A DNA stretch of 64,000 bases from Sinorhizobium fredii NGR234 (GCF_000018545.1 NC_012587.1:682001-746000); one strand, 5' to 3'; positions 1-64,000 are shown, counted from the stretch's first letter. Numbers and translations are program-made. Notes: generated by a model not told the origin, from the letters alone.

Positions 1-1
1 C

Positions 2-526
2 ACCTATGGCGACAAGGAGGTCAAAATCGGCATCCTCGAAGGCCTGCCAGGTCCGCACACCAGCCAGCGTATGAAGGGCTTCAACGAGATCATCTCGAAG
101 CATCCGAACTTCAAGATCGTCGCTCAGCAGCCCGCTGGCTGGGTCCGCGCACAGGGTCTCTCAGTGACCGAGAACATGTTCACCGCCAACCCGGATATCG
201 AAGTCCTCGTGGCGCTCTATGACGAGATGGCTCTCGGTGGGCTGCAGGCCCTCAAGGCCAAGGGTCTGAACGGGAAGGTCGCCATCGTCGGCTATGAGAA
301 CATGAAGGAAGCGAACGCCGCCATACTGACGGGCGACTTCTCCGCAACGGTCGACACCGGAGCCAAGGAAGAGGGGCGCAACATCGTGCGCGCCGTCGAC
401 GAATTCCTGATGAAGGGAAATCCCCTTCCGAAGAAGATTTTCGTCAGCCCCAAGGTCTACGACGCCACGAACATCAAGACGTTCGACCAGACCGACTACG
501 ACTACGTCCCCCAGCAGAAGATGTGA
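2..526 (+). CDS. Sugar ABC transporter substrate-binding protein, 5'-truncated by window edge
   Basis: The reading frame is open from base 2, so the start and signal peptide lie outside the window. What remains is the C-terminal half of a periplasmic-binding protein of the ribose/galactose (type 1, PBP-I) class. A run of the type ALYDEMALGGLQALKAKG matches the part of RbsB-like proteins where a conserved acidic residue follows a strand, and IVGYEN is the usual inter-lobe strand. It would deliver a sugar in the periplasm to the ATPase and permease that follow 48 bases downstream. Ligand unknown; the downstream araD/araB suggest a pentose or pentulose. Confidence 0.9.
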   Translation, partial: TYGDKEVKIGILEGLPGPHTSQRMKGFNEIISKHPNFKIVAQQPAGWVRAQGLSVTENMFTANPDIEVLVALYDEMALGGLQALKAKGLNGKVAIVGYENMKEANAAILTGDFSATVDTGAKEEGRNIVRAVDEFLMKGNPLPKKIFVSPKVYDATNIKTFDQTDYDYVPQQKM

Positions 527-574
527 GGACGTTGCGGCCCTCTCCGGAGGTCCGCGCACCCGGAGGAGATTCAA

Positions 575-2110
575 ATGGCCAACAATCCGCTTCTCGAAAT
601 GAAGGGCATAGGCAAGCGCTTCGGCAACATGGTCGCTCTGCAGGGAATCGACCTGGCGCTGAGCGGCGGCGAAGTCTTGGGCTTGGTCGGTGAAAACGGC
701 GCGGGCAAATCCACGTTGATGAAAATTCTCGCGGGCGCTTATTCACGCGACGGCGGCACGATCGCCGTGCGGGGAAAGGAAGTCGAGCTCGACAGCCCGA
801 AGGCCGGAGCCGACGCCGGCATCGCGATCATCTACCAGGAACTCAGCCTGTTCCCGGACTTCAACGCGGCCGAGAACATTTTCGCCGGACGCGAGTTGCG
901 GCGCAGTGGCTTCTCGCTCGCCCCGCTGAGCCACGGGCAGATGCGCAGGGAAGCGCGCCGCCTTCTTTCCGAAGAGCTTGGCGTGGAGGTCGCGATCGAC
1001 CGCCCGGTCCGGGAACTGAGCCTTTCCGACCGCCAGATGATCGAGATCGCCAAAGCGCTGAACAGCAACGCCGACATCATCATTATGGACGAGCCGACCG
1101 AGGCGCTCGAGGAGGTCGAACGCAAACAGCTTTTCGCCATCATCAACCGTCTGCAGGCTGCCGGAAAGGCCATCATCTACGTTTCGCACCGGATCAAGGA
1201 ACTGCTCGGCATCTGCAGCCGCGTCATGGTGCTTCGCGACGGCCGCACGGCGGCCGACCTTCCGGTCGCCGACCTCGACGTCGACAAAGTCGTCGCCGCG
1301 ATGATCGGCGGTGCCCTTTCCAAACAGTTTCCTCCCCGCGTCCCTCCGAGGTCCGATCCCTCGGTGGAAGTACGCGGCCTGTCGAGAGCGGGAGCTTTCG
1401 ACGACATCTCCTTTTCGCTTGCGAAGGGAGAGATTTTTGGGATCGCCGGCCTGGAGGGCTCGGGCAAGAGCGCGCTTCTCCGAGCCCTCTTCGGCCAGCG
1501 GGCTTATGAACGCGGCACCGTGAAGGTCGAAGGCAAGGATGTCCAACTGACGGACATCACCGACGCCATCAGAGAGCGCTTCGCATTTCTGCCCGCCGAA
1601 CGGAAGTTCGAGGGCATCTTCCCCGAGCATTCGGTTGGATGGAATCTATCGATCGGTAACTTGGGCGTCCTCGGGAAGATCACCTTGCGGCCCTCCAAGG
1701 AGAAGGAAGTCGCGGCGAGCTACATCTCGAAGCTCGGCGTGAAGTGCGAGGGGCCGCAGGCGGAGATCAGTTCTCTGAGCGGTGGCAACCAACAAAAGGT
1801 CATGCTGGCTCGTTGGCTGCTCACCCAACCCAAGGTGCTCCTGCTCGAGGAGCCGACGCGGGGCGTCGACGTCCGCGCCAAATCCGAGGTCTACGCCTTG
1901 GTTCAGGCCGCCGCCCAGGACGGGTGCACCGTCATCGTGGTGTCGGCCGACAATGCCGAGTTGCTCGGCCTTTGCCACCGCGTCGCGGTGATGTTCGAAG
2001 GCAAAATCACAACGGTGGTCGATGCCGCCACGTCCAAGGAAGAGACGTTGGCGCTCCATTCGGTGAGGCCTCCGGAAACCCTTCATCCAGTGGGAGGAAT
2101 CAATGGCTGA
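575..2110 (+). CDS. Sugar ABC transporter ATP-binding protein (RbsA/MglA type, two ABC domains)
   Basis: 511 aa, the usual length for the fused two-domain ATPases of ribose-type importers (CUT2). The first domain has a full Walker A (GENGAGKST, residues 39-47) and Walker B (IIIMDEPTEAL), but its signature is degenerate (LSLSDRQ). The second has a weakened P-loop (EGSGKSALL), a perfect signature (LSGGNQQKV) and Walker B with EE (LLLEEPTRGVDV). Asymmetric sites are normal for RbsA/MglA. A GGAGGAGAT ribosome site lies just before the ATG. The gene overlaps the permease by 8 bases, so the two are probably translationally coupled. Confidence 0.95.
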   Translation: MANNPLLEMKGIGKRFGNMVALQGIDLALSGGEVLGLVGENGAGKSTLMKILAGAYSRDGGTIAVRGKEVELDSPKAGADAGIAIIYQELSLFPDFNAAENIFAGRELRRSGFSLAPLSHGQMRREARRLLSEELGVEVAIDRPVRELSLSDRQMIEIAKALNSNADIIIMDEPTEALEEVERKQLFAIINRLQAAGKAIIYVSHRIKELLGICSRVMVLRDGRTAADLPVADLDVDKVVAAMIGGALSKQFPPRVPPRSDPSVEVRGLSRAGAFDDISFSLAKGEIFGIAGLEGSGKSALLRALFGQRAYERGTVKVEGKDVQLTDITDAIRERFAFLPAERKFEGIFPEHSVGWNLSIGNLGVLGKITLRPSKEKEVAASYISKLGVKCEGPQAEISSLSGGNQQKVMLARWLLTQPKVLLLEEPTRGVDVRAKSEVYALVQAAAQDGCTVIVVSADNAELLGLCHRVAVMFEGKITTVVDAATSKEETLALHSVRPPETLHPVGGING

Positions 2111-3077
2111 AGTTGCAGTCACGCGTCCACGGCACGCCTTCAAGTTTGGCCTCGCCAGCGGCAATTCGGGTGTCTATATCGCATTCGTCGTGTTGCTCAT
2201 CGCGCTGGGCTTCGCGGCCCCGCGGTTCTTCACGGTCGGGAACCTGACGGACGTGTTGAGGCAGGCGGTGCCGATCGCCGTCATCGCGTTCGGCGCGACG
2301 TTCGTCATCGGGATGCGCGGCATCGACCTGTCGGTCGGCTCCACGCTTGCGCTTACCGGACTCGTTACCGCGAACCTCCTGGTTCTCGGTTATCCGGTGC
2401 CCGTCGCCTGCCTGGCGGGTCTCGCTCTGGGCGCGTTCATAGGAGTCATCAACGGCCTTCTTATCACGAAGATCGGCATTACGGACTTCATAGCCACGAT
2501 GGCCATAATGGTGGTCAGCCGCGGCGTCGTGATGGTCTACACGCAAGGCATACCGATCACTGGCGCATCCGATCCGGCGTTCCGAATGATCGGCCAGAGT
2601 TATTTGGCCGGGGTCCCGGTTCCGGTGGTCCTGACCGTCATCGTGTTCGCAGCCGCCTTCTATCTTCTCTACTACACCCGTTTCGGCCGCTTCGTGCTGT
2701 CCATCGGTAGCAATCCCGACGCCGCCCGTCTCGTCGGTATCCCCACCGACAAGGTCAAGATCGCGGTCTATGTGTTGGCCGGAGTGTTGTCCGCCTTTGC
2801 CGGGATCATGCTGACCTCGCGACTTGAGTCCGCGATGCCGGAAGCCGGGCAGGGCTATGAGCTGGACGTCATCGCCGCGGTGGTGATCGGTGGAACCGGA
2901 CTGTCGGGCGGCAGGGCCACGCTGTTCGGAACCGTGGTAGGCGCGGTGCTTATGGCGGTAGTTCGCAACGGGCTCAATCTGCTCAATGTGAACACGTTCT
3001 GGCACCAGGTGGTCATCGGCACCATCATTCTTGTCGCCGTCGCCGCCGACCGCTTCAACCGCAGCCGCAAGATGTGA
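2103..3077 (+). CDS. Sugar ABC transporter permease (RbsC family)
   Basis: 324 aa integral membrane protein with roughly eight to ten hydrophobic segments. It carries the family landmarks of ribose-type permeases: the GIDLSVGS motif near residue 75 and the cytoplasmic coupling stretch AAVVIGGTGLSGGRATLFGTVVGA near residue 260. It forms the membrane channel with the preceding ATPase. A GGAGGAATC ribosome site sits inside the end of the ATPase gene. The next gene starts 10 bases after its stop, which fits a single operon running to araB. Confidence 0.95.
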   Translation: MAEVAVTRPRHAFKFGLASGNSGVYIAFVVLLIALGFAAPRFFTVGNLTDVLRQAVPIAVIAFGATFVIGMRGIDLSVGSTLALTGLVTANLLVLGYPVPVACLAGLALGAFIGVINGLLITKIGITDFIATMAIMVVSRGVVMVYTQGIPITGASDPAFRMIGQSYLAGVPVPVVLTVIVFAAAFYLLYYTRFGRFVLSIGSNPDAARLVGIPTDKVKIAVYVLAGVLSAFAGIMLTSRLESAMPEAGQGYELDVIAAVVIGGTGLSGGRATLFGTVVGAVLMAVVRNGLNLLNVNTFWHQVVIGTIILVAVAADRFNRSRKM

Positions 3078-3087
3078 GGGGGCGACC

Positions 3088-3798
3088 GTGAAGCACTCAG
3101 CACTGCGCAAAGCCGTCCTGGACGCGAATTTCGAACTCTATGAGAGCGGCCTCGTGATCTCCACGTTCGGCAACGTCAGCGCCATCGATCGAGTGAACGG
3201 TGTCGTCGCGATCAAACCCAGCGGCGTCTCGTACAAGGCCATGGACACGGGCGACATCGTCATCACCGATCTGGACGGCCGCGTTGTAAACGGCGACTTG
3301 CGCCCTTCAAGCGACCTCGACACGCACATCGAGCTCTACAAGAGCTTCCCGACGATCGGCGCGGTAGTCCATACGCACTCGTTCTTCGCGACAGCTTGGG
3401 CGCAATCCGGTCAGCCGATCCCGGTGATGGGCACGACTCACGCCGACTACTTCAACGGAACCATCCCGGTGACGCGTCAGCTGACTGACAGCGAAATCCG
3501 GGACGATTACGTGCGAAACACAGGCATTGTGATCGCCGAGGCGCTCGGGAACCGCGATCCGCTGTCGATTCCTGCCGCTCTCGTCAACGACCATGGCCCC
3601 TTCTGCTGGGGCAAGGACGCGGCCGACGCGGTCCACAATGCCGAGATGCTCGAGGCGGTGGCCAAGATTGCGTTCCATTCGCGCCAGATCAGCTTGGAGA
3701 GCCCCGAGATTTCGGCGGCTCTGCTCGATCGGCACTTTCAACGAAAGCACGGCAGCGGGGCGACATACGGCCAGACCGGGCGATCAAAACAGGTATGA
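3088..3798 (+). CDS. araD: L-ribulose-5-phosphate 4-epimerase (AraD family, class II aldolase fold)
   Basis: 236 aa from a GTG start. An in-frame ATG at 3031 lies inside the permease gene and is rejected: GAGGGGG at 3076-3082 serves the GTG, and the GTG start aligns with the N-terminus of E. coli AraD. The match to AraD runs end to end, including GNVSAIDR, IKPSGVSY, the metal-binding VHTHS pair, TTHADYF and the tail LLDRHFQRKHG. The enzyme interconverts L-ribulose 5-phosphate and D-xylulose 5-phosphate, feeding the pentose phosphate pathway. It overlaps the kinase by ATGA. No isomerase (araA) is in the window, so the imported sugar may be a ketose or may be isomerised by a gene elsewhere. Confidence 0.9.
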   Translation: MKHSALRKAVLDANFELYESGLVISTFGNVSAIDRVNGVVAIKPSGVSYKAMDTGDIVITDLDGRVVNGDLRPSSDLDTHIELYKSFPTIGAVVHTHSFFATAWAQSGQPIPVMGTTHADYFNGTIPVTRQLTDSEIRDDYVRNTGIVIAEALGNRDPLSIPAALVNDHGPFCWGKDAADAVHNAEMLEAVAKIAFHSRQISLESPEISAALLDRHFQRKHGSGATYGQTGRSKQV

Positions 3799-5417
3799 CG
3801 ATGTCGATAGTAGCTGGTGTTGATTTCGGAACTTTGAGCGTTCGGGTGACCTTAGCGGACACTCTGATCGGGCCGCTTGGCACGGCGATAGCCGAATACC
3901 CTCTTCGACGAACACGGTCCGACCCCGATCTGGCGACACAGGCGCACGCCGACCACATGGATGGCCTCGTGCTCGCCATGAAGCGGGCGATCAAGGACTG
4001 CGGCGTCGATCCAAAGGCCCTACGGGCCATCGCAGTGGATACGACAGGTTCTTCGGTGATTCCGGTCGACAGGAACCTCAATCCTTTGAGCGACTATTAC
4101 CTCTGGTGCGACCACCGGGCGAAGTCTGAGGCGGAGGAGATCACCGCCATGGCGCACGAGACCCATCTCGAGGCTATCGAGTGGTGTGGCGGCACCTATT
4201 CCCACGAATGGGGTTTCGCCAAGCTCCTTCATTGGCTCCGGCACAATCCAAAGCTCCGGGGCCGCTTCGGCACCGCGCTCGAGCATTGCGACATGGTGGC
4301 GGCAGTGCTCACTGGGGTGACCGACAGCTCCGCGGTCGTCCGCAGCGTGTGCGCGATGGGGCACAAGTGGATGTGGAACCCCAAGTGGGGCGGTTTGCCC
4401 TCGCAAGCTTTCCTCTCGCGTGTCGATCCGCTCTTCGATGGCGTCAGGGAGAAAATCGGAGGCACGTACCAGACCTCCGCCAAGCTTGCTGGGGGTCTCA
4501 GCTCCGAGTGGGCCGCGAAGCTCGGCTTGCAGGAGGGCATCCCGGTCCCGGTGGGAGCCTTCGACGCGCACTGGGACGCAATCGGAGCGGGTTGCCGACT
4601 GGGCGATGTGGTCAACGTCATCGGCACGTCCACATGCATCATCGCGGTGAGCGAGCGCGTCAAGTTAATTCCAGGCGTCTGCGGCGTTGTGCCGGGGAGT
4701 GCGCATCCGGATCTCGTGGGGGTCGAGGCGGGTCTCTCGGCGACCGGCGACATTTTCGACGCGATCGCCCGCCGGGCCTCCACCACGGTATCGAAACTGT
4801 CCGAAGGCCTGGAGACGATCGAGGGCGGCAAGACAGGGCTGATGCGCTTCTCGTGGGACAACGGGGATCGAACCGTGCTGGTGCGTTCCGATCTCGGCGG
4901 CATGACCATTGGTTGGCACCTCGGCCACACCGCACAGGACGAACTCTATGCGGCGATCGAGGGAACGGCGTTTCACACGCGGATCATATTGGAGCGTATG
5001 GAACAGCATGGCGTCCCGGTGAACAGAGTGATCAATGGCGGCGGCGTTCCCCAGAAGAACCCCGTGCTCAATCAGATTTATGCGAACGTTCTGGGAAAGC
5101 CAATCTTAGTCCCTGACGGCCTTCCCACCGGCCTTGGGTCGGGCATCTTCGCTAGCCTCGCGTCGAAGGACCACGCCACCATAGAGGCCGCCCAAGCGGC
5201 GATGTGCGTGGGTTTCAAGAAATTCGACCCCAATCCGTCGACTCGTTCCCGGTATGAGCTGCTCTACCAGCTCTACAAGCAGGTCTACATGGGCTTCGGC
5301 ACGTCGAGTCTGGGCGATTTCTCACAGGTTCTCGGAGACATCAAGCGTATCGCGGCCGGAGAGCCCGTACGATCCGACGTCGGCCACCGCGTGCCTCGGA
5401 AAGTCGCTTCGCTATGA
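3795..5417 (+). CDS. araB: Ribulokinase (AraB-type FGGY carbohydrate kinase)
   Basis: 540 aa, the length of AraB-type FGGY kinases. The N-terminal nucleotide-binding strand is GVDFGTLSVRV, followed by VDTTGSSVIPVD and, in the second domain, the ribulokinase-specific stretch NGGGVPQKNPVLNQIYANVLG with the adenosine-motif glycines. It phosphorylates a ribulose at the distal hydroxyl in the cytoplasm, giving the substrate of the AraD enzyme encoded just before it (4-base overlap). A related FGGY substrate such as another pentulose cannot be excluded from sequence alone. Confidence 0.88.
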   Translation: MTMSIVAGVDFGTLSVRVTLADTLIGPLGTAIAEYPLRRTRSDPDLATQAHADHMDGLVLAMKRAIKDCGVDPKALRAIAVDTTGSSVIPVDRNLNPLSDYYLWCDHRAKSEAEEITAMAHETHLEAIEWCGGTYSHEWGFAKLLHWLRHNPKLRGRFGTALEHCDMVAAVLTGVTDSSAVVRSVCAMGHKWMWNPKWGGLPSQAFLSRVDPLFDGVREKIGGTYQTSAKLAGGLSSEWAAKLGLQEGIPVPVGAFDAHWDAIGAGCRLGDVVNVIGTSTCIIAVSERVKLIPGVCGVVPGSAHPDLVGVEAGLSATGDIFDAIARRASTTVSKLSEGLETIEGGKTGLMRFSWDNGDRTVLVRSDLGGMTIGWHLGHTAQDELYAAIEGTAFHTRIILERMEQHGVPVNRVINGGGVPQKNPVLNQIYANVLGKPILVPDGLPTGLGSGIFASLASKDHATIEAAQAAMCVGFKKFDPNPSTRSRYELLYQLYKQVYMGFGTSSLGDFSQVLGDIKRIAAGEPVRSDVGHRVPRKVASL

Positions 5418-5463
5418 ACCGGCCGCGTTTCGACAAGGCCCGCTTTCAGGGATCGCAGGCGCC

Positions 5464-6420
5464 ATGACGTCGATTCCGTCCATCCGGGCCATCCTGTCCT
5501 TCGTCGCGGCGGGGAGGAGGGGTTCTTTCCTGGAGGCCGCGGCCCAGCTGCAGCTGACGCCGTCGGCCGTCAGCCACCAGATCAGGCTGTTGGAAGAGGG
5601 CCTCGGAGAAAAGCTCTTTCACCGCATCGGGCGGAATGTCACCCTCACCGAGATCGGCGAACGGTATCACCGTGACTTGTCCGAAGCGCTGTCGTTGATC
5701 GAGCGCGCCACCGACGAAGTTTCCAGGCGAAACAGCGTCGACGTCCTGAGCGTCGGCTGCGCTCCGAGCCTCGCGTCGCTATGGCTGATGCCCCGACTTC
5801 CGCAATTCGAGTCGCTCCATCCCTCGCTTGAAATCCGGCTGATTTCCTCATCGGAGCCAACCAAACTGAGCGACGGTTCAGTGGACGTCGACATTTGCTA
5901 CGGCAGCGTGCCCCGTCTCGGCTCCATTGCGACCGAGGAGTTTCCCCTCGAGACGATCGTGGTAGCGTGCGCTCCCGAGGTCGCGAACGGGGAGAGGCCG
6001 ATACGGCGGCCTTCGGACCTCGTCGGCCATACGCTCATCAAGTCGGAGCAAACCCTCTATAGCTGGCGTCAATGGGCGAAGGATCACGGTCTCGAGATCG
6101 ATCTGAACCGGGGATCGCGTTTCCGCGACGCGTTCATGTCGATCGCCACAGCGGTCGAAGGTCGCGGCGTCTGCTTGGAAAGCTATAGGTTGCTGCAGCG
6201 CGACGTCGAGAGGGGGAACCTCGTCCTTCCGTTCGGAATGACCGGACCCAATCTGCGTTGCCACACGCTCACTTATGTCAGATCGCGCCTGAGGTCGCAA
6301 AAGGTGAGCGCCTTCAAGCAGTGGCTTGAGAGCGCTTGGCTCGAGGACGCCGCGGCTCTCGAGATGGGCTCACGAGCTTCAGTGGGTGACCGTCACCAAG
6401 AGCATCCCTTCGGGCTTTGA
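5464..6420 (+). CDS. LysR family transcriptional regulator (GcvA-like)
   Basis: 318 aa from the ATG at 5464; an upstream in-frame ATG lies deep inside araB and would add a non-homologous extension. Residues 5-65 form the winged helix-turn-helix (FLEAAAQLQLTPSAVSHQIRLLE, then LFHRIGRNVTLTEIGERY). The rest is a periplasmic-binding-like effector domain. Same strand, 46 bases after araB, so it is probably co-transcribed with and controls the pentose operon. Effector unknown. Confidence 0.9.
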   Translation: MTSIPSIRAILSFVAAGRRGSFLEAAAQLQLTPSAVSHQIRLLEEGLGEKLFHRIGRNVTLTEIGERYHRDLSEALSLIERATDEVSRRNSVDVLSVGCAPSLASLWLMPRLPQFESLHPSLEIRLISSSEPTKLSDGSVDVDICYGSVPRLGSIATEEFPLETIVVACAPEVANGERPIRRPSDLVGHTLIKSEQTLYSWRQWAKDHGLEIDLNRGSRFRDAFMSIATAVEGRGVCLESYRLLQRDVERGNLVLPFGMTGPNLRCHTLTYVRSRLRSQKVSAFKQWLESAWLEDAAALEMGSRASVGDRHQEHPFGL

Positions 6421-6805
6421 CATCCGAATCTCCGCCTATCGCCGCGCTCGCGGTCTAGCTGGCGGCTCTCAGGCCGCGCCGCGCTGTTTCATATGATGAG
6501 CTTGTGCGGCAGGATTTCGTTGCGCAGGGCCTTTCTACTCTCGAGCTGGTCCACAACCATCTGCATTCTGGTTGAATTCGCTCAATTACCGTTCCGGAGC
6601 GAAGCCATATGCAGATCGAAGCCATATTCAGATCGTCGGGAAAATCCACGGGGACGAGTGCTCCTGCGCAAGGGCCTTCGCCGGCTCCTCTCAACGAAGT
6701 TCTTGACAGCCGTGAGACTACCTGTTTGTCTGACAATGGTATGAGGTCATACCATCAAGCTCAAGAAGCCGAGGAGGGCGGAAGGAGCGCTAGAGGGAGG
6801 ATTCT
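6421..6805. other. Intergenic region upstream of the TRAP operon
   Basis: 385 bases without a convincing gene. A TTGACA at 6703-6708 could be a -35 element for the TRAP operon; no clear -10 is seen at the right spacing. The 18-bp operator at 6737-6754 follows it. The minus strand around 6500-6580 can encode a short peptide (VDQLESRKALRNEIL...) that looks like the tail of a lost gene, but I cannot name it. Confidence 0.5.
6737..6754. promoter_or_regulatory. GntR/FadR-type operator copy 1 (TRAP operon)
   Basis: TGGTATGAGGTCATACCA, an 8-bp perfect inverted repeat around GG. The inner AGGTCATACCA fits the FadR-family pattern NGGTNNNACCN. It lies 52 bases before the TRAP binding-protein start and just after a TTGACA, a position suited to repression. 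Copies of the same element recur in the window (see findings). Confidence 0.75.
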
Positions 6806-7903
6806 ATGAGAATTGGATCGCTTATTTGCGGTGGCATTGCCGCGTTGATCGTCGCAATGACCACTTCGGCTCAGGCCGAGACGAGAACGCTACGCTTTCA
6901 ATCGGCATACCCGGCATCCAGCACGATCTACATGTCGGCGGAGACGTGGGCGAAGCGCGTCGAAGAACTCTCGGGCGGCAGGCTGAAAATCGAATTCATG
7001 CCCGCGGGCACGATCGTCCCTGCATTCGAGGTGCTGGATGCGGTCAACAAAAACGTGATCGATGGCGGCCATTCCACTGTCGCTTATTGGGTCGGCAAAC
7101 ATAGGGCAGGAACACTCTTCGGCGACGCTGCCGGGGGGCCGTTCGGCATGGACATCCTCGACTACGTCGGCTGGCTTTACGAGGGAGGCGGTATTGAGCT
7201 TTACCGCGACTACTATCGCGTAGAGCTGAAGACCAACATCGAAGTAATCCCGTCCGTCACGAGCGCAAATCAGGCGCTGGGATGGTTTGCACGCCCGGTT
7301 GAGAGTTGGGCGGACCTTAAAGGCCGCAAATGCCGCCAGACTGGCGTGACAGCTGAAGTTTTCGCCTCCTCGGGTATGTCTACGGTGAACATGCCCGGCG
7401 GCGAGATCGTCCCGGCAGGTGAGCGAGGTGTCATTGAATGCGCTGAATTCGTCGGCCCGGCAGAAGATATGGGCATCGGGTTCCAGACGATCTGGAAACA
7501 TTTCTATCCAATGTCGACACACAATCCCGCGACGATCGTCGATTTCCTTGTGAACGGTGACGTCTGGAACTCGCTGGCTCCGGATCTCCAGGCCATCATG
7601 CAGGCTGCCGCAAGCGAAGCGACCCTGAGGTCGCATATCCGGAAAGGCAAGCTCGACGCCGATGCGCTTGACAAGATGCGCAACGAAGACGGCGTGACCG
7701 TTCACCGTACCCCCGACGACATTCTACGGAACATTCTCGCCTCTTGGGACGAAATCGCGAAGAAGGAAAGCGAGTCCAACGCCTTCTTCAAGAAGGTATA
7801 TGACTCCCAACGCGACTACGCGTCGAAAGTCGTTCCCGCAAAGCGGCTAATCCAGGCTCCCTACAATCTCGGTGCGGACCATTACTGGCCCGAAGCTAAG
7901 TAG
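6806..7903 (+). CDS. TRAP transporter substrate-binding protein (DctP family)
   Basis: 365 aa with a cleavable signal peptide (MRIGSLICGGIAALIVAMT..., cleavage likely after AQA). The mature part starts TRTLRFQSAYP and is typical DctP; ESWADLKGRKCR contains the region of the conserved carboxylate-binding arginine. It captures an organic acid in the periplasm for the DctQM permease downstream. GAGGGAGG at 6793-6800 is the ribosome site. The neighbouring acid-sugar kinase and the shared operator make a sugar acid a reasonable ligand guess; the sequence itself does not show it. Confidence 0.93.
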   Translation: MRIGSLICGGIAALIVAMTTSAQAETRTLRFQSAYPASSTIYMSAETWAKRVEELSGGRLKIEFMPAGTIVPAFEVLDAVNKNVIDGGHSTVAYWVGKHRAGTLFGDAAGGPFGMDILDYVGWLYEGGGIELYRDYYRVELKTNIEVIPSVTSANQALGWFARPVESWADLKGRKCRQTGVTAEVFASSGMSTVNMPGGEIVPAGERGVIECAEFVGPAEDMGIGFQTIWKHFYPMSTHNPATIVDFLVNGDVWNSLAPDLQAIMQAAASEATLRSHIRKGKLDADALDKMRNEDGVTVHRTPDDILRNILASWDEIAKKESESNAFFKKVYDSQRDYASKVVPAKRLIQAPYNLGADHYWPEAK

Positions 7904-7910
7904 GATTTAC

Positions 7911-7933
7911 AAGGCGCGGCTAAGCCGCGCCTT
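7911..7933 (+). terminator. Intra-operon hairpin (attenuator) after TRAP dctP
   Basis: AAGGCGCGGC-TAA-GCCGCGCCTT is a perfect 10-bp stem with a 3-base loop, 8 bases after the dctP stop. It is followed by CTTCTCG rather than a clean T-run. Placed between binding protein and membrane subunits, it is likely to allow excess binding-protein mRNA by attenuation or 3'-end protection. Confidence 0.65.
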
Positions 7934-7958
7934 CTTCTCGATTGCCCGGAGATAGTTC

Positions 7959-8522
7959 GTGAGCAAACCTGCACCCCCATTCTCGCCCGCCGCACTCCGG
8001 GCGATCAAGATCATCGATGGCTTCACCGAGAAGTTCGTACTTCTGGTCGCTGTCCTCACTATCCCGTTGGTTCTATCCAACACAGTGGAAGTCGTCTCGC
8101 GCTATCTATTTTCGTCTCCGACGATCTGGGCAGCTGACGCGACGGTGATGTCATATGGCGCGATATTCATGCTCGGGTCATCATACGCCCTGCTGAAGGG
8201 CGCACATGTGAGAACCGACATATTCTGGGAAAGCTTCAGCGATAGAAAGAAAGGCGCGATCGACGCCGTCTGCTATGTCGCCCTGTTTCTTCCGGTGATG
8301 GCCATCATCTTCTATATGTCGCTGGACGACTTCCTCTACTCATACGAAATCAACGAGAAATCCACCCTGAGTCTATGGATGCCAGTTATCTGGCCGCTGC
8401 GAGGCGTCATCCCACTGACCGCGGTTCTTCTCTTTTTCCAGGGAATTTCGGAACTGCTCAAGTCACTGTTCGCAGTGACCACCGGGCGGGCGTTCGAGAC
8501 TCACGAAAAGATCGAGATCTGA
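7959..8522 (+). CDS. TRAP transporter small permease (DctQ family)
   Basis: 187 aa from a GTG start preceded by GGAGATAG. Four hydrophobic segments are visible (around residues 25-45, 60-80, 105-125 and 140-160), the normal DctQ layout. The motif SRYLFSSPTIWAADATV matches the family's R-Y-x-F-x-x-x-x-x-W-x-x-E/D region. It pairs with the large DctM subunit 12 bases downstream to form the sodium-coupled importer. Confidence 0.92.
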   Translation: MSKPAPPFSPAALRAIKIIDGFTEKFVLLVAVLTIPLVLSNTVEVVSRYLFSSPTIWAADATVMSYGAIFMLGSSYALLKGAHVRTDIFWESFSDRKKGAIDAVCYVALFLPVMAIIFYMSLDDFLYSYEINEKSTLSLWMPVIWPLRGVIPLTAVLLFFQGISELLKSLFAVTTGRAFETHEKIEI

Positions 8523-8534
8523 AAGGTCAACACA

Positions 8535-9872
8535 ATGAGTTTCAACGACATTCTCAGCGTCGCCATGCTGGGTGGCATGCTCGCTTTCATTTTCGTCGGC
8601 TTTCCGATCGCGTTCACGCTTCTCTTTATCGCACTTGTCTTCGGCTCGATCGGGATCGGTGTGAACATAACCTTCAGCCTCGCCTATCTACAGATTTTCG
8701 GGACGATGAAGGACGACATTCTCCCGGCGGTCCCACTCTTCATATTCATGGGTTACATGACCGAGCAGGCGGGCCTGATGAACCGATTGTTCGGCTCCAT
8801 GCGGCAAATCATGGCTCCCTTGAGCGGTTCCCTATTTCTTGCCGTGCTTCTCACGGCGACGATCTTCGCGATGGCCACGGGTATCGTGGGAGCCGCGGTG
8901 ACCGTCCTCGGCATCATGGCCGGGCCGATGATGATAAAGGCGGGCTACGATGCGAAGTTGTCAGCGGGTGCCATCGCAGCCGGTGGCACGCTCGGGATCC
9001 TCATTCCGCCGAGCGTGATGCTCGTTGTAATGGGACCGACTCTCGGAGTGCCCGTGAACCAGCTGTACGGAGCCGCGATGGCACCCGGCTTCATGCTGGC
9101 TGTTTGCTATGCGACCTACTGCGTCGCACGAAGCTATATAAATCCCCGCGTTGGTCCGATTCTACCAATCGAGGAGCGGGTAGGTAGCGCGATCGAGATC
9201 ACGCGCGAGTTTGTTGTCGGCGTTCTACCGCTGTGCCTGCTTATCGTCGCAACTCTCGGCTCCATTCTGTCCGGATTGGCCACCCCTACGGAGGCCGCGT
9301 CTTGCGGAGCGGTGGGGGCAACAATCTTGGCACTCGCTTACCGCAAGCTTAGTTTTTGGACGCTGAAGAATGCCGCAGTGGCCACGGTAGTTACCTCGAG
9401 CATGGTTCTCCTCCTCGCGGTAGCGTCGAATGTATTCGGCGCTGTTTTCACTCAACAAGGTGGAGCGGCGATCATCACGGACGTCGTCACGAGCATTCCT
9501 GTCTCGGACATGTGGAAGCTCGTCATCATTATGGTCATCATATTCGCTCTTGGTTGGCCCTTTGAGTGGCCCGCCATTGTTCTGGTGTTTCTCCCGATCT
9601 TCACGCCGATCGTCCTCCAGCTCGACTTGGGAATGACCAAGCCGGAACTCCTGCTTTGGTTCGGTGTACTTGTCGCGGTTAATCTACAGACCGCATATTT
9701 GAGTCCGCCCGTGGCGATGTCGGCATATTTCTTGAGGAACGTCGTCCCCCAGTGGAGCTTGAAATTGATCTACAGTGGGATGGGGCAGTTCATGGTGATC
9801 CAGATTGTGTTCTTAATCGCCCTGCTGATGTGGCCGTCACTAGTGCTTTGGCTTCCGTCCGTCCTTAAGTAA
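8535..9872 (+). CDS. TRAP transporter large permease (DctM family)
   Basis: 445 aa, about twelve membrane segments, end-to-end DctM. Landmarks are FPIAFTL near residue 20, VPLFIFMGYMTEQAGLMNRLF near residue 70, and GTLGILIPPSVMLVVMG near residue 155. It is the transport channel of the TRAP system. Last gene of the three-gene operon; a GC-rich hairpin follows. Confidence 0.95.
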   Translation: MSFNDILSVAMLGGMLAFIFVGFPIAFTLLFIALVFGSIGIGVNITFSLAYLQIFGTMKDDILPAVPLFIFMGYMTEQAGLMNRLFGSMRQIMAPLSGSLFLAVLLTATIFAMATGIVGAAVTVLGIMAGPMMIKAGYDAKLSAGAIAAGGTLGILIPPSVMLVVMGPTLGVPVNQLYGAAMAPGFMLAVCYATYCVARSYINPRVGPILPIEERVGSAIEITREFVVGVLPLCLLIVATLGSILSGLATPTEAASCGAVGATILALAYRKLSFWTLKNAAVATVVTSSMVLLLAVASNVFGAVFTQQGGAAIITDVVTSIPVSDMWKLVIIMVIIFALGWPFEWPAIVLVFLPIFTPIVLQLDLGMTKPELLLWFGVLVAVNLQTAYLSPPVAMSAYFLRNVVPQWSLKLIYSGMGQFMVIQIVFLIALLMWPSLVLWLPSVLK

Positions 9873-9895
9873 ACCCAGCGAGCCTACTATTGCTC

Positions 9896-9922
9896 CACCC
9901 CGCCTTGGTCAGCGGCGGGGTG
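9896..9922 (+). terminator. Hairpin after the TRAP operon
   Basis: CACCCCGCC and GGCGGGGTG form a 9-bp perfect stem with a 9-base loop, 23 bases after the dctM stop. No T-run follows, so termination efficiency is uncertain. Confidence 0.5.
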
Positions 9923-10192
9923 AGAGGTCGCGAAAGCGGAGTTCGCTACCTAAGCGCGTTGGAAGAAACAGAATCTTTGGCGCGCGGCCGATCGATCAAT
10001 TCGGCGCGTCTTTGACGTGAAAGTCAGCTTCTAAGTGGCAGGTCAGCGAGGCCGTATTGGTTTCATGCCCAGGGGAGACGGTAGCTGCCAGCCAGGATGA
10101 GCTTGTGGAGCTGTGAAAGTTTCATGCAATTCATCCAGGGCTGCTTCATCAGTTCCCCACCCGGGAAGGATCTAGGTTGCGAGCTTGGTTAG
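9923..10192. other. Intergenic region before the AraC-type regulator
   Basis: No gene, operator copy or repeat recognised. It lies between a terminator-like hairpin and a regulator start, so it probably holds only the regulator's promoter. Confidence 0.4.
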
Positions 10193-11206
10193 ATGGAGCC
10201 TCAAATGCGTCGAGGAAATCTTGCAGGTAAAGAAGACTACGTCGTCGTCGAGTGCACCGATCCGGCTGAACTCTCATCAATCCTTTCCGGCTCTGAAACG
10301 AAAGTTACTGTGAAGCCCACTGCAAGATCTGGAATCCAATTCAGGTGTGAGTACGCGGCCGCTGAGCTCTTAGGTCTGGCCCTCTGTCGCTACCAAGGAA
10401 GTGCTGTTTTCGAGCACGAGAGTGCAAATGAAAAATATCTGATTTTCCTCCCACGATATGGTTTCGCCGCAATCAATGTAAACGGCGCAAGGGTTCTGAC
10501 CTCGCCGAGGCAAGGCGCAATAGTCGCCTGCCAGCAGGCCAAGAGCCTCACCTTGTCCGGCCCAATGGAGCATCTCGTCGTAGTGGTCGACCGGGCGACG
10601 CTCTCCAGCCGTTTGATGGACATGCTGGAGGTGCCGGTGTCGGGAGGATTTGATTTCTTTCCGGAGATCGACTTAACGGCTGGACCTGGTTTGATAATTG
10701 CCCAAACGGCCGCCGCGCTCCACTCTGGGCTGGCCGCAAGCGCGGCGTTGCGCAACGCGCCGGTCGCTCGTACCAGCTTCGCCAACGCCCTGGTTGAACT
10801 GCTGCTGGAGAGCTTGCCACACCGTCATACATCGGAACTAAATCGGCGGACGTCGCCCATGCCTCGTCACGTCAAGCGGGCGGTTGAGTTTATGAGAGCG
10901 AACCTTTCGAAACCCTTGACCATTCAAGAGATCGCGCTGGCATCGGGATCCGGAATACGAAGCCTTCAAGATGGCTTTCGACGTTTCAAACAAACAACTC
11001 CGAGTTCTTATCTGCAGTATTTGAGGCTTGACGCCGTTCACCAAGAACTCTTGCAGGCTAAGTCCTCGCAAACGGTATGCGACATCGCTCGTAAATGGGG
11101 TTTCTCTCATTCCGGCCGCTTCGCCGCTGACTACCGAAAGCGTTTCGGGCAAGCACCTTCACAGACTTTGCAGTCGTCAAGTTTTCGCATCCGACCACCG
11201 GGTTAG
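10193..11206 (+). CDS. AraC family transcriptional regulator
   Basis: 337 aa. The C-terminal third (about residues 225-325) is an AraC/XylS DNA-binding domain with two helix-turn-helix units: PLTIQEIALASGSGIRSLQDGFRRF, then TVCDIARKWGFSHSGRFAADYRKRFGQAPS. The N-terminal half resembles the AraC-binding-like (PF14525) sensing domain of aromatic- and catabolite-responsive regulators. It is alone on its strand between the TRAP operon and the duplicated GntR/BKACE module. Its target could be either side; no operator-based evidence decides. Confidence 0.9.
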   Translation: MEPQMRRGNLAGKEDYVVVECTDPAELSSILSGSETKVTVKPTARSGIQFRCEYAAAELLGLALCRYQGSAVFEHESANEKYLIFLPRYGFAAINVNGARVLTSPRQGAIVACQQAKSLTLSGPMEHLVVVVDRATLSSRLMDMLEVPVSGGFDFFPEIDLTAGPGLIIAQTAAALHSGLAASAALRNAPVARTSFANALVELLLESLPHRHTSELNRRTSPMPRHVKRAVEFMRANLSKPLTIQEIALASGSGIRSLQDGFRRFKQTTPSSYLQYLRLDAVHQELLQAKSSQTVCDIARKWGFSHSGRFAADYRKRFGQAPSQTLQSSSFRIRPPG

Positions 11207-11249
11207 ATCTGAGGTCTGCGGTAGGACCGCGTAGGACAATGGGAAGCGC

Positions 11250-11480
11250 CGCCGAAACGTAGCGCCCCGTCCCATTTTGGCGGAGGTATCCGCGACAAGC
11301 ATACAGCGGAAGGAGCGAGGCGTGCCACCGACTGGTGCAGAAGCACCGTCATGCGCGGGAGGAAATAGCCGATGCAGCCGTCTCTCGAGTCAGCGGCGCG
11401 GCCCTGCTGCGGGGGACACGTTAAATGTCGACGGTAGGTTTTGCTGCCGGGCTGCTGTCCCCCTTTCAGGCAAGGCGCGA
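11250..11480 (+). pseudogene. SDR dehydrogenase remnant (C-terminal part, frameshifted)
   Basis: Successive frames of this stretch translate to pieces that line up with the SDR at 14355-15146: APRPILAEVS (APGPILTEVS there), then REAYHRLVPQ..EEIADAAV-like residues read as SEACHRLVQKHRHAREEIADAAV, then TLNVDG and, after another frame change, GFAAGLLSPF (GGFLAAGLLFPF there). This covers about residues 178-255 of a 263-residue SDR, with at least two frameshifts and no start. It precedes gntR-1, matching the SDR then GntR order of the intact copy, so it is a decayed half of a duplicated module. Confidence 0.7.
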
Positions 11481-11564
11481 AAACGAAAAATGGGTACCGG
11501 TTCGCCAACTCTGCCGCGTTTGTTTGATCGTCTATGCGACTTCCGGTTCCAGTATCTTTCCCGA

Positions 11565-11582
11565 TGGTATAACGTAATACCA
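11565..11582. promoter_or_regulatory. GntR/FadR-type operator copy 2 (gntR-1)
   Basis: TGGTATAACGTAATACCA, inverted repeat with one mismatch, about 43 bases before the GTG start of gntR-1. It differs from the other copies in the centre (ACGT instead of AGGT). The position suggests autoregulation. Confidence 0.65.
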
Positions 11583-11625
11583 TCAGTGCCACTCCGGCTG
11601 ACGTGAAAGATTGGAAGGGATGAGA

Positions 11626-12342
11626 GTGTTGGACGAGCCGAAGAAGACTCAGACGCGCCTCGAACTGGCCTTGGACTACATCACCGGGGAGATTGCCCGG
11701 GGCAATCTGAAGGCCGGCGACAAGCTTCCAAACGAGAAGGAGCTGGCCGAGCAGCTAGGCATAAGCCGTACCCCCATTCGCGAGGCGATGAAGACCCTTT
11801 CGGTGGCGGGACTCATAGACATACGGCATGGACACGGAAGCTATGTGCGAGAAGGGCCGGGCTTGCCCTCCATGCCGCTCACCCTGTTTCAGCTCTACCT
11901 TCAGGATTCCACCCCTGAAATGCTGATGGAGCTTCGGGATATCTTCGATCGCAATTGCACCGAAATCGCAGCACAACGACGAACGGAAAGGGATCTGGCA
12001 AAGATGCGGGAATGCATCGATCGCCTGAAGGCGCTAACGCAACAGCCCGGCGCCTCCCTGGACGACATGTTGAAAGCTGACCTCGATTTTCACCGTGCTG
12101 TCTACGAGGCCAGCGGCAACATACTGATCGTCACCATTGCCGAGTTCGTTCTGAACATGGTCGCGCCTTGGGTGAAGAAATCGCTGGATGTAAGCGGGCG
12201 CGTCCGCGCCGTCGAGCTGCACGAACAGATGTATGGCTCGATACGCGATCGTACGGTCGGCCAGAAAAACCGAGTGAGCGTCGAAGCAAACATGCAGCAC
12301 TTCAAGCAATCGTTGGACACGGCAACTTCTAAAGCGGGATAA
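11626..12342 (+). CDS. GntR family regulator, FadR/FCD subfamily (gntR-1)
   Basis: 238 aa from GTG at 11626. Earlier TTG (11611) and ATG (11620) codons are in frame, but the GGAAGGG at 11613-11619 overlaps or abuts them. The paralogue at 13505-14206 also begins GTG-TTG at the aligned position. Residues about 8-75 form the winged helix (recognition region ISRTPIREAMKTL); the rest is an all-helical FCD sensor with metal/ligand residues of the type DLDFHRA. The protein is nearly identical to gntR-2, including the whole DNA-binding domain. It most likely binds the 18-bp operators, one of which lies just upstream. Confidence 0.93.
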   Translation: MLDEPKKTQTRLELALDYITGEIARGNLKAGDKLPNEKELAEQLGISRTPIREAMKTLSVAGLIDIRHGHGSYVREGPGLPSMPLTLFQLYLQDSTPEMLMELRDIFDRNCTEIAAQRRTERDLAKMRECIDRLKALTQQPGASLDDMLKADLDFHRAVYEASGNILIVTIAEFVLNMVAPWVKKSLDVSGRVRAVELHEQMYGSIRDRTVGQKNRVSVEANMQHFKQSLDTATSKAG

Positions 12343-12505
12343 GAATACGCTTATATGTAAGCCCTTCTAAGGCAACCAAGGAGTGGCGGCGAATGGTGAA
12401 GTCCAAGGCGGCGGTTCATTCGCCGCTGCAAAGGGCGATCTTTTCACACGAGTCCGTCCGCGCGCTCACGAGTGGCGGGGCCGAGAAGGGGGCCAGGTAA
12501 GAAAG

Positions 12506-13387
12506 ATGTCAGCGAAGCGAAAACTGATCATTGAAGCGCGCTTGAACGAGTACATGTCGCGCTCCGCGAACCCGAACGTGCCTTTCACAGCGGAAGAGAT
12601 TGCATTGGAAGCCGCGAAAGCGCGGGAGGCCGGCGCGAGCATCGTTCATTTTCATGCGAGAGGCGCGGAGGGTGCGCCGGCCCACGGCGCAGAAGATTAT
12701 GCGAAAGCGATCACGGCGATCCGAGATGCGTGTGATTGCCTGGTCTACCCGACGCTCGGCCAGATCACGAAGGACGGTCGGGAAAGCCGCCTTGCTCATC
12801 TCGAGGTGCTTGCCAAGGATCCGGCCACGCGCCCCGACATCGCTCCCATCGACACCGGGAGTACGAATATCGACCGTTTTGATCCAGAAGCCCGCAAATT
12901 CCTTTCCGATACGATGACCTATCGAAACGACGTCGCAACCTTGAAGCTGTTTGCCAAGAGGCTGCCAGAGCTCGGCGTCAAGCCGCAATTTGTGAGCTGG
13001 ACGGTGGCCTTTACGCGAACCTTCGAGGCTCTCAGAGAGATGGGCCTCGTCGTTGATCCTGCGTACTTGATGTTCGAGCTGACCGACCAGGGCATCCTTG
13101 GAGGCCATCCTGGGACCGTCAAGGGATTGCTTGCTCACCTCGATTTCCTACCGGCGCAACCGCTCGAATGGAGCGTCTGCAACAAGATCGGCAACATCAC
13201 CGCCCCGGCAGCGGCGGCTATAGAAATGGGCGGGCACGTCTCCGTCGGCCTCGGCGACTATGGCTGGCCGGAGCTGGGCACCCCCAACAACGGCGATGTT
13301 GTCCGCCACATCGCAAATCTCGCACGGGCCATGGGCCGCGAAATTGCCGCCCCGGATGAGGCGCGGGAGATGCTTGGATTGCGGTAA
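12506..13387 (+). CDS. BKACE family beta-keto acid cleavage enzyme (DUF849), copy 1
   Basis: 293 aa from ATG 12506; an in-frame ATG at 12383 would add 41 unrelated residues. BKACE enzymes are Zn-dependent TIM barrels that react a 3-keto acid with acetyl-CoA to give acetoacetate and a new acyl-CoA. The N-terminal IIEARLNEYM (metal-binding Glu), the IVHFHAR histidine pair and the C-terminal GDYGWPE stretch are the family landmarks. It follows gntR-1 by about 160 bases. A second copy lies at 16632-17513 beside an acid-sugar kinase, so the substrate may be a 3-keto sugar acid, but BKACE specificities vary widely. Confidence 0.88.
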   Translation: MSAKRKLIIEARLNEYMSRSANPNVPFTAEEIALEAAKAREAGASIVHFHARGAEGAPAHGAEDYAKAITAIRDACDCLVYPTLGQITKDGRESRLAHLEVLAKDPATRPDIAPIDTGSTNIDRFDPEARKFLSDTMTYRNDVATLKLFAKRLPELGVKPQFVSWTVAFTRTFEALREMGLVVDPAYLMFELTDQGILGGHPGTVKGLLAHLDFLPAQPLEWSVCNKIGNITAPAAAAIEMGGHVSVGLGDYGWPELGTPNNGDVVRHIANLARAMGREIAAPDEAREMLGLR

Positions 13388-13504
13388 TGCGGCCGGCAAC
13401 CGCCGTTCGCGGCTGCAGGTGTCGCTCGCAGTCGGTGCCGCGCACAAACCTGCCAAAGGCCCCCAGGCCAAGCAGATCACGAATTCAGTGAAACGCGCCC
13501 ACTC

Positions 13505-14206
13505 TCATTCTTTATCGAGCGATTGCATGAAGTGCTGCATGTTGGCGTCGACGCTCATGCGGTTCTGCGGGCCTATCTCTTGCTTGAGAATGGCATCGTA
13601 GATCTGTTCATGGAGATCGACCGCTCTCACACGGCCGCTGACATCAAGCGATTTTCGGACCCATGGGGCGACCATGTTCAAGACGAACTCGGCTACCGTC
13701 ATAATGAGTTTATTTCCTGTGGCCTCATAGATCGCTCGATGAAAATCGAGATCAGCCTTCAACATGTCGTCCAGTGACGCGTCGGGCTGCTCCGTGAGCG
13801 CCTTCAGCCTGTCGATGCATTCACGCATCCTCGCGAGATCTTCGTCGGTGCGGCGCTGCGCGGCGAGTTCTGAGCAATTGCGGTCGAAGATGTCCCGCAG
13901 TTCCATCAGCATTTCGGGCGTCGAATCCTGAAGATACAACTGGAAAAGATTGAGGGGCAGCGCGGGAGCGCCCTTTTCCTCGCGAACATAGCTTCCGTGG
14001 CCGTGCCGAATATCGATCAAGCCTGCGACGGCGAGCGTCTTCATCGCTTCCCGAATGGGGGTACGACTAATTCCCAGCTGCTCGGCCAGGTCCTTTTCGT
14101 TCGGAAGTTTGTCGCCGGCTCTTAGATTGCCTTGGGCGATCTCCTTGGTAATGTAATCCAACGCGAACTCAACCCGCGTCTGCGGTTTCTTCTGACTGTT
14201 CAACAC
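13505..14206 (-). CDS. GntR family regulator, FadR/FCD subfamily (gntR-2)
   Basis: 233 aa from GTG at 14206 with AAAGGAAAA upstream. It is a close paralogue of gntR-1: the helix-turn-helix ISRTPIREAMKTL is identical and the FCD domain differs by scattered conservative changes. It is the downstream gene of the minus-strand pair SDR (15146-14355) then gntR-2. Two proteins with the same recognition helix should compete for or share the same operators; the FCD differences could give different effectors. Confidence 0.93.
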   Translation of the reverse strand: MLNSQKKPQTRVEFALDYITKEIAQGNLRAGDKLPNEKDLAEQLGISRTPIREAMKTLAVAGLIDIRHGHGSYVREEKGAPALPLNLFQLYLQDSTPEMLMELRDIFDRNCSELAAQRRTDEDLARMRECIDRLKALTEQPDASLDDMLKADLDFHRAIYEATGNKLIMTVAEFVLNMVAPWVRKSLDVSGRVRAVDLHEQIYDAILKQEIGPQNRMSVDANMQHFMQSLDKE

Positions 14207-14248
14207 ACAGTTTTCCTTTCAGCATCCAATCTGCACCCCCGCAGAGTC

Positions 14249-14277
14249 GGGGTGGTCGTGAGACCTTATACCACCCC
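14249..14277. promoter_or_regulatory. Hairpin with degenerate operator half-site upstream of gntR-2
   Basis: GGGGTGGT (14249-14256) and ACCACCCC (14270-14277) pair perfectly around a 13-base loop. On the minus strand the arm and loop read TGGTATAAGGTC, matching the left two thirds of the 18-bp operator; the right half has decayed. It lies 43 bases before the gntR-2 GTG, between SDR and regulator. Confidence 0.5.
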
Positions 14278-14354
14278 GGCCGGATACTCGTAAAACAAAT
14301 GTCACACGGCAGAAGAAGACCAGCGCCAAAACGCCCTGGCCAGCTTTGCGAATG

Positions 14355-15146
14355 TCACCTTTCGTCGCCGAGCTTTTTGGATGTCTTGGGATCAAACGGG
14401 AACAACAGTCCTGCGGCCAGGAAGCCGCCATCGACATTCAAAGTATGGCCCGTGATGTAGCGCGCTTCCTCGCTAGCGAGAAATACAGCGGCATCGGCAA
14501 TCTCCTCCGGCTCGCCATAGCGACGCTGTGGAACCAGACGGTGGTAGGCTTCCCTGGTCTCGATGGTGTGCATAGTACGCGAAACTTCCGTCAGAATCGG
14601 TCCGGGAGCGATTGCGTTCACATTGATGCCGTGGTCGGCCAGTTCAACGGCCATGACCTTGTTGAGCAGCTCAACGCCGGCCTTTGACGCGCCGTAAGCG
14701 GACCGACCGACGCCACCCTTTTGTCCAGACAGCGAAGCGATATTCACGATCGAACCGCTCTTGTGTTCAGCCATAGTCCGCGCGACCGCCTGGGACACCA
14801 AGAACGTGCCCGTGAGATTGATGCGAACGACCCGCTCAAACTCTTCCCTCGAACTTTCCAAAAACAGGGTTGTCGCGCCAATTCCAGCATTATTCACCAA
14901 GATGTCGATCTTGCCGAAGCGCGCGAGCGCTTGATCGACCAGACCGCTCACGTCTTCATCGACGGAGATGTCCGCACGGACGGCCAGCGCCGCGGAACCG
15001 ATTTCCTCCGCAGTGAGCTTGGCCGCTTCTTCGTCGCGGTCGCAGACCACGACTTGAGCCCCTTCGCGGGCAAAAGCAACGGCGATGGCTCTGCCGATGC
15101 CACGGGCGGCGCCCGTTACAATGGCTGTTTTCCCGTTCAAACGCAT
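14355..15146 (-). CDS. SDR family NAD(P)-dependent oxidoreductase
   Basis: 263 aa classical short-chain dehydrogenase. TGAARGIG is the dinucleotide loop (residues 11-18), NNAG near residue 86, catalytic Ser in IVNIASLSG, and YGASK near residue 154. The N-terminal D-R-D at the second strand end (VVVCDRDEE) favours NAD. The end HTLNVDGGF is typical of sugar or polyol dehydrogenases. GGGAGGTCAACT precedes the ATG. Divergent from the DUF1537 kinase across an operator-bearing promoter, it probably oxidises a hydroxyl of a sugar acid before phosphorylation. Confidence 0.92.
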   Translation of the reverse strand: MRLNGKTAIVTGAARGIGRAIAVAFAREGAQVVVCDRDEEAAKLTAEEIGSAALAVRADISVDEDVSGLVDQALARFGKIDILVNNAGIGATTLFLESSREEFERVVRINLTGTFLVSQAVARTMAEHKSGSIVNIASLSGQKGGVGRSAYGASKAGVELLNKVMAVELADHGINVNAIAPGPILTEVSRTMHTIETREAYHRLVPQRRYGEPEEIADAAVFLASEEARYITGHTLNVDGGFLAAGLLFPFDPKTSKKLGDER

Positions 15147-15179
15147 AGTTGACCTCCCAAACGGTTCCAGTTGAGTTAA

Positions 15180-15197
15180 AGGTATGAGGTATGATCT
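15180..15197. promoter_or_regulatory. GntR/FadR-type operator copy 3 (SDR / DUF1537 kinase divergent promoter)
   Basis: AGGTATGAGGTATGATCT. The first eleven bases match the consensus exactly; the right half is ATCT instead of ACC(A/T). GGTATGA occurs twice in tandem. The site is 34 bases from the SDR start and about 90 from the kinase start, so it could control both directions. Confidence 0.6.
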
Positions 15198-15283
15198 TGA
15201 CCATGTTATGATCCTTCCTTATTACTGCTGTCAAGTGGTTGTGGATGCGCGTTCATGCGGCGCGCCGCCAGGGAGGTAGCGAA

Positions 15284-16630
15284 ATGGAAGGGAAGAGGCC
15301 ACTCGTTGGCTTTTACGGTGACGATTTCACCGGTTCGTCGGAAAACCTTGCGCAGTTTCACCGCAACGGCCTGAGAACCAGGCTTTATCTGCGGGTTCCA
15401 TCGCAGGAGACGCTGGCGGAAGCAACTCGCGACCTGGATGTCGTGGGATTTGCGGGAACGGCGCGAGCACTGGATAACTCGCAGATCACAGCCGAAGTAT
15501 TTCCGGCCTTCAAAGCGCTCGGAGCGTTAGGCTGCACGTTCCTGCAGTACAAGATCTGCTCGACCTTCGATTCCGCCCCGCAGGTCGGCAACTTCGGGTT
15601 CGCCGCGGAACAGCTCGCGGGGGGCGGAGGCGAATACGACCTGGTTGTCTTGGCTGCAACGCCCGACTTCGGCCGCTACACGGCGTTTGGCAACCACTAT
15701 GCGAAATTCGGTTCCGAGATCGTGCGACTGGATCGGCATCCGAGCATGTCGAACCATCCACGTACTCCGATGAAGGAATCTGATCTCCGGCGGCACCTGG
15801 CCGACCTGTGCTCCCTCGATTTCACCAACATATTCCTGCCGGAGATCCGGGACGAAGCGACACTGTCGAAACGCCTCGAAAATTTGCTTGCCAACAGGAA
15901 GGGCGTTGTTTTCGACGGCGTGGACAATCGCGATCTCGACAATATTGCCAGCGCGCTTTGGGAGCATCACAAAAAACGGCCGGTTTTCGCGATAGCGGCC
16001 CAGGGTCTTGCTCAGGCACTCGGCAAGCAACTGGCGAAACACAAGAATCCGCTCGATCTTCTCGACGTAGGAACGACCATCGCACCCGCGTCCAACCTGC
16101 TGGTGCTGTCGGGCAGCTGCGCCATTCAGACGGGCCGCCAGATCGACGCTGCGGTTCAGGCGGGCTGGGCGGCGCTTGAGCTCAATCCGCTCGAGCTTAC
16201 CGACGGTCGGGCGGTCGCACGCAAAATCGAACTCGTCAAACCGCAGATCATGGCCCACCTCGCCAATGAGCGGCCGACGATCGTCTACACCGCACGGGGT
16301 CACGCAATGGACCGCGACAGGTTCGAGGACATTCCGCCCCAGCTCATTGGCGAAGCCTATGCCAATCTCATGGTCGCGGCCAGAAGGGAGACGGATGTCC
16401 AGCGGGTGGTCCTAGCCGGGGGCGATAGTTCGAGCTACGCGGTCCGGCAGAGCGCGGCGGAGTCGCTGACGATCAAGGTCTTCGATCGGGTTCAGCACGG
16501 TCATCTTTGCGAGCTGATGGGCGGGGGATTGGACGGGCTCGAAGTTCTCCTCAAAGGAGGTCAGGTCGGCGACGACGACTATTTCATGCGCGTGCTTCAC
16601 GGCACCGAGAAGCAGCACGTGGAGGCTTAG
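15284..16630 (+). CDS. Four-carbon acid sugar kinase family protein (DUF1537; OtnK/OiaK type)
   Basis: 448 aa from ATG 15284 with GGGAGGTAGCGAA before it; an earlier in-frame start at 15239 has no ribosome site. GFYGDDFTGSSENL near the N-terminus is the hallmark acid-sugar-binding motif of DUF1537 kinases, and the C-terminal GGDSSSYA is the nucleotide-binding glycine/serine loop. These enzymes phosphorylate oxidised acid sugars (3-oxo-tetronates, 2-keto-tetronates, 3-oxo-isoapionate) with ATP. The BKACE gene starts one base after its stop. With the ApnO-like and RuBisCO-like genes in this window, a 3-oxo-isoapionate-type substrate is the leading guess. Confidence 0.9.
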   Translation: MEGKRPLVGFYGDDFTGSSENLAQFHRNGLRTRLYLRVPSQETLAEATRDLDVVGFAGTARALDNSQITAEVFPAFKALGALGCTFLQYKICSTFDSAPQVGNFGFAAEQLAGGGGEYDLVVLAATPDFGRYTAFGNHYAKFGSEIVRLDRHPSMSNHPRTPMKESDLRRHLADLCSLDFTNIFLPEIRDEATLSKRLENLLANRKGVVFDGVDNRDLDNIASALWEHHKKRPVFAIAAQGLAQALGKQLAKHKNPLDLLDVGTTIAPASNLLVLSGSCAIQTGRQIDAAVQAGWAALELNPLELTDGRAVARKIELVKPQIMAHLANERPTIVYTARGHAMDRDRFEDIPPQLIGEAYANLMVAARRETDVQRVVLAGGDSSSYAVRQSAAESLTIKVFDRVQHGHLCELMGGGLDGLEVLLKGGQVGDDDYFMRVLHGTEKQHVEA

Positions 16631-16631
16631 G

Positions 16632-17513
16632 ATGAAGAAGCTTATACTTGAGGCGCGCATCAACGAGTATGCAATGCGCGACCACAATAGGAACGTTCCT
16701 TGGACCTCCGACGAGATTGCGGAGACCGCAGCTAGGGTGCGTGAAGAAGGCGCGTCGATCCTGCACTTCCACGCGCGAACGGTCGACGGCCAGCCATGGA
16801 ATACGTTCGAAGCTTACGATGATATCATTCGTAAGGTGAAGGCTAAGTCGGACATTCTCATCCTTCCCACGCTCGGCTTCATCTCGAACGATGCCGATGC
16901 CCGTAACCGGATTGATAATGTGGTTCGGCTTGCGCAAGACCCGATAACGAAGCCGGATATCGCACCCATCGATACCGGAAGCGCCAATCTCGAGACCTTC
17001 GACCGCGAAAGCGGCAACGTTTCCTTTGCCGAGCGTATCTACGTCAACACAACCGACTCGCTCGTGCATTATGCTCGCGAACTAAAGCAGGCAGGCGTGA
17101 AGCCCAAGATGGTAAGCTGGTCCGTCGGCTTTACCAGGCGGGCGCTCATGCTGATGGACATGGGATTAATCGATGAACCGGGCTACATGCTGTTTCACAT
17201 GACGGACGGCAAGACGATTACCGGTCATCCCGGAACCCGGCAGGGGCTCGAGGCACATTTGATGTTCTTGCCGCCAGACCGACGGATTGAATGGACGGCA
17301 AACGTGCTGGGCGGCAACCTGCTCGCACTCGCAGATACCATTGCCACACGGGGCGGCCACCTAGCCATGGGTATCGGCGACTATCCTTATCCCGAGCTCG
17401 ACTATCCTTCAAACGAAGTTTTGATCCGCGAGACTGTTCGGGTCATTCGGGCAGCGGGAAGGGAGCCAGCTACTCCAGAGGAGGTCCGTCAAATGCTTGA
17501 TCTGAGTAACTAA
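16632..17513 (+). CDS. BKACE family beta-keto acid cleavage enzyme (DUF849), copy 2
   Basis: 293 aa. Same landmarks as the copy at 12506-13387: ILEARINEYAM with the metal-binding Glu, ILHFHAR histidine pair, and GIGDYPYPE near the C-terminus. The two copies are clearly homologous over the full length but well diverged, so this is an older duplication than that of the GntR genes. Tight coupling to the DUF1537 kinase (1-base gap) implies both act on one pathway. The kinase product in tetronate/apionate pathways is a 3-oxo acid, the class of compound BKACE cleaves. Confidence 0.88.
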   Translation: MKKLILEARINEYAMRDHNRNVPWTSDEIAETAARVREEGASILHFHARTVDGQPWNTFEAYDDIIRKVKAKSDILILPTLGFISNDADARNRIDNVVRLAQDPITKPDIAPIDTGSANLETFDRESGNVSFAERIYVNTTDSLVHYARELKQAGVKPKMVSWSVGFTRRALMLMDMGLIDEPGYMLFHMTDGKTITGHPGTRQGLEAHLMFLPPDRRIEWTANVLGGNLLALADTIATRGGHLAMGIGDYPYPELDYPSNEVLIRETVRVIRAAGREPATPEEVRQMLDLSN

Positions 17514-17660
17514 CTCGGTGTTGGCGGAACCTACACCGCGCCGCTTCTGAAAAAAAAGCAAGCGCGAGTAACTACGGCGGATAAACGCTCGCGCGCTTGA
17601 CTGGCGGGGCGCCATTGAATGGCTGACGAGAAAGAGCGGACGCTAGGAAGGAGATTTAAA

Positions 17661-18445
17661 ATGAATAGCGGTCGTCCTTTGGCAATGGTGACGGGCGCTT
17701 CGTCCGGTATAGGTTTCGAGCTCGCTAGGCAATTTGCGAAAAAGGGATTTGATATCGCGCTGTCTGGCTCCAGCGAAAAGATCTTCGAGGCAGCTGAAAA
17801 ACTTCGGAGTGACGGCACTGAAACATTCGCGTTTCGGGCCGACGCAGGAACATACGAAGGAGTCGAAGCTTTCTGGCGCTTCGTGATGCATCTAAAGCGT
17901 CCGGTCGATGCGTGCGCGCCGAATGTGACCATTGCAGTAGGCGGAGCCTTTGCCGAGACTGCTTTGGAGGATGATCTGCGTGTCATAGCAGTCAACGTCA
18001 CCGGAACAGTTCACATGCGAAACACGTCGTCAGGCATATGGTTGCGAACGGCAATGGCCGCATTCTGATTGTATCGTCGGTTTCCGCCACATCCCCCACG
18101 CCCTTCGAAACAACCTACGGTCCCTCGAAAGCGTTTGGTTTTTCGTTCGCCGAGTCGCTGCGTGAAGAACTGAGGGGAACGGGTGTTACGGTAACGGCCC
18201 TGCTTCCAGGCGCGACGAATACAAAATTCCATGCCAATGCTGGCATGGCCGACACGCCGATCGGAAAAGCGATGAAAAACGATCGGGAGCTCGTCGCGAA
18301 GCAGGGGTTCGATGCTCTTATGAACGACATTGACCATGTCGTGGGTGGAGACGATGCGACCAAACAGGTGGTGATCGAAAATCGCAAGCTGACAGAGACC
18401 GTCAAAGCGGCTCGCCATGCCGCGATAGCGCGAATAGGAACATAA
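17661..18445 (+). pseudogene. SDR family oxidoreductase, frameshifted
   Basis: An ATG at 17661 with GGAAGGAGATTTAAA opens an SDR frame (TGASSGIGFELARQF, then ...VNVTGTVH) that stops at 18068. The continuation is in another frame from about 18014: HAKHVVRHMVANGNGRILIVSS, then the catalytic TYGPSKAF. One missing base near 18012-18015 would restore a 261-residue SDR. The NAG motif is also disturbed (ACAPNVTIAVGG). It may be an inactive gene or a sequencing error; the intact second half argues for recent damage. Third gene after the kinase and BKACE. Confidence 0.8.
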
Positions 18446-18492
18446 CCAAGCTAGCCATCGTGCGGCCTACCGGAGCGCTTGCCCGCGATCGG

Positions 18493-18510
18493 ACGCCCTA
18501 TCGGCGTTTT
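18493..18510. terminator. Weak terminator between convergent SDR and pgi
   Basis: ACGCC-CTATC-GGCGT followed by TTT, in the 78-base gap between convergent genes. The stem is only 5 bp, so this is tentative. Confidence 0.4.
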
Positions 18511-18523
18511 GTAATTCGGTCAC

Positions 18524-20149
18524 TCAGCCCTGAGCCTTCAGCAGTGCCGCAACGAGGCCGGCGGTCGAGGAATCGTGGCCATCGGCGCTCTCCTTGCCCT
18601 CGACGACAGGCAGCAGGCCGGTCGCCAGCTCCTTGCCGAGCTCCACGCCCCACTGGTCGAAGGAGTTGATGTTGAAGAGCGCGCCTTCGACGAAGACGCG
18701 GTGTTCGTAGAGGGCGATCAGGCGGCCGAGCGCGAAGGGGTCGAGCTGGTCGTAGACGAAGGTCAGCGACGGCCGGTTGCCGGTGAAGACACGATGCGGC
18801 GCAATCTTGTCCGCTTTTGCCTCGTCCATGCCCTTCGAGGTGAGCTGCGCCTTGGCTTCGTCGAGCGTCCGGCCCTTCATCAGCGCCTCCGACTGCGCCA
18901 GGCAGTTCGCGATCAGCAGCTGGTGCTGGTGGCGGAGGTCTTTTTCATGGCCGTTCGCGGCGATCATGAATTCCGCCGGGATGATGTCGGTCCCCTGGTG
19001 GATGAGCTGGTAGAAGGCGTGCTGGCCGTTGGTGCCGGGTTCGCCCCAGACGACAGGTCCCGTCGAGAATTCGACCGGGGTGCTATCGAGCGTGACGCCC
19101 TTGCCGTTCGATTCCATGTCGAGCTGCTGCAGATAGGCCGGGAAGCGCGACAAGTGCTGGTCATAGGGTAGGATCGCCCGCGACGGATAACCGAGCACGT
19201 TGCGGTGATAGAAGCCGAGGAGGCCGAGCAGAACCGGAATGTTCTCACGGATCGGCGCGGTGCGGAAATGCTCGTCGATCGCGTGGCCGCCATCGAGGAA
19301 GCGGCCGAAATTCTCCTTGCCGATGGCGATCATCAGCGGCAGGCCGATCGCCGACCAGATCGAGTAGCGCCCCCCGACCCAGTCCCAAAAGCCGAAGACG
19401 CGGGCCTGGTCGATGCCGAAAACGGCCACCTTGTCGAGCGCGGTGGAGACCGCCGCGAAGTGGTGGCCGACGGCCGCTTCGCCGAGCTTGCCGGCGATGA
19501 AGCTGCGGGCGGTCTGGGCATTGGTCATCGTCTCGATCGTCGTGAAGGTCTTGGAGGCGATGATGAAGAGCGAGGTCTCCGGATCGAGCAGCTTCAGCGT
19601 GTCGGCGATATGGGCGCCGTCGACATTGGAGACGAAATGCAGCCGCGGGCCGTCGTGAAAGGGCGCGAGCGCCAGGGTCGCCATGACCGGGCCGAGGTCG
19701 GAGCCGCCGATGCCGATATTGATGACGTCGGTGATCTTCTTGCCGGTCGCGCCCTTGAGCGCGCCCGAGCGGATGCCGTCGGCAAAGGCGCCCATCGCAT
19801 CGAGCACGGCGTTGACGTCCGGCATGACGTCCTTGCCGCCGACGAGGACCGGCCGGTTCGACCGGTTCCTGAGCGCCGTATGCAGGACGGCGCGTTCTTC
19901 GGTGATGTTGATGATGTCGCCACGGAACATGGCGTCGCGCTTCTCTTCGATCCGGGCTGCTTTCGCCAGCGCCTCCAGACCGTCGATAACCCTGTCGTTG
20001 GCGGCGCATTTCGAATAGTCGAGGAGAAGATCGCCGAGCCTCGTGCTGAAGCGCGAAAAACGGTTCGGATCGGCCGCAAAGGCGGCGCGGATGTCGGTTG
20101 CATTAGTAGCCGAAACGACGGACTTGAGCTGTTCGACGATGGTCTTCAT
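18524..20149 (-). CDS. pgi: Glucose-6-phosphate isomerase
   Basis: 541 aa, full length for bacterial Pgi. It shows [14 protein letters not shown] near residue 145, the signature [19 protein letters not shown] near residue 265, [18 protein letters not shown] near residue 380 with the catalytic His, and the late Lys region. It interconverts fructose 6-phosphate and glucose 6-phosphate in the cytoplasm. Last gene of the minus-strand operon that starts with the ABC importer, 60 bases after the RuBisCO-like gene. Rhizobia normally carry pgi elsewhere, so this is probably an additional copy that sends assimilated fructose 6-phosphate into the Entner-Doudoroff or oxidative pentose route. Confidence 0.96.
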
Positions 20150-20209
20150 GGGGATTTCCTGCGATCCAAGGCGCGAGGTAAGACGCTGTCATTTCCCGCC
20201 AGGGAAGGT

Positions 20210-21472
20210 TCAATCGCGCTTGCCGAATTTGGCCAGCGCCTGTTTGAGCTCGGGATGGTTCTGCGCGTACGAATCTAGGTCAACACCCTCGCGCGCGGCT
20301 TCCCATGCTTGTCGAACGGCTTTGACGCCCGCACCTGGACCGTCTGGATGACTGACGACGCCTCCGCCGCAGAGGTACAGGAGATCGAGCGTTCTTCCGG
20401 TTCGACGATATGTCTCAGGCGCCTGTCCACCCCATTGCCCCGAGCAAACGACCGGCATGGGCTTTTCCCCTGCGGACGTGAAAGGGGCGACGAGGTCGTG
20501 GAAAGACTGGACGAACGAATCGTCGGGCTCCCAATACTTGGATCCGATGCCGTTGATCTGGAACTGGTCGACGCCGAGCAGCCGCCAGTACTGCTGGTAA
20601 ACAGAAAAATTCATCCCAAGGCCGGGGTGGCGGGTGAGGATGTCCCATCCGTTACGGTGGGCATGCAGCGCCAGTCTTGAACGCCTCCTCAAAAACAGGA
20701 AAGCACCTTGCCCAATAGAGTTTATGTTGATCACGGCCGCGTTTCCGCCGGCATCGGCGACGACGTCATGGTTTCTCATCATGACGTCGGGATCGACATG
20801 GGAGATGTTGAAGGCATACATTACCTTCTTGCCGGTCCGTTGCTCATGGTCCTTGATGAGAGGCATGATCGCTCTCACCCGCTCCTCGAGCGGCGAATAG
20901 GGCGGACCGCAGAGCTTCTCGTCATCCTTGATGAAATCAACGCCCGAGGCGATAAGCTCACTCACCATCTCGGCCGTTTCGTTGGGACGCAGCCCTAGCG
21001 CCGGCTTGATGATCGTGCCGATCAGAGGTCGGTCGAAGACGCCTGTCAGACGCCGCGTCCCCGCTATGCCGAACTGAGGCCCCGGGTAGGAAGCCCCGAA
21101 CGCATGCGGCAATTGCATGCGCAAGACACGTATGCCGGTGAAGCCTCGGATCGAAAAGACTCCGCCGATCGTGATCGTCATCAAAGCGGAAAGATCGTCA
21201 CCGACCGCTTCAATCGGAAAGGCGATGTCCGCTTCCGCCCGCCGATACGAAGGTCCCGACGCGTTTTGGGGGATCGAGGGCACGGAGATCGGGGGAAGCT
21301 CGCGGACGTCAAGCACGCGGGCGGCGACCCGCGCCTTCAGCTCCGGCGTCTCCCCCGGGAGGTCGACGAACGTGCCCGTCGACTGATCGCTGGCGATCTT
21401 GCTTGCAAACGATTGAGGATCCCCGTCGCATTCGATCATGTACGTCATGACGACGCAGTCGTTTCTATTCAT
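20210..21472 (-). CDS. RuBisCO-like protein (RLP), probable acid-sugar-phosphate decarboxylase or hydrolase
   Basis: 420 aa from ATG 21472; an in-frame TTG at 21496 is the alternative. The TIM barrel keeps the carbamylated lysine and Mg ligands in FIKDDE (about residues 182-185) and TIIKP, but the RuBisCO KPK is KPA here. GIGSKYWEPDD replaces the CO2/O2-specificity loop. No small-subunit or phosphoribulokinase gene is present. RLPs of this type occur in D-apionate pathways, where they act on 3-oxo-isoapionate 4-phosphate (OiaX decarboxylase giving L-erythrulose 1-phosphate; OiaT transcarboxylase/hydrolase giving 3-phosphoglycerate and glycolate). The TpiA/RpiB pair elsewhere in the window favours the decarboxylase outcome. 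Sits between an MBL-fold gene and pgi. Confidence 0.85.
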   Translation of the reverse strand: MNRNDCVVMTYMIECDGDPQSFASKIASDQSTGTFVDLPGETPELKARVAARVLDVRELPPISVPSIPQNASGPSYRRAEADIAFPIEAVGDDLSALMTITIGGVFSIRGFTGIRVLRMQLPHAFGASYPGPQFGIAGTRRLTGVFDRPLIGTIIKPALGLRPNETAEMVSELIASGVDFIKDDEKLCGPPYSPLEERVRAIMPLIKDHEQRTGKKVMYAFNISHVDPDVMMRNHDVVADAGGNAAVININSIGQGAFLFLRRRSRLALHAHRNGWDILTRHPGLGMNFSVYQQYWRLLGVDQFQINGIGSKYWEPDDSFVQSFHDLVAPFTSAGEKPMPVVCSGQWGGQAPETYRRTGRTLDLLYLCGGGVVSHPDGPGAGVKAVRQAWEAAREGVDLDSYAQNHPELKQALAKFGKRD

Positions 21473-21506
21473 GTCGTGCACACCGTTCGTAATCAAAACA
21501 GAAGGA

Positions 21507-22373
21507 TCAAACCCTCGATTGCTCTCCGTCCGCGACGCAGATCTCGACTATCCGCAGCCCGTGATCGCTCAGGCGGGAGGGATAGAATTGGGCCAATTTT
21601 TCCTCATGCACCGGTATGATCCGACGCTCGTCATTCCCCACGATGCCCAGCATCTCTTCCGCTGCCTGGATCAGCTTCGTCTGGCTGCCATTCGCAAGGC
21701 CTGGGGGGACGAAACAAGGATCGAGTTGATCGTCGCCAGTCAGGTTCCGGTAGGTGTAGACGACGTCTCCGGACAAGACCAGCCTGTCATCGCTGCCTCT
21801 GTTTTGCACCACTACATACTGGGAGCCCGCGGTATGAGTGTCGTGGGCGGGATACAGGTGAATGCCCGGAAGCACATCTTCTCTCGGTCCTTCGAGAAGT
21901 TCCAGTCTGCCCTCGATGTTCGCCTGGGTAAGATAAAGTATATCGGCGGGGTTCAGCCCAGCCAACAGCGATCGAAACCGGCGACCCTTGGCAAGGATCC
22001 ACATCCAGGATTCGAGCTCCTTCTTCTGAATGAAGATCTTTGCATTGGGAAAGAACTTCAGGCCGCCGATGTGATCGAAGTGGGCGTGCGTTATGAAGAT
22101 GTGAGTCACGTCCTCAGGCCGGACGCCACATTCACCCAGCACTATCTCCGGCGGCGTCCACCCGGTTACTCCGATCGAGTTCGCTATCTCTCCCCCGAAA
22201 TCGTTCGCATCGTGGCCGACGTCGACTAATGCGACCGCATCGGCCGTCCTGATCAGAATGTATGCGAATGGTAGATTCATCGTTCCCTGGTTATGGGCGC
22301 CGTAATAGACACCGCTCACCGGGTGAACAGGGCTTCGGGCATACTCAAGCACCCAAACGGAATGCGCTCCCAT
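21507..22373 (-). CDS. MBL-fold metallohydrolase (lactonase-like)
   Basis: 288 aa with GGAGGAAACAC before the ATG. The metal-binding motif HAHFDH follows VTHIFIT at about residue 95, and a distal His occurs in HDTHTAGSQ with the bridging Asp in LSGDVVY. The overall pattern is that of N-acyl-homoserine lactonase-type MBL proteins. In an operon with two aldo/keto reductases of the aldose 1-dehydrogenase kind, the natural job is opening the aldonolactone they produce. This is inference; ApnL, the described apionolactonase, belongs to another family. Confidence 0.85.
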   Translation of the reverse strand: MGAHSVWVLEYARSPVHPVSGVYYGAHNQGTMNLPFAYILIRTADAVALVDVGHDANDFGGEIANSIGVTGWTPPEIVLGECGVRPEDVTHIFITHAHFDHIGGLKFFPNAKIFIQKKELESWMWILAKGRRFRSLLAGLNPADILYLTQANIEGRLELLEGPREDVLPGIHLYPAHDTHTAGSQYVVVQNRGSDDRLVLSGDVVYTYRNLTGDDQLDPCFVPPGLANGSQTKLIQAAEEMLGIVGNDERRIIPVHEEKLAQFYPSRLSDHGLRIVEICVADGEQSRV

Positions 22374-22854
22374 GTGTTTCCTCCGCGTTTGCGAACAAAG
22401 GCCCTGCGCAACATCCGCTCGCGTCGAATGTCATGGTGCCCAATAGCGCAGATGCCCGTTTCAATTCCAACGAAGCTCTCGTCAGCAACCTCAAGAGCTC
22501 GGTACTCTGCCTTCCCAGCAGTCCTTCGAATGACCTCTGGGCCTGTAAAAGGTCAGAGCGGACTCGGCCGAGATGCCGAGCTGCATGTTCGAGTGCCGCC
22601 AAGCGCCTCCTTTTGTCGCCCCCCTGTCCGACGGACTCCAGTATATCGGCGGCACGGCACGACAGCTGGGCGAAGAGCAGATTCATGCCGGGCTCTCTCA
22701 AGCCGAGGTGCATGAACGAGAACAGTGCGAGCACCTCGCCGTAAGCCCGGACCAGGGTCTCCAGTCCAGACCGCTGCTCCTGCAATTCAACGGCGTTTGC
22801 GACTTCGTTGCAGGAGAACGGAATAAGGGCCCGCTGATACCCCATAACCGTCAC
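22345..22854 (-). CDS. Unknown 169-aa, predicted all-helical protein
   Basis: Starts at GTG 22854, sharing GTGA with the stop of the upstream aldo/keto reductase, with GGAGG just before, and overlaps the MBL gene by 29 bases. It is therefore translated as part of the operon. Not recognised. Composition suggests four to five amphipathic helices, rich in Leu, Ala and Arg (ALFSFMHLGLREPGMNLLFAQ, RLAALEHAARHLGR), without signal peptide or clear membrane segment. Cys residues occur in LSCRAAD and SGCC. Could be a subunit, chaperone or regulatory partner; nothing in the sequence decides. Confidence 0.7.
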   Translation of the reverse strand: MTVMGYQRALIPFSCNEVANAVELQEQRSGLETLVRAYGEVLALFSFMHLGLREPGMNLLFAQLSCRAADILESVGQGGDKRRRLAALEHAARHLGRVRSDLLQAQRSFEGLLGRQSTELLRLLTRASLELKRASALLGTMTFDASGCCAGPLFANAEETHGSAFRLGA

Positions 22855-23894
22855 GCCTCCGCAGGGAGTGGCGCAGTTGCTGGCAGCAGATCAGCTGATT
22901 GCAGGGCGTTCCAGAATGCGGGCGGAATGCGCTCGTTGATCGCCGCCACGTTCTGATCGACTTCAGCACTGCTTTTCGCGCCCATGACTAGTGTGGCCAC
23001 GGCGGGGTGGGCATATACGAACTGCATTGCGGCAGCCGGCAAGCTGACCCGGTATTCCTCGCATACAGCTTCGATCGATTTGACGCGGTCGAGGACGGCG
23101 GCCGGGACTTTCCCGTAGTCGTATGTCGCCGTTGCGCCAGAGGTTCCGCTGGCCAAAATACCCGAATTGAAGATGCCGCCTGCGATGATTGAGACATTTC
23201 TCGACAAAAGCTCGTCGAAGGCGGAGTGCAGGGGTTCGTGGTTGAGCAATGTGTAGCGTCCGGCCACCAGGGCGCACTCGATAGGGAACTCCCGGGAGAC
23301 ACCTACGACGGAATCCGTTTCATTGACTCCGAGGCCAATCGCCGAGACACAGCCGGTGGACCGCAGTTCGTCCAATGCCTTGTACCCGGAGGCTCTCAAC
23401 TGATCCCAGTAGAACTCGCTTCGATCGCCGTGCCAGGCGCGCCCGACATCATGTACGAGCAGGACATCGATGTAATCGAGACCAAGACGCTGCTGGCTGT
23501 CCTCGAACGACCTCATGATACCGTCGTAGGTGTAGTCGTAGGTGTCCAAGAAGGGCAGGGGATCGATCCACTCGATTCCATAGACGGTGTCGAGCTTTTT
23601 CGTGCGGCTGGCTGGCTTGAGGACACGGCCGACCTTGGTGCTCACGACGACGTCGTCTCGCAGCTTATTCACTCTCAGGGCATGGCCCAGGAAATGCTCG
23701 GACTTCCCGAAGCCGTACATGGGAGCGCAGTCGAAGTATCGAATGCCGGCAGCGTAACCCGACAGAATCGTCTGCTCGAACTCGTCGTATGATACGTCCG
23801 CGTTGAAGCCCGAAATGGGAACCGTTCCAAGCCCCAGTGACGTTACCCGCACATTCGATTTGCCGAGCGGGCGCTTTGCCAGGTCCGACATCAT
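22851..23894 (-). CDS. Aldo/keto reductase, aldose 1-dehydrogenase-like (copy 1)
   Basis: 347 aa. The AKR catalytic set is complete: Asp and Tyr in YFDCAPMYGFGKSEHFLG, Lys in VVVSTKVGR, His in VLLVHDVG. The layout (long insert YDYTYDGIMRSFEDSQQRLGLDYIDV, late GAKSSAEVDQN) is that of D-threo-aldose 1-dehydrogenase / L-fucose dehydrogenase / pyridoxal 4-dehydrogenase relatives, which oxidise a cyclic aldose to its lactone with NAD(P). It follows the closely related copy 2 by 27 bases and is translationally coupled to the unknown 169-aa gene. Confidence 0.9.
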   Translation of the reverse strand: MMSDLAKRPLGKSNVRVTSLGLGTVPISGFNADVSYDEFEQTILSGYAAGIRYFDCAPMYGFGKSEHFLGHALRVNKLRDDVVVSTKVGRVLKPASRTKKLDTVYGIEWIDPLPFLDTYDYTYDGIMRSFEDSQQRLGLDYIDVLLVHDVGRAWHGDRSEFYWDQLRASGYKALDELRSTGCVSAIGLGVNETDSVVGVSREFPIECALVAGRYTLLNHEPLHSAFDELLSRNVSIIAGGIFNSGILASGTSGATATYDYGKVPAAVLDRVKSIEAVCEEYRVSLPAAAMQFVYAHPAVATLVMGAKSSAEVDQNVAAINERIPPAFWNALQSADLLPATAPLPAEA

Positions 23895-23921
23895 ATATTC
23901 CTTTTCTTGACTACGAAGTTT

Positions 23922-24971
23922 TCAGGCGGCCGATGTCATGATCGGAGCCGCTTCCGGGATGAGGCTCTTTGCCTTGAGCGCGGACCAGAACCCTGGCGGG
24001 ATCTTCTCGGAAATCGCCTTGACGTTCGCCTCGACGTGGGCAGTGCTAAGGGCGCCTTGGACCACCGCAGTGACGGCCGGGTGCGAGTAGACGAACTGCG
24101 TCGCCGCCGTCGCAAGCGAAATGCCAAATTCGCCGCAAACTGCCTCGAGAGCTTCAACGCGCTTCAGGATTTCGGGGCTGGCTGTCTGATAGTCGTACGT
24201 CCGAACCGCAGCCGCACCTTTGCTTCCCTCTGCCAGGACGCCGGAATTGTAGACGCCGCCTGCGATGATTGCGATCCCGCGGCGCTGAGCCTCGGGGAAG
24301 AAGTCTTCAAGAGGCTGATGGTTAAGCAGCGTGTAGCGGCCCGCGACCAACGAGCAATCAAGATTAAATTCGGCAGCGACTTGTAGAACAGACGCGGTCT
24401 CGTTGACGCCGAGCCCTATCGCCTTGACTGCTCCGCTGCTCCGAAGCTCATCGCAGGCCCGATACCCGCTCTGGCGGAGCTGCGAGAGGTAGAGGTCGTA
24501 GCTGTCGCGATGCCAGACGCCGCTGACGTCGTGGAGATAGAGAATGTCGACGCCATCAACGCCCATGCGCTGCTGGCTGTCCTCGAATGAACGCATTATC
24601 CCGTCGTACGTGTAGTCGTATTCGTCGACGTAAGGCAGCGGGTCGATCCAGTTGATGCCGTAAAGGCTCTCCGCCCGCTTCGAGCGGCTCGCGGGCTTGA
24701 GGATACGTCCCGCTTTAGTGCTGATGACCACGTCCTCGATGATACCGTTCACGCGCAGCACATGACCCAGGCTGTGCTCGGACTTGCCGAGGCCATAGAG
24801 CGGTGCCGTATCAAAATACCGCACGCCCAGCTCGTAGGCCTTCATGACCACGGCTTCGAAATCGGTGAACGGGACCCTCACGCCGCAACCGCCCAATGGC
24901 GAGGTACCAAGACCCAGTGAAGTCAGTTCGACTCCGGTGTTACCGATCTTTCTCTTCTCTAGCACAGTCAT
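23922..24971 (-). CDS. Aldo/keto reductase, aldose 1-dehydrogenase-like (copy 2)
   Basis: 349 aa, clearly paralogous to the next gene over its whole length. Catalytic residues: Asp/Tyr in YFDTAPLYGLGKSEHSLG, Lys in VVISTKAGR, His in ILYLHDVSG. The same inserts are present as in copy 1. Tandem retention of two such enzymes suggests different anomers, different sugars, or a heteromeric enzyme. First catabolic gene after the ABC importer; separated from the binding-protein gene by a strong hairpin. Confidence 0.9.
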   Translation of the reverse strand: MTVLEKRKIGNTGVELTSLGLGTSPLGGCGVRVPFTDFEAVVMKAYELGVRYFDTAPLYGLGKSEHSLGHVLRVNGIIEDVVISTKAGRILKPASRSKRAESLYGINWIDPLPYVDEYDYTYDGIMRSFEDSQQRMGVDGVDILYLHDVSGVWHRDSYDLYLSQLRQSGYRACDELRSSGAVKAIGLGVNETASVLQVAAEFNLDCSLVAGRYTLLNHQPLEDFFPEAQRRGIAIIAGGVYNSGVLAEGSKGAAAVRTYDYQTASPEILKRVEALEAVCGEFGISLATAATQFVYSHPAVTAVVQGALSTAHVEANVKAISEKIPPGFWSALKAKSLIPEAAPIMTSAA

Positions 24972-24991
24972 ATTTCACCTTGATCTGACAG

Positions 24992-25020
24992 TGGCGAGCC
25001 CGTTGAATGCGGGCTCGCCA
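24992..25020 (-). terminator. Intra-operon hairpin after the ABC binding-protein gene
   Basis: TGGCGAGCCCG and CGGGCTCGCCA form a perfect 11-bp stem with a 7-base loop in the 56-base gap between the binding protein and aldo/keto reductase genes. There is no T-run on the transcribed side. Probably an attenuator or 3'-stabilising stem that keeps binding-protein mRNA in excess, analogous to 7911-7933. Confidence 0.65.
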
Positions 25021-25027
25021 ACAATAA

Positions 25028-26011
25028 TCACATGTACTTTTTGACGTTATCTTTGTCCAAGATCAGCCATGGAACGACGTAGTCCTTCTGTGTGCCGTCC
25101 TTCCACTCCATCAGGCCGTTCCATACCTCCGACTGCGGCTTGTATTCCGTGCCGATTACCTGACGCAAAGCAAGATCTACTGCACCTTGCCCTTCCGCCC
25201 TCGCATACTTGTACAGGGTGACCGCCATTTCGCCGTTCTCCACGGCGCGCTTTGCGTCCGGGATGCCGTCGATCGCAATGACCGGCACCTTGCTAAGGTC
25301 AACGTTGGCTGCCTTCATGGCTTCAATAGCGCCGAGCGCCATCTCGTCGTTCTCAGCGAGGACGCCATTGATCTGGTCGGGATAGGCGGAGAGCCAGTTC
25401 TCCATGAGAGCCTGGCCCTCGGCGCGGCTCCAATTGCCGCTCTTGTCGGCGAGCAGCTTGAGGTTCGAATGCGCTTCGAGCCCGGCGTCGACGCCGGCGC
25501 GACGTTCAATCTGGGCCGACTGGCCGATTGGCCCTTCCATGAGGACCAGATTGCCGCCGCTCGGGAGGCGCTTCGCCATTTCCTCGGCGATGATCCTGCC
25601 GCCTTCGCGATCGTCGACGATAATCGACGCGGTATAGTTTTTCGACGAGGTTTTGAGCGCCGAGACGATCACCGGGACCTTTGCCTCGGCCGCCTTGTCG
25701 ATGGCCGGCGCGGAAGCTTCGAGATCGAACGGGGCCATGATGATCGCATTGAACTGCTGGGTCAGCGCCGTATCGATCTGGTTGGCTTGGATAAGCGGAT
25801 CGTATTTTCCATCAAAAACCGTGATCTCGACCTTGCCCTCCTTTACGGCAGGGTGGTTCTGGATCTCTGTGGACCAGGCCTTCATGTATTCGCCTGCCTC
25901 GCCGAAAGAAAGTGCAGCAATACGGATCTTCTCTTGGGCTGCGGCGAGGTCCGCACCAAGCAGCATCGTCGAGGCTGCGATCGCGGCAATGAACGTACGT
26001 CTGTTAATCAT
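25028..26011 (-). CDS. Sugar ABC transporter substrate-binding protein (RbsB-like)
   Basis: 327 aa from ATG 26011, chosen because TCTCCTCC (GGAGGAGA on the coding strand) lies 2 bases upstream and the protein then starts directly with a signal peptide (MINRRTFIAAIAASTMLLG...AAA). An earlier in-frame ATG at 26044 would bury it. The mature protein is a type 1 periplasmic-binding fold: FDGKYDPLIQANQIDTALTQ, then VLAENDEMALGAIEAMKAA and VPVIAIDGIPDAK. It delivers the operon's sugar to the permease and ATPase encoded upstream. Confidence 0.93.
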   Translation of the reverse strand: MINRRTFIAAIAASTMLLGADLAAAQEKIRIAALSFGEAGEYMKAWSTEIQNHPAVKEGKVEITVFDGKYDPLIQANQIDTALTQQFNAIIMAPFDLEASAPAIDKAAEAKVPVIVSALKTSSKNYTASIIVDDREGGRIIAEEMAKRLPSGGNLVLMEGPIGQSAQIERRAGVDAGLEAHSNLKLLADKSGNWSRAEGQALMENWLSAYPDQINGVLAENDEMALGAIEAMKAANVDLSKVPVIAIDGIPDAKRAVENGEMAVTLYKYARAEGQGAVDLALRQVIGTEYKPQSEVWNGLMEWKDGTQKDYVVPWLILDKDNVKKYM

Positions 26012-26047
26012 ATTCTCCTCCGATTTTTTTGTTGCTATTGGCAACGA

Positions 26048-27034
26048 TTACTTGCGTATCTGGTCTGCGATCACGGCTAAGACTATGATGGCTCCTTTCA
26101 ATAGTTGCTGGTAATATGACGACACGCCCATCAGATCCATCCCGTTGTTGATGGTGCCGATGATCAATGCGCCGAAGAGGGTCCCTACGAGTGAGCCGCG
26201 TCCGCCCGAGAGGCTCGTGCCGCCGATCACGACTGCCGCGATGGCGTCGAGTTCGTAGCCGATGCCCGCCTGCGGCAGTGCCGCCGTCGTGCGGGCCGTC
26301 AGCACAAGTCCGGCAAGCCCGGCGAGCAGACCGCAGATCACGTACGTGGCAGCGATGATGGTACGGGTCGAGATGCCGCTGGTCCTGGCCGCTTTTTCAT
26401 TGCCGCCAACGGCGTAGACGTAGCGTCCAAAAGTCGTCCTCGAGAGCGTGAGCCAGCCAATCAGGAACACGGCGAAGAAAATGAGGACGGGGACAGGGAG
26501 GCCAAGGACGTTTCCGCTGCCGATCCACCGCAGGGAAGCGGTAAGGTTAGCGATCGGCCTGCCGTCGGAATAGATTAGAGTGAGGCCCCTGGCCATGCTC
26601 AGCATTCCGAGCGTCGCAACAAAAGGCGGCACGTTGATCCGGGCGATGAGAACCCCGTTCGCGAGGCCGACGACGGCTCCGGTACCGAGCGCTGCAAGAA
26701 TACTCCAGATCACAAGGTGCTCGTTCCCGGTTGTCACCAGGTTGGCTGCCATCATTCCGGCGAGTGCCATGACCGATCCGACCGACAGGTCGATGCCCTT
26801 TGTCAGGATGACGAACGTGACGCCGATGGCGAGAATGCCGTTGATGCTCGACTGGCGAAGAAGGTTGAGCCAGTTGTTCCAGGTGAGGAAGTACTGGTTC
26901 AGCGAGGTGAAAAGCACGCAGATTGCGAGAAACACCAGAATGATGCTGAAGGACTTTATGAAGTCCTTGGTGATCTCGGCTTTCCTGCGCTCCGACGGAG
27001 TGCCGGTGGCGATCTTGGTGATGTTAGCGTTCAT
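26048..27034 (-). CDS. Sugar ABC transporter permease (RbsC family)
   Basis: 328 aa with a charged cytoplasmic N-terminus of about 28 residues, then eight to ten membrane segments. GIDLSVGSVMAL near residue 88 and AAVVIGGTSLSGGRGSLVGTLFGA near residue 275 are the ribose-type permease landmarks. It partners the ATPase encoded before it and the binding protein after it. Confidence 0.95.
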   Translation of the reverse strand: MNANITKIATGTPSERRKAEITKDFIKSFSIILVFLAICVLFTSLNQYFLTWNNWLNLLRQSSINGILAIGVTFVILTKGIDLSVGSVMALAGMMAANLVTTGNEHLVIWSILAALGTGAVVGLANGVLIARINVPPFVATLGMLSMARGLTLIYSDGRPIANLTASLRWIGSGNVLGLPVPVLIFFAVFLIGWLTLSRTTFGRYVYAVGGNEKAARTSGISTRTIIAATYVICGLLAGLAGLVLTARTTAALPQAGIGYELDAIAAVVIGGTSLSGGRGSLVGTLFGALIIGTINNGMDLMGVSSYYQQLLKGAIIVLAVIADQIRK

Positions 27035-27104
27035 TTGACTCGTCCTAAATCCTGCCGCGACACCGGCAGCAGTAGCTTGCCGAACCTGAGGGAGCGCAGA
27101 CTCC

Positions 27105-28634
27105 TCAACTTGCGAGCTCCATGATCATTTGCTGGGTGGCGCCATGGCCGTCGATGACGTCGACCAACGTTCCTGCCTTGAAAATCGCGATCCTGTCGCT
27201 GACCTGGAGGATCTCCGGAGCCTCGGACGACACGACGAGAACACCGTGACCCTTGGCGGCGAAGTCCCGCAGGAAGGCGTAGATCTCCTGCTTGGAGCCT
27301 TCGTCGATGCCGCGGGTGGGCTCATCGCAGATCAGAAGTCGGGGATTGGTCGTCAGGCATCGCGCGAAGACGACCTTTTGCTGGTTTCCGCCGCTCAGAT
27401 TCTCGACCGCAAGCTCGGAGGAGCTGGTCTTGATCCGCTGGGAGCGGATCATCTCCTCGACGACTTCGCGTTCCTTCTGCTGCTTCACGAAGCCGCTGAC
27501 CGCCATCAGGGAAAGGGCGGAAAGCGTGATGTTGTGGGCGATCGAAGACGACAGGACCAAGCCGCTGTCCTTGCGGTCCTCGGACACCATCGCCATGCCC
27601 ATCTTGATCGATTCACGCGGCTTGCCGCGCGGAACCGGCCTTCCTGCAAGCATCACCTCGCCGGATGTCGGCGTCTCCATCCCATAGACCGCCTCCAGGA
27701 ACTCGGTCCGGCCGGAGCCGAGGAGGCCGTAGATTCCGAAAACTTCGCCGGCGGCGACGGAGATCGAAATGTCCTTGAATTCGCTCTCGCGGGACAGGTT
27801 GCGGACTTCAAGCAAGATGGGAGCACCTGCGTTCGGACGCTCTTTCTCGACGACCTTGACCTCACGCCCGACAATATGAGTGACAAGCTCCTTGCGGGTG
27901 GTCTCCTTCATGGAGCCGCTTACGATGTAGTTGCCGTCGCGGAAGACCGTGAACTCGTCCGCAATCTCGAAGATTTCTGAGAGCTTGTGTGAAACGTAGA
28001 TAATGCCCGAGCCACGATGCTTCAGACGATCGATCGCCGCGAACAGGATGTGGGCTTCGTGCTCGCCGATCGCGGAAGTCGGCTCGTCCATGATGACGAT
28101 ATCCGCATCGAAGCTCAGCGCCTTGGCGATCTCGACCAACTGGGTTTCGGCGAGGCTGAGATTTGACATACGGGCATTGGCACGGATCGGGAAGCCGATG
28201 TCGTCCAGGAGCTTCTGCGCTTGCGTCTCTAATAGGGCAAAATCGATGAAGGCCCCAAGACGTTTTGGCTCCCTTCCGAGATAGATGTTCTCGGCGACAG
28301 TCATTTCCAGAACCGGAGAAAGCTCCTGGGTGATGATGGCGATGCCGTGATCGAGCGCCTCGCTGGCGGAGCGGAAATCGACCACTTCACCCTTAATCTT
28401 GATGCTGCCCTCGTCCCTGCGCAGAAGACCCATAACGATGTTTAGGAAGGTGGACTTCCCAGCCCCATTTCCCCCGCACAAGGCGTGGACGCTCCCCGGA
28501 CGAAGCTTCAGGTGCCCGTTACGCAGTGCCGGAACGCCATGAAACGCCTTCGCAACACCATCCGCCTCTAGCAGAAGACCGTTTCCGGTCGTCGAGTGTA
28601 GTGTGGTGTCGAATGTGACACTTCCCGTCGTCAT
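27105..28634 (-). CDS. Sugar ABC transporter ATP-binding protein (RbsA/MglA type), first gene of the RLP operon
   Basis: 509 aa from ATG 28634, with GGGAGGTTTT upstream; the frame stays open to 28790 but crosses the operator. First domain: Walker A GGNGAGKST, signature LSLAETQ (degenerate), Walker B IVIMDEPTSAI. Second domain: P-loop GLLGSGRTEF (degenerate), signature LSGGNQQKV, Walker B LLICDEPTRGID. This asymmetry is usual in the family. It begins a nine-gene minus-strand unit reaching pgi. Confidence 0.95.
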   Translation of the reverse strand: MTTGSVTFDTTLHSTTGNGLLLEADGVAKAFHGVPALRNGHLKLRPGSVHALCGGNGAGKSTFLNIVMGLLRRDEGSIKIKGEVVDFRSASEALDHGIAIITQELSPVLEMTVAENIYLGREPKRLGAFIDFALLETQAQKLLDDIGFPIRANARMSNLSLAETQLVEIAKALSFDADIVIMDEPTSAIGEHEAHILFAAIDRLKHRGSGIIYVSHKLSEIFEIADEFTVFRDGNYIVSGSMKETTRKELVTHIVGREVKVVEKERPNAGAPILLEVRNLSRESEFKDISISVAAGEVFGIYGLLGSGRTEFLEAVYGMETPTSGEVMLAGRPVPRGKPRESIKMGMAMVSEDRKDSGLVLSSSIAHNITLSALSLMAVSGFVKQQKEREVVEEMIRSQRIKTSSSELAVENLSGGNQQKVVFARCLTTNPRLLICDEPTRGIDEGSKQEIYAFLRDFAAKGHGVLVVSSEAPEILQVSDRIAIFKAGTLVDVIDGHGATQQMIMELAS

Positions 28635-28673
28635 AAAACCTCCCAAGGCCAACTCCTCATCAGCCTCGGAAGA

Positions 28674-28691
28674 AGGTATAAGGTCATACCT
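28674..28691. promoter_or_regulatory. GntR/FadR-type operator copy 4 (RLP operon / Sua5-like gene)
   Basis: AGGTATAAGGTCATACCT, 40 bases upstream of the ATPase start on one side and 3 bases upstream of a TTGACA on the other. The inner AGGTCATACCT is a perfect FadR-type core. It could control both divergent units. Confidence 0.75.
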
Positions 28692-28694
28692 ATT

Positions 28695-28723
28695 TTGACA
28701 AGCGGTTTTTTTCCCTTTATTCA
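28695..28723 (+). promoter_or_regulatory. Probable sigma-70 promoter of the Sua5-like gene
   Basis: TTGACA (28695-28700), 17-base spacer, TATTCA (28718-28723), 27 bases before the ATG at 28750. The operator copy 4 abuts the -35 element. Confidence 0.55.
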
Positions 28724-28749
28724 AACAGCGAGACGGAAGGGGTTTTTCA

Positions 28750-29763
28750 ATGATCATTGATGTCGCAGCCGATCCCGCAGCGGGGATCACTTCAGCTGTC
28801 GAGGCGCTCGGGAGGGGCGATGTGATCGCGGTGCCGACCGAGACCGTTTACGGGTTGGCCGCCGACGCGACTAATGAAGCCGCGGTATCCCAAATTTTCG
28901 ATATTAAGCGTCGACCGGGTTTCAACCCGCTTATCTGCCACTGCTCCGATCTTGAGATGGTCAGCGAATTCGCGACCCTGGATCCGGTCAGTCTCCGTCT
29001 TGCGGAAAGGTTCTGGCCGGGGCCGATGACGTTGGTGCTCAACTCGAACCCCGGCAGGCTTCCATCCGTGACTACGGCCGGCCTGACCACCGTCGCCATC
29101 AGAATTCCCATGGGATTCAGCAATGGCTTGATCAGGTCCTATGGAGGGCCGCTGGCCGCCCCCAGCGCCAATATATCGGGAAGGGTGAGTGCGACGACAG
29201 CAGCGCACGTCGAGAGCGAATTCGGCGATGGAGTACCGTTGATACTCGATGGTGGCCCAACGAAGATCGGCGTCGAGTCCACTATCCTGAGGGTCCGCGA
29301 AAATGGCATCGAGTTGCTTCGTCCTGGCGGCCTGCCGATCGAGCTCGTCGAGCATGCTGCAGGTCTTCAAGTCAGCGCCCCAAACCTGTTCCGCAAAGTG
29401 CTCGCACCGGGAATGCTGACATCGCACTATGCTCCGCGCGCGATGGTCAGGCTGAACGCCACGGGCGTCGGGCCAGGCGAGACGCTCCTCAAGTTCGGCG
29501 ATGCCATTGTTCCGGGCGAAGGGGCCTGCGCACGCGTTTTCAACCTGAGTCCGGAGGGCAGTCTCGAGGAGTTTGCGGCGAAATTGTATGCGACCCTCAA
29601 AGAGGCCGACGATGCCGGCGCGGAATCCATAGCAATCGTTCCCATACCGGACGAGGGCTTGGGGCTGGCGATCAACGACCGACTCCGGCGAGCTGCGGCG
29701 CCGCGAACCTTGACACTCGGCGAACTCGAGCAGGCGGCGGTTCGAAATAGGGAAGCCAGGTGA
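28750..29763 (+). CDS. Threonylcarbamoyl-AMP synthase (Sua5/YrdC/TsaC family)
   Basis: 337 aa, the long Sua5 form. The N-terminal YrdC domain has PTETVYGLAADA, the KRRPGFNPL basic patch and PSANISGR; the linker APGMLTSHYAPR and the C-terminal Rossmann-like Sua5 domain follow. The family makes threonylcarbamoyl-AMP for the t6A modification of tRNA. This essential gene is usually chromosomal and not catabolic, so its place beside a catabolic operator is odd; it may be an extra copy. AAGGGGTTTTTCA precedes the ATG. Confidence 0.88.
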   Translation: MIIDVAADPAAGITSAVEALGRGDVIAVPTETVYGLAADATNEAAVSQIFDIKRRPGFNPLICHCSDLEMVSEFATLDPVSLRLAERFWPGPMTLVLNSNPGRLPSVTTAGLTTVAIRIPMGFSNGLIRSYGGPLAAPSANISGRVSATTAAHVESEFGDGVPLILDGGPTKIGVESTILRVRENGIELLRPGGLPIELVEHAAGLQVSAPNLFRKVLAPGMLTSHYAPRAMVRLNATGVGPGETLLKFGDAIVPGEGACARVFNLSPEGSLEEFAAKLYATLKEADDAGAESIAIVPIPDEGLGLAINDRLRRAAAPRTLTLGELEQAAVRNREAR

Positions 29764-29937
29764 TGCGAAGTTTCGGCGAGGGGGCCATGGATTGTCCCCG
29801 GCGCCCGGCCACCGAGCAGTTTCTTGACGTGACGCACGTCCTTCCCGCATCAAGGCAGCGCGTTCAGGTGGAATGGCGACCCGACGCGTGGCAGACGCCC
29901 GGCAGTTGCCAAGCGTCTTGAACTGCGGCCGTAGCCG

Positions 29938-30918
29938 TCACATCAGGCCGACGACATCGTGGGGTACGTAGGGAGCTTCAAGCCGCTGGATTTCGTCGTC
30001 GGTCAATTTGACGGCCAGAGATCCCACCGCATCCTGCAGATGGCTTGGCTTGGTAGCTCCGATGATAGGGCAGGTCACGCCCTGCTTTTGCAGCACCCAC
30101 GCCAACGCTATTTGCGCTTGAGGCAGGCCGCGTTCCACGGCGATCTTGGCAACTTCGTCCACCACGACCCGATCTGCGGCCGCGGCCTTCTCGTAGAACC
30201 TGCCGGTGACGTTGTCCGTTTCCGCGCGTTTGGACTGAGATCCGCTTCCCTTCGTGAGAATACCGCGTGCCAGCGGGCTGAACGTCATCACGCCGATGCC
30301 TTCGGCACGGCACAGCGGCAGCATCTCGCGTTCCTCCTCGCGATAGATAAGATTAAGATGAAGTTGCATTGATGCGAACGCAGCCCAGTTGTTGCGCTTT
30401 GAGATCTGGATCGCCGTTGCGAACTGCCACGCGTACATGTTGCTCGCGCCGATGTAGCGAACTTTGCCCGCCTTTACCACGTCATTGAGCGCCTCGAGCG
30501 TCTCCTCGATGGGCGTTTCGCTGTCCCAGAAATGCGTCTGGTACAGATCGATGTAGTCCGTTCCCAGGCGACGGAGACTGTTGTCGACCTCGGACAGGAT
30601 TGCTTTGCGCGACAGGCCGGCGCCGTTCGGGCTGGCGTTCATCCGCCCGAAAACCTTGGTTGCCAAAACAATTTCATCACGCCGGCCGTGTTCCTTCAAC
30701 AGCTTGCCGACGATCTCCTCGCTGGTGCCGTCGGAATAAACGTTCGCCGTGTCGAGGAAATTGATCCCGGCATCCAGCGCCTGCTGGAAAAGCGGCCGCG
30801 CCTCGGCTTCGGCAAGCGTCCACTGGTGATTCCCCCTTTCAGGTTCTCCAAAGCTCATACAGCCCAACGCCAAACGCGAGACCTTAAGTCCAGTCGCTCC
30901 TAAGCGAACATATTGCAT
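29938..30918 (-). CDS. Aldo/keto reductase (copy 3, IolS/YajO-like)
   Basis: 326 aa from ATG 30918 with GGGAGTGAAAAC upstream; an in-frame start at 30951 would read through the operator. Catalytic residues: Asp/Tyr in FLDTANVYSDGTSEE, Lys in VLATKVFG, His in LYQTHFWD. It belongs to a different AKR branch from the tandem pair at 22.8-25 kb, closer to general sugar/aldehyde reductases. Divergent from transketolase and carrying its own operator 15 bases upstream, it is likely part of the same regulon. Confidence 0.9.
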   Translation of the reverse strand: MQYVRLGATGLKVSRLALGCMSFGEPERGNHQWTLAEAEARPLFQQALDAGINFLDTANVYSDGTSEEIVGKLLKEHGRRDEIVLATKVFGRMNASPNGAGLSRKAILSEVDNSLRRLGTDYIDLYQTHFWDSETPIEETLEALNDVVKAGKVRYIGASNMYAWQFATAIQISKRNNWAAFASMQLHLNLIYREEEREMLPLCRAEGIGVMTFSPLARGILTKGSGSQSKRAETDNVTGRFYEKAAAADRVVVDEVAKIAVERGLPQAQIALAWVLQKQGVTCPIIGATKPSHLQDAVGSLAVKLTDDEIQRLEAPYVPHDVVGLM

Positions 30919-30932
30919 GTTTTCACTCCCTA

Positions 30933-30950
30933 AGGTATGAGGTATGACCA
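30933..30950. promoter_or_regulatory. GntR/FadR-type operator copy 5 (aldo/keto reductase 3)
   Basis: AGGTATGAGGTATGACCA. Inner AGGTATGACCA fits AGGTNNNACC(A/T). It lies 15 bases before the reductase ATG on the minus strand, overlapping the expected transcript start, and about 190 bases from the transketolase start. Confidence 0.72.
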
Positions 30951-31091
30951 CCTCTATCAGAGACAGGGCTGGGCGTCATTAGAAATTTTTGCGGAATGTT
31001 ACCGCTCTTCTCAAAATAACAAAAAATATGTGACTTTGTAATTTCCGCTTGTGATTTTTAAAAAAGCGCACGACATTGGCCACCATCGAGA

Positions 31092-31107
31092 AGATCATAC
31101 CTCACAC
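31092..31107. promoter_or_regulatory. Partial GntR/FadR-type operator (transketolase operon)
   Basis: On the minus strand this reads GTGTGAGGTATGATCT, sharing GAGGTATGATCT with copy 3 (15186-15197). The outer GGTAT half is not conserved. It is 17 bases before the TTG start of transketolase, so it may be a weaker site. Confidence 0.45.
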
Positions 31108-31123
31108 GTTATGGGAGGAAGAG

Positions 31124-33115
31124 TTGACAGCAGTTTCGGTCCGCGATCTGGCAAACGCTATCCGCGTCCTATCAATCGACGGCGTGGAGGCGGCCAATTC
31201 CGGTCACCCTGGAATGCCGATGGGCATGGCCGATGCGGCGGCCGTTCTGTTCGGCAAGCACCTCAAATTCGATGCGAGCGAACCCGGCTGGCCGGATCGC
31301 GACCGGTTCGTGCTGTCGAACGGCCATGGCTCGATGCTGCTGTACAGCCTTCTCCACCTAACCGGTTACAAGGAAATGACCATTGAGGAGATCCGCAATT
31401 TCCGCCAGTGGGATTCGAAAACGCCGGGCCACCCGGAATACGGCCACACCGCCGGCGTCGAGACAACGACGGGGCCACTAGGGCAGGGCATTGCGTCCGC
31501 GGTCGGCATGGCTATCGCGGAGCGGCGCCTGGGCGCGGAATTCGGCACCGCGCTCGTCGATCACCACACCTATGTCTTCTGTGGAGACGGATGCCTCATG
31601 GAAGGCGTCGGCCAGGAAGCTGCCTCGCTGGCGGGCCATCTTCAACTCGGCAAGCTGATCGTCCTCTATGACGACAACTCCATCACGATCGACGGTTCGA
31701 CTGCGATAGCGTTTTCGGAAGACGTGCTTGCGAGGTTCGATGCATACGGATGGCACACGCAACGCGTAGATGGCCATGACGCTGAAGCAATCGACGCGGC
31801 GATCTCGAACGCGAAAGCGGAAACATCGAGACCGTCCCTCGTCGCGCTGAAAACCATCATTGGGTTCGGTTCTCCGTCAAAGGCAGGAAAGAGCTCGGTG
31901 CACGGCGCGCCGCTGGGCGCGAGCGAAGCCGCCGCGACAAAGACGGCCTATGGCTGGACGGCAGATCCTTTCGAGATTCCAACGCCGATCCTGGAAACAT
32001 GGCGCGCGATCGGCGCGAAGGGCGCGAAGTCCCGCAGAGAGTGGCAAGCGCGGCTCGAAGCAGCGGAACCTGACGTCAAAAGCGAGTTCGAGCGTCGCAC
32101 CGCGGGATCGTTGCCGCCGCATTACGAGGAGACGGTGAACGCCGCCAAGGCGAATCTGCTCGATAGGCCGCAATCAGTGGCCACGCGCAAGGCAAGCCAG
32201 ATCGCCCTGGAGGCGCTGACGGAGTTGCTTCCCGAAATGATTGGCGGCTCGGCGGACCTTACCCACTCGAACTTGACGCGTGTTCCGGCCGTCGACAGCG
32301 ATTTCACCGCCGTTAGAAGCGGGCGTTATGTCAGCTATGGCGTGAGGGAGTTCGCAATGGCCGCCGCAATGAACGGCATGGCGGTTCATGGCGGCTTCAT
32401 ACCGTATGGCGGCACGTTCCTCGTATTCTCGGACTATTGCCGCAACGCCATTCGCGTGGCGGCTTTGATGGGCGCGCGCTCCATCTTCGTGATGACGCAT
32501 GATTCCATCGGTCTCGGAGAAGACGGCCCGACCCACCAGCCCGTCGAGCATCTTGCCAGCCTCAGGGCGATGCCGAACTTGCATGTGTTCCGGCCGGCGG
32601 ACACGATCGAAACGCTCGAATGCTGGGACATCGCGATAACCAGCAAGAACACGCCGTCCGTCCTGGCGCTATCGCGGCAGAATGTTCCCCAGCTCCGCTC
32701 GGAACGCGATGGCTCCAATCGCTGCGCGCGAGGAGCCTACGTGCTGCGGGAAGCCAGCAGGGAACGCGCGGTCACGCTCATCGCGACTGGAACGGAGGTA
32801 GTGCTTGCGATCCAGGCCGCCGAAGAGCTCGAAGCGAGAAATATTCCAGCCGCGGTCGTCTCGATGCCGAGCTGGGACCTCTTCGAAAAACAGGCCAGGG
32901 ACTACCGGCACGCGGTGCTGGGGGACGCGCCACGCATCGCGGTGGAAGCGCTCTCGAAGTTCGGCTGGACCAGGTATGTGGACAGCGAAGACGACGTGAT
33001 TGGGATGTCCGGCTTTGGCGCGTCCGCGCCGGCGGAGACGTTGTACGAAAAATTCGGAATTACCCGTGACGCGATAGTCGCGCGCGCAGTTGCAAGGGTG
33101 AGGGGCGAAGAATGA
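31124..33115 (+). CDS. tkt: Transketolase
   Basis: 663 aa from TTG 31124. GGGAGGAAGAG directly upstream and alignment of [25 protein letters not shown] with other transketolases support this start over a TTG at 31076. Landmarks: [10 protein letters not shown], the thiamine-diphosphate motif [20 protein letters not shown], and the middle-domain [17 protein letters not shown]. It moves two-carbon units between pentose, tetrose and triose phosphates, and so connects erythrose 4-phosphate to xylulose 5-phosphate and fructose 6-phosphate. First of six tightly spaced genes. Confidence 0.95.
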
Positions 33116-34134
33116 GCACTCCGGCAACTCTCGCCAGCGACGAAGCCTCCTTCCAGCACGAGTCGGTCGATGAGTACCTCTCGACATGGGCGGGTGAGGA
33201 CCGGTCGCGACAGCGCGTGACGGCACTTATCAACGGGGTCTTGGACGCAGCATGTCTTCTGTCGGAGCGTATTGCGACCGGTTCGCTGGAAGGCGATCCG
33301 GCGCGACTTGTCGGTTCCAATTCCGACGGAGACGCGCAAAAGGCCATCGACGTTGCTTCGCATGCGTTGTTCGTCGAGATTCTGGAACGGGCAGGGGCCG
33401 GACGGATCCTCTCCGAAGAGGCTGACGAGCCTGTTGTGTTCAAGGGTTCGGGGTTCGGTGTGGCTATCGATCCGATCGATGGTTCAGGCAACGTCGGACT
33501 GGGCGCCCCGGTGGGCACGCTCTTCTCGATCATTCCATTCACCGAAACTGAAGACCCGTTCTTGACTTCTGGCAGGCGGCAGGTCGCCGCCGGATATGTC
33601 TCCTTCGGCAACACGATCGACCTCGGCTTCTCCGTCGGAGACGGCATGCTGCTTGCGACGATGCATCCGCAGACCGGCGAGTTCTTGATTGTGAGAAGGC
33701 AGGTCCGGATACCGCCAGACACCTCGGAACTCGCTTTCAACGCTTCCGTTCACCGCCACCTTCAATCTGGTCTCAGCCTGTATGTTCAGGACTGCCTAGC
33801 GGGCAGCGCGGGATCGCGCGGCCGCGATTTCAATATGCGCTGGCTGGGATCGGCAGTCGGAGAGCTCCACCGGATACTGCTCAGGGGCGGTGTTTTCTTC
33901 TACGCCGCCGACAAACGACCGGGGTACCAAAATGGACGGCTTCGCCTGGTGTACGAGGCAAACCCGATCGCGTTCCTGATGGAGCAGGCCGGGGGGCGGG
34001 CGACGGACGGCACTTCGGCGATCCTGGACAAGGTCCCGACCTCCCACCATTGCCGCACGCCGCTTGTCTTCGGTTCGGCGACCGAGGTCGATCTTATCGC
34101 GAGCTATCTCAATTCCAATCCAACCAGCGAGTGA
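33112..34134 (+). CDS. fbp: Class I fructose-1,6-bisphosphatase (FBP/SBPase type)
   Basis: 340 aa, ATGA overlap with transketolase. The metal/phosphate motif [21 protein letters not shown] near residue 125, the ILSEEADEP metal-binding carboxylates and the late [20 protein letters not shown] are characteristic. It hydrolyses the 1-phosphate of fructose 1,6-bisphosphate and, in Calvin-type enzymes, of sedoheptulose 1,7-bisphosphate. Between transketolase and a Calvin-type aldolase, the sedoheptulose activity would be the useful one for erythrose 4-phosphate assimilation. Confidence 0.93.
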
Positions 34135-34140
34135 GATTTC

Positions 34141-35190
34141 ATGGCCAGGATCACTCTCCGCCAACTGTTGGACGACGCCGCCGAGCACGGATACGGCGTC
34201 CCGGCGTTTAACATCAACAACATGGAGCAGGCGCTCGCCATCATGGAAGCGGCCGATGACACGGATTCGCCTGTCATTCTGCAGGCGAGCCGCGGCGCGC
34301 GGGCATATGTGAACGACATCATGCTCAAGCACATGATGGATGCGGTGACGGAAATCTATCCGCATATTCCCGTTTGCGTCCATCTTGACCACGGAAACGA
34401 ACCGAGCACCTGCGTCACCGCGATTCAACACGGCTTCACTTCGGTGATGATGGACGGGTCGATCCGTGCTGACGGGAAGACGCCGGCGGACTGGGACTAC
34501 AACGTAAAGGTCACAAAAAGCGTCAGCGAGACGGCCCATTGGGCAGGCGTTTCGGTGGAAGGGGAACTTGGGGTTCTGGGCTCGCTCGAGACCGGCATGG
34601 GCGAAGCCGAAGACGGGCACGGTGTCGAAGGTAAGCTCGATCTGCATCAGCTTTTGACCGATCCCGACGAGGCCGCGAAATTCGTCGAGGAGACGAAGGT
34701 GGACGCGCTCGCCGTCGCAATGGGCACCAGCCATGGAGCCTACAAGTTCTCGCGCCGCCCGGACGGGGACGTCCTAGCGATGGATGTTATCGAGGCGATC
34801 CACCGAAAGCTGCCGAACACGCATCTTGTCATGCATGGTTCCTCGAGCGTCCCGGAGGAATTGCAGGAAATCTTCAATAGCTTCGGCGGCCGGATGAAGC
34901 CGACTTGGGGCGTGCCTCTCGATGAAATCCAGCGGGGCATCCGGCATGGCGTCCGAAAGGTCAACATCGACACCGACTGCCGCATGGCCATGACGGGGCA
35001 GGTACGCAGAGTGCTTGCAGAAGACCCGACGGAATTCGACCCCCGCAAGTACTTGAAGCCCGCAATGACGGCGCTTTCGAAGCTCTGTCGCGAAAGATTC
35101 GAGGCCTTCGGAACGGCCGGACGCGCGAGCTCGATCAACGTCATCCCACTTGCAGAAATGGCGAAGCGGTATCGGGCAGGCTCGATATAG
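34141..35190 (+). CDS. fba: Class II fructose-bisphosphate aldolase (Calvin-cycle subtype, CbbA-like)
   Basis: 349 aa Zn-dependent aldolase. Zn and catalytic residues are in [12 protein letters not shown] (Asp, His), [12 protein letters not shown] (metal Glu), [13 protein letters not shown] (His) and [12 protein letters not shown] (His). The length and the C-terminal [25 protein letters not shown] are those of the longer Cbb subtype. It condenses DHAP with glyceraldehyde 3-phosphate or erythrose 4-phosphate. Six bases after the phosphatase stop. Confidence 0.95.
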
Positions 35191-35218
35191 GCCGAGGCAA
35201 CGGCGATTTAGAACGGAG

Positions 35219-35974
35219 ATGTTTGTGAAGCGGGACGAGCGCAGGCAGCAAATCATCGACATGCTGGTCGAGAACAAGACCGTCGGTCTCGACGAGCTTG
35301 CCGATCACTTTGCGGTCTCGAAGATGACGATCCATCGTGACCTCGACGACCTCGACCAGGAAGGAGTTTTACGGAAGGTCCGCGGTGGAGCGACGATCGA
35401 CGCTGGGACGAGGTTCGAAAGCGACTTCAGAATTCGCGCGCGCCAAGACAACGCAGCCAAGATCGGAATGGCGCAGGCCGCTTTGGAACTGGTCGAGCCG
35501 GGTATGACGGCGGTGCTCGGCGTGATGCTGCCGCAGAAGCGGCCGCTCACCCTAATCACCAACAATGCGGAGATCATGGAACGGCTGAAAGGCGAGTTCG
35601 GCATAACGCTGATAGCTCTCGGCGGCATGTATTCGGCGAAATTCAACGCTTATCTCGGCATCGTCACCGAGGATGCGCTTTCTCGGTTGAGGGCGGACAT
35701 CGCCTTCATTTCAACCCCCGCCATGAGCGGCAGGATCGCCTATCACATGGACGACAATGTCGTGCGTGCGAAGCGCGCGATGATTTCGTCGTCGGCCAGG
35801 GCCTGCCTCTTGGTCAACCACCAGCGATTCGGCCACACCGCCTTGAACGTGCTGGCAGACGTAGCTGAGTTCGACGCGGTTATCACCGATCGCGCGCCTG
35901 GGACTGCTGTTCTGGACGAATTTGAACGGGCGGGTATCAAGCTCACCATTGCATCGACGCAGGATCCGACATGA
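35219..35974 (+). CDS. DeoR family regulator (EryR-like), sensor motif apparently deleted
   Basis: 251 aa from ATG 35219; GTG 35225 is better spaced from GGAG at 35215-35218 and may be the true start. Residues 5-60 form the DeoR helix-turn-helix (VGLDELADHFAVSKMTIHRDLDDLDQEG). The sensor domain runs GMTAVLGVMLPQKRPLTLITNN, where relatives have about twelve more residues including the D-x-G-[ST]-T phosphosugar loop. This points to a short in-frame deletion near 35510-35530. Position just before tpiA and rpiB matches the eryR-tpi-rpiB order of rhizobial and Brucella erythritol loci. Confidence 0.88.
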   Translation: MFVKRDERRQQIIDMLVENKTVGLDELADHFAVSKMTIHRDLDDLDQEGVLRKVRGGATIDAGTRFESDFRIRARQDNAAKIGMAQAALELVEPGMTAVLGVMLPQKRPLTLITNNAEIMERLKGEFGITLIALGGMYSAKFNAYLGIVTEDALSRLRADIAFISTPAMSGRIAYHMDDNVVRAKRAMISSSARACLLVNHQRFGHTALNVLADVAEFDAVITDRAPGTAVLDEFERAGIKLTIASTQDPT

Positions 35975-36756
35975 CCGGCAAATCGCGCTTCTGGATTGGC
36001 ACCAGCTGGAAGATGAACAAGACGCTTGCGGAGGCCGAGCACTTTGTGCGCGGCCTCAAGGCCGCAGATGCGACGCATGATCCGCGCATCCAGCGTTTCG
36101 TCATTCCGGCTTTCACCGTCCTTCGCGAGGTCAGGGCAATGCTCGCCCAAACCTCCGTGAAGGTCGGCGCGCAGAACATGCACTGGGCCGACCAGGGCGC
36201 TTGGACGGGCGAAGTCTCGCCGCTGATGCTGAAGGACTGCAATCTCGATCTGGTCGAACTCGGCCACTCTGAGCGGCGTGAACACTTCGGGGAGACCGAC
36301 GAAACGGTGGGCTTAAAGACCGAAGCCGCCGTCCGGCACGGTCTTATTCCGCTGATCTGCGTAGGTGAGACGCTGAGGGACCGCGACAGCGGTAACGCAC
36401 CGGAAGTCCTGGCCGCCCAGGTACGCGGCGCGCTTTCGAAATTGACCGCTTCGCAGAAAACGGCCGAGGTCCTCCTTGCCTACGAGCCCGTCTGGGCCAT
36501 CGGCGAGAAGGGCATCCCGGCAACCGCCGAGTACGCAGGTGCGCGTCAGGCCGAAATTATAGCTGTCGCCGAAGAGGTGGTCGGCCGAAAGGTCCCCTGC
36601 CTCTATGGCGGGTCGGTCAATCCGCAGAACTGCGAAGAACTGATTTCGAGCCCGCACATCGACGGGCTGTTCATCGGCCGTTCGGCATGGAACGTCGAGG
36701 GGTACCTCGACATCCTTGCGAAATGCGCCGCCAAACTCCGAGGAGAGAGAGAATGA
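35971..36756 (+). CDS. tpiA: Triose-phosphate isomerase family, probable L-erythrulose-1-phosphate isomerase (EryH/TpiB type)
   Basis: 261 aa; ATGA overlap with the DeoR gene. The TIM catalytic set is complete: Asn/Lys in GTSWKMNKT, His in [13 protein letters not shown], Glu in AYEPVWAIG, and the phosphate loop [10 protein letters not shown]. In erythritol and related loci, the homologue paired with RpiB converts L-erythrulose 1-phosphate to D-erythrulose 4-phosphate. Its neighbours here favour that role over plain glycolytic TIM. Four-base overlap with rpiB. Confidence 0.92.
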
Positions 36757-37226
36757 AGGTTGCCATTGCAGGAGACAGCGCAGGCGAAGGTCTCGCCAAG
36801 GTGCTGGCCGAACACCTGAAAGGTCGCTTTGACGTGTATGAAGTCTCGCGGACCGAGGCCGGTCCCGATCGGTTTTACGCCAATCTGTCGGAGCGCGTCG
36901 CCTCTGGCGTGCTCGACGGCACATACGACAAGGCCATTCTCGTTTGTGGAACCGGAATTGGCGTCTGCATCGCAGCGAACAAGGTTCCGGGCATCCGCGC
37001 CGCCCTGACGCACGACACCTATTCCGCCGAGCGTGCTGCCCTTTCGAATAACGCGCAGATCATCACATTGGGTGCTCGTGTGATCGGGCCGGAGCACGCT
37101 AAGTCGATCGCCGAAACGTTTCTGGGCAAGACGTTCGACGAAGGCGGCCAGTCGGCGGGCAATGTCAGGGCGATCAACGACCTGGACAGCAAGTATCATC
37201 CCCGCGCGCCAAGCTCGAGCAGATAG
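36753..37226 (+). CDS. rpiB: RpiB family isomerase, probable D-erythrulose-4-phosphate isomerase (EryI type)
   Basis: 157 aa from ATG 36753 with GGAGAGAGA upstream; an earlier in-frame ATG is inside tpiA. The RpiB/LacAB signature [24 protein letters not shown] holds the catalytic Cys, and [11 protein letters not shown] opens the phosphate-binding fold. With the preceding TpiA it would turn L-erythrulose 1-phosphate into D-erythrose 4-phosphate, which the transketolase and aldolase of the same operon use. Ribose 5-phosphate isomerase activity is the family alternative. Confidence 0.92.
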
Positions 37227-37371
37227 ACGTCGAACTGGGGGGACGGCGGCGAGCGCCTCGGGCAATTGGTCACGCGCGAGGCAAACCCTGAAGCAATATG
37301 GGGTGAGCACATTTGCTCCAAGTCGATGCCGTCGAGCAGGTAACAGAGATATCTCATGTAGGGAGGCGGCA

Positions 37372-38943
37372 GTGCGTATTGGGGCATTAAGAGAACGGTA
37401 TCCAGAGGAAGCGAGAGTAGCGCTGACTCCCGAATCTGCCGTCCAATTGAGAAAATTGGGCCATAATTGCTTGATCGAGGCGGGAGCTGGGAGCAGGTCG
37501 GGTATTTCAGATGATGCATATCGCTCCGTGGGCGTAGAGGTCGTGCCTGACGCGAGGGCTCTCATAGCAGCTTCCGATGTCGTCGTGAAAGTTCGCAGTC
37601 CCGAAGGGGATGAAGCGAAGAGCCTGAACGATGGTCAAACGCTGATTTCCTTCCTGTGGCCGGCCCAGAACCCGGATCTTCTCGAGACCTTTCGGGACAA
37701 GAACATCACGGCCGTTGCCATGGACATGGTGCCACGCATCTCCCGTGCACAGAAAATGGACGCGCTGTCCTCCATGGCCAACATCGCCGGGTATCGCGCC
37801 ATCATTGAGGCGGGCAACCAGTTCGGCCGCTTCTTCACTGGCCAAGTGACGGCTGCTGGCAAAGTGCAGCCGGCAAAGGTTCTCGTAGTTGGTGCCGGCG
37901 TAGCTGGGCTTGCAGCGATCGGTACGGCTGTCAGCCTCGGTGCCATAGTACACGCCTTCGATGTTCGTCCCGAAGTCGCCGAACAAATCGAAAGCATGGG
38001 TGCGAACTTTGTCTTCCTTGAATTCGAAGCAAACCAGGATGGCGCTGCAACGGGTGGCTATGCGGCGCCTTCCTCGCCGGAATTCCGCGAGAAGCAGCTT
38101 GCGAAATTCCGAGCCCTTGCGCCAGAAATAGATATTGTCATCACCACGGCGCTGATACCTGGTCGCCCAGCTCCCAAGCTCTGGCTGGAAGACATGGTCG
38201 CCATGATGAAGCCCGGCTCTGTCATCGTCGACCTGGCCGCCGAGCGCGGCGGCAACTGCGATCTAACCGTTCCCGATCAGCGTATCGTCTCGCCGAACGG
38301 TGTGGTCATCATCGGCTATACCGATTTCCCGAGCCGCATGGCGGCTCAGGCCTCCATCCTCTATTCGACGAACATCCGCCACATGCTGGCCGATCTAACG
38401 CCTAACAAGGATGGCGTGATCAACCACAACATGGAAGACGACGTTATTCGCGGCGCGACCGTGACCAAGGGCGGCGAGATCACCTATCCGCCACCGCCTC
38501 CGAGGATCCAGGCCATTGCCCCCGCCAAACCAAAGGAGAAGGTGAGGGAGCCGACAGCGGAAGAAATGCGGGCCGCGGAAGCCGCCGCCTTTCGCAAGCA
38601 AACGACCAGTCAGGTGGGGCTGCTCGTTATTGGTGCTCTGCTTCTAGCCTTGATCGGGTCCTATGTGCCGTCTGAGTTTATGGCGCACATTGTGGTCTTC
38701 GCTCTCGCTTGCTTCATCGGATTCTCGGTGATCTGGAACGTAAGCCATTCGCTGCACACTCCGCTGATGGCCGTTACCAACGCGATCTCTGGCATCGTGG
38801 TTATCGGGGCCCTTTTGCAGATCGGTTCGGGAAATTGGCTGGTCGTGATCCTCGCTGCACTGTCGGTTCTGGTTGCCACTATCAATATCGTAGGCGGCTT
38901 CATGGTCACCCGCCGCATGCTTGCCATGTTCCAAAGGTCGTGA
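37372..38943 (+). CDS. pntA: NAD(P) transhydrogenase subunit alpha
   Basis: 523 aa from GTG 37372 with GGGAGG 5 bases before it. This is the fused alpha form: NAD-binding domain ([40 protein letters not shown] near residue 170) followed by four membrane helices (about residues 405-515). Together with PntB it couples NADPH/NADH hydride transfer to proton movement across the inner membrane. It starts 145 bases after rpiB and may be read from the same transcript or from its own promoter; no operator copy was found between them. Confidence 0.95.
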
Positions 38944-38956
38944 GGGGGCGGCACCA

Positions 38957-40402
38957 ATGAATCTTGGACTTGTATCAGCAACCTACCTTTTCGCTGCCGT
39001 TCTGTTCATCCTGTCGCTTGGGGGGTTATCAGGCCAAGAGAGCGCCAAGCGAGCTGTTTGGTATGGCGTGGTCGGGATGGTCCTGGCTGGCGGTGCCACC
39101 ATCCTCTCGCCCGACGTCAGCTCTCTATCGCTCATCCTTCCTGTCATCCTCGTCGGCGCTGCGCTCGGTGCGATTGTTGCCAGGCGCGTGCAGATGACCG
39201 AAATGCCCCAGCTCGTCGCAGCATTGCATTCATTCGTTGGCCTCGCTGCCGTATTCATCGGTTTCAACGCACATCTCCAGCTAGCGGATGTAGCCGGAAT
39301 GGACGAAACGACTCGCGAAGGTCTGACGGGCTTTGCGAAAGTTTTGGCACACAAACTTGCGGACCCGTCTGGTGTCTTAGTATCGATCATGAAGGTCGAG
39401 GTGTTCCTCGGCGTGTTCATCGGTGCCGTCACCTTCACGGGTTCGGTCATCGCATTCGCCAAACTCGCAGGCAAGATTGATGGCAAGGCTATGAAGTTGC
39501 CGGGGGGCCATGTTCTCAATGCCGGCTGCGCGATCGCTTCGGTTATCCTCTTGGGGTTCTATTTTCAAAGCAATGATTTGTGGCCGCTCGCTGCCATGAC
39601 CATTTTGGCTCTATTCATCGGTTATCACCTGATCATGGGCATTGGCGGAGCCGACATGCCAGTCGTGGTCTCCATGTTGAATAGTTACTCGGGCTGGGCA
39701 GCTGCGGCCATCGGTTTTACCCTCGGCAACGACCTTCTTATCGTCACTGGCGCTCTGGTTGGCTCGTCGGGTGCAATCCTTTCCTACATCATGTGCCAGG
39801 CGATGAACCGGTCCTTCATCTCCGTTATCCTCGGGGGCTTCGGGAGTACGACGGCTCCGGCGACGGAAATAATCGGTGAACAGGTGGCCATCGATGCAGA
39901 CGGAGTTGCAGCTGCCCTCAATGATGCTGACTCAGTCGTTATCATTCCGGGCTACGGCATGGCGGTGGCACAGGCTCAAGGTGCGGTTTCGGAAGTGACC
40001 CGCAAGCTGCGCAGTAAGGGCAAGAATGTACGCTTTGCAATCCATCCAGTAGCTGGCCGTCTTCCCGGTCACATGAACGTGCTGCTTGCGGAAGCGAAGG
40101 TGCCTTACGACATCGTTCTTGAAATGGACGAAATCAATGATGACTTCCCGGAAACGGACGTGGCGATCGTCATAGGCTCGAACGACATCGTCAACCCTGC
40201 AGCACAGGAAGACCCGAACTCTCCAATCTCCGGAATGCCGGTGCTCGAATGCTGGAAGGCAAAGCAGGTATTCGTGTCCAAGCGTGGCCAAGGCACTGGT
40301 TACTCGGGCATCGAAAATCCGCTGTTCTACAGGGACAACACGCGCATGTTTTATGGCGACGCCAAGTCCTCGCTCGAAAAGCTGCTTAGATTGATGGATT
40401 AA
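38957..40402 (+). CDS. pntB: NAD(P) transhydrogenase subunit beta
   Basis: 481 aa from ATG 38957; an ATG 36 bases earlier is inside pntA. About nine membrane segments, then the NADP-binding domain III with [13 protein letters not shown] near residue 335, [18 protein letters not shown] and the late [17 protein letters not shown]. It completes the proton-translocating transhydrogenase. A strong terminator follows 67 bases after the stop. Confidence 0.96.
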
Positions 40403-40469
40403 GTTCTTAGCATTCCCTCGCTCTGTGAACGTGAGCCGGGTCTCCCACCGGTCTCATACAGAGCGTTTG

Positions 40470-40502
40470 CCCCGCAGGCTTTGCCTGCGGGGTCTTTTTT
40501 TA
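40470..40502 (+). terminator. Rho-independent terminator after pntB
   Basis: CCCCGCAGGC-TTT-GCCTGCGGGG, perfect 10-bp stem, followed by TC and a run of T. Ends the operon that carries pntAB and possibly the upstream sugar-phosphate genes. Confidence 0.92.
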
Positions 40503-41017
40503 CTGGGCTGTATGCCAGTTGCTGGACCGTATTCTCTTTTGTGCCTGATACACCAATCCATCATAGACAAGTAAATCTAAAATCAGGATTGTTCGGAGTG
40601 CGTCAGGTTAGCCTCGACACTCTTTCGGTTCTGGACCCAACTTCGCAATTACGAATGGACGAGGCAAACCCCATTACCATGTTAGCCGAGCAGGCAATGC
40701 GGACTGGCTATCGACGGCATCGCGTCCATCGGGAATGCTGTAAACACACCTTTTCGGGTCGACCAGTTGGCCGCGGAGATCGCCGAACACTGCTGTCCAA
40801 TACCAATTGTGAGGCGTTCGTTGTCGGTATCTGAGTAGGACCGCTTTAACTCGAATTAAAGGTATTAGGTATAAGGTTATACCACTTCTTGAAGTGGAAC
40901 TTCGATACCGCTGCATGACGCAGCACGGTTTGCCTCATAAGCGTCGACAGCCCGGAAAGATGGACTAGACGCTAACTCACCTCGTTCGATAAATTTGCTT
41001 CCAGCGGCGGAGGAATT
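40503..41017. other. Intergenic region before the chemoreceptor, with gene-like debris
   Basis: No intact gene. One plus-strand frame around 40700-40830 gives a protein-like stretch (IDGIASIGNAVNTPFRVDQL, then AAEIAEHCCP) ending in TGA at about 40833, without a start; it looks like the tail of a lost gene I cannot name. Operator copy 6 lies at 40867-40884. GGAGGAATT precedes the chemoreceptor ATG. Confidence 0.45.
40867..40884. promoter_or_regulatory. GntR/FadR-type operator copy 6 (chemoreceptor)
   Basis: AGGTATAAGGTTATACCA, matching the consensus at every fixed position. A further GGTATTAGGTAT half-element begins six bases upstream. It lies 133 bases before the chemoreceptor start. Confidence 0.7.
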
Positions 41018-42892
41018 ATGCGCGATATTCGGGAATTTGGCGTGGCGCTACGTTTGTCGATCGCTTTCGGGTTGCTGTTGTTCGCAATGGGAGTTCTGTC
41101 CCTTTCGTCAATCAGGCAGGTGAATGAGATAAACGCTAAGCTCAGCCTCATAAATGGCAGTAACAGCCAAAAATACCGGAACGGCATTGATATGCTCGGA
41201 ACGGTCCGTGATCGAGCAATGGCATTGCGCGACATCGTTTTGACCGACTCAGATACGGATAAAGCGACGACAATCGCGATGATGAAAAAGCTGCAGGCGT
41301 CCTATGCCTCCAACGCTGCGGAATTGCAGAAGGCCGTGAATGCTGATGTCTTCAGCACTGCCGCTGAGCATCGTCTTGTTGATGGTCTGAAGGCATTTCA
41401 GAATGAAGCGGAACCACTAATCGCCGAAGTTATCAAGCTGACACTGGATGGAAAAAAAGACCAGGCAAAGCCACTCCTCTTAAATCAACTTCGACCCAAG
41501 TTGACGGCATGGATTGGTGCTTTGAACAAATTAATCGATTACGAGCAAGCATTAAACCAGGGCGTAGGCGGCAAAGTCAAGGCGGCTTCTGACGAGTTTA
41601 AGTCCCTGACCCTCACTGCGCTAAGTGTGGCTGCTTTGTTCGGGATATTTGCGGCAGCGCTCACTACCCGCTCAATCATAGCGCCTCTGGCGAAGCTGCA
41701 GCAGTCAGTCCGTCAAATGATAGCGGGCGACATGCAGATTGACCGAGTAATTGAGCGACGAATGGATGAAATCGGCCAGCTAGCTAGGCAGATATCCAGC
41801 CTTAAGACCCATCTCTCAGAAAAAGCTGAGCGCGATGCGGTTGCCGAACATCATCGACAGGATGCTGAGCGGCAGCGTTTGGAGACGGAAGGGGAAGAGC
41901 GCCAGCGGGCTGCCGAACAGACTAGTTCAGCCGTCGAGCAAGTTGCCGAAGCTTTGAAACAATTGTCGAAAGGCAATCTTCACATTCAGCTCGATCGGCC
42001 TTTCACGGAAGCTCTTGAGCCGCTCAGATTGGACTTCAATTCAGCGATCAGCCAGCTTCGTGATGCGATGTTCGAGGTGAACTATAACGCGCAGGCGATT
42101 GCTGCGGGTGCTGAGGAAATCCGTACTTCCTCGAGCGAGCTCGCGACCAGGACGGAGCAGCAAGCTTTAGTTGTTGAGCAAACGGCGTCGGTCCTCGCAG
42201 ATATGACAAGGCAGGTGGTGGACGCAAGCCATAGGGCACACGAAGCAGGGGTCCTGGTCGGTGAAACCAAAGAGAATGTCGAGAGGTCAGGCACTATAAT
42301 GCGCGATGCTGTTGAGGCTATGACGAAAATTCGGGCCTCGTCGCTTGAAATAGGCGATATCATCGGCGTTATCGATGAAATCGCGTCTCAGACAAACCTG
42401 TTGGCGTTGAACGCAGGCATTGAGGCAGCTCGTGCTGGTGAGACTGGCCGTGGGTTTGCGGTGGTTGCGCAGGAGGTCAGAGACCTGGCACAAAGGTCTG
42501 CGGCGGCCGCGAAAGAAATCAAGTCCTTGGTTGAGGTATCTAACCTACATATAAATGATGGGGTCCAGCGCGTGCACCAAGCCGGCGATGCGTTGGGCCA
42601 AATCGTTGTTCAGGTGCAGAGTGTTAACCAAAACGTCGACGCCATTGCTCAAGTTTCTCGCACTCAAGCCGACGGGCTCAAGGACATCAATTTCTCAGTA
42701 GAAAAAATTGAATCAGCGACACAACAAAACGCAGCGATGGTGGAAGAGTCGACCGCTGCCGTCCACAATCTCGCGAAAGAGGCAGCCTCGCTTTTCGAGA
42801 TGTTATCCAGGTTCCAGATGGACGACGGGCCAGCAGACACCAAGCGCGTAGAAGAGTCAGCGTTCTCTGTGGCCGTAGCATCGTCGGCGTGA
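41018..42892 (+). CDS. Methyl-accepting chemotaxis protein
   Basis: 624 aa. Membrane helix at about residues 12-32, a periplasmic four-helix-bundle sensor to about 190, second membrane helix (about 195-220), HAMP domains, and a long cytoplasmic coiled coil whose hairpin tip is [20 protein letters not shown] near residue 455. No C-terminal CheR-binding pentapeptide. It would signal to the CheA/CheW array. The four-helix sensor can sense small ligands directly or through a binding protein; the operator upstream suggests it is made with the sugar regulon. Confidence 0.93.
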
Positions 42893-42956
42893 TCTTGCAA
42901 AGCGGGTTTCCAAGTTCACTGCGTGACCCGCCCCTGAGAATTTCCTCCAGAATGGA

Positions 42957-43943
42957 CTAGTGCCGTTCAACGATCTGAGTGCTGAAATCATGTATCAGCT
43001 CGTGCGACTCCCCGTAACACCGGTTCAATAACGAGAGAACACCATTGCGGACCATCTCGCTGATCGGAATCATCACGGAACTGATCTTTAGGCCGGCGAA
43101 ATCAAGCAGGGGAGTGTTGTCATATCCTACGACTTCCGGGTGCTGGCCCAACTGCCTGAGGTAGGCCTGGGCTGAAATCGCCATCAGGTCATTCCCACAG
43201 AACAAGGCAGAGAAACTCTTTGCAGAGGCGGATAGCCGTTCGGCTGCGCTGCGACCACTCTCGAGGTGAAAGGTACCCTGAACGATCAGATCGTCATCGA
43301 TGGAAATACCTGCGACCGCAAGTCCATCCATAAAACCGGCGTGCCTTTCGGCCGCGTCGTCAACGTCGAGAGGCCCAGAGATGGTCGCGAATTCCCTGTG
43401 TCCGCGTGCAAGGAGATAATCGGCTACAGAGCGGCCTGCGGCGTAGTGATCCACGGAGTAGCAGATATGGCGAAGTGCATTGATCCTACGGTTGACGATT
43501 GCTAGCTCCGGACCGTCTGCGGCGGCCAGGATCAACTCTTTCTCACTGTGGCGGGTGCTGAGGTGCAATATCCCGTCAACCCGACGTTCCGCAAGAGATT
43601 CTAACCCAAGGGCCTCGCTCCAAGGTAAATTTGGGTCACTGTGCGTGGACATGACTACCATGTGACGCCCGGCAGCCCGGATCTCACGTTCGGCCGCGGA
43701 GACCGCCGTTCCAAAATAGACGCCATCAAATTGAGGTGTGAGTACCCCAATCAGGCCTGTCTGTCCGGTCGATAGGGAGCGCGCAGTCAGCGAAGGGCGG
43801 AAGTTAAGCTTGCGAGCGGCCTCTTCCACAGCGGCTCGGGCGGCCTCCGAAACCGAACCCCTCCCAGTCAAAGCCCTGGAAGCAGTTCCAACGCCAACTC
43901 CGGCCAGCTTCGCAACATCCCGTATCGTAGTCATTCTATCCAT
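42957..43943 (-). CDS. LacI family transcriptional regulator
   Basis: 328 aa. The N-terminal helix-turn-helix TIRDVAKLAGVGVGTASRALTGRGSVS and hinge helix AARAAVEEAARKLNF are classical LacI/GalR; the rest is a periplasmic-binding-type effector domain. Divergent from the ABC importer/GH3 operon, across a promoter with a LacI-type operator, which it very likely represses until the glycoside or its product binds. Confidence 0.94.
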   Translation of the reverse strand: MDRMTTIRDVAKLAGVGVGTASRALTGRGSVSEAARAAVEEAARKLNFRPSLTARSLSTGQTGLIGVLTPQFDGVYFGTAVSAAEREIRAAGRHMVVMSTHSDPNLPWSEALGLESLAERRVDGILHLSTRHSEKELILAAADGPELAIVNRRINALRHICYSVDHYAAGRSVADYLLARGHREFATISGPLDVDDAAERHAGFMDGLAVAGISIDDDLIVQGTFHLESGRSAAERLSASAKSFSALFCGNDLMAISAQAYLRQLGQHPEVVGYDNTPLLDFAGLKISSVMIPISEMVRNGVLSLLNRCYGESHELIHDFSTQIVERH

Positions 43944-43999
43944 CTTCTCGCAAGTTTATCAGATAGATACGTCGCAAACTGGCTATAATCAAGAGAGGA

Positions 44000-44028
44000 T
44001 TGACAGAAGGCCCACCTCCAAGTACAAA
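44000..44028 (+). promoter_or_regulatory. Promoter of the glycoside importer operon
   Basis: TTGACA (44000-44005), 17-base spacer, TACAAA (44023-44028). The LacI operator begins at the next base, so repressor and polymerase would compete. Confidence 0.65.
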
Positions 44029-44042
44029 TGGAATCGGTTCCA
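44029..44042. promoter_or_regulatory. LacI/GalR-type operator
   Basis: TGGAATCGGTTCCA, the usual LacI-family palindrome with a central CG and one asymmetric pair. Placed immediately downstream of the -10 element and about 210 bases before the importer's first gene. Confidence 0.8.
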
Positions 44043-44250
44043 ATTCTTAAAATCTTCGTCGGGGCTGCTATGGACCGTCAAGCGCAAAGCTTTCGCCGTC
44101 GTGACAGCTACGGTCGCGATGCGCGCCAGGGCGTGATCCTTGTCGCCTTCGCTGGACGGAATAGGACCGAAAACGACAGGGGTCTTTGGAGGTTTGCTCG
44201 CTGTGCGGAGCAGTCCGCAAACCCATCATTGTCAAGAGGAGGAGACGCTT

Positions 44251-45471
44251 ATGAAGAGACTGCTTTGTGTGGCGACGGCTGTTGCGATGTTTCTGCCTGT
44301 CGCAGTGCGGGCTGAGGAGGCCAGGGTCATCCACTGGTGGACGTCGGGCGGGGAATCCGACGCGATCAAGGTCATCGCCGACGCTTATAAGTCGGATGGC
44401 GGCACCTGGATAGATCAGGCCATCGCGGGGTCGGACTCGGCTCGGCTCGCCGCCACCAATGCGATCTCCGGTGGGCAGCCGCCGACGATGGCGCAATTCA
44501 ACATTTCCAACCAGTTCCGTGAACTTGCCGAGGCAAGCTTCCTGCGCAGCCTCGATGATGTGGCGGCAGACGAGAACTGGCAAGCGGTTCTTCCAGGGCC
44601 AATCTTGGATGTCATCACGGTCGACGGTCACATCTATGCGGCGCCGGTGAACATCCATAATCCCGCTTGGATCTGGTACTCGACGGAGGCGTTGCAAAAA
44701 GCTCAGGTCTCCGAACCGCCGACGACGAAGAACGCGTTCTTCACCGCCCTGGACAAGCTGAAATCGGCCGGAATCATCCCTTTGGCTCTCGGCGGCCAGC
44801 CGTGGCAGGAGCGCGCGACTTTCGACGCAGTTCTCCTGCACTTCGGCGGCAAGGACATGTACATGAACTTCATCGGCGGCAATGGCGCAGCCTTGGTCCA
44901 GACGCCCGAGTTCAAACAAGTCCTCGCCGATTTCAAGCGCCTGAAAGGCTATGTGGACGAGGGATCGCCCAATCGTAGCTGGAACGAGGCGACTGCACTT
45001 GTTATCGAGAACAAGGCTGGTTTCCAGATCATGGGGGACTGGGCCAAGGGTGAATTCAAGGCCGCCGGCGACACCGCCGGGAAGGAATACGGTTGTATCG
45101 TGGGGTTCGGCGACAAGCCCTCGTACATGATCGCAGGCGACGTCTTCATTTTCCCGAAGTCGAACGAATCCGACACCGCCGCGCAAACGCACCTCGCCAA
45201 GCTGATGCTCTCGCCGAAGGTTCAGGTGGATTTCAATAACCTAAAAGGCTCCATCCCAGTGCGGGCGGGCGTGGACGGCTCGAATATGGATGTCTGTGCG
45301 CAGGCCGGGCTTGCCGCTGTCTCCGATCCGTCGCGCCAGGTTCCGAATCCCGAGATGCGCCTGTCGCCGGACGCACATGGCATGGTGACAGACGCGATTT
45401 CGAACTTCTGGAATACCGACCAATCGGTCGATGAAGCTGTGGCCGCGCTGCAAAGCGCGCTGTCGATGTAG
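44251..45471 (+). CDS. Sugar ABC transporter substrate-binding protein (CUT1 type)
   Basis: 406 aa from ATG 44251 with GAGGAGGAG upstream and a signal peptide (MKRLLCVATAVAMFLPVAVRA). The mature protein begins EEARVIHWWTSGGESDAIKV, typical of extracellular solute-binding family 1 proteins for oligosaccharides, with the aromatic-rich PAWIWYS and LGGQPWQERATFD. The GH3 enzyme at the end of the operon suggests a beta-glucoside or short glucan as ligand. Confidence 0.94.
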   Translation: MKRLLCVATAVAMFLPVAVRAEEARVIHWWTSGGESDAIKVIADAYKSDGGTWIDQAIAGSDSARLAATNAISGGQPPTMAQFNISNQFRELAEASFLRSLDDVAADENWQAVLPGPILDVITVDGHIYAAPVNIHNPAWIWYSTEALQKAQVSEPPTTKNAFFTALDKLKSAGIIPLALGGQPWQERATFDAVLLHFGGKDMYMNFIGGNGAALVQTPEFKQVLADFKRLKGYVDEGSPNRSWNEATALVIENKAGFQIMGDWAKGEFKAAGDTAGKEYGCIVGFGDKPSYMIAGDVFIFPKSNESDTAAQTHLAKLMLSPKVQVDFNNLKGSIPVRAGVDGSNMDVCAQAGLAAVSDPSRQVPNPEMRLSPDAHGMVTDAISNFWNTDQSVDEAVAALQSALSM

Positions 45472-45544
45472 GCTGGCATTCTGGCGGGGACCGGGAAAGA
45501 CCGGCCCCGCCTGCGCCGAACCATCAACAGAGCGGGAGGCAGAG

Positions 45545-46465
45545 ATGAAAGGACGCAGTTCTCCGACCAAGGAGAGGTCGGGCCGGTTGGGGCGCGGTTG
45601 GGATCTTCATATGCCCTATTTCGCACTTATCCCACTTCTGATTGTCGTCATTGTATTCTATTTGGGAACGATGGCCTGGTCGGTCGGAGTTTCCTTCACG
45701 AGCTCCAAGCTGTTGCCGACAGCGAACTACGTTGGCCTTGAACAGTATCGGGTTCTCTTTGGCACTGCACGCTGGCTGGTTGCCCTGGAGAACATCGTTC
45801 TCTTCGGTTTCACCTTCATGGCCAGCTGCCTTGTATTTGGCTTCCTTCTGGCGGTGTTCGTCGACCAAAAAGTGCGCGGTGAAGGGATCTTCCGCACGAT
45901 CTTCCTGTTCCCTTACGCGATGTCCTTCATCGTCACCGGACTTGTCTGGCAATGGCTCTTGAACCCCGGCCTTGGCATCCAGCAGTTTGTCCGGGGATTG
46001 GGCTTGGAACAGTTCACGTTTGGCTGGATCAACGATCAGCAGCTGGCGATTTACGCCATAGCTATTGCGGCATTTTGGCAGGGATCTGGTCTGATCATGG
46101 TCATCATGCTGGCCGGTCTGCGCGGCGTGGACGTCGAGCTATGGAAGGCTGCCAAGATCGACGGGGTCCCGACATGGCGGGTCTACATGTCGATCGTCCT
46201 GCCCATTCTTCGGCCGACGGTTGCGACCGCCGTGGTTCTGTTGGCTCTCGGCGTCGTCAAGGCTTACGACGTGGTCGTCGCAATGACCCAAGGCGGCCCC
46301 GGAGTTGCCACCGAGGTGCCGGCAAAGTTCATCATGGATTACCTTTTCCAGCGTCAAAACCTGGGTCTGGCGATGGCCGGCTCGACCGTGATGCTGTTGA
46401 GCGTCCTAATGCTCTTGGCCCCCTATCTCTACGCGCAGTATCTCCGCAAAGAATCGAGGCATTGA
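45545..46465 (+). CDS. Sugar ABC transporter permease (MalF-like)
   Basis: 306 aa from ATG 45545 with GGGAGGCAG upstream. Six membrane segments and the permease coupling loop LWKAAKIDGVPTWRVYMSIVLPIL (EAA-type motif) near residue 205. First of the two membrane subunits of a CUT1 importer. Confidence 0.94.
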   Translation: MKGRSSPTKERSGRLGRGWDLHMPYFALIPLLIVVIVFYLGTMAWSVGVSFTSSKLLPTANYVGLEQYRVLFGTARWLVALENIVLFGFTFMASCLVFGFLLAVFVDQKVRGEGIFRTIFLFPYAMSFIVTGLVWQWLLNPGLGIQQFVRGLGLEQFTFGWINDQQLAIYAIAIAAFWQGSGLIMVIMLAGLRGVDVELWKAAKIDGVPTWRVYMSIVLPILRPTVATAVVLLALGVVKAYDVVVAMTQGGPGVATEVPAKFIMDYLFQRQNLGLAMAGSTVMLLSVLMLLAPYLYAQYLRKESRH

Positions 46466-46466
46466 A

Positions 46467-47330
46467 ATGGCCTACGACAACCATCCACCCCAGGTAAGGT
46501 TCGCAATCTATGCCGTCCTCGTGGTCGCGGGCATCTTCTACTTTCTACCGATCTACGTGATGATTGCCACGTCGCTGAAATCCATGTCCGAAATCCGGGA
46601 CGGGAGCATCTTCGCACTTCCCGCGGCGCCCAGTATCGACGCTTGGGTTAGGGCCTGGACGTCGGCCTGCACGGGTCTGAACTGCACGGGCATCCGGGTC
46701 GGGTTCTGGAACTCGGTGTCGATTGTAACGCCTTCAGTAATCGTCTCCATCTTCTTTGGCGCGCTGAACGGCTATGCCCTCAGCTTCTGGCGGCCAAGGG
46801 GCGGCGTTTGGCTGCTCTGTGGCCTGCTGCTTGGAGCTTTCATCCCCTACCAGATCTTTCTCTTCCCATTGACCAAGATCCTGGTGGCGGTCGGTCTGTT
46901 CAAGACCCTGACGGGCCTCGTGTTCGTCCATACTCTGTTCGGAATGCCAATAATGACGCTGCTGTTTCGGAACTATTTTGCCTCCGTTCCAAGCGATCTG
47001 TTCAATGCCGCAAGGGTCGATGGTGCAGGCTTCTTCGCCATCTTCTTCTTTGTAATGTTGCCGATGGCGACACCCATCGTAATCGTCGCCGTGATCATGC
47101 AAATCACGGCGATTTGGAATGATTTCTTGTTTGGCCTGGTTTTCGCAAATTCTGACCGCGTTCCAATGACCGTCCAGCTCAACAACATAGTCAATTCGAC
47201 GACGGGGGAGCGGGAATACAACGTGAACATGGCCGCAACCATTCTGACCTCGCTGGTTCCGGTCGCCGTGTATTTACTTTCCGGAAAATACTTCGTGCGC
47301 GGCATCGCCGCTGGCGCGGTGAAAGGCTGA
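46467..47330 (+). CDS. Sugar ABC transporter permease (MalG-like)
   Basis: 287 aa, one base after the MalF-like gene. Six membrane segments; EAA-type loop LFNAARVDGAGFFAIFFFVMLPMATP near residue 175. It forms the heteromeric channel with the preceding permease. Confidence 0.94.
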   Translation: MAYDNHPPQVRFAIYAVLVVAGIFYFLPIYVMIATSLKSMSEIRDGSIFALPAAPSIDAWVRAWTSACTGLNCTGIRVGFWNSVSIVTPSVIVSIFFGALNGYALSFWRPRGGVWLLCGLLLGAFIPYQIFLFPLTKILVAVGLFKTLTGLVFVHTLFGMPIMTLLFRNYFASVPSDLFNAARVDGAGFFAIFFFVMLPMATPIVIVAVIMQITAIWNDFLFGLVFANSDRVPMTVQLNNIVNSTTGEREYNVNMAATILTSLVPVAVYLLSGKYFVRGIAAGAVKG

Positions 47331-47333
47331 ATC

Positions 47334-48401
47334 ATGACCAAGAACGTCTCTGTGAAGAAACTAAACATCGGCTATGGCGCCTACACGATCGTTAAGGACC
47401 TGGACCTCGATATTGCGGCGGGCGAGTTTCTGGTGTTGCTCGGCCCTTCGGGCTGCGGCAAGTCTACATTACTATCAGCCTTTGCCGGCCTCGCCCCGGT
47501 GCAAAGCGGCGCCATCCACTTCGGAGACCGCGACGTGACACGCCTTGCCCCAAAGGATCGAGGCGTGGGCATGGTCTTTCAGTCCTACGCGCTCTATCCG
47601 ACCATGTCGGTGCGCAGGAACATCAGTTTCGGAATGAAGATGGCCGGAATCAGGGCGGCTGAACGCGAGCGCAAGGTCAACGAGGTGGCGGACTTCCTGC
47701 AGATTTCCGCCCTGCTCGACCGCAAGCCTTCGCAACTCTCCGGCGGACAGAGGCAGAGGGTGGCGATCGGTAGGGCGCTTGCACGCGATGCCGACATCTA
47801 TCTGTTCGACGAGCCGCTATCGAACCTCGACGCCAAGCTACGCACCGAGCTGCGGTACGAGATCCGGCGGCTGCACTCGGAACTTGGCTCGACGATGATC
47901 TACGTAACGCACGACCAAATCGAAGCGATGACGCTGGCAACCCGGATTGCGGTCATGAAGTCGGGCGTGATTCAGCAGTTGGATCGCCCAAACGAAATTT
48001 ATCTGCGGCCAGCAAATCTTTTCGTAGCGGGTTTCGTCGGGTCACCGGCGATGAACTTGATCAAGGGGCGGATCGACAGGGCGGCCGGAGGGGGCTCGAT
48101 CTTCGTTTCAGCCGGCTTCAGTCTGGAGCTGAAGGCCAGGTATCAGTCGCAAGAGGCGATTTTGGGCGTCAGACCCGAACAGTTCGTAAGTCGCGATGGC
48201 CCCATCAAGGGCAAGATTGAAATGACTGAGGACATGGGGCCCGATGCGCTTTTCTGGTTGACGGTCGGTGGCCAGCGGCTGTCCATCCGGTCCAGTTCCT
48301 CATCGCTGCCCCAGCCCGGCTCGGAGTTTAGCGCAAACGTGGACCAGGACGTGATTTCGCTCTTTTCTGCGGAAAGCGGAGTGAGGCTTGCCGCCGCCTG
48401 A
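47334..48401 (+). CDS. Sugar ABC transporter ATP-binding protein (MalK/UgpC family)
   Basis: 355 aa. Walker A GPSGCGKST near residue 40, signature LSGGQRQRVAIGRAL, Walker B YLFDEPLSNLDA, switch His in VTHDQIEAMT. The C-terminal part (from about 235) is the OB-fold regulatory domain of MalK-type subunits. Three bases after the second permease. Such ATPases can serve several importers. Confidence 0.95.
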   Translation: MTKNVSVKKLNIGYGAYTIVKDLDLDIAAGEFLVLLGPSGCGKSTLLSAFAGLAPVQSGAIHFGDRDVTRLAPKDRGVGMVFQSYALYPTMSVRRNISFGMKMAGIRAAERERKVNEVADFLQISALLDRKPSQLSGGQRQRVAIGRALARDADIYLFDEPLSNLDAKLRTELRYEIRRLHSELGSTMIYVTHDQIEAMTLATRIAVMKSGVIQQLDRPNEIYLRPANLFVAGFVGSPAMNLIKGRIDRAAGGGSIFVSAGFSLELKARYQSQEAILGVRPEQFVSRDGPIKGKIEMTEDMGPDALFWLTVGGQRLSIRSSSSSLPQPGSEFSANVDQDVISLFSAESGVRLAAA

Positions 48402-48709
48402 ACGCCGCGTCCATACCGTCAAAGGATCATGCTCGGGCCCAAGAGGCTAATGAATCATGCGTCGCAGGAGACCGGCTTGGCGAGTTAGCACCGCGCGGAC
48501 CAACGCCACCTTCGCCTACGAGGTGCTCTCATGGCTAAAGGGATCACGAGGCTGTGTCGTGCGCAGTGATCGCGAATTCCGGTTCGGTTGTAGGGTGCTA
48601 ACGGAAACTACGATTGGTGGGCAGCGCGAGGAGCAGCTCAGGCCGTTGTTTGCAAATCGCAAGTCCCCCAGACGGCGTAGCTGCCTGAAGTAACGAGAAG
48701 GATACGAAG
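48402..48709. other. Gap between importer ATPase and beta-glucosidase
   Basis: 308 bases. No convincing gene, terminator or operator copy seen. AACGAGAAGGAT immediately before the next ATG supplies its ribosome site. Confidence 0.4.
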
Positions 48710-51154
48710 ATGATAGACGTTAAGACGCTCCTCGACGAGATGACCTTGGCCGAGCAGGTATCGCTACTTTCAGGAGACTCGTTCTGGTCTCTGCCATGCA
48801 TTCAACGGCTCGGGATCGGCACATTGCGCCTCACCGACGGTCCAAACGGCGCGCGCGGTGCGGGTTCACTGATCGGCGGCGTGTCTGCAGCGGCCTTTCC
48901 GGTCGGTATCGCCTTGGGCGCGACTTGGAACCCTGGCCTGATGCGAGCGGTGGGGGAGGCGCTTGCGGAAGAGGTTCAGTCCAAGGGAGCCCATGTTTCA
49001 TTGGCCCCCACCATTAACATCCAACGCAGCGTCACCAATGGGCGGAACTTTGAATGCTATTCCGAGGATCCGGTGCTGACGGCTGAACTTGCCGTGGGCT
49101 TCATCGAAGGTATGCAGGCCAAGAAGGTCAGTGCCACGGTCAAGCATTTTGTCGGCAACGAATCCGAAATAGAGCGGACGACCATTTCCTCGGACATCGA
49201 CGAGCGCACCCTGCGCGAAGTGTACCTGGTGCCATTCGAGGCCGCGGTAAAGCGCGCGAAGACTTGGGCGGTGATGTCGTCGTACAACAAGCTGAATGGC
49301 ACCTATACGGCCGAGAACCACTGGCTCCTGACGGAGGTGCTGCGCGGCGATTGGGGCTTTGACGGCGTGGTGATGTCGGATTGGTTCGGCTCGCGCTCGA
49401 CCGCGCCGACGGTGAATGCGGGGCTGGATCTGGAGATGCCCGGCCCGAGCCGCGACCGGGGCGACAAGCTGTTGGCAGCCATCGAATCCGGCGAGGTGAG
49501 TGTCGAGACGATCCGCGACTGCGTGCAGAACATTCTGACGCTCATGGTGCGCACGGGTGCCATCGACGATCACCGCGAACTCAAGGAGCGCGCCGACGAC
49601 CGGCCGGAACACCGGGCTCTGATCCGGCGAGCGGGGGCCGAAAGCGCGGTGCTGCTGCAGAACGACGGGATTTTGCCGCTGCCGCAGCAAGGAACGGTCG
49701 CGGTGATCGGGCCCAACGCCAAGGCCGCGCAGATCATGGGCGGCGGCTCGGCACAGCTCAATCCCCACTACACCGTCAGCCCCTGGCAGGGATTGGCTGG
49801 TGCGATTGGCGAAGCGAACCTGCACTACGCCCAGGGTTGCACCAACCACCGGTTCGAGCCGCTGATCGAACATCCCACCACATTCGAATTCTTCCAGGGG
49901 CGCGAGCTTCTCGGCGACCCGGTGAAGGTGGTCGAAGAGCCGTCGAGCCTCGGCGTCTGGCTGCCCCCGGTTGCGGACGGCCTGGTCGACCCGCATCACT
50001 TCTCGGCTCGAATGCGCACTCGGTTCACCGCAGCCGAAGACGGGATTCATCGTATCGGGCTGACTTCGGCCGGACTCGGGCGGGTCTATGTGGACGGCGA
50101 ACTGGTGGTCGATGCCTGGACCTGCTGGACCCGCGGCACCACGTTCTTCGAAGAGGGTTGCGAGGAGGTCGTGGGCGAGATCACGCTCGAAGCTGGTCGC
50201 ACCTACGAGATCGTAGCCGAATATGTGCGGCACGACCATGTCAACCTCTATATCGCCGCCATTCGCGTGGGCATCGGCAAGGTTTCGGCCGAAGCGGAGA
50301 TTTCCGAAGCAGCGGCCGTGGCGGCAAAGGCCGACCGGGCGGTCGTCTTCGTCGGGCGGACGAGCGACTGGGATACCGAAGGGTCCGACCTTCGCGACAT
50401 CGCGCTTCCGGGCTTGCAGGACCGGCTGGTCGACGCGGTGATCGCTGCCAATCCGAATACGGTCGTCGTGCTGCAGACGGGCGGGCCGGTGGAAATGCCC
50501 TGGTTGTCCAAGGCGCGCGCCGTTCTGCAATGCTGGTATCCCGGACAGGAGGCCGGCAATGCCATCGCCGACGTGCTGCTGGGCAAGGCCGAACCCTCGG
50601 GCCGGCTGGCGCAGTCCTTTCCCGCGCGTTGGCTGGACAATCCGACCCAGTCCGACGATCCGGAAGTCTATCCCGGCAAGAACGGCCATGTGCGCTACGA
50701 CGAGGGCGTTTTCGTCGGCTATCGTCACTATGACCGCGCCGGCACTAAACCGCTGTTCCCGTTTGGACACGGGCTTGGGTATACGAGTTTTGCGATTGCC
50801 GATCTGACGGTCGGTACGCCAGACGGTGCCGGGTCAGTGACAGTGGCGCTGAAGCTGACCAATACTGGCGAGCGCGCGGGGGCGACCGTGGTGCAAATCT
50901 ATGTGAGTGATACCGAGGCGTCGTTGCCCCGTCCGGTCAAGGAGTTGAAGGCATTCGCCAAGGTCGCCTTGGAACGAGGCGAGAGTCGGCGGGTGACATT
51001 CACGCTGGACGCCCGGGCCTTTGCCTTCTTCGATGCCGCCGAGCGCTGTTGGCGGATCGAGGGTGGCGAGTTCACGGTGATGGCCGGTCTCTCGGCAGGC
51101 GACATTCGCTTGGCCGCCACCGTCACTCAGGCGTCCGCCACCATGCCACGCTAA
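48710..51154 (+). CDS. Glycoside hydrolase family 3 beta-glucosidase with PA14 domain
   Basis: 814 aa. The N-terminal barrel (to about 300) has LTDGPNGARG, HFVGNESE and the nucleophile Asp in FDGVVMSDWFG. The C-terminal sandwich starts near ESAVLLQNDGILPL and is interrupted at about 385-530 by a PA14-type module (RTRFTAAEDGIHRIGLTSAG, then VYVDGELVVDA). A fibronectin-like domain ends the protein. No signal peptide, so it acts in the cytoplasm on imported glycosides, releasing glucose. Same strand as the CUT1 importer, 308 bases downstream. Confidence 0.94.
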   Translation: MIDVKTLLDEMTLAEQVSLLSGDSFWSLPCIQRLGIGTLRLTDGPNGARGAGSLIGGVSAAAFPVGIALGATWNPGLMRAVGEALAEEVQSKGAHVSLAPTINIQRSVTNGRNFECYSEDPVLTAELAVGFIEGMQAKKVSATVKHFVGNESEIERTTISSDIDERTLREVYLVPFEAAVKRAKTWAVMSSYNKLNGTYTAENHWLLTEVLRGDWGFDGVVMSDWFGSRSTAPTVNAGLDLEMPGPSRDRGDKLLAAIESGEVSVETIRDCVQNILTLMVRTGAIDDHRELKERADDRPEHRALIRRAGAESAVLLQNDGILPLPQQGTVAVIGPNAKAAQIMGGGSAQLNPHYTVSPWQGLAGAIGEANLHYAQGCTNHRFEPLIEHPTTFEFFQGRELLGDPVKVVEEPSSLGVWLPPVADGLVDPHHFSARMRTRFTAAEDGIHRIGLTSAGLGRVYVDGELVVDAWTCWTRGTTFFEEGCEEVVGEITLEAGRTYEIVAEYVRHDHVNLYIAAIRVGIGKVSAEAEISEAAAVAAKADRAVVFVGRTSDWDTEGSDLRDIALPGLQDRLVDAVIAANPNTVVVLQTGGPVEMPWLSKARAVLQCWYPGQEAGNAIADVLLGKAEPSGRLAQSFPARWLDNPTQSDDPEVYPGKNGHVRYDEGVFVGYRHYDRAGTKPLFPFGHGLGYTSFAIADLTVGTPDGAGSVTVALKLTNTGERAGATVVQIYVSDTEASLPRPVKELKAFAKVALERGESRRVTFTLDARAFAFFDAAERCWRIEGGEFTVMAGLSAGDIRLAATVTQASATMPR

Positions 51155-51346
51155 ACGCAGCGCGAGCGGCCCCGGCGGGGCTGTGGCAAACTATGTTGAC
51201 GGATGGAGAGATCCGCTACTTCGGCGGGTCGAGACATCGGATGCCGGCATACGCCGCATAATCCAGCCGATCACCGCGGATCTGGTTGCATGTGCGATGC
51301 GTTCACTATCTCCTCCCAAGAAAGATAAAATGCTTTGATAACTGGA

Positions 51347-51598
51347 CTAGGCGATGATCCTTCGCGCCTCCGCTGTTGAAGCCACTCTTCCTCCGGCAGC
51401 TTCGATCGCCGTCGTCGCCGCCTCCACCAAGGCGAGGTTTCCCGTTTCCGAGCCGCGTTCGAAATCTGACCCGCTCGGACGTGTCCCCCCAACGCGAAAA
51501 CGTCCGCCAGCCTTGCTGGACGCAATTGCCTCCGAGACGATTTCATCCGCGGCGACTGGATTCTTGGGCTGGCGCTTACGGGTCCCTGGTCCGCTCAT
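51347..51598 (-). CDS. Hypothetical 83-aa protein or gene tail after the ApnO-like gene
   Basis: Same strand as and 38 bases downstream of the ApnO-like gene, with an AGGA before the ATG. The sequence (MSGPGTRKRQPKNPVAADEI..., ending AEARRIIA) is not recognised; its second half looks like the helix-rich C-terminus of a longer enzyme. Weak ribosome site and short length leave open that it is not translated. Confidence 0.35.
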   Translation of the reverse strand: MSGPGTRKRQPKNPVAADEIVSEAIASSKAGGRFRVGGTRPSGSDFERGSETGNLALVEAATTAIEAAGGRVASTAEARRIIA

Positions 51599-51636
51599 AG
51601 ATCCTGCGGCGCCGATTTCGAACAAAAAAGGAGTCG

Positions 51637-52464
51637 TCAGGTGATGCGCCGGATGCTGTCCGCGATTTCCTTGGGTTCGAATACTTTCTTCCAGTCGTCC
51701 TTCATCAGAGCAGGGATGCCAAATTCGATCGCCTTGTTGCACGCGTCTGAGAAGACGCCAGGCGTTTCCTCGAAAATGACCGCGCCCAGGACGTTCAGGT
51801 GGCCGAGCAGGAAATCCCGAGCCGCTTCCTTCGGGACTCCCCGCGCGACGCATTCGTCCATGGCCTGGCGCATGACGACAAGGAGCGAGGCGCAGACGGT
51901 TTCCGACAGGCCGGGTTCGAGCAAGGCGATTTGTTCAACCGTGACCCGGTGCGATCGCATGACAGGTGCCCAGATCACTTTGGCTATCTCTTCCCCAAGA
52001 GCATAGTGCTCTTCGGGGCCTTGCATCAGCGCGGAGACTATGTGCTGCTTGGCCGCCACCCCTCCGAAGAAATCGCGCTTCGCGTGCGGGTCCGTCTCGT
52101 CGTTGAAGATCGGAGGATGGCATGGATGGGTGACGAAGTATGTGAGGTCCGGACGATCCGGCAGGTGTCCGGCCGCCGGAGCCGCGGCGTCGAGCGCGAT
52201 CACCATCGTGCCCGGCCGGAGTTTCGCCTCAATGCTCGAGGCCACTTTGCCTATTGCCGTGTCCGGGACGGCCAATATGACCACGTCGACGCCGTCAAGT
52301 GCCTGATCGACATCAACGGTGCCGATGCCAAGCTCTCTCTCAAGGCGAGCCTTGCCCCCGGCGCTCACCTCGACGTGGCGAACGTCGAACCGCGAGCCCT
52401 TGAGATTTTTCGTCAGGCGGCATCCCATTTTTCCACCAGCCCCGAACAGCGCAACCGCAGTCAT
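51637..52464 (-). CDS. ApnO-like oxidoreductase (6-phosphogluconate dehydrogenase-like superfamily)
   Basis: 275 aa. An N-terminal Rossmann domain opens ALFGAGGKMGCRLTKNL, with VVILAVPDTAIGKVA further on; a conserved THPCHPPIFNDE follows near residue 110, then a helical C-terminal domain of the PGDH_C type (PF16896). Members of this family include D-apionate oxidoisomerase (ApnO), which oxidises D-apionate and shifts a carbon group to give 3-oxo-isoapionate, the substrate of OiaK-type DUF1537 kinases. Both a DUF1537 kinase and an RLP are in the window. GGAGGAGTTC precedes the ATG, and an operator lies 17 bases upstream. Confidence 0.85.
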   Translation of the reverse strand: MTAVALFGAGGKMGCRLTKNLKGSRFDVRHVEVSAGGKARLERELGIGTVDVDQALDGVDVVILAVPDTAIGKVASSIEAKLRPGTMVIALDAAAPAAGHLPDRPDLTYFVTHPCHPPIFNDETDPHAKRDFFGGVAAKQHIVSALMQGPEEHYALGEEIAKVIWAPVMRSHRVTVEQIALLEPGLSETVCASLLVVMRQAMDECVARGVPKEAARDFLLGHLNVLGAVIFEETPGVFSDACNKAIEFGIPALMKDDWKKVFEPKEIADSIRRIT

Positions 52465-52481
52465 GAACTCCTCCTGATTCG

Positions 52482-52499
52482 AGGTATGAGGTAGTACCT
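52482..52499. promoter_or_regulatory. GntR/FadR-type operator copy 7 (ApnO-like gene)
   Basis: AGGTATGAGGTAGTACCT, matching the consensus at every fixed position, 17 bases upstream of the ApnO-like ATG. It ties this distant gene to the RLP operon regulon. Confidence 0.75.
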
Positions 52500-53089
52500 T
52501 GTTGCGTGAAGTTCTTAACCCGAGCTGGCATGATCAGTCAATCATGGTGACCCGATCAGCCTGGCGGAGAATCACTCACTGGCGATTGAGGCGAATGACC
52601 AGCTGGCCGAGTTCTGCGCTGGGGTTTTCTTGAAAGCGCCCAGCCTACACTAAACGCTTCTGCTGCCCTCGGGGTAGTTGATGACAGCCGCCTCCAATCC
52701 AATCTTGCTCGGATCGAGGAGGCTTTCGCCGTTCCTATCGGCTGTGCAACGAACAGAATCGCGGTGGAGCCACGTAATCTCGTATCCCTCGCAAAGCTTC
52801 AGGAACACGAGGTCATTCATCATCCAGCCGCAAGAAAACTTTCGTCAATCTCCACAAAAGCATAAACGAGTTCGCATCGTCCAACCCATCGCCGCCTAAC
52901 GTAGAGAGCACCTTTCCGGTCTTGCCAAAATTTGCAGACTTGGGTGGCGCCGTAATGAATCGCGAACTGCTCGGAGAGACCGCAGCTCCGGATCGGGCGG
53001 CGCGCCTAAGAGGTTCGACAGCGAGAATTGCTCTCCATAGTTCGCGACCACTCCCCGCCCTTGGGCTTATCATGGTGCGCAGGCGCGCG
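52500..53089. other. Intergenic region with one possible small ORF
   Basis: The minus strand at 52650-52823 can encode 57 residues starting MMNDLVFLKLCEGYEITWLH and ending YPEGSRSV. It is protein-like in composition but has no clear ribosome site and no recognised relative. The rest shows no gene. Confidence 0.35.
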
Positions 53090-53671
53090 TCATTCTTCTT
53101 CGACTGGACGAGAAGCTGACCAGGTGCTGAGCATGTATTCCATGATCTTGACCGCTTCGTTGAAGATCTGCTCGTTCTCTCCAGGGACCTTTTCGACTTC
53201 ATAGGCGCCGTCCCATAGGAAACCGGATTTGGACAGCAGTCGACCGATATCGTGTTTCGGATCGGGAAGGTCATCCTCCGGCAAGAGGTATTGGAGGACA
53301 CGCCGCCCCTCAAGGAGAGCCTCGAAACAGTCCTTGCCGAGTGCTTCGCGTTCTTCCAGATGGCGTAGCATGCCCTTGGGTCCGCCTCTCACATCATCGA
53401 GGTCAGTCATTGTCGACAAGGCATCCTCGATATGCTCGAGCATGTCATCGTAGTAGCCGAGCAGTTCGGAACGACGCTCCAATGCGACGGATGTCCCGCA
53501 TCCTTCGACGACATAGCGCCATTCGCTCGCATGGATGGCTTGCTGGATTTCCTCGATCGGAAGTCCACGCTCAGTATGCAAGTCGACGGCCTTTCGAAAC
53601 CCATTGTCGTCGCCGCTTTTTGATAGCGCGCGAAGCGCGGAGATACGATTTGGGTCATAGCTATTCGGCAT
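53090..53671 (-). CDS. Unknown protein, tandem paralogue B
   Basis: 193 aa, ATG 53671 with GGAGGTGACAG upstream, overlapping the preceding gene by 11 bases. Not recognised. It aligns with the 186-aa neighbour through I.ALRAL...., the GLPIEEIQQAIHASEWRYVV block, a helical middle, YLLPEDDLPDPKHDIGRLL and a C-terminal FLWDGAYEVE. Soluble, acidic, helical, no signal peptide. A pair arising by tandem duplication. Confidence 0.75.
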   Translation of the reverse strand: MPNSYDPNRISALRALSKSGDDNGFRKAVDLHTERGLPIEEIQQAIHASEWRYVVEGCGTSVALERRSELLGYYDDMLEHIEDALSTMTDLDDVRGGPKGMLRHLEEREALGKDCFEALLEGRRVLQYLLPEDDLPDPKHDIGRLLSKSGFLWDGAYEVEKVPGENEQIFNEAVKIMEYMLSTWSASRPVEEE

Positions 53672-54221
53672 CTGTCACCTCCGACTGCGAAACCCTGTTC
53701 CGTTGCGTAGATCGAAGCTTGGCCTGAGCTTCCCTCCACCGCCTGTCATGGTCGGCGGACCAGATTTCCGTCACCATGTCGCCGCCATTCCACTCGAACC
53801 CTGCCGTTTCCAGGCATCGCTCGATCGGGTCGTCCGGGGGTGCTTCACCCGGCAGGAGATATCGCGCTACGCGCACCGCAACGAGCTCGGCCGCGTATGC
53901 CAGACGCGCGACCTTTGTTCGAACCCTTGCCTGGGCGAACTGGTCTGAAAGTTCGGGCGCTTTCATATCCTGCACCCGAAGCTCTTTCGCAGCGACCTCA
54001 AGGTCGCGAACGGCGTCCTGGAATTCCGTCTCCAGCGCCTCAATGCGTGCCAAGGAAATGTCCCGGCCCGAATTCGTCACCAGAAAGCGCCATCCTGTTC
54101 CATGGATGGCCTCTTTCAGTTCGCTCAGCGGATGACCCGCAGCGACATGCGCCTTGATTTCATCGAGCCCCTCGTTCTTCAAAAGAAGAGCGAGGAGGCC
54201 GTTAATCCGTTCTTGATCCAT
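53661..54221 (-). CDS. Unknown protein, tandem paralogue A
   Basis: 186 aa from ATG 54221 with GGGA 7 bases upstream. Shares with paralogue B the order: N-terminal helical repeat-like region, HPLSELKEAIHGTGWRFLV, a long coiled-coil-like middle (IEALETEFQDAVRDLEVAAK), RYLLPGEAPPDDPIERCL and FEWNGGDMVTEIW. Function unknown. First of a minus-strand pair in the plasmid-type block. Confidence 0.72.
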   Translation of the reverse strand: MDQERINGLLALLLKNEGLDEIKAHVAAGHPLSELKEAIHGTGWRFLVTNSGRDISLARIEALETEFQDAVRDLEVAAKELRVQDMKAPELSDQFAQARVRTKVARLAYAAELVAVRVARYLLPGEAPPDDPIERCLETAGFEWNGGDMVTEIWSADHDRRWREAQAKLRSTQRNRVSQSEVTDAE

Positions 54222-54250
54222 TCGTCGTCCCTTAGAATGCATAGTGTTGG

Positions 54251-54628
54251 TTATGCGCCGAAGTACGGGGAGGTGACTTCGTGCGCGCCACTCAAAGAAG
54301 CAGCGGCCTCGCGCGCAGCCTTCAGGGCCTTTGCCAACGTCGGGTGTGCTTCATATGTCATCGCATCGTCGGCGATCGCGCGCACGTGCCACCAGCGGCG
54401 ATCCGGCTCTCGCCGACCCGTGCTGGTAATGTAGTCACCGCCGAATTCGACGACGTCGCCGGCCAGGACCGGATCGAGATCGACAATGTCGCCTGTGCTG
54501 CGGAGAAAATCGCGATCGCAGTTCGCAGCATTCTTCCCGCGCATAATCGCCGCCCAGTTGCGACCGCGCTTGTGATAGCAATGCGCGGGATTCTTGATTG
54601 AGCGGCAATCGAGTTCGATGGTTTTCAT
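54251..54628 (-). CDS. Unknown 125-aa protein
   Basis: Starts with ATGA overlap on the stop of the small basic protein upstream. It contains five Cys/His residues in the first 40 (ELDCRSIKNPAHCYHKRG, NCDRD), which could bind a metal, followed by a GDVVEFGGDYI stretch resembling a small beta barrel. Not assigned to a family. Confidence 0.65.
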   Translation of the reverse strand: MKTIELDCRSIKNPAHCYHKRGRNWAAIMRGKNAANCDRDFLRSTGDIVDLDPVLAGDVVEFGGDYITSTGRREPDRRWWHVRAIADDAMTYEAHPTLAKALKAAREAAASLSGAHEVTSPYFGA

Positions 54629-54816
54629 ACGGCTACCCTTTCCTTGCTGACTTCTCTTTCGATCAGGTTCGTGACGATCTCGCGGATCGTTGTTTCGCGT
54701 TGCGCCACAAGGATTTTGAGCGCAGTAAGCGTGTTTTTCGGGATGTTGATTGTCAGACGCGAGGCATGGCTTCGCCCTTCACGCGGACGCGTGTTATTCG
54801 TTGATTTCTTTTCCAT
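54625..54816 (-). CDS. Small basic protein, possible ribbon-helix-helix DNA-binding protein
   Basis: 63 aa from ATG 54816; an earlier in-frame ATG at 54864 would add 16 basic residues. The core RLTINIPKNTLTALKILVAQ followed by REIVTNLIERE has the strand-helix-helix pattern of CopG/ParD-type proteins. It is coupled to the 125-aa gene by ATGA. Could be an autoregulator or antitoxin-like protein. Confidence 0.6.
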   Translation of the reverse strand: MEKKSTNNTRPREGRSHASRLTINIPKNTLTALKILVAQRETTIREIVTNLIEREVSKERVAV

Positions 54817-54950
54817 TTTTCGGGAGGTCCTGCGTTGTGAGTAGGTGCCTTTATGCATCCTCACATATGATGCTCAGGGCGATTCTTGCGGTCGTCAAGA
54901 TGGAAAACGACGGTCGCGCGATTTTTTTCTCTTGGTGATCTCGTGCAGCT

Positions 54951-55370
54951 TTATGCTGCGACCCTGATGTCCTCGACCGACCTTTCCTTGATCTCCTCAG
55001 CGACTTTGGCCGACACCGTGATTGTCAACTTCTCGCGCTGCCGAGGGTAGACAGAAGTCCTGCTCGCGTCGACGAGCATCCAACCCTCCCTGGCGCGGAC
55101 GATCTGGAACATTGTGCCGGCCGCCGCATACTCGTACGCCTTGGCTCCCGGACCTCCGGAGATGAACTCCACGCGGCAACCAACCCGCAGCGCCTGCGGC
55201 AGGCGGGCGGCTTCGAGGCGGGCCTCGGCCATCTTTGCGGCGCGTTCTACGTCGAGCCTGTTGGCTACAAACTTCGACGCCCGGCCGTTGACCTGTGCGA
55301 GGATCGCGTCGACCTTGTCCTTTTCGGTGAGCTTGATGCCGTGTTTACCGATTTTCAGTTCATTTTTCAT
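54951..55370 (-). CDS. Unknown 139-aa protein
   Basis: Begins MKNELKIGKHGIKLTEKDKV, then a helical region (RAAKMAEARLEAARLPQAL) and a beta-rich part (GCRVEFISGG, TMFQIVRAREGWMLVDA). No signal peptide or membrane segment. Not recognised; typical of rhizobial plasmid accessory genes. Confidence 0.6.
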   Translation of the reverse strand: MKNELKIGKHGIKLTEKDKVDAILAQVNGRASKFVANRLDVERAAKMAEARLEAARLPQALRVGCRVEFISGGPGAKAYEYAAAGTMFQIVRAREGWMLVDASRTSVYPRQREKLTITVSAKVAEEIKERSVEDIRVAA

Positions 55371-55548
55371 GGGATGACCCGCTGTTTTGTTGGGTGAGGC
55401 GATTGCGTCTTTATCCCGCCGTTTTCATGCGGAGGAGAGGCGGTCGCTTAACGATTTCGATGATCGGGCCGTGTGGATGAGGCTGGCGGATTGCTGCAAA
55501 AGCCTCATCAAAACAGGTGGGAATTTCGACCAGCTACGGTGGCGCGCG

Positions 55549-56385
55549 TCAGCCAACATGAAAGTCCTGGGGGGCGGGCATTTCGCCATTGCCATTCACG
55601 ACGCAGGAGCGAACCGGGACCCGACGACCAGACCGAAGTGTGCGCATGTGAGCGCGGCGATAATGGGGTGCCACAAGCTCGCGTGGCGCCACCTCTACTG
55701 GCGCATCTTGCGGTACAATGTAGCGAATGGCTTCTGGAGCAATGCGGACGACACTTCGACGCGGCAGGGGAGCGCGACCCCGGCGCGCACGCGCTCGATT
55801 GATGCCTTCATCTACCTCGAATACCTCCACGACTACTTGCGGCAGGCAGAGAATCCGCAAGAACCGCAGCAGCATACGGTTGTGATCATAGAATTCGTCT
55901 TCATCGTAGATTTTTCTGTGCCCTTTGGGACAGTGACACCCGAACATGGGGGCGCCATTAACGTCGCGGACTCGGCGATCGAACAGCAGCGTCGTGCCGA
56001 AAAAGGAAAGCGTATCGTCCCGGAAGACGAATGGGATCGCGATACGCCCGTGGGGACGCTGTTCGACATACCATAGGAAAGTATCGGACTCAGCCGAGCC
56101 CTCACGGGGCACTCGAGTCTGGATCACGATCTTTTCATGCGGAACCGGAAACTCGGTCGCGTCGAGGACTTCATCCTGCGGGACGTCGGGATAGTGAGTT
56201 CGTTCATTGGCGTCGACCCAGATGCCGGCGTCTTCCCAGGTGAATTCGAAGACGTCAGGACTCAGCAATTTTTCGAGCGCCTCCGGAAACAGGCGCCGCA
56301 AGGCCATTTCCTCTTGCGGCGGGAGGGGAAGATGGCTGAAGTTGAGGCGGTTGCGTTCAGCGAGCTTCATAATCTTGTTGCGCAT
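55549..56385 (-). CDS. Unknown 278-aa protein
   Basis: From ATG 56385, which has GGAG 5 bases upstream; an earlier ATG at 56406 has none. Acidic N-terminal half with several aromatic and proline residues (FEFTWEDAGIWVDANERTHY), a CHCPKGHRK cluster near residue 160 that could bind a metal, and a very basic C-terminus rich in Arg and Pro. Not recognised. Confidence 0.65.
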   Translation of the reverse strand: MRNKIMKLAERNRLNFSHLPLPPQEEMALRRLFPEALEKLLSPDVFEFTWEDAGIWVDANERTHYPDVPQDEVLDATEFPVPHEKIVIQTRVPREGSAESDTFLWYVEQRPHGRIAIPFVFRDDTLSFFGTTLLFDRRVRDVNGAPMFGCHCPKGHRKIYDEDEFYDHNRMLLRFLRILCLPQVVVEVFEVDEGINRARARRGRAPLPRRSVVRIAPEAIRYIVPQDAPVEVAPRELVAPHYRRAHMRTLRSGRRVPVRSCVVNGNGEMPAPQDFHVG

Positions 56386-56751
56386 GCGATCTCCGTTCGA
56401 GTTCATGGGAGGGAAGGATGGTGAGGCAACGCAAGTGATCGCGTTGCTGTCGGTTGTCGGGCTCTGCTGCTTTGCGCGCGCAGAGCGGAGGATGGCGCCG
56501 TTATCGGCGCAATCGCGTCATCTCAGAGCGTGAGTGGGAGGAGGCCGATAGCCACAGGGATGGTTGCCGGGCGCGCGAAGGGCGGGAAGAGTGACTTGGT
56601 GTTCAGGCACAGGTCGTCCGAAGCCGGATGATTTATGCTGAAAGTGGTTGGAGGGAGGGAGACCTGCCGATCCGACGGGTCTTGGAGGCAAGGGGTTAAG
56701 CCGCCTGAGCGAACTCGGCGATAAAAGCTTCGAAATCACGCTCCACCGACA
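56386..56751. other. Gap with a possible translationally coupled micropeptide
   Basis: No gene of normal size. At 56696-56755 the minus strand encodes MMSVERDFEAFIAEFAQAA, whose ATG overlaps the stop codon of the next gene upstream (ATGA arrangement). This may be a coupled small peptide or chance. Confidence 0.3.
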
Positions 56752-57237
56752 TCATGACGCCCTCGCGTGATCGGCAACAAACTTCTTGATGGCCGGCCCG
56801 AGGCGCTGCATGGCCAGGCTGGCGAGCTTCAGCGAATTTGCCGAGGCTTGGCGAACGAGCTTGTTGTCGCGATCGCTTGTGAGGGGCAGCTCGATCTTGA
56901 GGAATTTCGCCACGGGTCCGCGACGGACTTCGTTCGGCACCAGGATACTGGTCTGAACGAGCGCGAGCAGATTGGCCACGCCATCTTCATTCACGCACAG
57001 GAGCACGTCGACCCCCCCGTCCAGGATGCCGAGCGACTTTGCGTGCGGTTCGTTACGCCAGGAACCGCCAGAAATGCGATAGGCACGACGGGCGCCACGG
57101 GCGCGGTTGTCGTATGCAAGGAGGGGGCGGCTTTCGACGCGAAGGCCACGGTTTGATGAGTTGTTAGGCACGTTGTTCTCCATCGGATGCTGCGAATCTG
57201 CGGGGATCAAAGCCCGACCGAAGTCGGGCGAAGTCAT
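56752..57237 (-). CDS. Unknown 161-aa protein
   Basis: Starts 9 bases after the stop of the 149-aa gene; an internal ATG at 57183 (MENNVPNNSSNRG) is an alternative, and neither has a strong ribosome site. Asn- and Arg-rich N-terminus, then a VDVLLCVNEDGVANLLALVQ strand region. Function not recognised. Confidence 0.55.
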   Translation of the reverse strand: MTSPDFGRALIPADSQHPMENNVPNNSSNRGLRVESRPLLAYDNRARGARRAYRISGGSWRNEPHAKSLGILDGGVDVLLCVNEDGVANLLALVQTSILVPNEVRRGPVAKFLKIELPLTSDRDNKLVRQASANSLKLASLAMQRLGPAIKKFVADHARAS

Positions 57238-57246
57238 GGCGGGAGC

Positions 57247-57696
57247 TCAGTGCACGGAAGCTGCAGCAGGCCAGGGATCGTGCGACGGGTCGGTGTGGAC
57301 GAGTACCTCGACGAACGCTTGAACCGCCTTGGCTTCCTCCAAGACCGTTTCGAGCGCTTGGCGTACCTGTTGGCGGTACTTGGCCGGGACACCTTGCGGA
57401 AACTGGCCGAAGATGAAGACGACGTAGGCGAACGCGACCTGTCCGCGCGGCGACAGCGCAGCATTGTCGAGCATGGCGGGATGAAGCCCATCAGGCAATT
57501 CAACGCTGGTAGACGTCGGGACCGTTTGAGCCTCTGCGGGCGAGCGAAGGATAACCCCCTTGGCTGTGCCTTCGAGCAGATGGCCTGCCAAGTCAGTTTC
57601 ACCACATGACAACATCTCGTGGAGTTTGTGGGACAGGTCATGGGTAGACGTGGCCAGGATCTTTTCCTGCTCGCGCACTTTTTTCATATCGACCAT
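57247..57696 (-). CDS. Unknown 149-aa protein
   Basis: ATG 57696 preceded by AAAGGAATAACG. Helical ends (REQEKILATSTHDLSHKLHEM; YRQQVRQALETVLEEAKAVQ) flank a hydrophobic GQVAFAYVVFIFGQFPQG, which is too short and interrupted for a sure membrane helix. Not recognised. Confidence 0.6.
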   Translation of the reverse strand: MVDMKKVREQEKILATSTHDLSHKLHEMLSCGETDLAGHLLEGTAKGVILRSPAEAQTVPTSTSVELPDGLHPAMLDNAALSPRGQVAFAYVVFIFGQFPQGVPAKYRQQVRQALETVLEEAKAVQAFVEVLVHTDPSHDPWPAAASVH

Positions 57697-57736
57697 CGTT
57701 ATTCCTTTCGGTTTTCAGTTGGCTTGATTTTGTTCC

Positions 57737-58594
57737 CTAAGCCGCCAGCTCGGTTGCCAGGCGCAGAATTTCGCTGACATCGGCTTCGTGCTGACGCCAC
57801 TTGTGGATCAGAGGCTGGTACACGGCCCCGTCGACGTTGATGACGTCACAGTGATGCTGTCCGTTACCGTCGCAGTAAGTGCCCTCAACCAGCGTGTCGC
57901 CATAGACGAGCTCTGCAATAACCTGCGAGAGTTCCTGGTTCGACACAGTCGCCCGCGGCGCGGGATCCGACTCGATGCGATCGCATTCGCCAGTCGCCAT
58001 CATGGCGCGGAGTGCATCGGGCGAAGGCCAGTGGCGCGTTGCCGTCTCGTAAGCGATGCCATGCGTCTTCTGGAGCCAGCTCTTCTTGGGAGCACACTGA
58101 TGGCTTTGTACGTATTCGCGGATCAGCGTGTTGATGTGCTCGCGCATGGCCTCGCCGCGAAGGCTGTTATTGCGCTTGGTCTGCTTTGTTTGTTCCTGCG
58201 GGTTATTCATTGGGGGGACTGCCTCCTGGTTGGATGGAATTGCTTCTTGGAGAGGGACGACATTGGTTGCGCCCAATGGGTGCTTGCGTTTCCGAGCTAC
58301 CTTGTCGCCTTCGAACACGACGCCGGCTCGGGCCGATGCTGACCTCAGGTGGTTGCGCGAGGTGTCGAGAAGCGCGGCCGCCTTGTCGAAGGAGATTCCG
58401 GAGCGGGCCAAGGCGCGCAACGTTGGAATTGGAATGCGTGGCTTGCGCTTTTTACCGCTTGCCTTATGGTCCTCACGGTAAAACGATGCAGAGTCCCATC
58501 CGCCGATCGTTCGGCGCTTGGGATCGGTCGAACCGAGAGCCGCAGTTTCGTCGCCAAGGCGATTAGGTGTTTTCTCTAGTAGTTGATCAGTCAT
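57737..58594 (-). CDS. Unknown 285-aa protein, possible DNA-binding
   Basis: From ATG 58594 with GGAGACGAG upstream; an earlier start at 58612 lacks one. The segment IPTLRALARSGISFDKAAALLDTSRNHLRSASARAGV near residues 60-95 has the spacing of a helix-turn-helix. A basic, Gln-rich linker follows, and a C-terminal domain near MREHINTLIREYVQSH. Probably a plasmid regulatory or maintenance protein; exact family unknown. Confidence 0.6.
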   Translation of the reverse strand: MTDQLLEKTPNRLGDETAALGSTDPKRRTIGGWDSASFYREDHKASGKKRKPRIPIPTLRALARSGISFDKAAALLDTSRNHLRSASARAGVVFEGDKVARKRKHPLGATNVVPLQEAIPSNQEAVPPMNNPQEQTKQTKRNNSLRGEAMREHINTLIREYVQSHQCAPKKSWLQKTHGIAYETATRHWPSPDALRAMMATGECDRIESDPAPRATVSNQELSQVIAELVYGDTLVEGTYCDGNGQHHCDVINVDGAVYQPLIHKWRQHEADVSEILRLATELAA

Positions 58595-58706
58595 CTCGTC
58601 TCCATTTCTCATCTTCTTGGGCCGTTAGAACTGACTTGTTCCGTGTCCGCGAGTGAATGATTCAGATTCCTCTATGTACTTGATATCATGGGGAAAACTG
58701 TGCAGG

Positions 58707-58735
58707 CGGACATGCCGGACATGTCTCCGGACATG
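58707..58735. repeat. Three direct CGGACATG repeats
   Basis: CGGACATG occurs at 58707-58714, 58716-58723 and 58728-58735, between divergent genes. Likely a binding site for a regulator of the divergent pair. Confidence 0.5.
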
Positions 58736-58855
58736 AAAATTTGGCGCCGCAACTTGAGCGATTTGGTAACCCACTGCCTTGTCTCGGAGTTAAGAATCCG
58801 CGTGGTAGCGATGCAGAGGTCGCCGTTCAGGCGGCGAGATAAGTGGGTAGGTGCA

Positions 58856-59839
58856 ATGAGTGGAAGGCGAGGGGACGTGGCCGGGGACAACGACGTTTTC
58901 AGCGGCATGGAGGCTTTGAAAAAGCCCTTGCCTGATTTTCACGAGGATAGTTCCGCCAGCCTACAGGACCCTGACGCGATCAAAAAAATCCTTGAAGAGG
59001 TTTGTCACGGTCGGATGCACCCGTCCGCCGCAGAGGCATGGGCTATCGAGTATGACCTCGAACCGTTGCAGATACTGCCACGGGAGATCGATATTTTTGG
59101 GCCCCACCACGTGACGTGGTCAGTCGAAATGGTCGCCGCCTGGATTGTCTGGAAAGACCCCAAGATAGTAAGCCGCCAATCGGCCGCATCGTACTCCGGC
59201 TCAAGGCTCTGGGTAAAAAACGATCCGTTCGCTCGACGACACCCGTTCGGTCCGCCGCCGCCCAACCCAAAGGGATATACGTTGCAATCCTTGGGAAGGA
59301 CCAGCATCTTTGATCATTTCATAGCTTATGACGGCCAAAAGTATTCATTCAATCCGCACTCGGGTTGGCAAAACACGTTGTTCAGCCATCTCGTTATCCG
59401 CGACATCCGAGCAGTTGGCCGCGAAGACGGCGGCAAATTGGATGATGTGCCTATAGACGCATGGGGTAGGGGCGAGTTTGTGCAGCATTGTGATGGAACG
59501 GCGCTAGTCGTCGGCGAGAAGATCTACACAGACATCGAGTTTGCCGCGTCAGATATCAGGGCGGCCATAGTACCGGCGAATGAATCTCGCATCGGGCTGC
59601 GTCCGTGGAAACGACCGGTCCCGGCCTTCAAATCTCAGGTAAGGGAGGATCTATTCGCACTCCTAGTGGCTCGCTCACCTAAGGGATACTCACCCCTGCC
59701 TCCAAATGAACGACGTAACCTGAAGGAAAAATTGCTCGAGCAACATCCCAATATGAAGTGGGGGGACGACGAAGATACGTTTAGACGGTTTCTGGATAGG
59801 GTGGTCGAGGACGTTTGCGAAAGAGATCCGAGGAGATGA
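58856..59839 (+). CDS. Unknown 327-aa protein
   Basis: ATG 58856 is chosen because GGTAGG lies upstream. The frame stays open back to an ATG at 58688, but that would run through the repeat array at 58707-58735. No recognised domain; VTWSVEMVAAWIVWKDPKIV near residue 90 resembles a common rhizobial motif, and the C-terminus (LPPNERRNLKEKLLEQHPN, then DTFRRFLDRV) is helical. The only plus-strand gene in the 53-63 kb block. Confidence 0.6.
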   Translation: MSGRRGDVAGDNDVFSGMEALKKPLPDFHEDSSASLQDPDAIKKILEEVCHGRMHPSAAEAWAIEYDLEPLQILPREIDIFGPHHVTWSVEMVAAWIVWKDPKIVSRQSAASYSGSRLWVKNDPFARRHPFGPPPPNPKGYTLQSLGRTSIFDHFIAYDGQKYSFNPHSGWQNTLFSHLVIRDIRAVGREDGGKLDDVPIDAWGRGEFVQHCDGTALVVGEKIYTDIEFAASDIRAAIVPANESRIGLRPWKRPVPAFKSQVREDLFALLVARSPKGYSPLPPNERRNLKEKLLEQHPNMKWGDDEDTFRRFLDRVVEDVCERDPRR

Positions 59840-59970
59840 TAGCCGACATAGGTGCGCCAACGGCAAATTTCGACGCCGGGCTGCATGAGGTTTGTCATCG
59901 CGTGCAACCGGTGCATTCAATGGATCTGCCGGCGTGACGCGACCCGGGTTCCACCAACCCCTCGTCTTAG

Positions 59971-60147
59971 TTAGCAGTGCATTTGGCAGAGTATGGCTTC
60001 GATGGCGGCGATTTCATCTTCAAGATGCCGCCGCTCTTTGCTGCTCTCGTAGGGAATCCGCGACCTGAGTTCCTTGACCTGGGCCTCCAGCCGGTCAGCG
60101 AGCCTCGCGTCATCAAATCTGAAATCCTTCATCGATATCGTCAGCAT
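59971..60147 (-). CDS. Small coiled-coil protein
   Basis: 58 aa from ATG 60147 with GGAG 8 bases upstream, overlapping the previous gene by 7 bases. Sequence MLTISMKDFRFDDARLADRL followed by a heptad-like acidic/basic helix (LEDEIAAIEAIL). Not recognised. Confidence 0.5.
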   Translation of the reverse strand: MLTISMKDFRFDDARLADRLEAQVKELRSRIPYESSKERRHLEDEIAAIEAILCQMHC

Positions 60148-60425
60148 GGAATGGTCTCCCGGAATTCGCCTATGCAATTAGTCTGGACGCTGTCACGGGC
60201 GGCGGCAAGCTGGCTTTGACGAGCCCGGCAGATCGCGGCGTCGACCCGCTGGCGAGAAGCTGTCTGGTTCCTGCGAGTGACGCGGTCGTCCTCGAACTCC
60301 ACTGTCGCCGCCAGCAGTGTCTTCAGACCGCGCAGATACGCCAGCGCCTCGTGTCGGGCGGCTTCGTCAGCAATGGTTGAAAGATGCGCGTCGATTGCAT
60401 CGTGTAGCGTGCGAATTAGTCTCAA
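60141..60425 (-). CDS. Unknown 94-aa helical protein
   Basis: TTG start at 60425 with GGAGAGAGAC upstream. Mostly helical (HDAIDAHLSTIADEAARHEALAYL), basic in the second half. Coupled to the following coiled-coil gene. Function unknown. Confidence 0.5.
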   Translation of the reverse strand: MRLIRTLHDAIDAHLSTIADEAARHEALAYLRGLKTLLAATVEFEDDRVTRRNQTASRQRVDAAICRARQSQLAAARDSVQTNCIGEFRETIPC

Positions 60426-60487
60426 GTCTCTCTCCTGTCATGAAAGGTCCGCAACCACGCTGTACCGGCCGGCGGCCGGCCTCAAGG

Positions 60488-61375
60488 TCAACCGGGGCGA
60501 CGTTGTGCCGGCGGTAAGTCCCGCAAAACGACGACGGCCTCATCACCGTATTCTTGGTCGTCGTCTGCCTTTCGCCGCTCGCTCCATTTTTTCCACCCGA
60601 ATGCGACTTCCGCTCCGGCGACCAGATCTTTCACGGCGGTCGACGGTTCGGCGTTTGCAGGCCCGCGGAACTGACGGACAAAACCGTCGCGGAGTTCCAG
60701 CGTCGCCTTTGGTTTCCCGTTCTGATCGCGAACCGAGTACATCCCGGCGCCAGGATCATCGAGCAGTTCGTCGTATCCACCGGAGCCGATGCAGTGGCGC
60801 ATTAGGAGGCCTTCTTTCCGAAGTGCGGCGCGTGACAACAGTTGAACGAGGGTATGCCCGGCGCCGAGGTCGTAGACGAACGTTTCGTCTTCCGAGCCCA
60901 GGAAAACGTCCCGGATGTTGCGCTGGCGAAGACCCTTTGTAGCTTCATGCACCAGGCGTTCCAGGCTGCCGCATTTCGTGAGCTTTTTCGGGGAGCCGTT
61001 GCCGTCAACATTTGCGAGCCACGGATGCGCGTCCGAGACCGCGGTGATCAGCCAGTCGCAGACGTGCCAGGCGTCTACGGAATGCCACTGCATCCACAAG
61101 TCCGCCCGGCGGCTCCACTTACGATAGATGTGTCCGTCACCCTTCTCGGGCCAGCCGTCGATTTGGTGCCATTCCGGGTCGGTGTGGTCGCCAGGGGTGG
61201 GCATCCACTCGGGATCGACAGCGTCCTGTTTACGCCAGTCCAACCAGAAGATTCGGCCGAGCGAACAGCCGACAAGATTGCGGATCGGCACGAAAACTCG
61301 GTCGGGAATGTCCAGCTCGCACGATAAGTGGAAGACGGCCTCGCGGTATTCTGGGTGATCGTATTTGTCGGCCAT
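60488..61375 (-). CDS. PcfJ-like domain protein
   Basis: 295 aa from ATG 61375, with AGGAGG upstream; the open frame extends to 61531 without a better start. The C-terminal half has EGLLMRHCIGSGGYDELLDD followed by GMYSVRDQNGKPKATLELRDG, the His-Cys and strand pattern of the PcfJ family found on conjugative plasmids and phages. The N-terminal part is Trp-rich (WHQIDGWPEKGDGHIYRKW). Biochemical role of PcfJ proteins is not established. Confidence 0.72.
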   Translation of the reverse strand: MADKYDHPEYREAVFHLSCELDIPDRVFVPIRNLVGCSLGRIFWLDWRKQDAVDPEWMPTPGDHTDPEWHQIDGWPEKGDGHIYRKWSRRADLWMQWHSVDAWHVCDWLITAVSDAHPWLANVDGNGSPKKLTKCGSLERLVHEATKGLRQRNIRDVFLGSEDETFVYDLGAGHTLVQLLSRAALRKEGLLMRHCIGSGGYDELLDDPGAGMYSVRDQNGKPKATLELRDGFVRQFRGPANAEPSTAVKDLVAGAEVAFGWKKWSERRKADDDQEYGDEAVVVLRDLPPAQRRPG

Positions 61376-61481
61376 GCGTCGATGCCTCCTTTGTGGGGAG
61401 AGCGTCTGTCGTCGGCGTGCAAGCAACAACGATGATGCCCCGATGGTCGCCAACATCGTCGACGGGTACGCCGGGGAATTT

Positions 61482-62438
61482 TTACGGCGCCGGTCGGCAG
61501 GAGGGAGGAGATAGAGGCTGGCGAGCGGCAATACGGTCGAGGAGGGGCGACCTATGTCCGGGGCTGCGAACGTCGGCGATGACGGCCTGGGTCAGCGCCC
61601 GGTGTATCTCGGTCCAAGCGGCGTTGATGTCGATCCACGCCTGGGTAACCGTCATCGCGAAACCGCGTTCTGCGCGGAGCTTGTTCCAACTTTGCTCTCG
61701 AGGCTCCATCGAAGCCCAGGACAGCGCCGCTGGCGACGGAGCACATACAGACAGCGGGATATCCCTTTGTTTGCAGACGCGGATGATCTCGCGGCCAACG
61801 CGATCCTTGTCGACCCCCATAGCGGCGAAACTGAGCAGATCCGCCTGGTGTTTGACGCGGCAGTCGGTCGCGCGCTGCTGGAGAACTGCGAGCCATTTCT
61901 CCGCGGCCGACGCCTCGAGCGGCTGCACATAGGCGACGATGCCGGGCTGGTTGCGGATCATAGACGGCAGTTCCTGACGAGCGACGTTTTGGGGGAACGC
62001 CCACGGCCCCCGACCGACAGACATGTCGATGTGAGTGTTGCCTCCGATCGTGCCGCACATCGCTTGAAGCGTTATCCTGATGACAGGATCGCCATGGTCG
62101 ACGTCCAGTTGCTCCATCCTGATCTTCCTGATCTCGATACCTTCCGCGCGCAGGGCGGTCGCGATGCGCTGGAAGGCGCGTTGAATTTCGATCTCGGCGT
62201 AGTAGTGGATGACGACGATATCGCCGCCCACGGTCGGTCGCATGATCTGTGGGAATAGCAGCCCACCCTTGACCATAAACGGTGCTGGGCCGAACCCGAC
62301 TTGCCAATGTGCGAGAACGCGCTCCGCGACATATCGCGACGCGCTCCTATTAACGTCCATTCCCCGCTTGCTGCAGTTCTGCTTGAGACGGTTCCCGAGC
62401 GCGACGGCTACGGCTGTTATCGGTGTGAAGTCTTGCAT
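61482..62438 (-). CDS. AbiEii/AbiGii-like nucleotidyltransferase toxin
   Basis: 318 aa; GGGAGACATC upstream of ATG 62438. N-terminal helix RLKQNCSKRGMDVNRSASRYVAERVLAHW, the nucleotide-site FMVKGGLLF and RPTVGGDIVV, and the typical later motif VQPLEASAAEKWLAVLQQRATDCRVKHQADLL identify the AbiEii family (type IV toxin-antitoxin). The family's D-x-D catalytic pair reads DIV here, so the second acidic residue seems lost. No AbiEi antitoxin gene is recognisable next to it; the 104-aa gene upstream is too short. Confidence 0.75.
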   Translation of the reverse strand: MQDFTPITAVAVALGNRLKQNCSKRGMDVNRSASRYVAERVLAHWQVGFGPAPFMVKGGLLFPQIMRPTVGGDIVVIHYYAEIEIQRAFQRIATALRAEGIEIRKIRMEQLDVDHGDPVIRITLQAMCGTIGGNTHIDMSVGRGPWAFPQNVARQELPSMIRNQPGIVAYVQPLEASAAEKWLAVLQQRATDCRVKHQADLLSFAAMGVDKDRVGREIIRVCKQRDIPLSVCAPSPAALSWASMEPREQSWNKLRAERGFAMTVTQAWIDINAAWTEIHRALTQAVIADVRSPGHRSPLLDRIAARQPLSPPSCRPAP

Positions 62439-62557
62439 TCCGATGTCTCCCTTTGCCGGGAGACTGGGTTGCGGCGATGCAAGTCACAAAACGACGTGTT
62501 TTTGGGGAATTCCGATTCACATCCATGGAGTAATGGGGGGAGGCGGGACTAACGCAC

Positions 62558-62872
62558 TCATCCCGAGGTCTTGGAATAGCGACGTCGCTTGATGAGGCGA
62601 GCCGACAACGCGGACCAAGACTGCTGTCGATCGAGCCCCCGGCTGCCGACCAGGTGATCAAGTGCGGAATCGAAAATCGCATTCAAGACATCGCTGGTCT
62701 TAGTCGTCCGATCACCATCTGCCTTGACCTTGCGCAGCTCGGCTTTGATAGCGGCCGAGATGGCTTCGTCGACTGCCACAGGCTGTGGCTTCCCAGCAGC
62801 CGCGCGCCGTTGCCGCGTCCGCTGCGCGGAAGAACGCTGTCGCTCCGTTGTCCTGAAGAATTCTCTTGCCAT
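62558..62872 (-). CDS. Unknown 104-aa basic protein
   Basis: ATG 62872 with GGGAGGTGTGAAGC upstream. Very basic N-terminus (RTTERQRSSAQRTRQRRAAA), then helices (AVDEAISAAIKAELRKVK; SDVLNAIFDSALDHLV). Possibly nucleic-acid binding; upstream of the AbiEii-like gene but not an evident AbiEi. Confidence 0.55.
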   Translation of the reverse strand: MAREFFRTTERQRSSAQRTRQRRAAAGKPQPVAVDEAISAAIKAELRKVKADGDRTTKTSDVLNAIFDSALDHLVGSRGLDRQQSWSALSARLIKRRRYSKTSG

Positions 62873-62985
62873 GCTTCACACCTCCCGAAACGGCGTTCCC
62901 GGGGTTATCGAACGGCGTTTCCGTGCAAGAGACAAAGGAGATACGATCCAAATCGAGGATGGGACGTGGATGTCCCATTCTCAAA

Positions 62986-63435
62986 TCACGATGACTTGCG
63001 CGCAATATGCAGCAGCTTCGGTCTGAGCTGGCCGGATTTCGCTCGCGCACGGATAGTCATCGGCGCGCCGACCTGGTCGTGGAAGACTTTACCGAGGTAC
63101 GACATAACAGCGTCGGCACCGGGACCTCCCGTCGCCAGGATCAGCAGTGCCGCATCGGCGAGAGCCTCCCGGGCGGACGAGGGATCGAACTTCACGCTTC
63201 CGGATGCCTGGCGGGCTTTGAGCTTTGCCCGACGTTCGGCCTGCAGCTTGGCTTTGTACGCCCGGAACTCGTCGGTGGACATATCAGCCACGCCGACCGT
63301 AGGTCGATTCGTGACGGACCTCGTCACCGGGTTCTTGATCGGATCATCGCCAAGCAGTTCTTTCAAAAGCCCCAGCTCGTCTTCAATCCTATCGGCCGGC
63401 TCTTCGATTTCGATCGCGTTGTTCATCGTCTGCAT
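62986..63435 (-). CDS. Unknown 149-aa plasmid protein with palindromic upstream array
   Basis: ATG 63435 is 5 bases from AGGA; another ATG at 63441 touches it. Acidic N-terminus (IEEPADRIEDELGLLKELLG), then a basic helix (YKAKLQAERRAKLKARQ) and a C-terminal helical domain (ALADAALLILATGGPGADAV). Not recognised. The palindrome at 63446-63459 adjoins its ribosome site, so it is probably controlled by, or itself binds, the array. Confidence 0.6.
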   Translation of the reverse strand: MQTMNNAIEIEEPADRIEDELGLLKELLGDDPIKNPVTRSVTNRPTVGVADMSTDEFRAYKAKLQAERRAKLKARQASGSVKFDPSSAREALADAALLILATGGPGADAVMSYLGKVFHDQVGAPMTIRARAKSGQLRPKLLHIARKSS

Positions 63436-63445
63436 ATGCATCCTG

Positions 63446-63558
63446 TTCTACATGTAGAAACACGTTTTCACTTCTTCATGTAGAAGTCTGCCTGCCGGCC
63501 AATTATCGCACAACAGATTTCTACAGGTAGAATGCATTGTTCTATCCTACATGTAGAA
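63446..63558. repeat. Four-copy palindromic array TTCTACATGTAGAA
   Basis: Copies at 63446-63459 (perfect), 63472-63485 (TTCTTCATGTAGAA), 63519-63532 (TTCTACAGGTAGAA) and 63545-63558 (TCCTACATGTAGAA); each imperfect copy has one change. Start-to-start spacings are 26, 47 and 26 bases, a symmetric pattern. It looks like an operator or a replication/partition protein binding array. Confidence 0.75.
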
Positions 63559-64000
63559 CACGATTTAGAAGTGAGCTGGCGCACTAGGAGGCTCCGCCGC
63601 TTCGCCCCTAGATATCTCAGGCTCCCCGAAACGAAATCCGATATCCCTGAGACAACCTGATGAAACCAACTTACTGGAATCAGAACCCGGAGGGACTACG
63701 TCAGCTATCCCAGTCCGCTCCGCGGATCTGATGACACAGACATTCCAGCTTGCACCAGGCTCCGCCGAAGGGCTGAATAAATAAAAAAGAGCGAAGCGAC
63801 CCGCTTTTAAACAACGGCGGAGCCCATGAAACCTCAGGATTCAATCCTGAACCCTGGTTTCACATTCGCTATCCAAAGGCTCCAATTCTTCAAAATACAG
63901 CGCCCAGGAAGACCGTATCATTGGTTTAGATTATACCACTTGTCCCTTTTGTCGAAGAACCTCGACAGCGCATGGAAAAAGTCCACCGTCGGTAAAAAAT
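63559..64000. other. Non-coding tail with secondary structure
   Basis: No gene seen in 440 bases up to the window edge. Contains a nested hairpin at 63827-63862 and short A-rich tracts. Could be part of a plasmid control region. Confidence 0.4.
63827..63862. repeat. Nested hairpin with perfect 17-bp palindrome
   Basis: TCAGGATT-C-AATCCTGA at 63834-63850, enclosed by TGAAACC (63827-63833) and GGTTTCA (63856-63862) with a 5-base bulge. Stable in either strand; no T-run follows, so not an obvious terminator. Confidence 0.55.

Follow-up and report, generated by a model that had tools for sequence, protein, structure and literature searches.

The window, by which we mean the whole stretch of DNA analysed, comprises 64,000 nt of Sinorhizobium fredii NGR234 (NC_012587.1:682001-746000), with coordinates counted from its first letter. 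The comparison covered 84 loci of RuBisCO-like proteins (RLPs), 64 of the canonical D-apiose kind and 20 of the kind found in the window (window-type). The features of the block are:

6737..6754, + strand, operator-like site, 2 mismatches, before TRAP transporter genes at 6806-9872 (DctP, DctM)
11611..13387, + strand, second GntR and second DUF849 protein, with an operator-like site at 11565
13505..14206, - strand, GntR/FadR-type regulator GntR1 (Pfam GntR and FCD)
14355..15146, - strand, SDR dehydrogenase, proposed sugar-acid oxidation (Pfam adh_short_C2; YxxxK motif)
15180..15197, + strand, operator between SDR and kinase genes, 3 mismatches
15284..16630, + strand, DUF1537 sugar-acid kinase, divergent from OiaK (PF07005/PF17042; 20/20 window-type loci)
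16632..17513, + strand, DUF849 protein (Pfam name BKACE; PF05853; 20/20 window-type loci)
20210..21463, - strand, RLP of OiaX type (PF00016 and motifs; ORF to 21496 with TTG)
21507..22373, - strand, MBL-fold protein, proposed lactonase (PF00753; HxHxDH)
22345..22854, - strand, orphan protein ending in CC, encoded between AKR1 and MBL (no Pfam match)
22851..23894, - strand, aldo/keto reductase AKR1, proposed aldose 1-dehydrogenase (PF00248; 20/20 window-type loci)
23922..24971, - strand, aldo/keto reductase AKR2, proposed aldose 1-dehydrogenase (PF00248)
25028..26044, - strand, CUT2-type sugar-binding protein (PF13407)
26048..27034, - strand, sugar ABC permease (PF02653)
27105..28634, - strand, sugar ABC ATPase (PF00005, two stretches)
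28674..28691, + strand, operator between Sua5-like and ATPase genes, perfect match
28750..29763, + strand, second L-threonylcarbamoyladenylate synthase, Sua5-like (TIGR00057, 168 bits, cut-off 123)
29938..30918, - strand, aldo/keto reductase AKR3 (PF00248; 20/20 window-type loci)
30933..30950, + strand, operator between AKR3 and transketolase genes, 3 mismatches
31076..33115, + strand, transketolase (TIGR00232, 867 bits, cut-off 682)
33112..34134, + strand, class 1 fructose-bisphosphatase, FBPase (NF006780, 492 bits, cut-off 358)
34141..35190, + strand, class II fructose-bisphosphate aldolase, FBA (TIGR01521, 609 bits, cut-off 496)
35150..35974, + strand, DeoR regulator (PF00455, PF08220)
35971..36756, + strand, TpiA of L-erythrulose-1-phosphate isomerase type (PDB 11ef, 455 bits)
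36753..37226, + strand, RpiB-type isomerase (PF02502)
40860..40884, + strand, two overlapping operators upstream of the chemoreceptor gene, 4 and 1 mismatches
41018..42892, + strand, methyl-accepting chemotaxis protein, regulon member (PF00015, PF12729)
51637..52464, - strand, D-apionate oxidoisomerase-like protein, ApnO (PF16896 (PGDH_C), 252 bits; PDB 5t57, 444 bits)
52482..52499, + strand, operator upstream of ApnO, 1 mismatch

The ATPase start was set at 28634 instead of 28790 because the longer ORF overlaps the operator and the genes of relatives have 1527-1533 bases. The DUF1537, RLP, MBL, aldo/keto reductase, binding protein, TpiA, RpiB and ApnO-like genes named in the initial annotation were all found, in agreement with it. 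The same block or operator also includes genes it did not list: the SDR, the cis-epoxysuccinate-hydrolase-like DUF849 protein, the GntR pair, the Sua5-like protein, transketolase, FBPase and FBA, the chemoreceptor and the TRAP genes.

A common palindromic operator, AGGTATnAGGTnATACCT, ties the genes of the block together, as had been claimed, and the palindrome is real. Seven sites start in the window at up to 3 mismatches (6737, 11565, 15180, 28674, 30933, 40867, 52482), with none in ten 64-kb Markov-1 simulations or in four other stretches of the same genome (L011-L014), although the consensus was derived from the window's own sites and the enrichment there is partly built in. Across the 6.9-Mb genome all four distinct places with up to 2 mismatches lie inside the window, one of them before the ApnO-like gene; at exactly 3 mismatches there are three places outside and three inside, and the reversed control pattern gives 11 matches at up to 3 mismatches. 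Since the consensus came from window sites, conservation of the operator in relatives is the more independent evidence. At up to 3 mismatches, between 2 and 5 sites occur in every one of the 20 window-type loci, versus one site each in 3 of the 64 canonical loci. The site at 6737 is conserved in genome G216 and in P. arenae (L158:2759), and the chemoreceptor gene with its operator is retained in G216 and G316. GntR1, whose relatives occur in 19/20 window-type and 0/64 canonical loci, is likely the repressor of the regulon and would act on this operator; in plasmid loci a GntR gene lies next to the SDR gene. The second GntR is 81% identical to GntR1, and the two DUF849 proteins share 46% identity.

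The two kinds of locus differ in gene content. Canonical loci mostly carry a Gfo/Idh dehydrogenase, ApnL, an OiaK-like kinase and ApnO, whereas the window kind instead has three aldo/keto reductases, the MBL protein, the SDR, a divergent DUF1537 kinase, the cis-epoxysuccinate-hydrolase-like protein, an extra Sua5 and the orphan. The SDR, kinase, DUF849, MBL, three reductases, binding protein, ATPase, Sua5-like protein and orphan are present in 19-20/20 window-type loci and 0-1/64 canonical ones. With the proteins of contig C2 as queries, ApnL and Gfo/Idh gave no match in either the window or any of the 20 window-type loci, versus 52/64 and 60/64 canonical loci respectively, so that an entry by aldo/keto reductases and an MBL enzyme, as proposed earlier, would be new. 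Contig C2 of the same genome holds a complete canonical locus with ApnL (858 bits, cut-off 750), ApnO, OiaX and an OiaK-like kinase, which the initial annotation, made without the genome, had not included. Among plasmid records with a window-type kinase, 12 of 13 were typed conjugative and 10 of 13 had Phaseolus as source, versus 10 of the 60 in an even sample of records with a canonical-type kinase; after collapsing relatives the count is 7/10 (Fisher p 0.001), source labels being confounded by relatedness. This plasmid-borne, mostly Phaseolus-derived island may be a host-linked nutritional trait.

The second half of the route first proposed is well supported by the RLP and TpiA assignments and by the RpiB, transketolase, FBPase and FBA genes in the same block. 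The window RLP scored 761 bits against the curated NCBIfam OiaX model NF042437 (cut-off 700) and is 69% identical to the canonical C2 copy. In a 44-row tree, window-type RLPs cluster together (SH-aLRT 94) nested in OiaX-type rows, with 8 fixed differences versus 253 shared conserved columns. Decarboxylation of 3-oxo-isoapionate 4-phosphate by the RLP is predicted from its OiaX assignment. RefSeq-style annotation already names window-type RLPs oiaX, a label that by itself does not reveal the sugar, as the RLP neighbours show. The closest solved relative of TpiA is L-erythrulose-1-phosphate isomerase 11ef (455 bits), the next best, a TIM, giving 183 bits; in a 33-row tree the starred 14-row side contains all ten OiaK-adjacent TpiA rows and the three window-type rows. 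The product of RpiB would be D-erythrose 4-phosphate.

A PF07005/PF17042 kinase is present for the DUF1537 phosphorylation step of the earlier reading, but it is divergent from OiaK: the protein scored 237 bits against the OiaK model NF042436 (cut-off 700) and is 34% identical to the canonical-locus kinase. The canonical C2 kinase likewise falls under this cut-off, at 464 bits, and matches at at least 40% identity to it were found in 63/64 canonical versus 1/20 window-type loci. The kinase is accompanied by the SDR in 19/20 window-type loci (for L016 the SDR was located beyond the stretch, in L158) and by the DUF849 protein in 20/20. The nearest solved structure to the latter is cis-epoxysuccinate hydrolase (PDB 5zmu, 301 bits); the DUF849 protein matches PF05853, and its best score against NCBIfam cleavage-enzyme models, 130 of 382, is below cut-off. 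Among the proposed entry enzymes, AKR2 best matched L-galactose dehydrogenase (8scc, 93.5 bits) and the MBL protein 8x78 (119 bits), with lactonases and 4-pyridoxolactonase among its weaker matches. The orphan, predicted all-helical (model pLDDT 72), was found at 30% identity in 20/20 window-type and 0/64 canonical loci, and the Sua5-like gene in 20/20 window-type loci, the genome's other copy being at C3:537211.

The ApnO-like protein is 82% identical to that of the C2 locus, and in the NCBIfam search neither of the two matched an ApnO model. That its gene belongs to the pathway, as first proposed, agrees with the operator at 52482 and with its linkage in an Ensifer relative (G014), whose sole PF16896 protein lies 22 kb from its sole RLP above the OiaX cut-off, one of window type. 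In G216, ApnO has a perfect-match operator and comes after the chemoreceptor; in G000, G216, G316 and G342 it shares a contig with the window-type kinase, at a distance of ~17-35 kb. All four sampled genomes with a window-type kinase have two PF16896 matches, versus 16/394 overall. ApnO was not found in the fetched flanks of any of the 20 window-type loci or on four complete island-carrying plasmids, nor PF16896 in genome G004 (a draft assembly). A canonical locus with ApnO lies elsewhere in 11 of 13 island genomes, and just two of those 11 stretches have an operator-like site, both with 3 mismatches.

We consider it probable (about 0.6) that a single regulon, laterally mobile and under GntR control, extends from ~6.7 to 52.5 kb and serves the use of an apiose-like branched sugar of plants, most likely D-apiose itself. 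The ABC transporter would import the sugar, the aldo/keto reductases oxidise it to a lactone and the MBL enzyme open the lactone; ApnO, operator-controlled in the Ensifer and Pararhizobium form, would convert the branched acid D-apionate to 3-oxo-isoapionate, the presumed substrate of the DUF1537 kinase. The OiaX-type RLP would decarboxylate the phosphorylated product to L-erythrulose 1-phosphate, which the TpiA-type isomerase and RpiB would turn into D-erythrose 4-phosphate, to be passed to central metabolism by FBA, transketolase and FBPase, which may act as an SBPase. Of the full apiose-like route put forward initially, the operator-linked OiaX-type RLP, the LerI/EryH-type TpiA and RpiB are supported, as is the inclusion of ApnO in the regulon, but the SDR and DUF849 protein, conserved as they are, have no place in it, which counts against it. 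So do the lack of ApnO in the fetched flanks of the window-type loci, the distance of the kinase from the OiaK model, the occurrence of transketolase, FBPase and FBA in just 3-5/20 window-type loci (fetched flanks), and the binding protein, which scored 82 bits against PDB 5ibq, whose ligand we take to be apiose, versus 541 bits for the canonical C2 protein and is not of that type.

The complete canonical locus on C2 also weighs against this reading, since a second D-apiose route would be redundant. Plain redundancy, with aldo/keto reductases and MBL replacing the Gfo/Idh ApsD and ApnL and the other genes as passengers, would suit the likeness of the late enzymes, RLP and ApnO included, yet we regard it as fairly unlikely: the SDR, kinase, DUF849, orphan and Sua5-like genes stay together in both sublineages of the RLP and in two gene orders that differ by rearrangement, unexpectedly for passengers, and the binding protein differs from the canonical one. 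Alternatively, the SDR might work with the metal-binding DUF849 protein in place of ApnO, the former oxidising C2 of D-apionate and the latter performing the hydroxymethyl shift, so that the plasmid island needs no oxidoisomerase. To our knowledge there is no precedent for such an SDR/DUF849-type oxidation and shift in the DUF849 family. The conservation of both genes beside the kinase in loci without ApnO and the absence of PF16896 from G004 fit this proposal, as does the closeness of the DUF849 protein to cis-epoxysuccinate hydrolase, whose activity is described as metal ion-dependent in PMC6429283, rather than to keto-acid cleavage enzymes; but the Ensifer forms retain SDR, DUF849 and ApnO together and G004 is a draft, and we rate it as highly unlikely.

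D-hamamelose and 2-carboxyarabinitol are plant precursors of CA1P, the night-time RuBisCO inhibitor. It is unlikely, though conceivable, that the substrate is a 2-C-branched aldose such as D-hamamelose, with ApnO an apionate add-on in some strains: aldo/keto reductase and MBL would yield hamamelonate (2-carboxyarabinitol), the SDR would oxidise C3 and the kinase phosphorylate C5, and the RLP would decarboxylate 2-carboxy-3-keto-arabinitol phosphate, RuBisCO carboxylation reversed, to a pentulose phosphate for the isomerases and transketolase. This would accommodate the SDR, kinase and DUF849 genes in 19-20/20 window-type loci with ApnO not nearby, and locus L202, which has RLP, kinase and SDR and no ApnO match. 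Ochrobactrum anthropi is reported to assimilate D-hamamelose with an RLP (Kim et al. 2018, as cited in PMC8914248 and PMC10176493), but the products given there, 3-phosphoglycerate and glycolate, are not those of a decarboxylation. Carboxyarabinitol is present in bean leaves, made by the plant from hamamelose (PMC9833046), in keeping with the Phaseolus sources, confounded as these are by relatedness. Against hamamelose speak the tetrulose-phosphate type of TpiA and its clustering with canonical-locus TpiA, the near identity of conserved RLP columns, the operator at ApnO and the status of ApnO as the sole PF16896 protein of G014. Less probable still is a specific form of this reading, in which the island is borne on plasmids, goes with bean hosts and degrades D-hamamelose or 2-carboxyarabinitol, its RLP reversing RuBisCO carboxylation on 3-keto-2-carboxyarabinitol 5-phosphate once aldo/keto reductase, MBL lactonase, SDR and a new DUF1537 kinase have acted; if true, the SDR-based step would account for most loci being without their own ApnO.

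The window presents a second set of genes that accompany OiaX-type RLPs, among them a new candidate kinase family and new candidate aldose dehydrogenases and lactonase for a branched sugar, and adds four conserved genes without an assigned role (SDR, DUF849, Sua5-like and orphan). Among related systems, the D-hamamelose pathway of Ochrobactrum anthropi resembles it, by description only, in having an RLP amid sugar-assimilation genes, and differs in its reported products (Kim et al. 2018, as cited in PMC8914248). The L202 cluster (genome G011) has, like the window, an RLP, a kinase, an SDR (49% identical over 175 aa) and an ABC transporter, but its RLP is only 42% identical to that of the window and under the OiaX cut-off (407 of 700), its kinase is much nearer OiaK (512 bits), and its 19-kb stretch gave no aldo/keto reductase or MBL match. 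Erythritol catabolism in Brucella and Ochrobactrum uses tetrulose-phosphate isomerases (PMC12780249). The window resembles it in having isomerases of the TpiA and RpiB types and a proposed route ending at D-erythrose 4-phosphate, and differs in the proposed entry through a branched acid and RLP; the sole FGGY kinase seen (3795-5417) precedes the first operator-like site (6737). In rhizobia, a DeoR-TpiA-RpiB trio serves erythritol catabolism.

The canonical oxidative D-apiose/D-apionate pathway was reportedly described by Carter et al. in 2018. Its enzymes are ApsD, ApnL, ApnO, OiaK and OiaX (PMC11747546), and it has in common with the window the OiaX-type RLP, ApnO-like protein, DUF1537 kinase and CUT2-type transporter. 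TpiA and RpiB lie beside the RLP as in the canonical R. etli CIAT 652 pC, where RLP, OiaK-like kinase, TpiA, RpiB, ApnO, Gfo/Idh and ApnL all matched. The window differs in being without ApnL and Gfo/Idh, in its three aldo/keto reductases, MBL, SDR, DUF849, Sua5-like and orphan proteins, in a kinase and GntR just 34% and 31% identical to the canonical ones and in its operator. Overall, the arrangement appears to be a second route of different construction, in which a RuBisCO-like enzyme helps to degrade apiose or a similar branched sugar of plants, within a pathway type already known.

We found in the window, positions 682001-746000 of contig C3, every gene named in the initial annotation (source genome: three contigs, 6.9 Mb). 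Its RuBisCO-like protein (RLP; 20210-21463) shares 99% identity with its counterpart in Ensifer sp. MPMI2T and, at 761 bits, exceeds the 700-bit cut-off of the curated OiaX model, which supports its proposed role as an apionate-type decarboxylase. The suggestion that TpiA (35971-36756) is a tetrulose-phosphate isomerase also stood, with 455 bits to PDB 11ef, an L-erythrulose-1-phosphate isomerase, compared to ≤183 bits for ordinary TIMs. The proposed DUF1537 kinase (15284-16630) is present but gave 237 bits with the OiaK model (cut-off 700). Among solved proteins, the nearest relatives were L-galactose dehydrogenase for the second of three aldo/keto reductases (AKR1-3), cis-epoxysuccinate hydrolase (301 bits) for the DUF849 protein (BKACE in Pfam), and PDB 8x78, followed by weakly matching lactonases, for the MBL protein.

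Of the 410 confirmed in a scan with the window RLP, the best 80 loci were taken; judged by their neighbouring genes, 64 belong to the other, canonical kind and 16 to the window type. Four plasmid loci were added to the latter, for a comparison of 20 with 64. Genes were called present at ≥40% identity (30% for an orphan protein) over 40% of length, with flanks of mostly 10 kb, so that distant members are missed in these counts. All 20 window-type loci had the kinase, DUF849 protein, MBL, AKR1, AKR2, AKR3, binding protein, ATPase, Sua5-like protein and orphan protein, and 19 had the SDR and GntR. This set was found in none of the 64 canonical loci (from the best 80 of 410) except for AKR1 and AKR2 (1/64); those loci carried an OiaK-like kinase (63/64), their own GntR (64/64), ApnO (55/64), ApnL (52/64) and a Gfo/Idh protein (60/64), the last two without a match in the window or any of the 20 window-type loci. 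TpiA and RpiB were each present in 15/20 window-type loci, and in 29/64 and 31/64 of the canonical loci, respectively; transketolase, FBPase and FBA occurred in 3, 5 and 4 of the 20 window-type stretches. The same genome has a canonical locus on contig C2, with ApnL (858 bits, cut-off 750), ApnO, OiaX (781 bits) and a kinase matching OiaK at 464 bits. No description of the window-type set was found in titles and abstracts of the literature collection searched.

Two of the conserved genes merit separate mention. The Sua5-like gene (28750-29763), kept in 20/20 window-type loci, is a second threonylcarbamoyl-AMP synthase gene of the Sua5/TsaC type, with a further copy at C3:537211. The orphan protein (22345-22854), whose gene overlaps the MBL start, is all-helical with an invariant C-terminal Cys-Cys; comparison of its predicted structure turned up weak similarities, chiefly to the ligand domains of chemoreceptors (best E 0.02).

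Intergenic regions of the window share a palindrome, AGGTATnAGGTnATACCT, at the following positions.

Operator and related sites in the window
6737, related site upstream of the TRAP transporter
11565, related site upstream of GntR2, which adjoins the second DUF849 gene
15180, operator between the SDR and kinase genes
28674, operator (perfect match) between the Sua5-like and ATPase genes
30933, operator between the AKR3 and transketolase genes
40860/40867, operator pair upstream of the chemoreceptor gene
52482, operator upstream of ApnO

GntR1 (13505-14206) is preceded by a more degenerate site, beyond four mismatches from the consensus. Genome-wide, all four places with ≤2 mismatches fall inside the window, upholding the proposal that an operator links these genes; at exactly three mismatches there are three places inside and three elsewhere, and a reversed control pattern had 11 matches at ≤3 mismatches. 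Each of the 20 window-type loci has two to five sites (≤3 mismatches), compared to one site apiece in 3/64 canonical loci (from the best 80 of 410). Because the consensus was derived from the window's own sites, conservation in relatives, as seen upstream of ApnO (below), is the weightier evidence. Since the chemoreceptor gene (41018-42892) has two overlapping copies of the operator, chemotaxis is probably induced together with the pathway. The GH3 and SBP_bac_1 ABC genes (44251-51154) were rejected as members, as no upstream operator was found and neither was matched in the stretch from genome G216; the GH3 gene is present in genome G316. PGI and PntAB were rejected as core genes (PGI in 1/20 and PntA in 2/20 window-type loci, neither in the G316 stretches).

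The ApnO-like gene (51637-52464) was first doubted as a member on synteny, ApnO being in the flanks of 0/20 window-type loci. That it is unrelated because 30 kb away was overturned by the operator, by contig linkage in five genomes, and by G014, where the one ApnO present is 22 kb away from the RLP and there is no second RLP above the OiaX cut-off. Upstream of ApnO, G216 and G316 have a perfect or one-mismatch operator, and R. leucaenae (L148) and P. arenae (L158) have sites with three mismatches. Of 394 sampled family genomes, four have a kinase of the window type (68-100% identity); all four show two matches to PF16896, the family used to track ApnO, with one such protein ~17-35 kb from the kinase; two matches occur in 16/394 overall (hypergeometric 2e-6, which ignores kinship, three of the four being one genus). 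The ApnO-like gene is supported as a member of the regulon. A canonical RLP-kinase-ApnO locus inside one 20-kb stretch occurs in 11 of 13 further window-type genomes; G010 has PF16896 pieces spread over several contigs, one alongside a second RLP; G004, of the window type with a single RLP, has no PF16896 protein; and ApnO was not found on four complete plasmids bearing the window-type island. In our reading, Ensifer and Pararhizobium have an ApnO dedicated to the window-type pathway, and elsewhere the enzyme is provided in trans; alternatively, the plasmid forms have no need of ApnO. After ApnO in the window comes a DUF849 gene remnant (51150-51640), pieces of which (E 5e-10 and 2e-7) match the intact protein whose gene likewise follows ApnO in P. 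arenae (L158:9686-10633). There, ApnO, the DUF849 protein, a TRAP transporter and GntR lie in a row adjoining the window-type SDR (L158:8902-14347), perhaps a separate apionate branch.

In a quick tree of 99 RLPs the window-type proteins fell in two groups; with a better model and 44 chosen rows they lay on one side of a branch (SH-aLRT 94, below the 95 mark), within canonical-type rows, and fixed differences between the two types were seen at 8/261 columns. For TpiA, where three window-type rows including the window met the length filter, these grouped with two canonical-locus rows and one other (SH-aLRT 97), nested in a 14-row set (SH-aLRT 99) holding all 10 rows adjoining OiaK.

In the route we propose, sugar uptake would be followed by AKR oxidation and MBL lactone opening, as family and gene order suggest. 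ApnO would then yield 3-oxo-isoapionate for phosphorylation by the kinase, and RLP decarboxylation, a TpiA-type isomerase and RpiB would lead to erythrose 4-phosphate, which transketolase, FBPase and FBA may process with triose phosphate via sedoheptulose bisphosphate. The steps from ApnO to RpiB are modelled on known apionate chemistry, with sequence support here for those of RLP and TpiA.

Several features tell against a firm assignment of D-apiose as the sugar: a canonical locus is already present in most window-type genomes examined, the binding protein bears little resemblance to the 5ibq-type protein of the canonical locus (82 versus 541 bits), and the kinase is diverged and accompanied by the conserved SDR (19/20) and DUF849 protein (20/20). 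A D-hamamelose pathway involving an RLP is cited in PMC8914248. A third kind of RLP cluster (L202:8061-18905) comprises LysR, an RLP below the OiaX cut-off, an OiaK-like kinase, an SDR, a KdgT-family permease and an ABC transporter; it lacks ApnO, and its SDR is 49% identical to the window SDR over 175 aa. Phaseolus is named in 10/13 plasmid records with the island kinase versus 10 of 60 canonical-kinase records drawn evenly from 253 (Fisher 5e-5; 7/10 and p 0.001 once island-side near-duplicates are collapsed, with kinship outside the model). L202, the recorded pathway and the Phaseolus records keep hamamelose alive at low probability, but the TpiA, RLP and ApnO evidence led us to reject it as the best reading in favour of an apiose-type sugar.

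R. etli CIAT 652 has an rbcL-named RLP inside a canonical apionate locus (L203:9855-22727), probably the gene mutated in the study reporting that its RLP takes part in CO2 fixation (PMC8914248); the printed counts for the mutant are above wild type, though the text calls fixation diminished. As regards the canonical pathway, CIAT 652 pC matches the whole gene set, and D-apiose growth is reported in PMC11747546 for strain LCG007, which bears a canonical-type set. Altogether, our analyses confirm the initial observation and partly support its interpretation as a complete route for an apiose-like sugar.
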